From positions 9,047,340 through 9,111,339 of the forward strand of contig NC_091142.1 in the NCBI RefSeq assembly GCF_041381155.1: a stretch of DNA of 64,000 nt, read 5' to 3'. The translations under genes were made by a program, and so were the position numbers. Shown piece by piece: positions 1-64,000 of the stretch (the first letter of the stretch is position 1; each line of letters begins with the position of its first letter). This DNA is from Argopecten irradians. Its lineage: Eukaryota; Mollusca; Bivalvia; Pectinida; Pectinidae. The notes below the pieces were generated by a model. It ran no database searches. It was given only the letters and a program-made list of their open reading frames with translations, and was not told where the DNA came from.

Positions 1-3000
1 GTTTGACAACTTTAGAATGTTACCCCTGAGTCGAGATTCTCCGGTCTCATCTGAAAGGGGATTAAAGATGCTATTGATCTTTACCTTATAAAGACCTATC
101 CAATCCCAGGAAGATGAGGACAGTTCAGGGTTAGTCCGGTATGTGTATCGGATGTCCATGTCGTGTTTGAGTCTACAGGACGAGGGAACCTGGAACGTCA
201 CCACAGGTGGGTTGGGGGGATGAGGAAACACCTGGAAATATACAAACTTCACTGATAAAACACAGTCACACTAAACATCTCTGTAATTTAACAAGGTGCA
301 ACGAAGCATTGCAATATCCCACCCCCACCCACCCCAACCGCAGTCTGATATATACAAAACAAGAGGCCCAGAGGGCCTGTATTACTCACCTGGTTAGCTC
401 AGTAAATATCACAAATGTTTGACGAAACCTAAGGCTTATGACTTTAATCTCCCATCACATAAGTACTGACAGGGAGGCTAGCATTCAAACATGAGTGATA
501 TCCATTGCTTACATGATAGTTCCAGAGACAAATCATTTATACTAAACATTAGCCTCATCATTTGTACAATCTTTACTTCACAAATTTAGTTAAATTCCGA
601 ACAACGATTATAAACATGTCACAGTACATACAGTATAAGTTCACCTTGGATCTTCGTACCATGTGAGCTGAAGTTTTATGATCTAAGTTGAAGATTTGTT
701 TTTGTTCTAGGTATAGCCCAGAAACAAAAGGAAACTGATATTTGATGTTTTGACACTGGTAGAATTTTAAAAGTTCAAAATGTGTTTTCAAGAGAAAGGT
801 TATGGCAGCCATTTTGGATTCTGATTTGAACTAAAAATCAAGACTTGGTCAGGACCATGCCATGATCATTTTAGGCAAGCTTCAGCTCAATCATGTTGGT
901 AGAACTTAAGAAGATGGTGAACATGGCGCATGGCAGATTCTGCACAGTGGACGATGACAGCGTGTTCATTATTTTTGTATTGCATACTCTCATATTTTCA
1001 AGTTTGTGTTGTGTACCTACCGGGAATTGGAATTCTGTTACAACAGGTTTGTGGTCACTGACAGTGAATGATGGCAGAGATTTGTAGTACAGTTGTTTAA
1101 CACTGAGGTCAAGGTTCTGAAAAGAGTCTTCGTGGACCATCCATAAGACACGATCACACCAGGCCGGAACTCTCTGCTTCTCACTAAACATAAATCATAA
1201 ACAAATAGGATATGATCTCTAACTAAACATAAATCATAAATAAATAGGACATGATCTCTCACTAAACATAAATCATAAATAAATAGGACATGATCTCTCA
1301 CTAAACATAAATCATAAATAAATAGGACATGATCTCTCACTAAACATAAATCATAAATAGATAAATAGGACATGATCTCTCACTAAACATAAATCATAAA
1401 TAGATAAATAGGACATGATCTCTCACTAAACATAAATCATAAATAAATAGGACATGATCTCTCACTAAACATAAATCATAAATAAATAGGACATGATCTC
1501 TCACTAAACATAAATCATAAATAAATAGGACATGATCTCTCTCTAAACATAAATCATAAATAAATAGGACATGATCTCTCACTAAACATAAATCATAAAT
1601 AAATAGGACATGATCTCTCACTAAACATAAATCATAAATAAATAGGACATGATCTCTCACTAAACATAAATCATAAATAGATAAATAGGACATGATCTCT
1701 CACTAAACATAAATCATAAATAGATAAATAGGACATGATCTCTCACTAAACATAAATCATAAATAGATAAATAGGACATGATCTCTCACTAAACATAAAT
1801 CATAAATAGATAAATAGGACATGATCTCTAACTAAACATAAATCATAAATAAATAGGACATGATCTCTCACTAAACATAAATAAATGTAAGTAGTTGAAT
1901 ATGTATGTACAGGGTCTATATACTTACATACATTTTGTAGCTAACGTGTGTATTTTGTACATGTACCTTATATATACACCTCTACATGTTGAACTTAAAA
2001 TTATCTCTCAAAATATTTTAGTTGAGTATAAGCTTATTGTTGGGTTTTATTCAAATTTAAAATACAAAATATCATTTAAACAATCTTTTGTCAATGCAGC
2101 ATCTTGCATTATGTAATACAGTAAAACATGTTTATAACGAACGCTCTTAAAAACAAATTCATGGTTATAACTTAGCGATTTCCAGTCATGATGTGTGCAC
2201 TCTGTTTTTGGTATGTTGTGCGATCACACACCTGTACTGACCTTGTGTCATATATATCTGTGTCTGGGTCAAACTTGTAGGTTGGTGCGAACGTGATTGG
2301 TCCCTCTTCAAAGTCTGTAAATATCATCCCTTTATCCTTACATTTCAGTAGCTGAAACATCATTGTTATTCTTTAGTTTTGGTTGAAAAAAACTAAAGAT
2401 CATCTCACTCTGACTGTACACTAAAAAGTAAACGATTATCTCCCCTCAACTGTAAACATGGGGTAAGATTATCTCCCTTCAACTGCAAAGCTAAAGTAAA
2501 AGAGATTATCGCCGTTTAACTGTACAGTTGAGCAAGGATTTATAAGTGAGAAGGATTCGTGTCTGTCTCTTTACACTACTAAACACCACGCGAGACGCTT
2601 ATGAACCGGGAATAAAAACCGTTTTTCTCTGAATCTCAACAAATACTTGTCTTATTGAATCAAACGAAACGCCAATGTAAAGTAAATTAAATTTCACAAC
2701 GTTTATAACTTGCTTTAAAGACGGAAGATTTAGAAGAAATGTCTTAAACTATCGTTAAAAAAATACGACCGCTCATGAAATGGCAGCACGCTTCAGAAAG
2801 TAAGACGGTAACCCTCGCACCCCATGCTACATCAAAGGCTGCGGCGGCGGATATCAAAGGAAATCAGTCGTCGCCCAACGTCACGGTCAGTGCACAAACA
2901 CAAAAGCGCCTGCGTTGTCTTTGCCCAAAACTCAATGTGACTTATCCTTCTCATATACGTCCTTGAGTTGAGGTAAAAGAGATTATCTCCCTCTAACTGT

Positions 3001-6000
3001 AAAGCTGACGTAAAAGATATTATCTCCCTTTAACTGTACAGTTGAGATAAAGAGATATCTCCCTTTACTGTACAGCTGAGGTAAAAGAGATATCTCCCTT
3101 TACTGTAAAGCTGAGGTAAAAGAGATATCTCCCTTTACTGTAAAGCTGAGGTAAAAGAGATATCTCCCTTAACTGTAAAGCTGAGGTAAAAGAGATTATC
3201 TCCCTTTAACTGTAAAACTGAGGTAAAAGATATTTGCTCCCTTCAACTGGACAGTTGAGGTAAAAGAGATTATCTCCCTTTAACTGCAGAGTTGAGGTAA
3301 AAGAGATTAGCTCCCTTTAACTGTAGAGTTGATGTAAAAGATATATCTCTCCTTAATTAACTGTACAGCTGAAGTAAACAAGATTATCTCTCTCCAATAT
3401 ATAGTTCTCCTTACCTGGTCCTTCTTTAGTAAGGCATTGTAGTTCTTTGCTGCTATTTCCTTTTCAACCTGTGATCTAGTCAAGCCATCCAGACGGAAAT
3501 TCAGATCTCCCATCCAAAACACATAGCTGAAGAAAAAAATATTTTGTCAATTTATTATCATTCTTATACTAATTTAGGGTTATCTCCCTTTAGTGGATCC
3601 TACAATGGAATATGTGTTGTAGTGATGGATGATGATAAATAGATTCATCGAAATTACATAAATTACTTAAAGATAAGTTCTTGCATGCTTGCTCTGAATT
3701 GTCATTCGCTGAAGACATATTTCATCTTCTTTAATTTTCCTGAGTTGAATTAGCTTTGAATTAATATCACACTGATCAAGTAAGATTTATTTTTAGATAT
3801 CTTTTTCTCGGAATAATTTCAAACTTTGAAAACACTGAATAGTTAGTTAGCTTTTACTGAAAGTGCAAGAAAAAATACACAGAATCAAATATGGAAAGTC
3901 TAATAAATGAAAAGTATTATAGGGGCATGTACACTCACAGGATCCTATCAAGTCTGATAAATGTGAACTTACTCATGATCTAGTATATTATCTACGTCCT
4001 TGTCCCGAAATTTCTGTGTGTCCAGGATGGTGAAGAAGTCCTGTGAAAATAGCATTAAACAGACATAATATAGTACCTTGTTATCTTTTCATGGTAATAA
4101 TGATTAGTTTCTAGACAGTGAAAATAATGTAATTTGATTTCATTTGACAAGAGTTCTTGATCTGACATAACACAATAGAAGCCTTATCAATCAACATATT
4201 CAAAGGTTTTGGTAGTTTTATACTCCACCAAAAATTGATATTACAAAGATATTATGCAAATTTTCATCAAATACAAGAAAATATGAAATAAAGTTGCAAC
4301 AAAAACAACTTAAAATTATTTTCATTGTTTGACATACTTCGATTCTCTCCATAGCGTTGTCCATGTGAGCTGCCAGGTGAGCGTTGACCATAATCAGATT
4401 GACTCCATTGACATCAAATCGGATACTCACACCACCTTTGTTGCCCTGAACAACAAGAGGCCCAATAGGCCTTAATGATCATTTGGCTATTTGTACAATT
4501 ATACAGTAGTGGGGAAAATCTGGATAAAATACGAAAGAGCAACTCTTCTGAAAATGTTCACCATTTCTTCGACTAACAATTAAAAACACTGTATACAAAG
4601 AAATATTAAGTAGAAGGTTTTAGCTTCTGCTATGCTTAACCCCTGTGATTGTACTTAAAAGTACAGGTCATTTATTTCAGTATAATTATGTATAAGAAAA
4701 CAAACTTACCCACCAGCCTCCCATCCCGGCTTTTGACCTCTCTGACTCTATGTGCTCGTAACTCATAAGGTGTTCTCTTTTCACAAAGGCCAGTGATAAC
4801 AACCCCTGCATTCTAACAATTTTTATCTGCAAACATGACACAGATTGTAAATACATTGCATAAAAAGTTCTTTGAAATATTCCGTCAAGAAGAATGGCTA
4901 CCAGCTTTTTTTATAGCTTAGTAATATGACACTATTTGAAAATGTTTATTGTGAATGCCCTTAATATTTAACTAGCCCTAACCATTGGAGAATTCCATAT
5001 TTTTCTATAACAGTACTGTACACTCTGTCACACATTCTGTCTTTGCATATTACAGAGTTAGCTCCCTTGCGAGTAGGTATCCATTGTTACGTCATTATTT
5101 TGTATTTTGATGTTGTTTTCTCCGAAAAGTATGATGTTACGCTCGTAAACACATGACATCACAATCAATACCTACAAGCAAGGGCAGATAACTCTGTAAT
5201 ATGCACCAATATCTGTTTCTTGTAAAGTATTTTATGATACAGGGTATTTATAAACATGATGGTTTCTTTACCTCTATTCTTTACTCAGTATTGTAATTTG
5301 TACAATTTTTTTTTAAATGTACAAATTTTAGAAAGATAAATGGGTACATACCGCTATATATACATTAATTTTTTTGTCTTTTTGAACAATCGGGAAATGG
5401 AATATGGACTTTGAAATCAGGAATTTCCCGACAGAATCAGGAAAATTGGCAAATATGCATTATATTCTTTTGATATTCAAGGTGACACACTCTTCAGAGC
5501 TAATATCTGATGTTACATCAATTGTTTCTAAGAATAATATCTTTGTGAAATTGTTGCCAATACATTATAGCCAAAAACTTTCCCCATAACAGATGAGTCT
5601 GCATACTGTGATCCAAATATCTTTCTCGGCTACTAAATTTTGCGATTTCTGTTTAAAATGGATTTTCACAAGAGATTAAGTTTCATGGATTCGAAATTGA
5701 ATGGAAATTATGCAAAAATTGTGGAAATTAATTTCACAGAGATCATCTTTCGTGAATTTATGTTTATCATGAAATTTATGAAAATAAATCAGATGCCAAA
5801 GAAATTTAATCTACAGTAATGGAGACACTTAAGACATGATGTCTGTATAATTAAACAAAGAGAGATATGATACCCGAACAAATCCTGCCACGCCGAGACA
5901 TCTTGTTAACGCCTTGGTCCATTTGTTTTCTTCTGCATCAGGGTCCCCAGTACTAACTTCCTGTAGACTGAAAAGAAAGTTGAAAGTTGTTTACTAAACA

Positions 6001-7974
6001 ATTAACAATTGTTCTTACCTCTAGTTAATTACAGATTAATTATAAATCTTTTTGGAAATCTTTGCAAATTGGAAAATTCATTGCTAACTTTGTGCAGTAA
6101 TTTAACGAAAGGCTAGTTTAGATTTAATTCTAATAAGCGCTCTCTTATTTTTTCAATTTTTATTTTCTAAGCTCCCTGGGTGCTTGTAGGGACGAATATG
6201 GTATATCTAGTTATAATGACAGCACTAGCTGAACTGGAAAAGTGTTAAATATTTTACAACTATGGAAATTATTTTTGCAAGGATAATATTTTCGTGATAT
6301 CGAGGGACATAATTAATATAATTGAGACCATTAAATTTGTATAAAAAGAAAGATAAACCCATATAAAATATATAAGCATGGTTGGATTGGACTGGGTCGA
6401 TCATCGGTGACCAAGCCTCAATTTCTAGAAACCAACTTCAGTCAGGGCTGAGTGGTGTACTTACCCTATACCATAGATGTCAGGCAGTATGTTATAAGGT
6501 TCACCCAGACCTAGGAGTTCTGTCAGACCATCAGTGGACAGTGGTTTACTTACCCTATACCATAGATGTCAGGCAGTATGTTATAAGGTTTACCTTGACC
6601 TAGGAATTCTGTCAGACCATCAGTGGTTTACTTACCCTATACCATAGATGTCAGACAGCATGTTATAAGGTTTACCCAGACCTAGGAGTTCTGTCAGACC
6701 ATCAGTGGACAGTGGTTTACTTACCCTATACCATAGATGTCAGGCAGTATGTTATAAGGTTTACCCAGACATAGAAGTTCAGTCAGACCACCAGGGGGGA
6801 CAGTGGTGTACTTACCCTATACCATAAATGTCAGGCAGTATGTTATAAGGTTTACCCAGACATAGAAGTTCAGTCAGACCATCAGTGGACAGTGGTTTAC
6901 TTACCCTATACCATAGATGTCAGGCAGTATGTTATAAGGTTTACCCAGACCTAGAAGTTCAGTCAGATCATCAGTCATCAGTGGTGTACTTACCCTAGAC
7001 CATAGATGTCAGACAGCATGTTATAAGGTTTACCCAGACCTAGGAGTTCAGTCAGACCATCAGTGGTGTACTTACCCTATACCATGTCAGACAGCATGTT
7101 ATAAGGTTTACCCAGACCGAGGAGTTCAGTCAGACCATCAGTGGACAGTGGTTTACTTACCCTATACCATAGATGTCAGACAGCATGTTATAAGGTTTAC
7201 CCAGACCTAGGAGTTCAGTCAGACCATCAGGGGGGTCAGAGGTGTACTTACCCTATACCATAGATGTCAGGTAGCATGTTATAAGGTTTACCCAGACCTA
7301 GGAGTTCAGTCAGACCATCAGGGGGGTCAGAGGTGTACTTACCCTATACCATAGACGTCAAACAGTATGTTATAAGGTTTACCCAGACCTAGGAGTTCAG
7401 TCAGACCATCAGTGGACAGTGGTGTACTTACCCTATACCATACATGTCAGACAGCATTTTATAAGGTTTACCCAGACCTAGGAGTTCTGTCAGACCATCA
7501 GTGGACAGTGGTTTACTTACCCTATGCCATAGATGTCTGGCAGCATGTTATAAGGTTTACCAAGACCTAGGAGTTCAGTCAGACCATCAGGGGGGTCAGT
7601 GGTGCCAACATTCCATGTACACAAATACAATCTGCAAAGTTTAAAAAGCAAAAACTTAATGATACACTGTATTTCAATTTGATTTAATGTCAGATAATTT
7701 TATTTCAGTTAAAAAGTGTATAAGTCCTGAAACAAAACTCTAATTTTATTTTATTATCTTGAAATGGTCATTATGTTGACTGTAAAGTAAGTTGAAACTT
7801 TTGTAACTTAAGAAAAGTACTAATTCGTCTGCTCTTGATTTTGATAAGAAAAAAAATACCATTAGTCAGAGGTGTAGCATCTTAAATACAAAATAAACTT
7901 CTGAAACATAACCGATACTACCTTAATATCTTTGGTTTTGGCATCACTTCACATTTCTTCGTAGAAACTGCCAT
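1..7974 (-). CDS. INPP5K: INPP5K/SKIP-type inositol polyphosphate 5-phosphatase (3' end cut by window)
   Basis: Predicted to remove the 5-phosphate from phosphoinositides such as PI(4,5)P2 and PI(3,4,5)P3. Ten coding exons on the minus strand: 7974-7922, 7631-7521, 5967-5874, 4826-4710, 4445-4338, 4040-3973, 3526-3415, 2351-2242, 1183-1021 and 231-85. They splice with consistent phase to 361 codons. Visible motifs in order: TWNVG (residues 23-27), GLQEV (55-59), GNKGGV (126-131), NAHLAAH (146-152), FWMGDLNFR (187-195), PAWCDR (264-269) and SDHKPV (300-305), a complete 5-phosphatase core. A SKICH domain then begins, with WDWIGLYK at 354-361. The start ATG at 7974 leaves only about 20 residues before the catalytic core, as in INPP5K rather than the long-N-terminus INPP5J. 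After codon 361 the frame stays open to position 1, so either a donor at 84 or read-through is possible. The rest of SKICH lies outside the window. Exons 2 and 9 adjoin arrays that copy their splice sites. Confidence 0.93.
1184..1885 (-). repeat. 38-43 bp minisatellite carrying the INPP5K exon 9 acceptor
   Basis: About 18 units of consensus 'ATAGGACATGATCTCTCAC' followed by TAAACATAAATCATAAAT (plus strand). A 4-bp longer variant (extra ATAG) is interspersed. Read on the minus strand, each unit holds TTATGATTTATGTTTAG followed by TGAGA, the same acceptor and first exon bases used at 1183 (TTTAG|TGAGAAG). The array therefore starts exactly at the splice site. Confidence 0.9.
2396..3395. repeat. 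About 37-bp minisatellite in INPP5K intron 7, split by a MITE
   Basis: Degenerate tandem units built on GAGATTATCTCCCTTTAACT followed by GTAAAGCTGAGGTAAAA, with many substitutions and small deletions. Present on both sides of a foldback insertion at 2533-2966. It lies between exons 7 and 8 and does not appear to copy either splice site. Confidence 0.85.
2533..2966. mobile_element. Foldback MITE inserted in the intron 7 minisatellite
   Basis: Imperfect terminal inverted repeats of about 30 bp: the left end begins AAGGATTTATAAGTGAGAAG and the right end reads back as AAGGACGTATATGAGAAGGA. GTTGAG flanks both sides (2527-2532 and 2967-2972), but the array unit also contains GTTGAG, so a target duplication is not certain. 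The interior is more GC-rich and holds a 63-codon open frame with no recognisable domain. Confidence 0.5.
5036..5212. mobile_element. MITE family B copy 1
   Basis: Inverted termini TTTGCATATTACAGAGTTA ... AACTCTGTAATATGCA flank a core with 'GTAGGTATCCATTG' and its inverted partner. About 175 bp, inside INPP5K intron 3. Related copies are at 13712, 14570, 37552 and (degraded) 25070 and 63280. Confidence 0.7.
6382..6424 (+). repeat. Fragment of tRNA-derived SINE 5' flank
   Basis: GGATTGGACTGGGTCGATCA followed by TCGGTGACC repeats, in opposite orientation, the sequence just outside the tRNA-like head at 8933-9042. No further SINE sequence follows. Confidence 0.4.
6440..7520 (-). repeat. 88-bp tandem array carrying INPP5K exon 2 and its donor site
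   Basis: About 12 units, period 82-92 bp, extend into the intron immediately after exon 2; exon 2 itself (7631-7521) is the thirteenth, outermost unit. On the minus strand each unit reads CTGGGTAAACCTTATAACAT, then the codons for LPDIYGI, then GG|GTAAGTA, i.e. the last 70-odd exon bases plus the donor. Plus-strand anchors (CTTACCCTATACCAT) occur near 6461, 6548, 6632, 6720, 6810, 6900, 6987, 7070, 7157, 7246, 7338, 7427 and 7515. The copies lack the exon's TWNVG half and its acceptor. Confidence 0.93.
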
Positions 7975-8273
7975 TTTTCAGTTGTGGGCTAATCAAGACT
8001 CTTCCGGACTTTACTTGTACAAAATGGTGTCTGGCACTGTTGCATACTATTCGCTCTAGATCTGAGCACCTGCAGCAGCTGCAAATTATTTCTAAATGTA
8101 ATTGGTCTAAAACACCGTCTTCTTGCAATATGCTACATGACTCGATCCTAATTTATAACGCCATACTTTCAAGCACATTCAACTGACATTTCTTGAAGTA
8201 AATATAGTTAAAACCGGAAGTGTGAAGAACGTCGTAGTATAACTCTAGATCCTGACGTCATCATAATTTGAGC
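7975..8273. promoter_or_regulatory. Shared divergent promoter, INPP5K-like / RPL6
   Basis: About 300 bp separates the INPP5K-like start codon (7974, minus) from the inferred RPL6 leader (about 8274, plus). Visible candidate sites are an ETS-type CCGGAAG at 8214-8220 and a perfect CRE palindrome TGACGTCA at 8253-8260. A reverse ETS core lies at 8283-8288, inside the RPL6 leader. No TATA box stands out, which fits a housekeeping divergent promoter. Start sites are inferred. Confidence 0.55.
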
Positions 8274-8298
8274 ACTCTTTTACTTCCGGTAGGGCAAA
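8274..8298 (+). other. RPL6: RPL6 5' non-coding exon 1 (TOP-like leader)
   Basis: RPL6 coding exon 2 begins with its ATG immediately after a splice acceptor (AG at 9229-9230), so a non-coding first exon must lie upstream. A C followed by pyrimidines at 8274-8281, resembling a 5' terminal oligopyrimidine tract, is followed about 20 bases later by a good donor (GTGAGT at 8299). This matches ribosomal protein gene leaders. It is inferred; the TSS is not proven. Confidence 0.5.
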
Positions 8299-8824
8299 GT
8301 GAGTGTAACTTTTCATCGAACCTTACAAATAAATCCAGATATATCTTGCACATCACCTCGCATCAAAGCTTTTGAACTGCTCATAATAATACTCAGATGT
8401 CTTTTTAATACCGATTCATATCAATAGTGTTTATAAAATGTACGAAAAGGCCTAAATTTCTCGTTTAATAACACATATTTATCCATGTGAACATGTTTAC
8501 AATATAGTGCTTACCATTCTCATAACGTTAAAATTCAACCGGCATTAAATCTAGAATAACGTCAGGACGGAATTTGATACCCTCTATGATATCTACATAG
8601 CATTATTTATGAATTGTTATGTAACTGTCTAAATTGTCCTGTTATGTTGAAGATTACAGTACGTGAGTGGGTCGATCATCACAACGATTGTGGACATTAT
8701 AGTCAGCTGAAATATAAATAGCCACTAGAAGGGTTAGCATATTACCGTTCAGAACTCACTTTATACAAAAGCCAATAGAGATTCTACCGACTGATCTTTC
8801 GAAAACGTTCCCCGTCTTGTTACT

Positions 8825-9042
8825 TTGGTTTTTTTTGGGAGGGGGTGGTACTTTCTGCCATGTTTTTGAATCTCAAGTTCTGGAGGCCTGAACATGTGAA
8901 GTTCCGTTTTGTCTTTCACTGGAGATACCTCCTAGTGGCCAGACCGGGATTGGAACCCGGGACCCTCCGAACACCAGTCGAGTGCTCAACAGGCTGAGCT
9001 ACCTGGTCACCAATGATCGACCCAGTCCAATCCCGCTACATA
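8825..9042 (-). mobile_element. tRNA-derived SINE
   Basis: On the minus strand a tRNA-like head (about 9008-8933) has an A box (TAGCTCAGCCTG), a D arm GCTC/GAGC, an anticodon arm, and a B box with T arm (CCGGG TTCCAAT CCCGG). About 100 bp of unrelated body and an A-rich end near 8830 follow. The anticodon position reads GGT, which is not expected of a functional eukaryotic tRNA, and the anticodon stem has a mismatch. SINE is therefore preferred over a tRNA gene. Confidence 0.65.
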
Positions 9043-9230
9043 CATAATTAATTAATTACACGTAATGTGTAAAAATGTGTGAAATCCTACAGGATACACT
9101 TTAACATGAGTCTGTATAATGTCACCAAAATTGGCTTTTGTTTTATTCGCAAACTTCCTCCGTACCTGATGGTTTATCACTGTCAGTATGACAGACAATA
9201 ATTGTGTATATGTCTTATTGTTTTTCACAG

Positions 9231-12200
9231 ATGGCTCCCCGTAAGAAGGTTACGAAGACCCCAACTCGTATGATCACCAAGGACATTGGTGGTGATAAAA
9301 ATGGTGGAAAAAGAACGATCAGAATCAGCCGCATGGTAAACTTTTCCCCAAGATTCTAGTAGAAACCGTATTAAACAAACAGAGGTTCCTTTAAAACTGT
9401 TTTATAGTCTATTAAAACTTGGACAAATTAAAAGGAATCCACTTTTAATGTATAATTAGTTTATAAGTTATAATTACTGTATGCATAAAGAATTTCATTA
9501 ATAGGGGAAAAAAAGTCTACAAAGGATTTCTGAACATATTTCTGTCACATAACCATCATGTTTTGTCTTCATGTTTACTAGAGTCTAGCAGGTATTACGG
9601 TACTATTACCAGGTACTTAGCATTTGTTTGACTGGATTTGATTTGACAAAGCAGACAATTTAAGTTTCTTTTTTACATTGGCACAGCATTTGTTTGACTG
9701 GATTTGATTTGACAAAGCAGACCATTTAAGTTTCTTTTTTACATTGGCACATGATGTTATAAGTTAATATTTTGATTTTTATAGTCTTAATATTTTGATT
9801 TTTATAGTCCCGGTACTACCCTACCGAGGATAGGCCAAGAAAGTTAAGATCTACCAAGACTGCCTTCTCCTCTCACAAGCACACGGTCAGATCTTCTATC
9901 ACCCCAGGAACAGTCCTGATCATTGTGGCTGGACGTCACAAGGGAAAGGTAAAAAGAGTGGAAAACAAACAGACACATTTAATAATGTTTGTATTTGCAG
10001 AAAGTTGTATACATCCGAAACCTCACTATCTTCTTGGTTAATCATGTTAAATATGTATCTGTTTAAAAATGGCACATTTCATTTGACTAGCGATTTAAAA
10101 ATTAATTCCCAAAAATTTGGCACTCCTCATTTTAATCAATCATCATCAGAGGCTTTAAAAAAAATCCCTTTCGTCTATGTTCTTACGCCATCTTATTACT
10201 GCTATTTCTCAGAAAGAACTGAAGGGATTTGTCTTAAATTTTATTTGTAGGCTCCCAACTTGGGATTTCAATATTTTATTACCATTTTTTAATTCTAAAG
10301 GGAGTTTTTATAAATTTCACGCATCAATTTTTGCTAGAGCTAGTGACAGTTTTGCAATTTTGTGTTTGTTATCGGCCATAACTAGCCAAAAACCTCCCAA
10401 TATGTATCTCAACTTTATTTGCTTAAAAACAAAAATGGGACAAACAGGTTCTTGTTAATTGAATGCATACTATTATTTAGTGATCATTTATTATGTTTTA
10501 TCTTCTTATTTCAGAGGGTGGTATTTCTTAAACAACTGAACTCTGGTCTTCTTTTAGTAACAGGTAAGTTCAGCTGTTGCCAGGTACTGACCGCTGGTCG
10601 GTAGCTTTCCTCCAGGTACTCTTGACTTTCCTCCACCAACTAACCTGACACATCCTTAGAAGATACTGGCTGTTAATAGGATGTTAATAAACCCCAAAAG
10701 TATAGATAATATCAACAGTCTGCAAACTTTAAGCAATAGTCCGATACCCATGACTAGCAATTTTACACCTGGACTAGTGATGATTGTCCGATTTTACTAG
10801 AAGCTCAACACCCAGTTAAAATTGGTAGCTACTATATTTACAAGAGCGGTGGTCAATTGCATTTTTCAACACATTTTTAGTGCATTCTCTATGCAATTAT
10901 TTCATCAGTTGCATCATTTTGTGATAATTTGCATCCAGACTAATTTGGGTCAAAAATCTATTGTACATTTATTGTTAGCACGATGGAGCGTAGCTAGCTC
11001 CATCGTAGCTTATAGCATACCCCCTAGTTTTGAAAATCACCTTGTGAACAGGATATCTCAAGTTATACACCATTAACAGCAATGAAATTTGGCACAGACA
11101 TGTAGTTATAGATAAGGACGGAACTGATAAAACTTGGCGACAAACAGACATAAACTGTATTTTTGAGGAATTAAAATATATTTTATTCCTTCTTTGTCTA
11201 TAGTAATATTTAAATGAGAAACACAATGCATTATGGGAAATTATATGGCCGACAGTACCACTTCATACAAAAGAAATATAGTTTTAGAAAAGATTAAGGC
11301 AATTAAGAAATATTCATTATTTTTCTATTCTTAAATATGTTACTCAAAGTGTCATGACATCATAATTACCTGTGTTGGATAATCTATATTCCCTGGACAG
11401 TGTCACAAGTCAGGTGCCCTAGTTTCATCTAGATGCTGTTTATAGGCCTATATGTGTGTGTAAATGTGTTACATATACCATTTACTGTTAAAGGGAAAAA
11501 CAATGGTTGAGAGTTAATTAATGTATTTTGTTATCAAGTCCTTGGGAAAGGCTCGACTGTAGCTGCCAATGTCAATTTGTTGACCTGTAGTACACATTCC
11601 ATTGTGCCGAGACTCAGCCAATACAACTTGTGCATTGTTATCTTAATTGTGAAATTTATATTGTGTTGAAGAAAATGAGATAAAAGATAAGTAATAAATT
11701 TCAACCTACTGAAGCAAATTCAGTTTACCTCTTATAACCAGGACAGCCAAACATCTTTGATTTTTTTTGGTCACCTGTAATGAATTAAGCCCTCCTCCAG
11801 CAGGTATCTTTTAAAAGTCTAGTCAACTTAACACTTTGATAACATAGTTGTACATGTGTGATATCGATAAGCAATCATACAAGAAAAAATTTCCCCAATA
11901 ACAATATACTGATAAATTTGAATAAAAAGCTTTGTTAAATTTTGAATTTTATTAAATTTTCTAATATTAAAGTTAAGTTGATGCTATTTGAATTGGTCCC
12001 AACAATATTCTTACTATTAAAGAAGATGCTGCTTCTGCATACGCTCACACTAAAATCCTGCTCAGAAAAAAAACTTGTCTGCACAAATCAATATTTTTAT
12101 AAAACTGTTGATCTATATATAACTTAACATTTGATGAATGACATCTGTCTTGAAAGAATTTTATGATTGTTTTAATACCAACATTGATAACAATTAAATA

Positions 12201-14119
12201 CCAGTGGACATTTGAATTGTCCTAATTAATTATTAGTTTAAACAGTGGATATGAGTGATAATCAAGAATATTAGTCAAAACCAATCATTGAACATTCATC
12301 AACTGAACCATCGTGCTACAAGGCCATTGGCCTCTTGTTTTAAAAATGTTAAACATTTATTATGTTTTATCTTCTTGACTGAAGTGCTGAAGCAAAACGG
12401 TGATATTTTTAATTTTGACTAGTGATTAATTAGTTGGACTAGTAAAATTTTGGGGTTTACAGGTCAAAATGACTAGCAGCAAAAAAAAGTTGATGTCTGA
12501 TCAAAACCTTTTCTCACTAGTTATGAAATTTAACATGTATTATATTGGTATATCAGTATGCATTTCTCCTGTTAATATCATACTTTCATTAATTCCATCA
12601 TGAATTGGAAAAATTATGAATTAAGAATTCCTCAGGTGACTTCCAGATATGAACTTAATGATTTGTGCCACAGGTCCTTTCCACTTGAACGGCTGCCCTC
12701 TCCGCAGAATCAACCAAATCTACGTTATTGCAACCAAAACTAAGGTGGACATCAGCGGAGTAAAACTGCCCGATAGACTTAATGATGCTTACTTCAAGAG
12801 ACAAAAGTTGAGGCGACCCAGACACACAGAGGGCGAGATCTTCGATACAAAGAAAGAGGTGAGTATAGTGATGTAATCAGTTGTCGTCTTGCTGAAATTC
12901 AACAAGGAAACTAGAGGCTAGAATTACAGAGGACTCCACATAATTAGTGCCTCTCTTTGTGAGGAATTGAAGCTTTTGAATCTATCGTTAAATGCACCTT
13001 TATTCATGTATGTGTGTCTAATACTTGGTCAAGTTCTATAACTCTTGCCAAATTTCAGAAAGTATGATAATTTATAAAATGTTGAGATGGATATGACAGT
13101 GGGAATACTCTCAACGGACAGATCGTTTATCTATACCGTATTTGTCGTTATTAGTGCCCTAGGCGCTTAAATAATGGTAACAAAGGGAGGGGGGGCTTAT
13201 TAGTGAACCAAAATGTAAGTTGTAGACAGAAAAAGTCAGCCATATTTAAAATCTTTCTGTACTCAGGGCGTATTAATCTGTTCAGTAAGCATTATGTCGT
13301 GATTCACAAGATGTAGAAGACTCCCAAGTTTATGTAGTATGGGACAAATTGCTTATATTAGAGGCATCATATGTTGTAAAACTGGGTTATTTTCATGGGA
13401 TGGGGGCATTTATACAACTGCAACTCTTCTCCAGAAAAGGGGAGGGGTGCTAATTACGATGGATACGTTAATACAACATATATTGTGCTGTAGAAATATC
13501 ATGAGGTGTCCAGAAACATCGGAAAATAGCCAGATTTTAACTGGTCGGACACTGTGACGTCCTCCAATAAACACGCCAGGGCTCTAATGGTAGATTAAAA
13601 ACCACTGCATGTGGACACTTCATAGAATGAAAGTTAGGTCAAAAACAAACTTTCAATACAGTCAATTGAAATTGCTGTTAAAATTAGTTCATATCTATGT
13701 ATTAGACTTATTCTGTATTTGCATATTACAGAGTTATCTGCCCTTGTGGGTAGGTATTGATTGTCGCATCATGTGTTTGCGAGTGTAACGTCATAATTTG
13801 GGGAGAAAATGCCATGAATTGTGCTCACAAAATAATGATGTCGCAGTGCATACCTATCCTCAAGGGAGCTAACTCTTTGCAAAGCTCGCATGACACAGGT
13901 GTATTTTACATCAGATAAACTTATAAAATACCTTTAATATTACCTTTGCTGTTTCAGGTGTACCAAGTGAGTGATGAGCGTAAACAGGACCAAGTGGATG
14001 TTGACAAACAGGTCCTCGAGGCTATCAGAAAGAACAAGGAGAAGAAACTTTTGTTTGGATACCTCGGTGCCATGTTTTCCTTAGGAAACAAACAGTACCC
14101 TCATGAAATGATCTTCTAA
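9231..14119 (+). CDS. RPL6: 60S ribosomal protein L6 (eL6)
   Basis: Component of the large cytosolic ribosomal subunit. Coding exons: 9231-9335, 9808-9948, 10515-10563, 12674-12858 and 13958-14119. They total 642 nt, or 213 aa plus stop, in continuous phase. The basic N-terminus (MAPRKKVTK) leads into [13 protein letters not shown], the KOW-like segment [20 protein letters not shown], then [21 protein letters not shown], and ends [20 protein letters not shown]. These are hallmarks of eL6. The N-terminal extension is short compared with the 288-aa human protein. The introns carry several repeats, including a 23-bp duplication of the exon 3 acceptor. A polyadenylation signal AATAAA lies at 14322-14327, 203 bp after the stop. 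Confidence 0.96.
9607..9760 (+). repeat. 67-bp tandem duplication in RPL6 intron 2
   Basis: Two nearly identical copies containing GCATTTGTTTGACTGGATTT and CAAAGCAGACAATTTAAG lie just upstream of the exon 3 acceptor. Only a few bases differ, suggesting a recent duplication. Confidence 0.85.
9764..9809 (+). repeat. 23-bp duplication of the RPL6 exon 3 acceptor
   Basis: Two perfect copies (9764-9786 and 9787-9809) of a unit ending GATTTTTATAGTC. The second copy is the real acceptor (AG at 9806-9807), and both copies include the first two exon bases (TC). Confidence 0.9.
10978..12338 (+). mobile_element. Candidate non-autonomous element in RPL6 intron 4
   Basis: Begins with a short hairpin (GATGGAGC...GCTCCATC) and ends with GGCCATTGGCCTCTTGTTT, a hairpin-plus-CTTGTT terminus shared with other copies in the window (near 39640, 41690 and 49925). 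No coding capacity seen. Boundaries are approximate. Confidence 0.4.
13712..13885. mobile_element. MITE family B copy 2
   Basis: TTTGCATATTACAGAGTTAT at the left and AGCTAACTCTTTGCAAAG at the right, with inverted GGTAGGTATTGATTG and GCATACCTATCC inside. About 75 bp upstream of RPL6 exon 5. Confidence 0.7.
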
Positions 14120-14321
14120 ATTATATGCTCTAAAGTCCACATAAAGAAGTTGGGAGAAATTTCATGTGTTTTTTATCATTTTCGCAATATAAATGTAAAA
14201 ATACAATGGACCTTGTATTATCTGGACAGATTGTTGTGAAATAGATTTTGATCATGGACTCCAGGACAGGACTTAAATAGGCATAGCCTGATGTCTGATC
14301 CTTTTGATGTATTATAACGTC

Positions 14322-14327
14322 AATAAA
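14322..14327 (+). terminator. RPL6: RPL6 polyadenylation signal AATAAA
   Basis: Canonical hexamer about 200 bp after the RPL6 stop codon, with GT-rich sequence just downstream. Confidence 0.65.
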
Positions 14328-14569
14328 ATATTGTTGAAATGAAATGACTTCAGGACAGTGTCTAGATAATCAAAGGTCCACTGTAAAAACCAAAGTTTTC
14401 ACATACCCTACTCCCATAACATGAGAGTCGACTGGTCAGCCGTTTTTTTTATCGGACATTATTTTGCTGACTGTCGTTATGTTCCAAAAGTGTCTCGTCG
14501 TGCTATACCTCTAACATTGTTGGAGTACACATACCCGTACTTAAGAATTTAGTACTTTGTTGTGGTCGG

Positions 14570-14763
14570 TATTCTGTATTTGCATATTACAGTCATCTGT
14601 CCTTGTGGGAAGGTATTACATTGTAAAGATATTGTTTTGTGAACCAAACATCACATTTGTCTGTGAAATTTAGAAATTGATATTTATACTTGAGAAATTA
14701 TGACATATAGATCACTCCCTACCCACAAGTACAGATAACTCTGTAATATGCAAAGTCGGAATA
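14570..14763. mobile_element. MITE family B copy 3
   Basis: Same inverted termini (GTATTTGCATATTACAG ... CTCTGTAATATGCAAAG), with TTCTGTA before and CGGAATAC after. Lies in the intergenic stretch after RPL6. Confidence 0.65.
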
Positions 14764-15122
14764 CTGGAATCGCTCTCTTTCACCGGGTGTAGGCGGTGCC
14801 ACAAAGGGAATCGCTATTTTACACAGTTTTAGGAATGTTGGTTATGTTTTGGAATTTTTTTCTCTCATTAATTTGAGATATCCGGTTATAAAAACATGTG
14901 CGCCACAGAACATTAGACTTACCTTTGAGCATTTTCTAGTAGTTATTCCTCCAAAAGACCTGGTAGTCTTGGCAGCAAGTTCAGAAACATTTGTTGAGTT
15001 GACACAGATCGGGGAATTATCCTCTCCAAAATTGGGGGGGAAACAGAATTTTAACGGATATCTTGTGTTGACAAACGTAAATGTACTTTTTGGAATCATG
15101 GGCATCGTATATATATAACCAT

Positions 15123-15206
15123 CTAGCTACTGTTATAGCGGAAAAGATATCACCTTCTGAGTCAGTCAGAAGGTGATATCTTTTCCGCTACAACAGTAGC
15201 TAATAA
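15123..15206. repeat. Near-perfect 84-bp hairpin
   Basis: Arms CTAGCTACTGTTATAGCGGA and its complement run to a very short loop around 15162; AAAGATATCACCTTCTGA pairs exactly with TCAGAAGGTGATATCTTT. Probably a foldback element or the end of one. The open frames overlapping 14842-15118 next to it have no recognisable domain. Confidence 0.7.
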
Positions 15207-15428
15207 CCATCCAAACCCGGCTGATTCATTTTGGTTAAAGACAGAAAATGCCTGAACTGATATTCCGATACGATGTTACCAGGGGGAATCGCGCTTGCAA
15301 TTTAGTGTTATGAGGAGGGAATCACTTTCAACTTCAATAAACGTACACGGTCCTATAGTGTCTACCTAATTACAGCTGATATGATTAAATCTTATTATAA
15401 TTGGGACAAAACTACGTCGTTCTGACAG

Positions 15429-15741
15429 CATCCTCGATACTCCAGGAGTTCCGATCACTTACGATCTCTACACCCCTGGACTATCTCGTAGTAAAACTGA
15501 AGACAGCTCAGGGGGAAACACTTGGACCAATCACAGGCCAGCAAAGATTTCCTTTGAAGACTACAGAGAGAGCGACGTCCAACTTCAAAGCCACACAGTC
15601 AACCACAGTGTACCGTTATACGGCTCTTTTTATGTACATCGAAGGGCTAAAAAAACTGTTCTGTTGCCTCCAGTTTTACAATGAGATAGTCCAGGGGTGT
15701 AGAGATCGTAAGTGATCGGAACCCCTGGAGTATCGAGGATG
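15429..15741. mobile_element. Foldback MITE family A copy 1 (9-bp target duplication)
   Basis: Termini CATCCTCGATACTCCAGG and CCTGGAGTATCGAGGATG, with inverted arms of about 70 bp. Flanked by TTCTGACAG (15420-15428) and TTCTGACCG (15742-15750), an 8/9 match consistent with a Mutator-type 9-bp target duplication. About 313 bp, non-coding. Confidence 0.8.
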
Positions 15742-16439
15742 TTCTGACCGTAACATGATAGAAATGGGTTCCATAGACTATATATATGTAATGGAGCAAG
15801 GCCGCGGGGTTTTAAATGCTACACAATATGCAATCTCATGAACTTTGATAATAAATTTTAGACCTATAATTTTAAGTATAGTCAGAAACATACTTTGTCT
15901 TTGTTGACAGGCAGAGGGAACTCTGTTTTTTTTAAGTGTATTCTTTTAAATATGATATTTTTGCAACGACACAAAGTTTGTTTTGTTTTATTTATAAATA
16001 AGTTAAAATATTTTTTCTGTCCAAAATCGTACTCAAACCATCTGAAAATTACTGAACTTTTACAACATATCAAAGTTGTTCTTTTATTTTCAACTATTTA
16101 AGAGTTTATCTAAAAACCCCTAAGCACATACAGAGGTACATCTGCCGATCGTAAAATTGAAGGAGTTGCCAATCTCTATGTATATATGTTTCTGGTATAG
16201 GTCATCGTCGGAGACCCACGGGTGATCGCACTACACTACGCTACACTTATCATTAACGTTAGTGTATATATCGCCTGGGTTACGAGGATGGGTATAGGTA
16301 AATCATATCGTTATTATTAAACATATATATGTATGAGACAATAAATATAGTAGTATGCCTTCCGTTTGGCTCCAATACCGAATCCGAGACTCTTTCGAGG
16401 TATTGCACTCGGTTAGGTACGTACGGGGCATACTATACT

Positions 16440-16690
16440 TCTAAAGACGACGTTTTCTGTCTAGAAGCACAGGAGTTTGACGTTCTGTCAATAATATCAC
16501 AGGAATTTGACGTTCTGTCAATAATATATAGTATACATATATGAAAATACCCCTATATACTATAAAAAAACCACTAGTATATAGGGGTATTTTTATATAT
16601 GTATACTATGCATTATTGACAGAACGTCAAACTCCTGTGATAATATATAGCATAAATATATATATAAAAATACCCCTATATACTATATAA
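16440..16690. repeat. Compound palindrome with repeated GACGTTCTGTCAATAATAT motif
   Basis: Two direct copies of CAGGAGTTTGACGTTCTGTC-like sequence are followed by AAAATACCCCTATATACTAT, then the inverted partner of all of these (to about 16650) and a further partial copy. It can form a long hairpin centred near 16568. Likely a foldback element. Confidence 0.6.
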
Positions 16691-16764
16691 AAACATCCTA
16701 CACATATATACAAAGTGCCGTCACTAAGACGATTGAAGCCCCATTTGCACAAACATCAATTAGG

Positions 16765-18430
16765 TTCTTGAAAGTCGTCTAATCAAAATTCATGGTGTCT
16801 TTTGCCGATTTAATGCATGATCGAGGCTTCCGCTGCAATCTCATTGGCTGGCTATAAAAAATTCGTACAAAAACGCTACTGCATGAATATCTACGAAAGC
16901 CGATTGGGCTCATTTTGATAGAAGAAAAAATGGCGTAATTACATTAAACTTTTGCGTTATAAAGCGAAACTTATGGCGTTAATACGCGAAACTTTTAAAC
17001 AATAAATATTGTGTTTTATGATGTAATACCCTACGAAAGCCGATTGGGCTCATTTTGGTAGAAGAAACAAAATAAATTTGGCGTTATCACGCGAAACTGT
17101 CGAGTTATAACGCGAAAAATACTTTATATAATTTCATTGTTTGAGGCCTTGGAAGTCACATTTTGATTCCGGAAGCCACATTTAAGATGGACGAGCAAGA
17201 ACTTTGTCATCTATACACATGATGTTTTCCGGAATGCTGAAGTTCACTCAAAATAAATGTTGAAACATCGTTTAAATCTGAAAGCTGTTTCCATCTAGGT
17301 AATTCCAATTGATTTAGATACCGCTTGATTTTCTTTTAACAACTTTCAGGCGCTAAGCCACACCATATTCTCCCGTACTCACGTGCATTCACATAATGTT
17401 CATGTTCATTTTAGAATAGATTCTGATTAACATTTTACACACAATTTATAAGAAGCAAATTTTCTCTTTCCTTGTATCTATACTTTAAACGTTTGCAATA
17501 CTGCTTATGATATTTTATTGTTGGAAATCTAAATGTATAAGGCAAAAATTTCCACTATTTAATCCCATGGTCACGCGGAGGTCGATGTATAGCATATGGA
17601 CTCGGATTATTTTTATTTTTAGAAACACTAATTTAATATTAGTGTTGTGACGTCATAGTTGCATCGATATTGGACTTTAAAATTCCTTTATCCAAAACAG
17701 TTCACCAGGGTAGTGTCTTATGGCTATCCTTTTTCTTACTAACAGGCACCTGAAATACATTTTCCAGAGACAATTCTTATCTAATACAAATTAGAGGCAT
17801 TTGATTCGCTTAATTACGTGAAAGATTTTCTTCTACCAAGATGAGCCAAATCGGCTTTAGTACACACCAATTAATTAAAAAAATAAAATAAAAAAAAAAA
17901 TCAAAGTCCGATCTACACCTACAAACCAATTTACATTTAAATTTGTTATCTGGATCGTCTTTTATTTTTAGGTTCACTTTTTGGTTAATTATGTTTCCGT
18001 TCCGTTTCCACGTTAAGAACGCTTTAAAATCATAAAAATACATCGTAAAACTCAACTCAGCCATTCTAAATCGTATTTTTTTCGCAGGGGAACCCCTTGG
18101 ACTTCCCCAAACACCAAATTTCTCGCGCCTTCGCCGCTCGGACTGCACTTTGCGTGCACATTCATTTCCTTCTAGCGACGCCACTGCTTTCCATGCCAAT
18201 TTCAGAACACAACGGTTATGAGAGATCACCAAAATGTCAACTTAGGTCGTCCAGATAGCACATTCCCCCATTTATCAGTCGGTTGTTATAAAAAATTAAT
18301 GTTAATTATCATAAAGCAACGTTAGAAAAGTGACAGGCGTATATAGGCCAACAAAGCGTTGACTAAATAAACTGAAAGCAAAGCAAAAATCGACTAAACA
18401 GAATTGTTCAACATTTGACAAAAATTGACT
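16765..18430. other. Non-coding interval with repeated AAAGCCGATTGGGCTCATTT
   Basis: AAAGCCGATTGGGCTCATTT occurs at about 16907 and 17036, with an inverted partner near 17838. GGCGTTA/AACGCGAAAC motifs recur between 16930 and 17120. This looks like degraded repeat material. The 140-codon minus-strand open frame at 18232-17810 is low-complexity in part, shows no known domain, and is not called as a gene. Confidence 0.4.
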
Positions 18431-18486
18431 GCTTTTGTGGTTGCTGACAACGTTTTTGTGTAAAACTACTGTCAAAACTATGTTGC

Positions 18487-18834
18487 TTAAAGATGCTCCA
18501 CCGCCGACAAATGGTATTTACAAGAGCAGACGATTTGGTATTTTTCTTCAGTTACAAAAGTTACTTACTTACACCATTACCACCATGGAAAAGTTTGAGC
18601 TTCTAATTTTTCTTCAAGTTAAAAATATGAAAAATAATTTATTGCATCCCGAAAAAAATCCTTGGCACTATATCCTATATGGAATGGAGTACCGATTGCG
18701 CATATACCAAAGGCAAAATAAATTATTTGTATTATTCATTGTGTTAATTAGACATATTTATATACAATTAAACACCAATTATTGTTCAAATAATGAATAT
18801 CATTTATGCTCTGTCAGCGGTGGAGCATATTTAA
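18487..18834. mobile_element. MITE family C copy 1
   Basis: Terminal inverted repeats TTAAAGATGCTCCACCGCCG and (right end) GTCAGCGGTGGAGCATATTTA. The interior matches the copy at 62287-62619. About 350 bp; the 145-codon open frame over it is incidental. Confidence 0.75.
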
Positions 18835-19011
18835 TATTGGCATTGGGAAACCAGCTTAACTTGTTAGCTTGACCTGTCCATATATATACATGTACATAAA
18901 TATTTACATCCTTCGATACACTTTTATAAAGGCACAACGAATTTTCATTAATGGCCAGTGTCAAGCTTTGGGCTAAAAATCCTTCCGGGACGTGGTCTGG
19001 ATTTACTTTTT

Positions 19012-19606
19012 GTAGTAAAAACGTAGTAAAACAAGTCACGTGCCTATAACTCAATCATGCCATTGGCCGAAATATAGAATTGTTTTATGGGTAACTAGTA
19101 ATCACGTGATTTAATGTTTACTTCCAAATATAGTAATAGTTTGCTTGCCATTTCTTCGGAAATTTGATTTTTTTTTAAATATTTAGACTCCAAAATGTTA
19201 TTGATAGTGCATGCATATCATTTTGACTTGCACATATGTACTGTTTAACTGTAAATAATGAACTGAAATGAATTGTAAAACTGACATTTCCACGTTTTAT
19301 ATAATGAGAATATTGACCAATTCAATAGGTCTAACCGTCTAATCCAGGATCAGCGAAGATCGGCTTCTCCCGGCTAAATTCGTATAATTTTAAATTGATA
19401 TAAGAACAGATACATATAACACATAGAAACTAAGATCTTCGTCAAAAGGCCAAATTATACAAGGTCAGAGAAATCACTATATTTGAAAGTAATCACACAC
19501 CCATGTGATCACTAGTTACCCATCAAACAATTCATATTTATTTCGGCCAATGGCATGAATGACATATAAGCACGTGACTTGTTTTACTACGTTTGACTAC
19601 AAGGAA
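19012..19606. mobile_element. Foldback element family D
   Basis: Arms of about 95 bp: the left contains AACGTAGTAAAACAAGTCACGTG and GCCATTGGCCGAAATA, and the right contains their complements (TTTCGGCCAATGGC, then CACGTGACTTGTTTTACTAC). Interior about 390 bp with no gene. Confidence 0.7.
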
Positions 19607-19789
19607 CACGTGCTTTGTAACTTTATGGGGACAATCCCCCGCGGATCGTGGTTTCATTTCCATTTGAAATTGCTAAGCATTATTATCATATCATTGTTTA
19701 ATTTCCATATTCTTTCCAAACAAATGATTAAGCTTCCGCGTCCACTTAGCTTTTTGGGAAGCTAATACTTGTTGTATTTATTGATAGCT

Positions 19790-20720
19790 GCCACTTTGCA
19801 CAGTAGTTCGGTTATTGATTTTCGTTACCCTTCAGGACTCTCAGATAAGATCACTGAATCATCTGCAAAATATAAGCTACCTGCTTTTACATCTCGTATA
19901 GTTTGAGTGGGACTTACTTCGGAATGCTTGTATCCTCGATACTCAAGGGGTTTCGATCACTTGCAATCTCTACGTCCCTGGATTATCTTATAGTAAAAAT
20001 TGAGGCAGCTTAGCGGAAAACAACTGAACCAATCACAGGTCTGCACAGATTTCCTTTGAAGATTACAGAGAGAGCGACGCCCAACACCAAAGCCACACAA
20101 TGAACCACAGTGTACCGTTGTACGACTCTTTTGATATACATCAAAGGACTAAAATATTACCTGTTCTGTTCCCTCCAATTTTACTTCGAGATAGTACAAG
20201 GGTGTAGAGATCGTAAGTCGATCGGAATCCCTTGAGTACCAAGGATGGAATGCTTGATAAGTCGTTTATATGTACAAAAAGTGTAGGGCTTAAACGGTCT
20301 CCTTGTCGTACCCCTCTGATAATATCAAAATAGTCCGTCGTAAACGTTTGGAATTTAATTGAGGATTGTAGTTTTTCATACATGTCGCATATACCTTGTT
20401 CGCCAAGCATATATAATAAACCTGTTCTCCAAACGATATCAAAAGCTTTGTTAAAGTCAACAAAGTAAGCATACACTTTGTTTTTTGCCTATGAATTCAA
20501 CAATGTTTTAAGAACAAATAAGGCAACAGTAGTTCTACCACTTTCCCGAAAAATATATATTAATTGGGACAGATAACATTTTGCATAAAGACAGTAATTT
20601 TATTATTCAAAAATGAATTTTATAATTTTGCCAGACAATATTGAAGATAGATGCCTCTGTAAATATCAGGGAGATCAGCATCACAAGATTTGAAAACTGG
20701 AATACGGTAGGATTTATTCC
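19790..20720 (-). pseudogene. Degraded LINE reverse transcriptase, interrupted by a MITE
   Basis: On the minus strand, fragments of a non-LTR reverse transcriptase are readable. A region near 20700-20620 has YRGIYLQYCLAKL-like residues; 20476-20250 gives YFVDFNKAFD, GVRQGDRLSP and HINDL; and below the MITE (19921-19800) comes SLYFADDSVILSES, the FADD catalytic box. The frame changes between pieces, so it is inactive. The MITE at 19931-20247 sits between the HINDL and FADD segments. Confidence 0.75.
19931..20247. mobile_element. Foldback MITE family A copy 2, perfect 9-bp target duplication
   Basis: Same ends as the 15429 copy (TATCCTCGATACTC ... CAAGGATG). Flanked on both sides by GAATGCTTG (19922-19930 and 20248-20256). 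It inserted into the LINE fragment, so it is younger than that LINE. Confidence 0.85.
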
Positions 20721-20727
20721 AGGAAAT

Positions 20728-21235
20728 GGATGTTGTCATACATTTTTTGTATTTGGTGGATGGACTGATGAGTATATGTGACAGTCATGTGATTTTTTTT
20801 TCAGAAAATATGAAATTTGAAAAATTATTTAAAAAATCGGCCAACTCAATGAAAATGAATGTTGTCATTCATTTTTGTATTTGGTGGATGGACTGATGAG
20901 TATATATGACAGTCATGTGATTTTTTTTCCAAAAATACCAGATTTGAAAAATTATTAAAAAAAATCCCGATTTTTTAACAATTTTTCAAATCTGGTATTT
21001 TTGGGAAAAAAATCACATTAACTGTCATATATACTCATCAGCCCATCCACCAAATACAAAAAAAATGTATGACAATATCCATTTTCATTGAGTTTAAATA
21101 TCCCGATTTTTTTAATAATTTTTCAAATTTCATATTTTCTGAAAAAAATCACATGACTGTCACATATACTCATCAGTCCATGCACCAAATACAAAAAAAT
21201 GTATGACAACATCCATTTTCATTGAGTTGGCCCCC
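20728..21235. repeat. About 500-bp palindrome made of two direct and two inverted units
   Basis: A unit containing TTTGTATTTGGTGGATGGAC, TGACAGTCATGTGATTTTT and a TTTGAAAAATTATT tail occurs twice directly (from about 20740 and 20867). It then occurs twice inverted (to about 21100 and 21230), around a centre near 20968. Each arm is about 250 bp with minor differences. Confidence 0.8.
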
Positions 21236-21666
21236 TGTGCTAGATTCAAGCCTCTGAACCTTTTTTATATCTATATCCCCCAATATTTCAATAAGCTTTT
21301 CATTTGAGGAATTTTCCCATCGATATCTTCATAAAAGTGTTTTGAGGAGGCAATATCACCCTAGGATTTTCGAATTAATGAGTCTACCAGTCGAATTTCA
21401 TTAAATTCCAGCTATCGATTAATTTCATGAAGATTGTTGATGAACGGACGTTGGAGGCCACGGTATGTCATAGGCTAACCACAGGTCCCTGTGGTATACC
21501 TCTATATGTATATTTTGACATTGGACCTTCAGGTGAGGTTAAAATTATACCAAGTCCAAATGGGATGTTGAATGTGCATATTTCAGTGTTCTCTTTGTCA
21601 AGTTTCAGCTGCCAAATATCTTTGTCAAATTTCAGCTGCCAAATACCTAATGTTTTGTCCAGTTTT

Positions 21667-23624
21667 GTAATTCAGTTTTAGCCTGTTGCATGTTAGTTAT
21701 CACATCTTCGCGGTTTTCATGGGAAAGTTTCTTAAAATTGCTTTGCTTACATTCTTCGGAACCAGATCTTCTAAACATATGACCCTCTAGTCCGCTAAAC
21801 CTGCCTATATTATTAGGCTTTTTTATTTTTTTTTTTTGCCTAATATATAGTCAGCTCGCGGTACCTCTTAAAAATGTGAAATCGTAGGCCAGATTTGGCC
21901 TACGCTACGTCAGCGGTATATTTCTAATATATCGTCCATGCAATGCCGGGAAAACATACACATACCTATATATTGGGATCTTATGTACTCCACTGCCCCC
22001 ATGTTACATCCCATTTATGAAATTAAACAACTCTGCACAATGAAATACTTCCGAGACCCTTCTATTTCACACATTTGTAATGGCCGCCGTATACACATTT
22101 AGTAGAGCAAACGGCAGCCAATCAACTTCGCTTCCGGTTTTATTTTTAAAAAACCACGTGTAGTTGAAAGATAAACACAATTCAACTGTGTATATGCTAC
22201 ATGTATATGCAACGTGAATATCGCGAAAGTGATGCGGTACCAGCAATAGTCGTGTTCAATTTGAATATTTGACAACATGTCGTGTATATCGACCATAATT
22301 TCACTATAAAAACTCTAACTGGCTAGCATTTTGTTTATCTTTCAACTACACGTGGTTTTTTAAAAATAAAACCGGAAGCGAAGTTGATTGGCTGCCGTTT
22401 GCTCTACTAAATGTGTATACGGCGGCCATTACAAATGTGTGAAATAGAAGGGTCTCGGAAGTATTTCATTGTGCAGAGTTGTTTAATTTCATAAATGGGA
22501 TGTAACATGGGGGCAGTGGAGTACATAAGATCCCAATATATAGGTATGTGTATGTTTTCCCGGCATTGCATGGACGATATATTAGAAATATACCGTCAAA
22601 TCTGACGTAGCGTAGGCCAAATCTGGCCTACGATTTCACATTTTTGTAATTCAGTTTTAGCCTGTTGCATGTTAGTTATCACATCTTCGCGGTTTTCATG
22701 GGAAAGTTTCTTAAAATTGCTTTGCTTACATTCTTCGGAACCAGATCTTCTAAACATATGACCCTCTAGTCCGCTAAACCTGCCTATATTATTAGGCTTT
22801 TTTATTTTTTTTTTTTGCCTAATATATAGTCAGCTCGCGGTACCTCTTAAAAATGTGAAATCGTAGGCCAGATTTGGCCTACGCTACGTCAGCGGTATAT
22901 TTCTAATATATCGTCCATGCAATGCCGGGAAAACATACACATACCTATATATTGGGATCTTATGTACTCCACTGCCCCCATGTTACATCCCATTTATGAA
23001 ATTAAACAACTCTGCACAATGAAATACTTCCGAGACCCTTCTATTTCACACATTTGTAATGGCCGCCGTATACACATTTAGTAGAGCAAACGGCAGCCAA
23101 TCAACTTCGCTTCCGGTTTTATTTTTAAAAAACCACGTGTAGTTGAAAGATAAACACAATTCAACTGTGTATATGCTACATGTATATGCAACGTGAATAT
23201 CGCGAAAGTGATGCGGTACCAGCAATAGTCGTGTTCAATTTGAATATTTGACAACATGTCGTGTATATCGACCATAATTTCACTATAAAAACTCTAACTG
23301 GCTAGCATTTTGTTTATCTTTCAACTACACGTGGTTTTTTAAAAATAAAACCGGAAGCGAAGTTGATTGGCTGCCGTTTGCTCTACTAAATGTGTATACG
23401 GCGGCCATTACAAATGTGTGAAATAGAAGGGTCTCGGAAGTATTTCATTGTGCAGAGTTGTTTAATTTCATAAATGGGATGTAACATGGGGGCAGTGGAG
23501 TACATAAGATCCCAATATATAGGTATGTGTATGTTTTCCCGGCATTGCATGGACGATATATTAGAAATATACCGCTGACGTAGCGTAGGCCAAATCTGGC
23601 CTACGATTTCACATTTTTAAGAGG
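21667..23624. repeat. 979-bp head-to-tail duplication
   Basis: Bases 21667-22645 are repeated at 22646-23624 with near identity (the encoded 65-codon shadow frames are identical). The unit includes about 120 bp of host sequence left of the mobile element at 21788. The junction falls in the right arm of the first copy with T-tract microhomology. Confidence 0.9.
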
Positions 23625-23703
23625 TACCGCGAGCTGACTATATATTAGGCAAAAAAAAAAAAAAATAAAAAAGCCTAATAATATAGGCAGGTTTAGCGGA
23701 CTA
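21788..23703. mobile_element. Mutator-like palindromic element with 9-bp target duplication, internally duplicated
   Basis: Ends TAGTCCGCTAAACCTGCC and GGCAGGTTTAGCGGACTA. Exact 9-bp flanks ATGACCCTC lie at 21779-21787 and 23704-23712. Each unit has inverted arms of about 390 bp (including GCTCGCGGTACCTCTTAA and ACTACACGTGGTTTTTTA) around a loop of about 155 bp. The 979-bp tandem duplication doubles the structure; the first copy lacks its outer right end. No transposase seen. Confidence 0.88.
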
Positions 23704-23712
23704 ATGACCCTC

Positions 23713-25555
23713 GTCCTCGAATCTCTGGATATTTCAATCAAAAGTCCTTAATTAACCTGTCATTTTTAACATATCTGTTTTGTGTACATACTGAATTTCA
23801 GACGTATCAAAAAGGACCGTCTATTGTTTTTCTGGGTTGACATTTTCAGAATCGTTTTCCATGTTACCCCCTTTAATTTTGATCTGAATCTCACTGTAAT
23901 CCCTTTTCCGAAATGCAATACCACTTGTGTACTCTTCCGCTGTACACATTGTGTTATTTATGTAGAAACAGTACCGGACCGAGAACGCTGCATTGAGGGA
24001 CACCACGTGCAATCTTAATTTCGGCACAATTTGAGCTGTTCCATTTACAACCAATCAGTTACCCCTAGTTCTTCTGCTAAAACCGAAAGTCATCAGGTGT
24101 CAGAGAAAATTCACTTTCGTTGCGGACAACTTTTTGTGAACTGTGTCAAATTTCAATCATTTTTATCAGTTGTCGACTGGCAAACCTGTACTTTTCTCAT
24201 AGCCGACAATCGATTCCGTCATTCTTTCTTCAATACAGTTACAGATGTATTTATAAAATGTGTGAAGTTCAACACTAGCATCCTGGGCCCGGTTGTTCAA
24301 AAGGTGATTAGATTAATTACTTGAAATGTGAAATGTTCAATTCTCATTTGCTGCAAGATCTGTGATAACATCTTCTCTAAATAAATTTATAGCTATTATT
24401 ATAGAATTGTGTTTATTTCGTTAAGAAATGATTTTATCTTGATTTGAAAATTGTTAAGCTGTAATTAGCCTCATCCTTTGACAATTGGACCTAAATATTT
24501 ATTTTTATTGCGAGTTTACCATTAAACTTATTAGATTAGCAAATATTATCTCCATGAACAAAACGGCGACATGTGGAGTGATGTCATCCTTAACCACAAG
24601 TTTGCAATTATGAACTTTCGAAAACTTTGATGCAGGTTTTTAATAATTTGAAAAGTAATAAATCCAAATGAGCACACCTACCTTTTCATGTCTAGGTCAC
24701 CATATTCGACCCAAATAAGCGCCCCTCCCCCTTTTGATTTCGAGGCCTCAATTTCAATTTTCTGGGGATAAATAAAGACCAAAACTGTCAAGATTTGCAA
24801 TGCTTTTGTCTTATTAAGTACCTTTTCATTTTTTCATGTTTTTAAACAAATAAAAGAACTGTACATGTTGTCCGACTTTTGTGGTAAAATTGAACATCCC
24901 GGGAAAAGACCATATAACTATGTTCAAGACAGAATATGGAAAGAATACAAGGAGTTATAACATTATAACTTCACATTTGGAGAGATTCTATCAGAGTTGT
25001 CTGTGGACAATATACACTGTGATAGTTGACAACCCTGGCATTCCATCTTGAACATTACTAAGTTTAATCCCTTGCAGATAGCTATGGGTATCCATATTGA
25101 ATTTACGACATCATTATTTATTGAACAAATTCAACATCATTTTCACTGAAAATCGGGTAACACTCGAAAATACACGTCATAATCAATACCAACACCAAAG
25201 GGCAGATAACTGTAGAGTTTAACTTGTCAAACCCGATATTTGTTTATTTTAATTCTATTACGATTGCAGCAAGCGGTGTTAAAAATGTGCAGTGTCAAAT
25301 TGACGAACGGCATGCTAAGATCATGCATCAAAATAAATTTTGTTGCGTCAATGACCCGAGGTCACAGGTTAATCGATGCTCTGACTGCATCATTTTGCAT
25401 AGAATTTTCTTCTTATATTAATTAATTTATAAATTTGAGTAATTAATACCTTATAATCCAGAAAACTGAAATCTGGTTTTAAAGACAAGTTATACCATCG
25501 CATCACATTCAGAAACTTGACTTGCATAACAACGACAAAATTCTTACAAAACATT
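23713..25555. other. Intergenic stretch without a recognised gene
   Basis: Between the Mutator-like element and the PP1 3' UTR. It contains a repeat terminus (GGGCCCGGTTGTTCAAAAGG at about 24285) and a degraded MITE B copy (about 25070-25215). Short open frames at 23782-24324 have no family resemblance I can support. Confidence 0.5.
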
Positions 25556-26818
25556 TTTATTCGGTCATCATCTTCTCTATACAACAAAGATTTACATGAT
25601 CATTGATCAGTTTACATTTCATCTACATATTTTTACACCATAAATTAAGAAAACAAAACATTAGTGACTTAAAACCTTGTGTTGTATGTTCCCCTATTCG
25701 ACTGCAGTTGATACATGTAGCTCTGTGAGGTTATCTTAGTACTGTTTGTGATTTCATGTTCCACCTTCAATGATTTGTAGTGCTATTTTAGTATTTTAAA
25801 CAGAAATTTCAGACAAAACTGAAAATATAAATGTACAGAATTATATACATGAAATGAGATAGAAATAAAATCTCATGTCGGCAAACCATGACACTTATGT
25901 ACATATATTGAACAGCGAGATTTAATTGACATTTGCATCATTATGGGAATTATTCAGGAATATGACAGGAAATATGACAACATGAACCAGCATGTTATTC
26001 TGAAGCGTTCCTATTTAAAGCTGTACTGGGACTAGCTTTGTCACACAGCAATCAGAAGATGCCCTCTATATGCTATGGTGAGTACATAGGGAGGCTTTCA
26101 TTACTCAACACCATGCTATATATTGAATATCATTTTCCATAATTTCTGTTTGAACGTTACAATTTGCTTTCTAATATTACATCACATGCCAACCTATTGG
26201 ACCAGAATTTTAATTTATGTGTTGTATGCAAAATTGCACAAAGCAGACAAATCTATAAACATTCAATGGCCAATAAATATTTTGATCATAACACATTTGA
26301 CAGTAAAATTTCGAATTACTTTTATCTCATGATTTCTAATTGTTCTGTAAAAGTCAGACATCGTGGTTAAATATTGTGAAGCTCCAGTTCCCAACTCAGT
26401 TACTTTTGACATGGACAGGAGCTGGACTAAAAAAAAGTTAAAAACATTTACAACAAAATGTTTTCAATGTACAACATTCAGTCAGGACTTGTACACACCG
26501 ATACTACAGGTCACTGTCAATACGTTGGTTATGTTGTCTGTACACGATGGAGTTCCTCGCGTCAATAGTTTTTTCTTTTCTTCTTCATTATACAGTGTAG
26601 AATACACTTCATTCCAAAGACAACATACACTGTTTGCAGGACTCCTCATCAGTCAATCATATCAGTTGCAACACGGGCATATTTTTTCACTGGCATTTAT
26701 TTAATGTCCAGAGAATTAAATGTCTTGATAAGTCAAAATGTTGGCAACTGATTTATGAATGAACATCGTCAATTTTGTGTCCAATTATAACCATCCAAAA
26801 GACTAAAGCGTTACTAAA
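25556..26818 (-). other. Probable PP1 3' UTR with polyadenylation signal
   Basis: On the minus strand an AATAAA (plus-strand TTTATT at 25556-25561) lies about 1.26 kb after the PP1 stop. No gene-like coding region is visible between them on either strand; the short plus-strand open frames here have no recognisable domain. An earlier site is possible. Confidence 0.4.
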
Positions 26819-33853
<7,035 letters not shown>

Positions 33854-34393
33854 CACACAAATGCTTGGGGGATAAGATTTGTATGAAACAATCGTCTAAA
33901 GTATGAAGAATAAAAGGATGATGGCAGATTGCTCAGGTACCCCCCTTTCTTAGTCCAGCTTCCAAATAAAGATGGCGGCCCGTTTCGAAGGCGGATTAAT
34001 ATCAGCTCATAATGTTGTGGTGCGGTTCATGGATACATCAAATATTAGGAACTATTTTATTTTGAAAAGAACCTAATGTCAGCGATATATTCTAGTGCAA
34101 CAATACAAAACTAATGTATTAATGATAACAAATATATTTCAAAATAAAACAATAAATAATTTCATACAACATTAAACTTTTGTCTCCAATATATTTTTTC
34201 TCGTTTTGTGAGATGTTGCATTCTGGGAAAAATGGAGTTGTAATGGCCGAAAGCACCTGAAAATGGAATCGGAATTTTCTGGCGGCTAGCAGACCCGTTT
34301 CTGGGTTTGCGTAATGCGCCGCAAACAAATCGCAGGACTTTTATTATGTTTATACAAATACTGTAGTGTGCGATTGACAATTGATTTGTGAAA
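33854..34393. promoter_or_regulatory. Shared divergent promoter, PP1 / ankyrin-repeat gene
   Basis: 540 bp between the PP1 start codon (33853, minus) and the ankyrin-gene start codon (34394, plus). A segment at 34218-34229 reads, on the minus strand, TTCCCAGAATGC, the core of the ZNF143/STAF site often found in divergent promoters. An AAGATGGCGGC element near 33971 resembles a YY1 site. No TATA box stands out. Assignments are by motif only. Confidence 0.5.
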
Positions 34394-37300
34394 ATGGCAG
34401 TAAAGCGCAAAGGTGAGTCGAACGTCGACCATATATTCGGAACATAAACAAACCGATACGAACATGTTATTTACGTTACCCGCTCTTAGCCATGTCATAA
34501 AAAGTTCGAGTGATATCAAAACCAGCTATATGAAATGCCCTGGCAATTAAAATGACATCAACGAGTGGTTCTACTCGTGATTTCCAGTGGTCAGTAAAAC
34601 TCAATTTACACACTGGCTAGTTTCACCTTCGCTGACCCAGATTCGACACTTAGGATTTTACAATTAACACCCAACATGTGGGTTAAGTATGGCGATATAG
34701 GACTGTCTTTGCTGTCATTGGCAGAATGAATATTATATCTCATGTTTATAGTGCGTGTCATGATCTCTGGAGACCGCTTTTGCACTTACAAATGTAGATT
34801 ATTTTTTATAACTGATACTTGTCACCATGACAACTATGTCAACTATCAAGCATCCCTGAGACTGAGGTTCCAGCGGGGGTAAAACATTTTTTATGCAAGA
34901 TGCTAAACTGCTGGCGAATAATATTTTTTATATGCCTATGCACTATGCTTAAAACTTATGTTTCGTTATTTGTCCAAATTCAACACCAATAATAATGATA
35001 ATACAGCAAAAATTAATTTATCTGCCAAATATGAAGATGATGCATTACAGGTACAGTACCTGGCTCATGTACTAGACCTGTCAATCATTTTAGTTCAAAT
35101 GTTTACTAGGTACACATTTCATAACAAATATCCTATTTCAAACAGGAAATTTTCGGTTGTTAAAACTGAAATCCTATTATAAGGAAGTTATGAAAAAAAT
35201 AATTATCATACAAACCTGAATGGGAATGGTAAATTAGCTAGTATTTTATAGTAAAATGATAGCGATAAATCAGAATTACAGAATTACTTGGCCCACTACC
35301 TTTCGGAAACTAGAAATAAAAAAATTTCTTCAAAAATAATTATAACATAAGAAATTTTGTTTTGATTAATCGTCGTCTAAGTGCCGTTTATTACCAGAGT
35401 ACCTGTTTTGATATTTGCAGACAAGTGCGCAGAAGTGAGGTCACGACCGCACTGCGCTTGTTCAGAATTATTATTCTGCGTTACCGGGCAGGTTTTTCAG
35501 GGCTAAAAATATCATGTAACAGAGAAAATAGTAGACAATTACGGCACGGTACTTGGTAACGCAAACGAGTTAGGTTTACATATTTTACACACATAAAGCT
35601 GACATATTTATTGAATGGTCAGTATCGAAATTAACTTTGAAGGCAGTTTTATTTTAGAACTATTCATATTACAAAATACGAAGTGGCAGTACAATATAAA
35701 GACCGACTAAAGTCGGTGTCATGCGGATACCGACTTTAGTCGTTTACAGCATGACTAGGGGTTGATATGATATTAGAACAACAAACAAATGCAAAATCCC
35801 TGTATTATGTTATTTGTATAATAGAAACACTGAAGATTCATTTTGCTATCTTGCCATCTGCCGCATATAAATGCAGTGCCAGTGATCAATTGTAAACTGA
35901 AGCACGGTAATTAGGATGACAACAAATTTAAAAACATAATACTAAATAGACACAACCCGCATTATGAAAATTAACATTAATTAAATTATTTCATCAATTC
36001 TTTCATTGAATTGTCCAGCAGATGATGATTAATAATTAAGTGCATTATTATCATATTCCAAAGTTGTTATTTGATCAGGAGATCATATACAAACACAGAT
36101 AATTATATAATAATAAATCATTAATTTAAATGTGTTAATTATATGATATTATGATAATTAGTTAAGAGAAATTACTCATAAATATTAAATGGCTCAGGGA
36201 TCAATCTAGCTCTGATTCATTACTGTTTATGGGTAAATTTCCCCTCAAGGAATGAATTCCCCTCAGGCCTAAAATTCCCTTGAAGGTTTAAAAATTTACC
36301 ATTTGAAGCTAAAATATGACCATTTTTGAAACACAATTTCCCTTGTGACTTATTTTTCATTAATTTTTGTATACTTTTGTTTGCAAATTTCTTCATATTT
36401 ATCATATAGCTAATGCATATTTTATGATGAACTCAAATTTTTCATTATTGAGCTTAAAATTTTGCTTTACTACATCTAAAAATAAAATTAGTTGTTTTAC
36501 AGTACTTTTTCGTCAAAATGAATAAAATTTTGGTCATAGATAAGCAGATTCAAATTCCCCTATATTTGCCAAACTTTTCCCCTATTTTGAAAAAAGAGTA
36601 GTTTCCCCCAAAACCTAGATTGATCCCTGTGGCTCTGGTAGCTCATGTTTACAACCCTTCCTGTCTCCAGCCCTCTGGAAAAAAGCAGTATGTTTTCAAT
36701 TAACATATTATAATTAGTCTGACATTGTAAACAATTTTTTTTTTTTAATTTTCAGACTTTCAAAAGGCAGCTGCATTTCTTCATGAGTTTCTCCTGAAGT
36801 TGAATGAGGACTCAGAATGTGCAGAATTAAGAGATACTTTGAACCTTGCCCTTCTGCAGTTGCAGAAGTATTACCGATTATTACAGAATCGCATTCACGA
36901 GAAGAATGCGCAGGTGACATCAATGTCCCTGTCACTGACCGCCAGAGGTCTGAGTCCAATGACTCCGTTTGTTGATGCTCCCGACAAATTTCAGTGGCGA
37001 TGGATAAACTTGGACTCTATAAAAAGTTTAACAGGAATCAGCAACGAGGAAAGCATTAACTTAACGAGATTACCAGAAATCATTCAAGCTGTCAAGGAAA
37101 GTAACTTTGACATGTGTGTGGAGCTAATTCAGAATGGTAATTAATTCATATATTGTTTAACCTATAGACAATTGATGTATAAACTCATTCACCCTTGAAG
37201 ATGCATTTGGGCACTTCTAAATCTAAGATTAGTGTAGTCCATTATGGAATTTCAGGGGTGAATGAGTTATTAGATGACCATCTACTTAAAAAGACCACTT

Positions 37301-40300
37301 TTTTGGGCTCCCAAATGGCCCATTTCAACACAATTTCACCTGTGTAAAAAGACCTATGTTAAAAGACCCTATTTTTTCTTTGTCCTTTGGGTGATTGTTG
37401 TAATCTGACATAGACAGGGTTTATCATATGTCTACTGTTGATGGTGAGCTTTAGTTTCTGACAGAGTAAGCGGACACATATATTTTAAAACTACTTAATA
37501 CTGAGAATTGAAGAAGATGGATAATTGATTACCACTACAAAATGTCTTCCGAATTTGCATATTACAGAGTTATCTGCACTTGCGGGTAGGTATTGATAGT
37601 GACGTCATGTGTTTACGACATGAATAATGACATGAATTGCGCTCACAAAATAATGATTTAACAATCGATACCTACCTGCAAGGGAGCTAACTCTGTAATA
37701 TGCAAAGACAGAATATTGTAGCTTGTCGCTACTTTGCATCTTTGTCAGTATAATTCAGTGAGATGGCACTATAAAATTGTTTACAATTAGGTGTCATAAA
37801 CTTCAGTAAAGTACTCTACCCTCCCACAATGCATGATTAATTGCAATTCAACTATATGGAAATAAAGTGTATACTGGCCTGGGATGCAGTAGTCATGATT
37901 GTGTGTATATTCTACTGTGCGTCCAGATTTATGAATGTCTGGAGCTGCTCAGGAATACTTCACAATGGTGTTGTTTTATTTACGTGGAAACAATGTGTTT
38001 CATGAGATGCAAGCAATTAATTTTTTCCCAAATCACGACTACTGTTCCTTCACAACTACTGGTATGGTCCCAGTATATATGTGACAGATCTAGGAACTGT
38101 ATCTATATAACCAAGACATCAAAAATTGACAATTTTCATTTGACTGAATTTATATTTATAGATATTGGCTGCATTGAGGAACAAGATGGTATTGGGCGAA
38201 CAGCACTGATATACGCAGTACACTTTCAAGAGTTAGAAATTTTAAAGTGCCTTTTGGAGAGTGGTGCTGAAGTGAATGCTACAGCACATGGTAAGTAAAT
38301 GTTGGTTATATGTTACAACAGTGATAGTAACCCCTGGAGTATCAAGAATGGTTCAGGGGTGGATTCAACAGTGATAGTAACCCTCCAGGTATAAAGGATG
38401 GTCCATGGGTGTATATAATGACAGTGATAGTAACCCCTGAAATATCGAGAATGGTCCAGGAGTGTATTTAATGACAGTGATAGTAACCTCTGAGTATTGA
38501 GGATGGTCCAAGAGTGGATATAATGAAAGTGAAAGTATCCCCTGGTGTATTAAGGATGGTCCAGGGGTGAATATATATATTGACAGTGAAAGTAACCCCC
38601 GAGTAATGAGTATGGTCAAGGAGTAGATATATATCGACAGTGATAGTAACCCCTGAGTATTGAGGATGGTCCAGGGATGGATATATATCGACAGTGATAG
38701 TAACCCCCGAGTATTGAGGATGGTCCAGGGGTGGATATATATCGACAGTGATAGTAACCCCCGAGTATTGAGGATAGTCCAGGGGTGGATATATATCAAC
38801 AGTGATAGTAACCCCCGGTATATCAAGGATGGTCCAGGGGTGTATATTATTACAGTGATAGTAATTAACTACAGAGTAGGGGGATGCTTCTATCTCGGTG
38901 TGCCAAATATAAACATAACTGAGACAGTATGGGTGATAAGTGACCTTGACTCAAGTTTTCTTATTTTTACCTCTGACCAAACAAATCAATTTGCAAGACT
39001 CTACATATCTTTGTCTATGAAACATAATATTGGGTCAGAATGTCGTTTAGTTCAGAGGGTGCATGAAAAGGAGGTCAATGTGACATATTTTTTGACTCCA
39101 TATAAAATTTGCAGGGAACAATGTGCAGCTGACAGTTCCCAAAATTAAATTACTCAAAAACATTATTCAGACAGTATGTGTATTTTTTTTCATCCATCAG
39201 TAGACATCTGTTTTTTTTTTCTTCAGATGGATCAACTGCACTACACCAAGCTTGTCACGATGCAAACCATAAAGCTCTTAGTATGTTATTACAATATGGC
39301 GGCGACTTTACCATGCAGGACACACAGGGGCGTGCCCCAATTCACTGGGCGGTTACTACTAAAAGTACTGAATGTCTCAAGGTAATTAATAGCAGAGTTG
39401 TCAATCTGATTCTTAGTCTTATAACTATTGTTTATCAAACAGAATGGTAGTAAGGAATTTTAATTTTATCAGATAGCAATTTCGAAACCATATTAAAACA
39501 GTTTTATATATTATCATTTACTCACATTAAAAAAGTTGAATCTTTAAATTCCTTCAGAAAAGAAACAATGATCTTGTATTCAGAACATTACTTGGCATTA
39601 CAACCAGGTAAGCGATACAGGCCCTCTGGGCCTCTTGTTATAATTTCTACTGATATTATATTCCATGAAAATCCTCTTTAATTGAGATAATTGATGGACT
39701 TTGATAGACCTCTTACTATGTAAGTTACTGAGTCTATCATGGTCTATCAGATTATACTGTACACCATTTCTGTGCAGAGATGTCAATGACATGGTCAGCA
39801 TTTTTTAGCAGTGACCTTAGAAAATCACATTTATTATGATATACAAAGCCCTTTGGGTGACAGGGTCATGTTTTTTACAAAAATTGATTGTTATTTTACA
39901 GTATCTGATTGGTCACCATGCCGATGTGAATTCACGAGACAAAGATGGGTTATCTCCCTGCATGTGGGCGTGTCGACTGGACCATATCAAACACTTTGAA
40001 CTTCTCAGCTCATCTGATAACTTCCATGTGGATGATGCTGACGGGATAGAGAGAGACAACAATGGTCGCACATGGATGCACTGGTCAATACGACGTTCAG
40101 AACCTCTGGAATGTTTACAGGTGTGTTATACCATTAGATAAGCTGTTTACATGTTAAGTGGCAGTACCTAGTGGTATGCTAGATAATTTCCCGCAGCCGC
40201 ACATGTACAATGTCAGAGCAAACATCGTAGCTTACACGATATAAAAGGAATATGCATGTGTGCTACCCGGCGATTTGATTGACAGCTAGCGATCCGTCAA

Positions 40301-43300
40301 TACTAGAACAATCTCTCAAATATTTCTTTTTTGTATTTACAGACTCTGTTAACTCAGGAGACGGCAGCAATCAAAGATGAAGAAGGCAAAACTGTGTTGC
40401 TTCTGGCTGCAGAAATGGGTACGGCAATCCGTCTACATTACATTTTGTTTTCAATATTTCCAGTTTACGTCCATACAGCAAGCATCGAAAATCTTTTAAC
40501 CAGTGATAGGATGAATGAGTATTTTTTTGAATGACAAACACTCTAACCACTTAGCCTTAATGACCTAAATAGTGAAGAGGTCTAATGGTGGTGAAGGTGT
40601 CCAACAAATTAGTAAAAAAAAATAGATTTATTTTACTCTGATACTCTTTTCTTAAATAATTTTATTAGCATTATCTCCCTTTGATTTAATGCTAAATTTG
40701 TATCGTGCACAACATATGTTTCGATTGTAAAATAGGGTTCACACTTTTTCTCCAGCATGAGAATTTTGATAAGCTGGCAAGTATGATATTCCTGTGTATA
40801 GTAATCAACTAAGATCAAGAACATATGTCTATATGTTAGGACAAAGTGCTATATAGTTTTTAGCTCACCTGGCCCGAAGGGCCGGTGAGCTTATGTCATG
40901 GGCGGCGTCCGTCGTCCGTCGTCCGTCGTCCGTCGTCCGTCAACATTTCCTTTCGTCAACATTTCCTTTAAATCGCTACTAGTCATAGAGTTCTGCATGG
41001 ATTGTAACCAAATTTGGTCACAAACATCCTTAGGGAGAGGGGAACAGAACTTGTATGAATTTTGGCTCTGACCCCCCCGGGGCAGGAGGGGCGGGGCCCA
41101 ATAGGGGACATAGAGGTAAATCCTATAAAACGCTACTTGTCCTAGAGTTCTGCATGGATTGTAACCAAATTTGGCCACAAACATCCTTGGGGGAAGGGGA
41201 ACAGAACTTGTATAAATTTTGGCTCTGACCCCCCGGGGGCAGGAGGGGCGGGGCCCAATAGGGGAAATAGAGGTAAATCCTATAAATCGCTACTTGTCCT
41301 AGAGTTCTGCATGGATTGTAACCAAATTTGGCCACAAACATCCTTGGGGGAAGGGGGAAAGAACTTGTATAAATTTTGGCTCTGACCCCCCCCGGGGGCA
41401 GGATGGGCGGGGCCCAATAGGGGAAATAGAGGTAAATCCTATAAATCGCTACTTGTCCTAGAGTTCTGCATGGATTGTAACCAAATTTGGCCACAAATAT
41501 CCTTGGGGGAAGGGGAACAGAACTTGTATAAATTTTGGCTCTGACCCCCCGGGGCAGGAGGAGCGGGGCCCAATAGGGAAATAAAGAGGTAAATATTCAA
41601 ATTCCTTCAGGAAAGAAACAATGAACCTGTATTCAGAACATAATTTGACATTACAAACCAGGTGAGCGATACAGGCCCTCTGGGCCTCTTGTTTGGATTG
41701 TAAAGATGATGTGGAACAGCTGTGGTCAAAATTTAAAGAGATACTTGAAAACTCAATCAGGGACACAGTTCCAGTACAACAAATAAAACCATCGCGCAAA
41801 TTAAGTAACCACAAAAGTTGTCTAGATAAAAAGACATTGTCTAAAATCAAAAATAAGGCCAGATTATGGAACAGATATATGTCCACTCGGGATCAAGAAG
41901 TCTACGCAGAATATTGTAAAGTAAGGAATCAAGTAAGGTCACTCACAAGGAAGGCGGTAAAATTACGTGAGAAACAAATAGCACAACAAGTAAAGGACAA
42001 TCCTAAAAAGTTCTGGAGACACGCGAAATCTAAGACAACAACTAAATCCAATATTTCAAATCTGTACAAAAATAATAACAAAGAGGATATCACTACAACA
42101 GATGATGAAAAAGCAAATGTACTAGCTAATTTTTTCCAGACAGTGTTTACCCAAGATAAAGATAAATCACTACCTGATATTGAAAAGATTGATGTGGAAC
42201 CGATCACTCAATTAAATATTTCACCAGAAGTCGTGCAGAAGAAGCTAATGAAGTTGAAAATTTCAAAATCATCTGGACCGGATATGATCCATCCTAGAGT
42301 TCTTAAAGAGACACGCGATATTATATGCCATCCTCTAACATTAATATTTCAAACATCAATCGACACTGGGAAATTACCTGCAGACTGGAAATGCGCTAAT
42401 ATAACGGCAATATTTAAGAAAGGAGATCGGAAGGAGGCTTCAAACTACAGACCAGTAAGCCAGTGTTGTTTGTAAATTATTAGAATCAATAATAAGGGAT
42501 AAAATAATGAGTCACATGAAAAGAAATAAGCTATTTAGTAACGCTCAGTTTGGTTTTATAGACAGTAGATCCACAGTTCTTCAACTTATCAATGTCATGG
42601 ATAAATGGACAGATATTTTGGATAAAGGAGCATGCGTGGATATTATATACTGTGACTTTATGAAGGCTTTCGACAAAGTACCTCATGGCCGACTAGTACA
42701 TAAACTCGCAAAATATGGCATCTGTGGTCAGTTTTCAATCTGGATCCAAGCCTTTCTGTTTGGAAGAAAACAAAGAGTTGTAGTGAATGGCAAAACGTCG
42801 GAGTGGAATCCAGTTTTAAGCGGGATACCACAAGGATCTGTGTTGGGACCACTTCTCTTTGTTCTCTATATAAATGATATGCCCGATGTAACAAGTACCG
42901 GGACAGACACCTATCTGTATGCGGATGATACGAAAGCTTTTAGATCAATAAAAAATGAAGAGGATTGCAAAATATTACAACATGATATATATTCATTAAG
43001 CCAATGGTCAGATATTTGGAAACTCTGCTTCCACCCAGACAAATGTAAAATGATGCGATTGGGATATTCAAATACAACTAAATATGGATACAGACTGAAG
43101 GAAAATGCCCAATTTTTAAAATTTGTTGACTCGGAGAAGGATATTGGTGTCACCATAGATGATAAACTTACCTTTGACAAACATATATGTGAAAAGGTCA
43201 ACAAAGCAAATTCAATCATGGGAGTGTTGCGGAGGACAATGGAATACATGGACCAGAACAGTTTTAAACTTTTATACACGGCATTAGTTAGGCCTCATAT

Positions 43301-46300
43301 TGAATATGCTGTTCAAGCCTGGTGTCCGTATTTGGAAAAGCATGTAACAACAATAGAAAACGTTCAACGTCGAGCAACAAAGCAAGTGCCAGGTCTCTCA
43401 ACTTTGCCATATACAGAACGTTTGCGTAAACTCCAACTTCCAACGTTAGCATACAGGCGGTCACGTGGGGATATGATTGAAATGTACAAAATACTTTCTG
43501 GAAAATACGATAAAGAAGTCGCAGATTTGTTTTCAATCAACCAGGGATCAAGTACCCGCGGACATGATTTGAAAGTGTACAAAGAGCATTCAAGGCTGTG
43601 CGTGAGAAAACACTCGTTTACCCAGAGAGTCGTGAATACTTGGAACAGTCTCCCATCAAATGTTGTTCAGTCTAGGACAGTTAAGCAATTTGAATATGAA
43701 CTCGATTCACATTGGAAAAATCAGCCACTAAAGTATTTATACACTGAAAAAAATAAATCCGTGAATTTCTAAGAGCTGACTATTATAGGATTATAAAAAA
43801 TCCTGTACATGTTAACATGTATGTTGTCAGAATAAATCTATGTATCTATGTATATATGTATGTATTAGTTTATTAGAGAACAAAGGCAATGTATACATAA
43901 TGTAGTATGACAAATTTCAAAATTTTGTTCCTCAGCCCTTGAAACACGGACCGTTTTTATTAATGTTTGTTTTCTCAGACTCAAAGTTTGACGTTCATAT
44001 CATAACCTCTTGGACTTGAAGGAATTTTCAATTTTATTTAACTATAAATTTGACAGGTTCACTGCTAGCGTGTAAGATCATCGTAGAAATAGGGGGAACA
44101 GATTGTATATATGACCGAGATACTCAAGAGAGGACGGCACTCCATCTGGCTTCAGTGGGCGGTCATGGGGACATCGTCAATTATTTACTGGATCATGGAG
44201 GTAAGTCAGCATAAGTCAGCATAAGTCAGCAGAAGTTAGCATAAGTCAGCATAAGTTAAAATGCCAGTCTCTTCAGTCATTACATAGATCTGACCTTTGA
44301 ATCAAACTGATATTATTGACCAATCAAATAATACCCTGTAGGTCAGCTCACTCAGTCGGAACTCGTGGATGTCCCACGAACGAGCATTCTCCAACATGTA
44401 CATACAGTCGAAACTCGTTATCTCAAAATCGCTTGAGTCGAAATTCCGGTTGAGTCAAATTAATTTTTAAGTCCCGTTTTTTGTCCTTCTTTGTGTATGT
44501 ATTTTAAGATCGAATGACTCGAATTTCGATGACTCGAAACTCTGGTTGTGTCAAAGTCAATTCCTGGTCCCTAGAACGGATATTCAACGAAAAAAAAAGT
44601 CGCTATCTCGAATTTAATTTTAGTCAAAATTTTAAATAAAAAAAATATAACATTGATACAAACAATTGAAATTCACCTGTGGTTTGTCGTAACACGTGAT
44701 TGGTTTACCTGCACATATCGCGATCGGTATTTGCAGATTCAGGCCTATGGGAACATTCTACAACAATGACTGCTAATTAATAATTGTTTAATAATCCTCT
44801 CAAGTCTGGCTTCCTTATTAGTGTCACTTGACAATTGTGACTTACCTGTACATAAACACGACGTGTGTTTACACAATCGCATTCAGCATGGCTCGATCAT
44901 GACCGGAAGCGTGTTTGTTTACTAATCATTAGAAACGAAAGTGTTTTCTAAGGTTTGTATGGAATGTTGATAGTGCAAAATAATTTAACAAACCCACAAT
45001 GTTAAATGTTTAACTAGTCGTTACAGATGTACTAGTATCTTAGCCTACAGTAGTCATACAATATATTTCTTCGTTGGTATAGAAATCTACTTTCGTTTCA
45101 TTTACCGTAATTATATTAACCGGTAGAAATGAAGAGTGTAGTCTGCTCACGGTAGGTAAAAACTATTGTTTATTTTACTATTTCGAAAAACCATTAAATT
45201 CTGAAATAAGAAAGATGTTTGTTTTTATTTGTTCATGTACTACATTCTGTATAAGTTTGATGTATGAACCATTGAAGTCAGTATACGTATAACCACCGGG
45301 AAATCAGTGTGCATGCCTTATAATCGTAATTCAATTTTTTTATTTACAAATGTATTTAAAAAAAATCCCAAAACATCTGAAAACATACAACTAAAAAGAT
45401 TTAATACAAACCTTTTAAGTTGGAAAATCACGATAATATGCTGATCACGATAATAGGCATGTACCCGGCTGTCATAAGATATAAGGACCGTTGAAAACCA
45501 CGTTCTGACCAAACCTAATGGCATTACGTTTGAGTCGAATTCCGGATGAGTCGAACTATTTTCGTTGGTCCGTTGAATTTCGAGATAACGAGTTTCGACT
45601 GTATATATCACTTTATGTAAATTACTTTCGTGGAAAATGAAAATTTTCCTGTACTTATGAGGTCAAATAAACTGGATGAGATGTTTGTCTTATATTTAAT
45701 TAATTATGACGTAAACAATAAAAATGTGATTTTTTGCCCTTTGACATTTGACCTCTGAAATTCTGAATAGCATGCAATATGCAGCTGACCATAAAGTATC
45801 GTCATACAAAATATTTTGCTAATCACTGAGTGGCCGCGACCCAAAATGATACCCCTCCTTCATGAATTCATTCTTTGTAATATTTTATTTCAAAACTTAA
45901 AGATGCTCCACCGCCGACAGAGCTTAAACGATGCTCATCATTTGAACAATAATTGGTGTTTAATCACTGTTCTAACGAAGGAGATTCTTTTGTACCTATA
46001 TACATGATAGAAGGTATAGCAAAACATTCGTAGACTGAGTTTTCGGTCAACATGTGTTATGTTGAAATCTCGAACTGTGCCTTTGGCCTCAGGCAACAGT
46101 TACGTCCTTTAGTTTAACACATGTTGACTGAAAACTCAGTCAACAAATGTATAGTGTACAATGTTTGGTTACAGACAAAGTTTAATGTGCAATGTTTGGT
46201 TACAGGCAAAGTTTAATGTACAATGTTTGGTTACAGACAAAGTCTAATGTACAATGTTTGGTTACAGCTGACCTGACAGCGGTAGACAAAGTCTAATGTA

Positions 46301-49300
46301 CAATGTTTGGTTACAGCCGACCTGACAGCGGTAGACAAAGTTTAATGTACAATGTTTGGTTACAGCAGATCTTATAGCGATAGACAAAGGTTAATTGTAC
46401 AATGTTTGGTTACAGACAAAGTTTAATGTACAATGTTTGGTTACAGCTGGTCTTATAGCGATAGACAAAGGTTAATTGTACAATGTTTGGTTACAGACAA
46501 AGTTTAATGTACAATGTTTGTTAACAGCCGATCTGACAGCGGTAGACAAAGTTAAATGTGCAATGTTTGTTAACAGCCGATCTGACAGCGGTAGACAAGT
46601 TCAATGCCAATGCTTGGGACTATGCTAAGAATCGACAGCTTCACTATGTACAGCTGATCATCATGTCACATCAGCGACAGCGACTCCAGAGTAACCCAAC
46701 CTCCCCGATCCCTAACGGACTCGGCCTCTCTCTCATCTCCTCCAATGGATTCATGGGCACGCTCGGCTCCATCAACGGTGACCATAACGGCACCGAATAC
46801 GAACACATGATCGTAAGTCAAATTAATCATAAAACTTTGTACATTTTATTTCGCTAGGAACATTGATAACTATTGATTTATCATATCAGAAAATATTGCA
46901 TTCAAAATTAGATTATACATACTTCAGGATGTAGTGGAAAATTTTAAAGATATATCTATGAATGTATTGTTATTGGGAGGAAACTAGGCTTTAATCATCA
47001 TGAAAAAATTGGTTTGAATCAATATTAATATTTCTTGCAAGAAGGATTTCAGGCAAGGCATAATTATTTTATATTTTAAAATCTTTTTAAAATTCATAAC
47101 TCTTGTCTCTATTGAAAGAGGCATAAGTGTTGTATATTTAATAATCTGGAATAAGTTATAATAAGCAGTTATAGGTCCTGATTTGTAAAGATTTGTGTCT
47201 GACTTGTCTAACTTATATTTGATATACTTCCTTATTTTCTGATGCAGAATACACGAGGTAGTTTTGAAAATCAGAATATGCCTATAACGCCGCCCCACCC
47301 ACCTAAGCGACCTCGTACCGAGAGGCGGAGTATTCGTACACCCTTGAGGCGGTCGACCAGTCTAGTAAGTGCTCCAGAGAGAGAGCCTTCATTTGTACAA
47401 CAACCAGACGATCGCTACACATCTAGTGCCGGGGGTGATCTGAACCGACGGAAGGAACGGCTTGATGTAAGTTTGTTTTAACATGGGCATATTTGTTGTT
47501 TATAGGAAAATCAAACTGCCGGAAAATTGCCAGTTTAAAATAATAATGTTAAGTTTGATGCATTATGATCAGGTTTCATTATATTTAGTGCCATGATTAT
47601 TTTAAGAACAGGCATTTGTCTAAAGAACAACAAGATATTAACAAAAAATAATAATTTGTTGTCACGAAAATGAATACATATAATTCCTAGCTGTTTTAAC
47701 TGTGAAAATATGCAATTAGTAAAGTCACAACCTATTGTGGTGAATTAATTTGTAACATATCCTGTTACTATTTATAGACATATTTAATGGTGTCCTGGTC
47801 TGTTACTATTTATAGATACATTTTTTGGTGAGTTTGTACCTTGTCCTGGCCGTGGCCTGTTACTATTTATAGATATTATATTTACAGGTGACGGTTAACA
47901 CAAGGAGTACCCCTGACATCCTCCCTGTTCACAATAACAATAACAGAGATGACGTTCCCATGGTTACAGATGATAACCACGGTAAGTTCTACATGTCTAT
48001 CGATTTTATTTTCATCAATTACTCAAATTAGCAGAGAAATATTGCATTGCAAAAAGAGTAAAACAAAGCATATTACAAGTTAGAAGATTAAAGTAAAGTG
48101 CTCTGTCATCCTTGCATGGTGGGCACAGGCCTTGAAAAGTCCTTGATTTTTTTGTTCAAATTTCTGTACGAACCATGCCTTGGTCATTTTGTTGAGTTCT
48201 GGTTTTACATTTCACAGGTGAGGATGATATTGATGATGTAAGTGCCGGAGGAATGGATGTATCTGACATTGAAGACGGAGATGAAGAAGCTCCACCTCAA
48301 ACATCCAGGCTTCCTCACCGACAAGACAGTGGCACCTCCCGGGACCATATCCAACCTCGACCTCCTCCACGCCAGCATCCGCAGCAACGTCCAAATAAAC
48401 CTTTATATGCTCAACCACTTGTAAGTACAACCTACTTTTGACATTAAAGTATCTTCCACATCAAATTATAAAATGTGTCTTTTCCTGTTTGATAAAAGAT
48501 TTTATTTTGAAAAATGAGACACTGACAGAAATAAAAAAGAAAACTAAGACATCTTTTATTTTGATATGATCAAAGATATCATTTGTCATTACAACCCAGG
48601 AACCTCAGTATAATCGAAGGACGAATCAGGGATTCCCGCAGGACGGGAATATTAGCCGCGATTACCGTGATCCTCAGGAGAACCGAGACTACAGAGAAGC
48701 ACAACGACAGCAACAACAGCCTCCGTCTCCACCTAAGTACCCTCTGACTAGTAATACCAGAGTTATCTCCCCTCACTTCAATAACCAGCCAGTGAACCCG
48801 TCTGAGAGTTTCCCGCCCAGTCGTCCTCGCCCGGCACCTCGTCAGCCACAACCTCTACGTAACACGCCGCCAAGACCTCCACCTCCACGACCCACACCCT
48901 CGCCAGCTCGACCAAGTTCTGGAGTTCGTGATCAGCTACAGAGTCCACCTGCTACCGACCAAATGAGGCCAACCCCTCCTCCCACACAAGATCCAAACCG
49001 ACCCAATTCTGGTTCAAGACCGCCAGGTAAGATTTATACTTTGTATTATGTAACTCTGATTACAAAAAACAAGGGATTTTGGCATACACCATTGATTTTC
49101 TATGTCAGTAAAATGAAAAGGGTATTTTTTCCTTGCTTTTCCCTTCTTTCTCTCTTCCTTTAAAGCATTTAATACACACATGGTAAAAAAATCAAGTTGC
49201 TTCGTTCAGGGATTCTAAATAGCAAAAGGTCAATGATTTTTCATAGTTCCATAGCAGTTTTATGCAATACTTTGGGTATATTTCTTTGTTTGGACATCTA

Positions 49301-52300
49301 CACAAGCTGATACAGATATATGCTTTGATACTTCCTATTCTCAGTGAGAGCATTTTCAAATTCAGCAAAAGTGTACATCTTTTGATATGGGACTAATTTC
49401 TTTAACATACCTTCAGATCCTACCACTTTCTGTGCCATTTTTGGTTACAGCCAAAAGTTTGAAAAATGAGCACCCCCCCCCCTCTTTGATACAAACACCA
49501 GAGCAAAAACATTTACCAGTTTGTAAAATACTAAATTTTTCAATCTTTGATGGAACTTTGTTCAGGTGTGGTTGAAGGACGTCGAATACCTCCTCCAATG
49601 TTGACTCCTCTGGAAAATGCACCTGTTCCTCCTTCCATATCTAAGATGGAAAAGAAAGAGAAGAAAAAGAAAAGAAAGAAGAGAGAACGGGAAAGGGAGA
49701 AAGAAAAAGAGCGAGAAACTGACCTGAAATCTCCTCCTATGGACCTTGAGCCTCCCAGAGGCTACGCTGCTCCCTTACATCCCCCTCCATCAGCAACAGT
49801 TCGACAGCAGCGAGCCCAATCTGGGATACCGGCCCCTCGCTTCTCTAAACAACCCCCTCAACGACATGAGTCCAGGTAGGTTTTGTCCATGCTCGATGAG
49901 CGATACAGGCCCTCTGGTTCTCTTGTTTAACATTTAATGAAAAAATGAACATCACATTTAGGGTATTGACTATTGAATATAGTATTTTCCACGTTCATAT
50001 GACCATATGAGATAGCTTGTTAGAATTGTCGAAAGCCAGAGTGAATATGGTTATTATTATACATATAATACGGTTGAATAATAGGTATATGATATATGAT
50101 ATGTTCAAGATAAGTAGATGTTATAATAAATTTGTCCAGATATGAAGATGATATGTGATATGTTCCAGATATGTAGATATGTAATATGTTCCAGATATGT
50201 AGATATGTAATATGTTCCAGATATGAAGATGTTATGTGATATGTCCCAGATATGTAGATGATATGTGATATGTTCCAGATATGTAGATGATTTGTGATAT
50301 GTTCCAGATGTGTAGATGATTTGTGATATGTTCCAGATATGTAGATGATTTGTGATATGTTCCAGATATGTAGATGATTTGTGATATGTTCCAGATATGT
50401 AGATGATTCATGATATTTCCAGATATGAAGATGATTTGTGATATGTTCCAGATATGTAGATGATTTGTGATATGTTCCAGATATGTATATGATTTATGAT
50501 ATGTTCCAGATATGTAGATGATATTGATATGTTCCAGATATGTATATGATTTATGATATGTTCCAGATATGTAGATGATTTGTGATATGTTCCAGATATG
50601 TAGATGATATTGATATGTTCCAGATATGTATATGATTTATGATATGTTCCAGATATGTAGATGATTTGTGATATGTTCCAGATATGTAGATGATTTGTGA
50701 TATGTTCCAGATATGTAGATGATTTGTGATATGTCCCAGAGATGTAGATGATTTGTGATATGTTCCAGATATGCAGATGATTTGTGATATGTTCCAGATA
50801 TGTAGATGATTCATGATATTTCCAGATATGAAGATGTTATGTGATATGTTCCAGATATGAAGATGTTATGTGATATGTTCCAGATATGTAGATGATATGT
50901 GATATGTTCCAGATATGTAGATGATATGTCATATGTTCCAGATATGTATATGATTTGTGATATGTTCCAGATATGTAGATGATTTATGATATGTTCCAGA
51001 TATGTATATGATTTATGATATGTTCCAGATATGTAGATGATATGTGATATGTTCCAGATATGTATATGATTTATGATATGTTCCAGATATGTAGATGATA
51101 TGTGATATGTTCCAGATATGTAGATGATATGTGATATGTTCCAGATATGTAGATGATTTGTGATATGTTCCAGATATGTAGATGATTTGTGATATGTTCC
51201 AGATATGTAGATGATTTGTGATATGTCCCAGAGATGTAGATGATTCATGATATTTCCGGATATGAAGATGTTATGTGATATGTTCCAGATATGAAGATGT
51301 TATGTGATATGTTCCAGATATGTTGATGATATGTGATATGTTCCAGATATGTAGATGATATGTCATATGTTCCAGATATGTATATGATTTGTGATATGTT
51401 CCAGATATGTAGATGATTTATGATATGTTCCAGATATGTAGATGATTTATGATATGTTCCAGATATGTAGATGATATGTGATATGTTCCAGATAGTATAT
51501 GATTTATGATATGTTCCAGATATGTAGATGATATGTGACATGTTCCAGATATGTAGATGATATGTGATATGTTCCAGATATGTAGATGATATGTGATATG
51601 TTCCAGATATGTAGATGATATGTGATATGTTCCAGATATGTAGATGATATATGATATGTTCCAGATATGTAGATGATTTATGATATGTTCCAGATATGTA
51701 GATGATTTATGATATGTTCTAGATATGTAGATGAAAACATGGAAGAGGATCATAGTAAAGAGGAAGAAAGCAGTACCAGCAAAGACATGCCTGTTGTCAA
51801 CGGTTACGCTGTACCGATGAGGGAAGGCCCGACCCGATCAGCGAGGCCAGGTCAGAGCCGCCTTCAGCCAATGGAGAGCGAGGAGGAGTATGAGGACGAT
51901 CCAGACCACGAAGATGAGCCTAGCGACATCAGGGACCATAGCGACCATCATGAGCCTGGCAACCATGGTGACCAGGGTAACCATGCGGATCATCGACTCT
52001 ATAGAGATGACAGAGACCAGAGAGAAGATTACAGGGGTGATAATGGTGACCAACAGGAAGCTATAGATGAAGAGGAGGATGTTGGACCTCTGATTCCTCC
52101 TCCACAGGGATTCAGGGGAGGTAACTCCCGTGCGAGCCGGCCACTTGTCTCTCAGTCAATCCCTCAGGTAAGGAAATTAATGTATTATACGTAATCTTTA
52201 GGGTGAATTCTTTAAGGTTATTTTTTTTTTTTTTACATTTCAATCTTCTTTTCATGTTCTACTATATAAGTGCAATATTGCTGAAAGTTGCAGCCTGAAA

Positions 52301-55300
52301 TGATCCTGACATAGTCCCGAACTATTGTTATTTTTCACGTTAATCCAAATTCCAAGATGGCCATCATCTTGAAAATACATTTTAAACTTCTCAAGTTCTA
52401 CTAAATATGATTTAGCTGAAACTTGCATGAAATGTCCTGACCAAATGTTAGGGTTAACCTCCAAGATAGCCGCCACAGCCACCATCTTGAAAAACACATC
52501 CTAAGTGCTAAAATTTGTATGAATGTAAAGGAAGGGCACCCCAAAAAGTGTTCTTATTTTTCAGACTTCCCAAAAACACTGCACTGTCTGTCCAAAATCC
52601 AAGATAGTCTCCAAAGTCACCATTTTGAAAAACTTGATTAAGTACATTTTTTCCTATGCAACTGGTTCTAAAGTTGTCAAATGTTCTTGCACCAGATTTC
52701 CAGTGGCAAAAAAAAAAAAAAAAAAAAATAAGTTTCTCACACGATCTCTAGTGGATTTCCGTTTTCTTCTATTTGATACAATATGCACCAGAGCATGATT
52801 CAAATCAAAGAATGGATTGAGGTAGTAAAGATTTCTGATTGTGTGCCGAGTCAAGTAAAATGGTTTTGAATTTAAGCAATCAAGAAGGATGAAAAGTGAG
52901 GAAAAGCACTTGTGTGACATGGATACTTAACTCATTCAACCCTGAAAACACATTTGAACTCTTCGAATTCAAAGTTTGGAACAGTTCATTATGATTTTTC
53001 GGGGGTGAATGAGTTAATTATACTGATTGGGTCTGCTTTTTTGTTAACTGTAATGTATGTTATCAAAAACACATCTGAGGTGTACAAATGTCAAACATGT
53101 TGCAGTTGTATTATCTATTATGTATGTACACTTGACATAAGGTTATGGCCGTTATTACAAGGCGTGTTTCTTCATCAGGATAACAAAAGTGTACAATAGA
53201 TGTAAGTACTAGTATAGCTCAATATCATGTCTGCATAAATTGCATGTTGTCATATTGTTGTGACACACATACAGGGATGCTCTGTTGTACACGTCTGTAA
53301 TGCATGCCCTCCCCACAGGGATGCTCTGTTGTACACGTCGTAATGCATGCCGTCCCCAAACCAGATGTCGTCTTGTCACAGAAAATGTTCTTATGCATGA
53401 GCGTGTCTTCAGGTGTTCTCATTCGTTCCGGTTTAATTAACTGGTGGATTTCATCTGCAGCTAGATATGTTCTGGTAATTAGGCTTTTACATCAGGAAAA
53501 TTGAGGTCCAGATAAAAGTGTGTATAAGTTATAATTAAGTGGAAAAGCAAAGAAGATCGGTTTAGGGTCGTTACTTGCGACATACCTAAGTTGATAAAAA
53601 GTGTGTATGTATCTGGGCTAATATTAAGAATTACTATTAATGTGTGCAATGTTGTGTGGCTAGTAAATTTTGGCAAAATATGTAATAGAAATGTACATAT
53701 TTCAGGAAAACAAATTCCTGAGAACATATTTCTGTCACCAATTAACCATGCCATTATGATAACTTGTGTCTATAGCAAGTGCAAGGAGCGCTTTCTTCAC
53801 CTGATTCAACTTTTCAAAAAGCGTAGACATTTTATTCTTTTTGGCATTGTCATGCAAATGGTGATAATGTTTGGTTATGTTTTGTTTAACTGGTCAGAGC
53901 TAATAGAGCTGATGCTCTTACGTAGCTAGATTTGTCTGTAAGCATGTGTTATTTGGTGTTGTACTTTCTCTCTCACTATATGTCTACAACCCCACAGGTA
54001 ACTCTCTCCGGGGGGTGGGGTTTAGAGGTGGGGTGGTGTGCTTGTCTCTCACTATATGTCTGCTACCCCACAAGTAACTCTCTCAGTGGGGCAGGGTTTA
54101 AGGGCGGGGTTGGTGTGCCTTCTCTCTCACTCTTATGTCTGCTACCCCACAGGTAACTCTCTCCTTGGGGCGGGGTTTAGGGGCGGGGGTGGTGTGCTTT
54201 CTCTTTACTCACTTTATTACTGTAGTCAATGTCTGCTTCCCACGGGTACAGCACTTGGTAGGGCGGGGTTTAGGGGCAGGGGTAGTGTGCTTTCTCTTCA
54301 CTCACTTTATTACTGTAGTCAATGTCTGCTTCCCATGGGTACAGCACTTGGTGGGGCGGGGTTTAGGGGCAGGATTAGAGGGGTTGTATATGTAGGTACT
54401 GTGAGTGGACATATGTGTGTGTACTCTTGCTGACACAGTGGTCTACTTGATATGATCTGCATTGTTTCTTCAGAAATTCTTGTCCAATTACAAGGAAGCT
54501 TTCATAGCGCTTTTAAAGAACAAATTATTCAAATAACTCGGGTGCTGAAACTTTCTTAATCAACTGGAAAAAAAGACATCGTTTCGGAATTCTTTCTTTA
54601 CACCAAAAATAGTCCTTAAATGACACTTCTGTGGATTTGGTATTATGATTGGTTGATATATTTAGACATAAACCACTGATTCGCCTGCCTTCTGACCCAG
54701 AGAATAAATGGTGATGTTGGTCATAGATGGAATCAGGTCAACCTTAGAATTATAACCGCCTCACTAGTAAGACCATTTTTACTTAGACCTCGGTGTGGTC
54801 TTAACTTGTAGTTTCAGGGTAAGGGAGACAACTCAGTGCGGACGCTTGAATTGTGACAGATACCTTTAGTTCTTCAAGCATTAAAATAACCATCATTCAA
54901 GAAATATTATTGTGTACAGGATGCCTATTTTGCAGCTATAAATGAATTATTTAATTTGTTTAAAAATAACAGTAGATGACTGGTATATAATATGAAATTA
55001 TTTAAACAAGTTTAATAATTTGATATGCCAAAAACCTTTATACAAGAATTATATTAAAGTAAATTAAGTATTTAACAAATTTCAATCTTTCATCGACTTT
55101 TTCCGTACACATCAGACAACTGCCCAACACCAGGTGTACATGTGGGCCTCTGTTGAAGCATGCAATTTATGGACACATGACATTTCCCAATGCCCTGCTA
55201 TTTAGCGTTGTGGGTGCCCTATAGTAATCAGCTTGTCTGTTTGTCTGTGTGTCTGTTCATCTGTCAGAGTATTATGGTAATCTGAAATGGTTTCCCATGC

Positions 55301-58300
55301 CATCTAGATTTGCTATGTAACCATTTGGGCTAACGGGATTCAAAATGGCTACTTAGCGGCTTATATAATTGATACCGTACATACTCTATACTGATGTGGA
55401 CTTGCAGTACAGACTGTTACACTGGTGGGTCAGTAGTTTAGTGGAGCTCTTCCTGACTTGCCAGTTTTTTAATTTTGCTTAGTAATACAATCAATTAATG
55501 TGCTCTCCATATTACTAATCCTGCTTTTAAAGGTCTTTTGTAGAGTTATCTGCCCTTATAAAAGGGATTGTTATGTATTTGAATTGTACTTGTGGGAACA
55601 TTACTGTAAATCAACATTCTTTTGCAGCTGCTATCTAGAATTTGTGATTAATACAATAATTCTCTACCTATGAGGGCCGGTTGTGACTACAAAATCACAA
55701 CCCGAGGGACAATTCATGATCATTCAGGATTTACCTCGGGGGTTCTGAATTTATTGTCACACCCTCATAGGTAGAGAATGACTCTGTTTCTCTCATATAC
55801 AAAAGAAAATGATGAGATAATAGCAAAAAAAAAAACATTTTCACCGCAGCATGAACATGATTTCTTCAACTGCACGTCATCTACAATGCACACCACAGTT
55901 ACACTGCATGAAGTCATGACGTCACGTAATTGACTTTAGATTCAAAATGTTAGCGTGTGCAATTTGTCGATATCCTAGGTGTTGACAAAGAAATCTCTGA
56001 CGGCTAAAACCATTCATAAATCAGTGAATGGTGGGAGAATTTCATTTCAAAATTTGCAATAATTAAAATTTGCTATAGAAAATTTCAATAGAAATTCCAA
56101 TCAATATATCAAGAATGTAAATGATAATTGGCATAGATAAACTTAGGCGAATGTATTTGGATTGTGAAAGTTGCGTAAGTTAATCGCATGCGAAAGAATG
56201 TTGGTTTAACAATATGATGGAACATAAAGAAAGCTTCCAGTCTGGATAATCCAGATACTGCTGATATTTCCCAGCTTTTTTGATGAAATAATTTATCATT
56301 TGTTCTTTATTACACTAATTGCCTTTTGTCCATCATGGTAGGTCATGCATCATCTGTCATGTATCTGTTTCTAGTTCTGCAAAACTAATGAAGCAGATTT
56401 GATCACTGAAATTTTGAAATTAGGTAGATGGTCAAACCCAAAAAAGGGGGGATAACCCTGGTGTCATTGTCGGCTTTATAAGGTTAAGGTTTTGGTGCAA
56501 GGGCTGAAATACTGTTATTCGTAACAACTGTATGACATTGATTTCTACATTATATAACATAGGATAACAACCGTTGTGATGGGTTTGAACAATCATTATA
56601 ACAAAGAAAATGCAGGATTTTGAGAATACTTGTATATGTATCAGAGCTCAGCTGGGTGATTGATTGCTTTTCTTGTCTTGTTAAAAGTGTTGTCGTATCG
56701 AATTTTGAAATATTATAAGCTCTTATCAATGCAGCCTACCAAAGTGATTGTTATCTTGCCTAAAAATAGAAAATGTTGAAAATTTGTTTAAATGTTATTA
56801 TACCTGGTTTATTTATATGTAGCTATAATATGTAGGACAGAGGAACTCTATGATAAAATATATGTATATCTATATGACATGTATACAATGTTTTGATCAT
56901 AAGCCTCAAACAAATTCACTGTACTATAGTCACTATTAATTCACAATATTATTAGACATCAATTCACCATAGACAATGTAATATAGACTAATACACAGAT
57001 GAAGACAGAGCTGTCAAAGTATAGAAATGTTATATCATATCACATATAGTGGAAGAAATAATTAGAGGACAAAACTTGTCACTAAATAAACATACCGTAA
57101 ACAACTCACATAGAATCTTCTCCTGCACAATGGTCAGTTCACTAGATGTCTTACCACAGTATATAACGGTCAGTTCACTAGATGTCTTACCACAGTATAA
57201 ACGGTCAGTATTCTAGATTACTTACCACAGTATAATAACAGTCAGTGCTCTAGATGTCTTATCACAGTATAACGGTCAGTTCACTAGATGACTTACCACA
57301 GTATAACAGTCAGTTCACTAGATGTCTTACCACAGTATATAACGTCAGTATTTGATACTTACACAGTATAACAGTCAGTGCTCTAGATGACTTATCACAA
57401 TATAACTAACGGTCAGTTCACTAGATGACTGACCACAGTATATAACGGCGTATTCTAGATTACTTACCACTGTATAACGGTCAGTGCTCTAGATGACTTA
57501 TCACAATAAACTACAGTCAGTTCACTAGATGACTGACCACAGTATAAACGGTCAGTATTCTAGATTACTTACCACAGTATAATGGTTAGTTCACTAGATG
57601 ACTTACCACAGTATAACGGTCAGTTCACTAGATGACTTATCACAGTATGACGGTCAGTTCACTAGATGACTTATCACAGTATGCGGTCAGTTCACTAGAT
57701 GACTTACCACAGTATATAACGGTCAGTTCACTAGACACTTACCACAGTATAACAGTCAGTTCACTAGATGACTTACCACAGTATAACAGTCAGTTCACTA
57801 GATGTCTTACCACAGTATAATGGTCAGTTCACTTAGATGTCTTACCACAGTATATAACGGTCAGTTCACTAGATGACTTATCACAGTCTATAACGGTCAG
57901 TTCACTAGATGTCTTACCACAGTATATAACAGTCAGTATTCTAGATTACTTACCACAGTATAACGGTCAGTGCTCTAGATGTCTTATCACAGTATAACGG
58001 TCAGTTCACTAGATGACTTATCACAGTATGACGGTCAGTTCACTAGATGTCTTACCACAGTATATAACGGTCAGTATTCTAGATTACTTACCACAGTATA
58101 ACAGTCAGTGCTCTAGATGACTTATCACAATATAACTAACGGTCAGTTCACTAGATGACTGACCACAGTATATAACGGTCAGTATTCTAGATTACTTACC
58201 ACAGTATAACGGTCAGTTCACTAGATGACTTACCACAGTATAACAGTCAGTTCACTAGATGACTTATCACAGTATGACGGTCAGTTCACTAGATGTCTTA

Positions 58301-59446
58301 CCACAGTATATAACGGTCAGTATTCTAGATTACTTACCACAGTATAACAGTCAGTGCTCTAGATGACTTATCACAATATAACTAACGGTCAGTTCACTAG
58401 ATGACTGACCACAGTATGTAACGGTCAGTATTCTAGATTACTTACCACAGTATGACGGTCAGTTCACTAGATGACTTACCACAGTATATAACGATCAGTT
58501 CACTAGATGACTTACCACAGTATAATGGTCAGTTCACTAGATGACTTACCACAGTATAACAGTCAGTTCACTAGATGTCTTACCACAGTATAATGGTCAG
58601 TTCACTAGATGTCTTATCACATTATGAGGGTCAGTTCTCTAGATGACTTACCACAGTATAATGGTCAGTTCACTAGATGTCTTACCACAGTATAATGGTC
58701 AGTTCACTAGATGACTTATCACAGTATATAACGGTCAGTTCACTAGATGACTTACCACAGTATATAACAGTCAGTTCACTAGATGACTTACCACAGTATA
58801 ATGGTTAGTTCACTAGATGACTTACCACAGTATATAACGGTCAGTTCACTAGATGACTTACCACAGTATATAACAGTCAGTTCACTAGATATATAACAGT
58901 CAGTTCACTAGATGACTTACCACAGTATAATGGTTAGTTCACTAGATGACTTACCACAGTATAACGGTCACGAGAGTCGAAACATGTCAACTACTATCTG
59001 ATTAAAAAATCAGCTTACTGGAAGGAACTAATGGTATAACTAACGGTCAGTTCACTAGATGACTAACCACAGTAAAACGGTTAGTTCACAAGATGGCTCA
59101 AACTACAGTGCTAGTTATTCTCTCATTACATCATCAATTCTACACATATGTAAAAGTGCACTTCAAGAAAGTATTAACGTTTCAGAAACTGAGAATTCTT
59201 TAGAGAATGTTACATATCAGTAATAAGTTAACTAATGGAGAATAAGAGAGATTGTACATAAACTTACAGCCTGTTTTTGTGTTACAGGACAGTCGTAGCT
59301 CCAGAATGATTCCTACCAGTGCTAAACCACCACTTCCAATGAGTGGGCGGAGTCGGGATAGCTCTGCCTCCGGTCGTCACCATAAGAGTCCATCTCCTCA
59401 TCGCCGATCCCGCCCCCACACAGGCCGATCCAGTAGTTCATCATAA
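34394..59446 (+). CDS. Ankyrin-repeat protein with long disordered proline-rich and charged tail
   Basis: Fifteen exons: 34394-34412, 36756-37136, 38162-38290, 39227-39381, 39902-40120, 40343-40418, 44057-44200, 46577-46812, 47248-47466, 47888-47981, 48218-48420, 48600-49026, 49566-49875, 51723-52167 and 59288-59446. They keep phase throughout and give 3216 nt (1071 aa plus stop). Residues 2-115 are a helical, Leu/Gln-rich N-terminal region. Eight or nine ankyrin repeats follow (about 118-450), with typical GRTALIYAV, GSTALHQAC, GRAPIHWAV and ERTALHLAS cores, ending in a divergent NAWDYAKNRQLHYVQ repeat. Beyond this the protein is disordered: a basic patch (exon 9), proline-rich exons 11-13 with a Lys/Glu/Arg block near 795-818, an Asp/Glu/His-rich exon 14, and a basic Ser-rich C-terminus. 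The repeats recall inversin/ANKRD55-type scaffolds but orthology is not established. Exon 15 follows a 7.1-kb intron and is the least certain join. Confidence 0.82.
35703..35742. repeat. Small cruciform in ankyrin-gene intron 1
   Basis: CCGACTAAAGTCGG and, after a 12-bp spacer, CCGACTTTAGTCG; each half is itself self-complementary. Intron 1 (34413-36755) otherwise shows only the TIR element at 36195-36631. Confidence 0.5.
36195..36631. mobile_element. TIR element in ankyrin-gene intron 1
   Basis: AGGGATCAATCTAG at 36196-36209 is exactly inverted at 36617-36630 (CTAGATTGATCCCT). The interior is rich in CCCCT/CCCT tracts and non-coding. Confidence 0.5.
37182..37269. mobile_element. Tiny foldback MITE family E copy 1
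   Basis: About 88 bp with ends ACTCATTCACCCTTGAAG and TTTCAGGGGTGAATGAGTTA. Two more copies lie at 52928-53016 and 61788-61880. Confidence 0.65.
37552..37722. mobile_element. MITE family B copy 4
   Basis: GAATTTGCATATTACAGAG at the left, CTCTGTAATATGCAAAG at the right, with inverted GGGTAGGTATTGATAG and CGATACCTACC inside. In ankyrin-gene intron 2. Confidence 0.7.
38312..38860 (+). repeat. 55-bp minisatellite derived from MITE family A terminus
   Basis: About ten units of ACAGTGATAGTAACCCC ... GAGTATTGAGGATGGTCCAG ... GGGTGGATATATAT start about 20 bp after the exon 3 donor. The unit matches the right end of the foldback MITE at 63430-63710 (TCAGTGATAGTAAC, CCCTGGAGTATCGAGGATGG). It also holds the long minus-strand open frame 38826-38365, which is an artefact of the repeat. 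Confidence 0.85.
39560..39640 (+). mobile_element. Terminal fragment of dispersed repeat
   Basis: TTCCTTCAGAAAAGAAACAA through GGCCCTCTGGGCCTCTTGTT is the same end seen at 41605-41694. In ankyrin-gene intron 4. The same terminus, shorter, lies at about 355-397 (minus) and 49894-49928. Confidence 0.6.
40861..41694 (+). mobile_element. Dispersed element with terminal hairpins and 150-165 bp internal tandem units
   Basis: Starts TAGCTCACCTGGCCCGAAGG (hairpin GGCCCGAAGGGCC) and ends AGGCCCTCTGGGCCTCTTGTTT. Inside are a CGTCCGT microsatellite (40905-40941) and about four units (from about 40968, 41118, 41282 and 41440) with GAGTTCTGCATGGATTGTAA and a GC-rich CCCCCCGGGGGCAGGAGG core. The minus-strand open frames here are repeat artefacts. 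In ankyrin-gene intron 6, abutting the LINE. Confidence 0.7.
41695..43866 (+). mobile_element. 5'-truncated CR1/L2-like LINE (reverse transcriptase, frameshifted)
   Basis: Two open segments, 41693-42475 and 42507-43772, encode the linker and reverse transcriptase of a Jockey-superfamily non-LTR retrotransposon. Motifs: KSSGPDMIHPRVLK, YCDFMKAFDKVPH, SGIPQGSVLGPLLF, YLYADDTKAF and the C-terminal VQRRATKQVPGLSTLPYTERL. A frameshift between GNYRPVS-like and VVCKLLESI-like segments at about 42462-42475 breaks the frame. The endonuclease domain is missing (5' truncation at the preceding repeat). The 3' end is a CTATGTAT-type simple repeat. It sits in ankyrin-gene intron 6, same strand as the host gene, and cannot be active. 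Confidence 0.92.
44201..44260 (+). repeat. 10-bp tandem repeat starting at the ankyrin exon 7 donor
   Basis: The donor decamer GTAAGTCAGC (from 44201) is followed by five further copies of ATAAGTCAGC or one-base variants. The repeat unit is the donor itself. Confidence 0.85.
44405..45601. mobile_element. pogo/Tigger-like TIR element, non-autonomous
   Basis: Ends CAGTCGAAACTCGTTATCTC and GAGATAACGAGTTTCGACTG, flanked by TA on both sides (44403-44404 and 45602-45603), the target duplication of Tc1/mariner/pogo elements. Subterminal GAGTCGAA motifs recur on both arms. About 1.2 kb, no transposase. In ankyrin-gene intron 7. Confidence 0.75.
45897..45966. mobile_element. MITE family C short derivative
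   Basis: CTTAAAGATGCTCCACCGCC is followed almost directly by CATTTGAACAATAATTGGTG, inverted relative to the interior end of full copies at 18487 and 62287. A deletion or rearranged derivative. Confidence 0.5.
46150..46576 (+). repeat. Tandem array carrying the ankyrin exon 8 acceptor
   Basis: Ten decoy copies of ACAATGTTTGGTTACAG precede the real acceptor. In five or six of them it is followed by CCGACCTGACAGCGGTAGAC or a close variant, the start of exon 8 (real: AACAG|CCGATCTGACAGCG at 46577). Shorter units (ACAG|ACAAAGTTTAATGT) alternate with longer ones. Confidence 0.92.
47760..47887 (+). repeat. Threefold CCTGTTACTATTTATAGATA repeat before ankyrin exon 10
   Basis: Three copies of a TGTTACTATTTATAGA segment spaced about 50-60 bp end 18 bp before the exon 10 acceptor. 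Each has an acceptor-like TTTATAG, but the real acceptor (ATTTACAG|GTGACG) is not itself inside a unit. Confidence 0.6.
50060..51722 (+). repeat. About 25-bp minisatellite carrying the ankyrin exon 14 acceptor
   Basis: Some 60 units of GATATGTTCCAGATATGTAG plus ATGATTT or ATGATATGT lead directly into exon 14. The last unit is the real splice site (GATATGTTCTAG|ATATGTAGATGAAAAC at 51723). Every unit offers a TTCCAG acceptor followed by ATATGTAGATGA, the first exon bases. The long minus-strand open frames across it are repeat artefacts. Confidence 0.95.
52228..52640. repeat. Diverged repeat with AAGATGGCC / CCATCTTGAAAA motifs
   Basis: At least three degenerate units containing TTCCAAGATGGCCATC or CCACCATCTTGAAAA at intervals of about 120-150 bp in ankyrin-gene intron 14. 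Non-coding. Confidence 0.45.
52928..53016. mobile_element. Tiny foldback MITE family E copy 2
   Basis: TAACTCATTCAACCCTGAAA and TTTCGGGGGTGAATGAGTTA termini, about 89 bp. Confidence 0.7.
53940..54400 (+). repeat. About 90-120 bp GC-rich tandem repeat in intron 14
   Basis: Five units with TATGTCTGCTACCCCACAGG-like, TAACTCTCTC, GGGGCGGGGTTTAGGGGCGG and GGTGTGCTTTCTCT segments. The last two units are variants containing ACTTTATTACTGTAGTCAAT. Open frames here are repeat artefacts. Confidence 0.8.
55657..55790. mobile_element. Small TIR element in intron 14
   Basis: ATTCTCTACCTATGAGGG and its exact complement CCCTCATAGGTAGAGAAT lie about 130 bp apart, with further inner inverted segments (GTTGTGAC, TGTCACA). 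The remaining sequence from 54420 to 57100 shows nothing recognisable. Confidence 0.6.
57110..59100 (+). repeat. About 35-bp minisatellite with higher-order structure, before the last ankyrin exon
   Basis: About 55 units of GGTCAGTTCACTAGATGACT followed by TACCACAGTATAAC. Variant subunits (GTATTCTAGATTACT; GTGCTCTAGATGACTTATCA; CACAATATAACTAAC) recur in the same order at about 57340, 58070 and 58320, a higher-order repeat of four units. Ends about 190 bp before exon 15. Confidence 0.9.
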
Positions 59447-60287
59447 CCACGCCCCCACATGGACCGATCCAGTAGTTCGTCGTAACCACGCCCTCCTACA
59501 CGGGCTGATCCAACATTTCAACATAACCACACATACAGAGAGGGCATTCTGTCCTCTGCTTATATCTAAATCTTCAAAACTGTATAGATATCTTCTCTAC
59601 AATAAGTCTCAACATTAAGAGTGATCAGTGGCTACACCAAAGTTTGTTTTTATTATTTCCTAGAAAGAACAACAGCTACGAATCTTCTCAGATTGACTTG
59701 TAAGGTCTGCTTGGTTCATATCTACCTTATCCAGGTAATTCAACCTGAACTGGACTAATAGTAGCCATATTGAAAAGTCTCGCCGCTGTACAAACCTTTA
59801 TATCCTTGATATATCAGATAATTTAAAGAGGCAAAGAAGAAAAAAGCAGAGATATGAATCTTCTTTCTGACTGGTATAGATAATTCATTGGTGGATGAGC
59901 AGTTGAGCATCTCTTGTTCAGATGAATTTCTCAATTCTGTTAAGTCTCTCAGTGTAATTATACAAATCTCCCTAGTAATAATGTGTCCATTCTGTCTCAA
60001 ATAAGGTACATACCGTATTCAACCCAGCAAGTGCCCAGGACACCTAAAAATTGAAGTAAATACGGAGATGCTTAAAGAAACCAATTTGGACTAGCCATTC
60101 ATAAAATTATTCTACAATGTAAGCCATAAATCAACTTTCAAAAGAAATCGGTAAGGAAACCCAACACAAATTTCATATTTTCAGTCGTTTCAATCGAAGT
60201 ATGTGAAATTGAAGCCTAAAAAAAAAAGGAGAGGGGCGTTTATAGGGATGAAGGTGCTTATCGGGTTGAATACGTACGTAATTACAT

Positions 60288-60293
60288 AATAAA
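60288..60293 (+). terminator. Candidate polyadenylation signal of the ankyrin gene
   Basis: AATAAA about 840 bp after the exon 15 stop codon. Another AATAAA-containing stretch lies near 60930, so the used site is undecided. Confidence 0.3.
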
Positions 60294-61787
60294 CAGTCCT
60301 ATATTGTCTGTTTCATTGGAGTGTGTACAGGAAGTGCTGTGATATTCTCAGATCTCCAGTTAACTTATAGTTTATACTTTTTGTATATGATTCGCTGGTC
60401 GTTGTGAGTTTTACTAATACTCAAAAATCTACTTATTTCACCTTTTGTGCCAAGAATTGAATATATCTGATTAACAATCTTCTCCGTTTTCTTACTCGAT
60501 CTGATTGGTCACGGGTTGTGGTACTCATCCTCACATTGTCTCTCACTCTCTATCATACAAAATCGGGCGATTTTTATTCTCATAGATTTAATCATCTTTT
60601 CATTAAAATTCACAGCAATAATATATTAATATTGATAAGAATGGTGATTTAAATGAATTATTGATCTGAAATATTGAATGTCCAAGATATTTTTTCTTTG
60701 GAGATTCGATATTTGGACTAATAATGTGGTCTTGAGCTGCAGTGATCAGAAAAACTAAATATCGTGTTATAACCATATTGAGATAATTTCTATTTGGTCA
60801 GTAAATTTAGTTTTATCTTTATAATTTATGATAAAACTTGTTAAATTCTAAGATTGAAGCTGATCCAATATAATTTAATGTTATTCACATCCTTTGTACT
60901 CGGCAAAAGTATAATTGGTATACAAAATAATAAACAGTCATTATTTACTTGATTAATGGAAGTTTATAAAGTGATAAACGGTCATAAAATCTAGCTTTAC
61001 CTGATCACTTTCGTCTGATTAATTGACGTTAAAATTGTCATAAATGTTATTTTTTGCTCCTTTTGATTAAGAATTTAAATCCGCACAAAAGAAATTATCG
61101 CCTTCGATTGGTTAATTTTAGTACTGATCGTTCTGATGCGATGATATATTATTTTTGCACCTCTTTAGTTAAGGGGAGATAACTATGATTACGAAAACAA
61201 ATTTCCGTTGTTAAAAATATATGTTAATAATATTGCACTGTTACTGAATCCAAATCCTCACACTTATGCTATATTGCAGCACATTCCTGAAATTATCACA
61301 AATTATTTATTTAGTATAGTTGATGAAATTATCCGTCCAGCCTGCCTTTCTAAAGGTATGATAGCTATCTTTTGTTACTATTAACAGATAGTACATGTAT
61401 ATGTTTTGTTATTTATTAAATTATATGTTATATACATCTATATATTACATAGTCCAAAAGTAGAAATACTTTGTACAGTTTTAATACCCGTCCAAGTGTC
61501 CGTCCACTTGTGTTTGTTTTCATACCTTTTAACAAACGTTTTATCTGTTTTAATAACATTTTAGAAAATAATGAATTATTATCATTGTTTTGCCATGATA
61601 TTGATCTTTTAAGTGTTTGTTGTTCCACTTTTAACATTCCATAATTGATGATTATGTCAAACTTTATGCGTTATTTTCTAGTGTTGTTACACTAAACAAA
61701 GGCCTCTCCCTGCTTTACTCAAATCACAATCAACCACAATATCATCTATCAATGTCTAATTATATGCCTAAGTTCAAAACTTCATTT

Positions 61788-61880
61788 AACAACTCCTTCA
61801 CCCCTGAAATTTCAAAATGGACTGGTCTAGTCTTTGATTAAGAAGAGTCTAAAGGTGTCTTCAGGGGTGAATGACTGTTA
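61788..61880. mobile_element. Tiny foldback MITE family E copy 3
   Basis: AACTCCTTCACCCCTGAAAT and TCTTCAGGGGTGAATGACTG termini, about 90 bp. Confidence 0.6.
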
Positions 61881-62286
61881 ATTTTCAGACTAGCAAAATT
61901 TTACTTTCCTTGATTTATAACACAAAAGCTAGATATAGAATCATGAGTTAGATTTCTTGGACGACAAAATTCTAGTTTTGGTTCCAGTAGCTGTAATATT
62001 CAACAGTATTTAGTAAAAAAATAAAAATAATATGCAAATGCATTTGAATAGACATGTATTTGGATTTCATTTCTATTTTTTTTTTTTGTAAATTTATAGT
62101 TACACCATTAATTCAACTGATGCTTCATTTTTGTGCCATAGACAAAAAGTATTGGTTTTTTTTTTTTATTAAATCATTAAATTGATAAATTTTGAATGGA
62201 TATTCCTGGATAAAAAAATCTAATTATAACATATTCTGTTAATTCAAATTACTCTGTTACTGTTTCATAAAGATTATGCTAGTTTC

Positions 62287-62619
62287 TTAAAGACACTCCA
62301 CCGCTGACAAACAACATTTTTTCTCTTTCAAAAACAGTAAGAGACGAAGTATTTTTCTCCAGTTACAAAAGGTACTTACTTTACACCATTACCACCATAA
62401 AAAAAGTTTGAGTGTCTAATTTGACTCCAAGATGAATATATGAAAAATAATTAATTGCATCCTAAAAAAATTCCATGGCACTATGTCCTATATGGAATGA
62501 AGTACTGATTGCACATTGTACAAAGCAAAATAGGTTAATTAGACATACACGATTAAACACCAATTATTGCTCAAATAATGAGTATCATTTATGCTTGTCG
62601 GCGGTGGAGCATCTTTAAA
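62287..62619. mobile_element. MITE family C copy 2
   Basis: CTTAAAGACACTCCACCGCT and GTCGGCGGTGGAGCATCTTT termini; interior collinear with 18487-18834. In the sequence downstream of the ankyrin gene, which otherwise (59447-63429) shows no further gene. Confidence 0.75.
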
Positions 62620-63279
62620 CAAAAGTAAATTGTATCAAAATGTGACACTTTCTTTTACAACTTATTATTTTAAATCCTGTGCACACATATTTAATATAAA
62701 ATATCTGTGATAAATTTGCATCTTCAGGGGTATTTAATAGCACTTTTCATAATTAGCTTAAGGTTTGATACATTTTCCCAATTTTCTACTTTTTGTGTGG
62801 TGCCATTTTACACTCATATTCTATTTTACTGTTTCATTTTTCGTGTTTTAAATATTTTTGACTTGTCTGTGTGTTATGTATAATAACAGAGAGTATACAT
62901 TGTACTATGTATAATGTCAAATTTTGATAATTAATTCATTGATCACAAGTTATAGGGTATTTGCACAATTAAACCAATTCTATATATATAGACTAATACT
63001 TTTAATAACATCTTTTTGTGATTCAGGGTTACCTGCCCTTGGGTAACTTGGCAAGCATTGGTAAATAGTTTGAGAGAGTAACGTCACTTTTACCTATAAA
63101 CTATACCTTTTCTCACACAATGCAAAGAGTGATATCATTTTACATTTAAAATAATTTTTCAACAAAATAATAATTTAGGAACATTTATTCTAAATTTTGA
63201 AGTGAAACCTAGGTCTAAAAGGTCCAATTTAATGCTTGCAAACCATCCAACAATTTTATACAGTGTATGGTTATTACAG

Positions 63280-63395
63280 GGTTACCTCCCTTGCGGGTAG
63301 GTATCGATTGTGACATCATTGATTTCTCTGAAAAGTATGACGTTACATTCACGAAAAAATGACGTCTCAATCAAAAGCTAATTTCTTGTAACCTG
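63280..63395. mobile_element. Partial MITE family B copy
   Basis: TTACAGGGTTACCTCCCTTG followed by CGGGTAGGTATCGATTGTGA is the left half of the family; the right half is reduced to GTCTCAATCAAAAGC. Confidence 0.5.
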
Positions 63396-63429
63396 TTATA
63401 CACTGAACACAAGTTTGCATACTTGATGC

Positions 63430-63710
63430 CATCCTCATTACTCCAGTGGTTGCTATCACTGATGTTATCTCCACCCCTGACTATCTCATAGTAAAACTTT
63501 AGGCATGCAGAGATTTTCTTTGAAGATTACAAACAGAGTGACGCCCAACTTCAAAGCAACATAGTCAACCACAGTGTACCGTTAATCGATTCCATTGATG
63601 ATGATGATTAATTTACATGTGTCTTCTGTTGCCTCCAGTTTCACTATGAGATAGTCCAGGGTGGATATAACGTCAGTGATAGTAACGGCACCCCTGGAGT
63701 ATCGAGGATG
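63430..63710. mobile_element. Foldback MITE family A copy 3
   Basis: Starts CATCCTCATTACTCCAG and ends CTGGAGTATCGAGGATG. Flanks ACTTGATGC and GTTTGATGT share TTGATG, compatible with an eroded 9-bp duplication. Its right end is the source-type sequence of the intron 3 minisatellite. Confidence 0.7.
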
Positions 63711-64000
63711 GTTTGATGTTTATGTACAGAAAACTTTGTTAATTAAAGCCTTGTAATTAAACTAGCACATTTCACTGTTCATAACATCATGTCCAGCACC
63801 ACACTCAAAGTTGACGACCATTTCACTTGATATTTCACTCGACGTCAATATACTTGTCTTTAAAACTCTTCCATAACATACAGCGGCCTTACTTGTATGG
63901 AGCTTTTGGATGTATTTTTTACTTGTGATTATGTACATAATTACGATATTCTTTATTTTGATTACAAATTTGCTTTATTTGAGATGAAAATTCATCGTCC

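Follow-up and report, generated by a model that had tools for sequence, protein, structure and literature searches.

We asked why tandem arrays in a 64,000-nucleotide stretch of the Argopecten irradians genome (the window) repeatedly lie across the edges of exons. An initial annotation had listed six arrays in three unrelated genes, with units that include an exon's own splice site and some of its bases, and had proposed a shared mechanism favoured at exon-intron junctions, with selection keeping one intact terminal copy. Minisatellites that span exon-intron boundaries are known as mirages in amphioxus where, in the available portions of the reports, they are described in Adh3, the globins BflGb6 and BflGb9, TnC and PGBD5 (PMC3087553, PMC3902484).

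Exon-edge arrays of the window

The junctions were fixed by rebuilding models of four genes, which contain 28 full introns in the window and have open spliced frames. These are an INPP5K-like gene (1021..7631, minus strand; eight coding exons modelled, the gene running on at both ends), RPL6 (9231..14119, plus strand; five coding exons modelled), a PP1 catalytic-subunit gene (27126..30741, minus strand; five exons modelled, incomplete) and an ankyrin-repeat gene that is named espin-like in Mizuhopecten (36756..59446, plus strand; 14 exons modelled). The INPP5K model matched an annotated Argopecten irradians protein (P0121) at 100% identity over 100% of the query, a check that is only partly independent since that record was annotated on this same assembly. 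The ankyrin model matched P0001 at 100% (rounded) over 100%, with an agreeing C-terminus and one Q/H difference seen by eye. Since P0001 comes from a contig of 4,059 bases and the gene exceeds 22 kb, its source was probably spliced RNA. A lancelet origin of the window was rejected, its proteins being those of Argopecten. Protein identity places the authentic boundary in regular splicing for the INPP5K and ankyrin genes only, with the INPP5K isoform X3 as an exception; the boundaries of RPL6, and of ARMC8 and moonraker elsewhere in the genome, were set by homology only. No junction-spanning array was found among the four modelled introns of the PP1 gene.

All six listed arrays were present, with copy numbers measured at about 2 to 57, close to the range first given. 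The donor-type array of INPP5K exon 2 (6451..7604, minus strand; intron 7520-5968) consists of 13 copies with units of 82-91 bases. Each unit is mostly exon sequence followed by GTAAGTA, which is kept in 13/13 copies; no copy was missed, because no unit has double length. The array overlaps the exon by 84 bases according to TRF, or by 70 according to its 89-base row. The exon itself (7631-7521) ends in GG|GTAAGT, and its frame continues after splicing. Read by eye, the sequence past the donor meets TAA directly. The motif CACCACT, also noted by eye, is common to the exon and the far intron edge of the array and is a plausible slippage site; clear microhomology at the founding breakpoints was seen at this array only. 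Four sites separate the exon from the consensus of the decoys, three of them silent and the fourth an M/I change. In 11 of the 12 decoys (a copy with a deletion was left out) there are 18 distinct variants, 5 silent and 13 replacing; the full set of possible single changes would give 53 : 139. The exon parts of the decoys drift neutrally, and the contrast with the mostly silent differences of the exon supports the proposal that selection keeps one intact terminal copy.

Annotated isoform X3 of INPP5K (P0123) has the N-terminus MLSDIYGIGLQEV, that is, it begins MLSDIYGIG, and exon 2 proper encodes MLPDIYGIG. A six-frame search of the whole window found MLSDIYGIG only in array copy 4 (7161..7186, minus strand), which has a decoy donor at its end, as in X3, and in copy 10 (6636..6661, minus strand), whose donor is also intact. 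Because the peptide is confined in the window to these two intronic copies, use of a decoy donor seems likely: judged from sequence, X3 appears to splice from a stray copy. Going by this one annotated isoform, the choice of the terminal copy is suggested to be less than perfect.

The other arrays of the window are mostly of the acceptor type. At INPP5K exon 9 (1179..1882, minus strand) the units of 39/43 bases include five exon bases at the acceptor TTTATGTTTAG|TGAGAAG, in which 1184 is the last intron base. Cut at the acceptor, the array falls into pieces of 39 or 43 bases; a lost AG would have left a double-length piece, and there is none, so AG is kept in every copy. RPL6 carries a single duplication of a 23-base unit (9764..9809, plus strand) that includes two exon bases, the acceptor following 9807. 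The first ankyrin acceptor array (46143..46606, plus strand; exon start 46577) has 49- and 31-base units and a TRF overlap of 30 bases with the exon; its 31-base part resembles the exon directly downstream (similarity P 0.0002 against shuffles). The second (50081..51734, plus strand; exon start 51723) comprises about 57 copies of 29 bases and takes in 12 exon bases; its real acceptor is TTCTAG, and TTCCAG stands at 50/56 sites. Units thus include a splice site and exon bases in five of the six arrays, as first described. The sixth, a 10-base ankyrin array (44202..44256, plus strand; exon end 44200), begins at donor position +2 and so leaves out the first base of the intron; its copies lack GT, repeat no exon base and do not span the boundary as mirage units do. 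Arrays at 38318 (27 bases from a donor), 2969 (24 bases), 9619 and 57132 were considered as junction arrays and dropped for lack of exon overlap. One array that the initial annotation did not mention consists of three 39-base copies across the stop codon of the ankyrin gene (59411..59530, plus strand). Its first copy is coding (RSSSSS, TAA) and the others lie in the 3' UTR; it obeys the same rule at a boundary other than a splice site.

The units are unrelated between loci, as had been claimed. Slices of the five junction-spanning arrays found no match at E up to 0.001 in the window beyond 2.5 kb around each or in 24 other loci, which rules out one mobile element behind all of them and points to separate local duplications. 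Exon peptides from the units each occur in one other scallop (RYVDEN and DLSAIDKF in Mizuhopecten, TELLG and MLPDIYGIG in Ylistrum), and therefore the sequence originated in the exon and was copied into the array.

Recurrence in sampled genes

Arrays of this kind are also present at other places in the genome. Our sample covered 33 introns of moonraker (residues 1-760 of 1034), ARMC8 (101-664 of 664), CEP78 (1-200 of 825) and RFX6 (55-207 of 882) and contained three further junction-spanning arrays, two in ARMC8 and one in moonraker. The choice may be biased, as the TRF list with an ARMC8 array had been seen before the query fragments and flanks were chosen; the list of candidate exons, based on coding score, is older than the TRF list. 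Genes in L010, L013 and L017, which we take to be spectrin-repeat, PRPF38-like and DENND4-like, were without a protein match and were left out. Pecten maximus proteins served to place the junctions of moonraker and ARMC8 automatically, at relative alignment scores down to 0.79, so that a few may be off. Counting both sets, spanning arrays occur in 8/61 introns examined and at both 5' and 3' boundaries (three donor arrays, at INPP5K exon 2 and twice in ARMC8, and five acceptor arrays).

In the large ARMC8 array GT is kept in 11/11 donors, and in the second donor array it is lost from both decoys. With that exception, decoy copies carry splice signals that are not normally used. Some are stronger by consensus than the real site, as in the ankyrin gene (TTCCAG against the real TTCTAG) and in ARMC8 (CAG|GTAAGT against the real GAG|GTAAAT). 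The ARMC8 decoy exon parts drift neutrally, with 7:18 silent to replacing changes per copy against 35:102 possible.

Placement and origin

In our judgement the arrays are probably (about 0.7) mirage-type minisatellites that arose by position-blind tandem duplication and were filtered by selection. Short tandem duplications would arise regardless of splice junctions, in a genome with some 15-19% tandem arrays, and would grow through slippage or unequal exchange. Selection would remove a duplication inside a coding exon. One that runs from the exon outward across a junction or stop codon would be tolerated, because the exon-nearest splice site adjoins the intact exon and stays in use; the extra copies would end up in RNA that is spliced out or left untranslated, free to drift. 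We infer that duplication works in this way and that the terminal copy is selected through exon definition and not through site strength.

The raw material is abundant: the available text of the genome report gives a TRF content of 15.10% (PMC7090048), and our 200-kb sample is near this value (79 arrays, 37,516 unique bases, 18.8%). Arrays cover 8,214/32,258 intron bases of the window and are scarce inside its coding exons (231/5,549 coding bases). The covered coding bases belong to the five junction-spanning arrays (133), the stop-codon array (36) and one lysine/glutamate/arginine-rich stretch (62).

Duplication might instead be favoured at junctions, through transcription- or splicing-linked breaks or through a shielded exon-borne copy that re-seeds the array; we regard this as unlikely. 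Under even placement, 1.9 of the 18 intron arrays of the window would span a junction and five do (P 0.023), in a window that was picked for the pattern. Adding the sample gave 8/32 against 3.9 (P 0.024), an excess of about twofold, with 18 of the 32 arrays from the window, and the sample alone gave 3/14 against 2.07 (P 0.34). The placement beyond chance that was first claimed shows in the pooled set, which includes the pattern-picked window, and not in the sample, where a mechanism favoured at junctions fails to show. Founding-unit nulls for the eight arrays gave 2.6 (P 0.002) and 2.3 (P 0.001) expected. Array ends lie within 50 bases of junctions, counting both sides, 13 times against 7.3 expected (P 0.007; 32 arrays), again with 18/32 arrays from the pattern-chosen window. 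Two more arrays, the ankyrin one at 44202 and one in ARMC8 at 7392, start one base into the intron. Against favoured duplication, junctions lie inside arrays more rarely (8/122) than do intron bases (15.8%, or 10.3% at distances of 10-110 bases from a junction). Four arrays show less variation at the splice dinucleotides than in the rest of the unit (P 0.034 by rotation), which is only weak evidence of conservation in decoys: the copies are related, and two acceptor arrays had been divided at the acceptor itself, although none of the resulting pieces had double length. Together, placement excess, end crowding and dinucleotide bias may point to a larger role of junctions than position-blind duplication allows.

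That the arrays are functional, their extra splice sites recruiting U1/U2AF or supplying alternative exons and being kept by selection, we hold to be very improbable. The intact donors of INPP5K (13/13) and of the large ARMC8 array (11/11) would fit such a role, as would X3. The neutral drift of the decoy exon parts, the loss of GT in both decoys of the second ARMC8 array and the lack of any sequence common to the units speak against it, and a reading of the sequence adds the TAA just past the INPP5K donor and the frame shifts from 23-, 29- and 89-base units. It is more improbable still that the arrays are older than the exon edges and gave rise to them: as far as the available text goes, a potato intron was newly made by boundary tandem duplication (PMC4974935) and the same was proposed for amphioxus globins (PMC3087553), but the exon residues of the units are present in another scallop, so by this scallop comparison the exons are probably older. 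Artefact is scarcely credible; long arrays of nearly identical units are difficult to assemble and copy numbers may be wrong, but protein identity runs across the INPP5K and ankyrin junctions (the INPP5K record, from the same assembly, being partly independent) and the copies of most arrays have diverged, unlike duplicated reads.

Known systems and meaning

The scallop arrays are a known structure, mirages, here in another animal group. The amphioxus Adh3 mirage was originally reported by Canestro et al. 2002, and somatic instability of that mirage has reportedly been observed. In the portions of the amphioxus reports available, units likewise span 5' and 3' boundaries with GT or AG intact in many copies, normal splicing is kept and unrelated genes are affected; since the same structures were already described there, a novel process need not be involved. 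The scallop differs in its host, a bivalve, in copy number (up to about 57, against 6 and 3 in two haplotypes of BflGb6), in an array that spans a stop codon, in an annotated isoform that starts in an array copy, where those portions report no interference with regular splicing, and in spanning arrays in eight of 61 introns examined.

Intron gain by duplication across an intron-exon boundary shares such duplication; there a new intron results, whereas in the scallop we saw only a longer one. Going by the available text on other systems, internal tandem repeats of human segmental duplications are also boundary minisatellites that alter gene structure, but they lengthen exons or create introns and the scallop coding sequence is untouched (PMC2812944). 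Polyubiquitin UBC likewise carries a splice signal in every repeat, but its dual-specific sites act both as donors and as acceptors where coding repeats meet, and the scallop decoys are intronic and of one site kind (PMC10809524). A report on C. elegans minisatellites near alternative exons deals with regulatory motifs, not boundary-spanning units (PMC4039745).

A structure known from a few lancelet genes thus recurs in a mollusc and may arise generally in animal genomes that are rich in minisatellites. The arrays are natural tests of splice-site choice, with dozens of near-identical rivals per intron, some of them (ankyrin, ARMC8) stronger by consensus than the exon-nearest site that is used. 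It is conceivable, though less likely than not, that mirages sit at about one in eight scallop introns and form a standing, fast-evolving store of splice sites from which decoys are recruited for new isoforms and possibly introns. If so, INPP5K isoform X3, with its first codons in an array copy, would be an example of recruitment caught in the act, and the arrays would offer intermediates for models of intron gain and isoform birth.

Arrays and splice junctions in four rebuilt genes

Four genes were rebuilt in the window (contig C9, 44,102,855 bases, of an 845.8-Mb source assembly): INPP5K and the PP1 catalytic subunit, both on the minus strand, RPL6 and an ankyrin-repeat gene. The spliced models have open reading frames and 28 complete introns (INPP5K 7, RPL6 4, PP1 4, ankyrin gene 13). 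The INPP5K model is 100% identical over the whole query to the database protein P0121 (annotated INPP5K-like, Argopecten irradians), and the ankyrin model matches the database protein P0001 (1,071 residues) along its full length at 100% after rounding. Since the ankyrin gene spans more than 22 kb, we infer that the 4,059-base contig of P0001 derives from spliced RNA.

The 41 TRF rows of the window were merged by hand into 26 arrays, 18 of which lie in the 28 introns, and five of these 18 overlap a coding exon. The initial annotation had listed six arrays containing their own splice site together with exon bases. Five hold by TRF: on the minus strand, the INPP5K exon-2 donor array (84 exon bases in the longest TRF row and 70 in the row with the 89-base unit) and exon-9 acceptor array (5 exon bases), then the RPL6 acceptor array (2), and those at the ankyrin-gene acceptors at 46576 (30) and 51722 (12). 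The sixth, at 44202-44256 in the ankyrin gene, only abuts its junction, because its first base is donor position +2 and the GT is missing from its copies. The same gene carries an array absent from that list (59411-59530, 39-base copies), in which the first copy is coding and includes the TAA stop and two further copies lie in the 3' UTR.

The INPP5K exon-2 unit is for the most part exon sequence plus GTAAGTA, a motif intact in 13 of 13 copies. By eye, CACCACT is common to exon 2 and the intron past the last copy, and it is a likely slippage site. Even the 31-base 'intronic' part of the ankyrin-gene array at 46143-46606 is similar to the exon that follows it immediately (P 0.0002 versus shuffles). 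The real acceptor of the 57-copy ankyrin array reads TTCTAG, and TTCCAG stands at 50 of 56 sites.

The window holds further repeats and repeat-like elements. The last ankyrin-gene intron has an array of 76-79-base units (53955-54204); by eye, two of its three units contain CCCCACAGGTAACT, in which a donor follows an acceptor without a gap, much as in a recursive splice point. At 57132-58970 a 34-base unit is repeated about 53 times. It carries CTTACCACAG, which resembles an acceptor on the plus strand and a donor on the minus strand, and the array ends 317 bases upstream of the last acceptor. Copies of one 37-base array (~2410-2540 and 2969-3390) flank an unrelated stretch, by eye as if split by an insertion. 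The repeated palindromic block at 21819-23669 is made up of four pairs of near-perfect inverted repeats (268-363 bases, 99-100%). An RPL6 intron (~13720-13880) and an ankyrin-gene intron (~37556-37700) contain elements that resemble each other, have inverted ends (CAGAGTTATCTGC and its reverse) and look MITE-like by eye. Two adjoining reverse-transcriptase-like open frames in an ankyrin-gene intron (42459-43772 and 41666-42475, non-LTR type by eye) are apparently split by a frame change.

Recurrence in the genome and a possible pull of junctions

We sampled twenty 10-kb stretches from 16 contigs, each taken at a fixed round position. TRF returned 79 arrays, which together cover 37,516 of the 200,000 bases, each base counted once; for A. 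i. irradians a TRF content of 15.10% has been published (PMC7090048). A chimeric protein query returned 15 proteins and yielded homologues for four sample genes, and with 40 kb of flank 33 introns were placed (moonraker 13, ARMC8 15, CEP78 4, RFX6 1); candidate exons were listed before the sample TRF list, and query fragments were picked after it was known. Three arrays span junctions in these introns: an ARMC8 donor array (11 copies of 83 bases, 50 exon bases), a second ARMC8 donor array (2.5 copies of 55 bases, 29 exon bases, both decoy copies without GT) and a moonraker acceptor array (2 copies of 75 bases, 28 exon bases). In the 11-copy array the real donor is GAG/GTAAAT, and CAG/GTAAGT occurs in three of ten decoys. 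Another ARMC8 array (7392-7692 of the joined stretches L027 and L023) resembles that at 44202-44256, its first copy running from donor +2 and the GT missing from the repeated copies.

Pooling gave 61 introns and 32 arrays, 18 of them from a window picked for the pattern, and the nulls were chosen after the data were seen. Eight arrays span a junction, against 3.9 expected when whole arrays are placed evenly with exon overlap of at most one unit (P 0.024), and against 2.6 (own intron, P 0.002) or 2.3 (any intron, P 0.001) when founding units are placed. The sample alone gave 3 against 2.07 (P 0.34), close to even placement, and lends the proposed mechanism favoured at junctions no clear support. 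Array ends lie within 50 bases of their own junction in 13 cases against 7.3 expected (P 0.007), split about equally between exon side (7) and intron side (6); 8 of 122 junctions fall inside arrays, compared with 15.8% of intron bases. Of 5,549 coding bases in the window, 231 are inside arrays (133 in the five spanning arrays, 36 in the stop-codon array, 62 in one low-complexity stretch). What the arrays shun is coding interiors; we read the process as position-blind, with a junction pull that is modest at most.

Direction of copying and fate of the copies

As initially annotated, units are unrelated between loci: array slices matched nothing in the rest of the window and nothing in 24 further fetched loci, so the arrays look like separate local events. 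A 157-base satellite is instead a dispersed family, unlike these units, because it is present in 3 of the 24 loci; it occurs at 40964-41594 in an ankyrin-gene intron, near CEP78 (L020, 959-4033, matches up to 95% identical) and at the ARMC8 locus (L027 and L023). Residues encoded by the units' exon parts recur in Mizuhopecten for the ankyrin gene and in Ylistrum for INPP5K, and copying therefore probably ran from exon to intron, not the reverse.

In INPP5K, the exon parts of 11 of the 12 decoys together carry 18 distinct variants, of which 5 are silent and 13 replacing, where all possible single changes give 53 and 139; the ten ARMC8 decoys sum to 7 silent and 18 replacing, versus 35 and 102 possible. 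Decoy exon parts in both genes drift neutrally. Set against the decoy consensus, the INPP5K exon shows four differences: three are silent, and one is M/I, with M retained in the exon. The splice dinucleotide is less variable than other positions in four arrays (rotation P 0.034), a weak sign that decoy sites are kept, because array copies are related.

One INPP5K decoy seems to be used, going by a predicted transcript. The database protein P0123 ('INPP5K-like isoform X3 [Argopecten irradians]') begins MLSDIYGIGLQEV. Exon 2 encodes MLPDIYGIG; translating the full window in six frames located MLSDIYGIG at two places, copies 4 and 10 of the array (start ATGs at 7186 and 6661, minus strand), each followed by GTAAGT. 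Since MLSDIYGIG occurs in the window only in these copies, the X3 transcript model, itself a prediction, draws on the array for its first coding exon, either as an extended exon 2 or as a separate start.

Relation to mirages

Among the matches listed in the open-access literature, outside which most subscription papers lie, we found no report of junction-spanning arrays in molluscs; passages of one paper describe a length-polymorphic minisatellite in an abalone intron and do not mention a splice site (PMC6905558). Compared with amphioxus mirages, minisatellites spanning exon-intron boundaries (PMC3087553, PMC3902484), the scallop arrays reach higher copy numbers than those of the globin genes and add a stop-codon counterpart and candidate decoy use. 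The scallop arrays belong to this already known structure, and what is new is its wider taxonomic reach.
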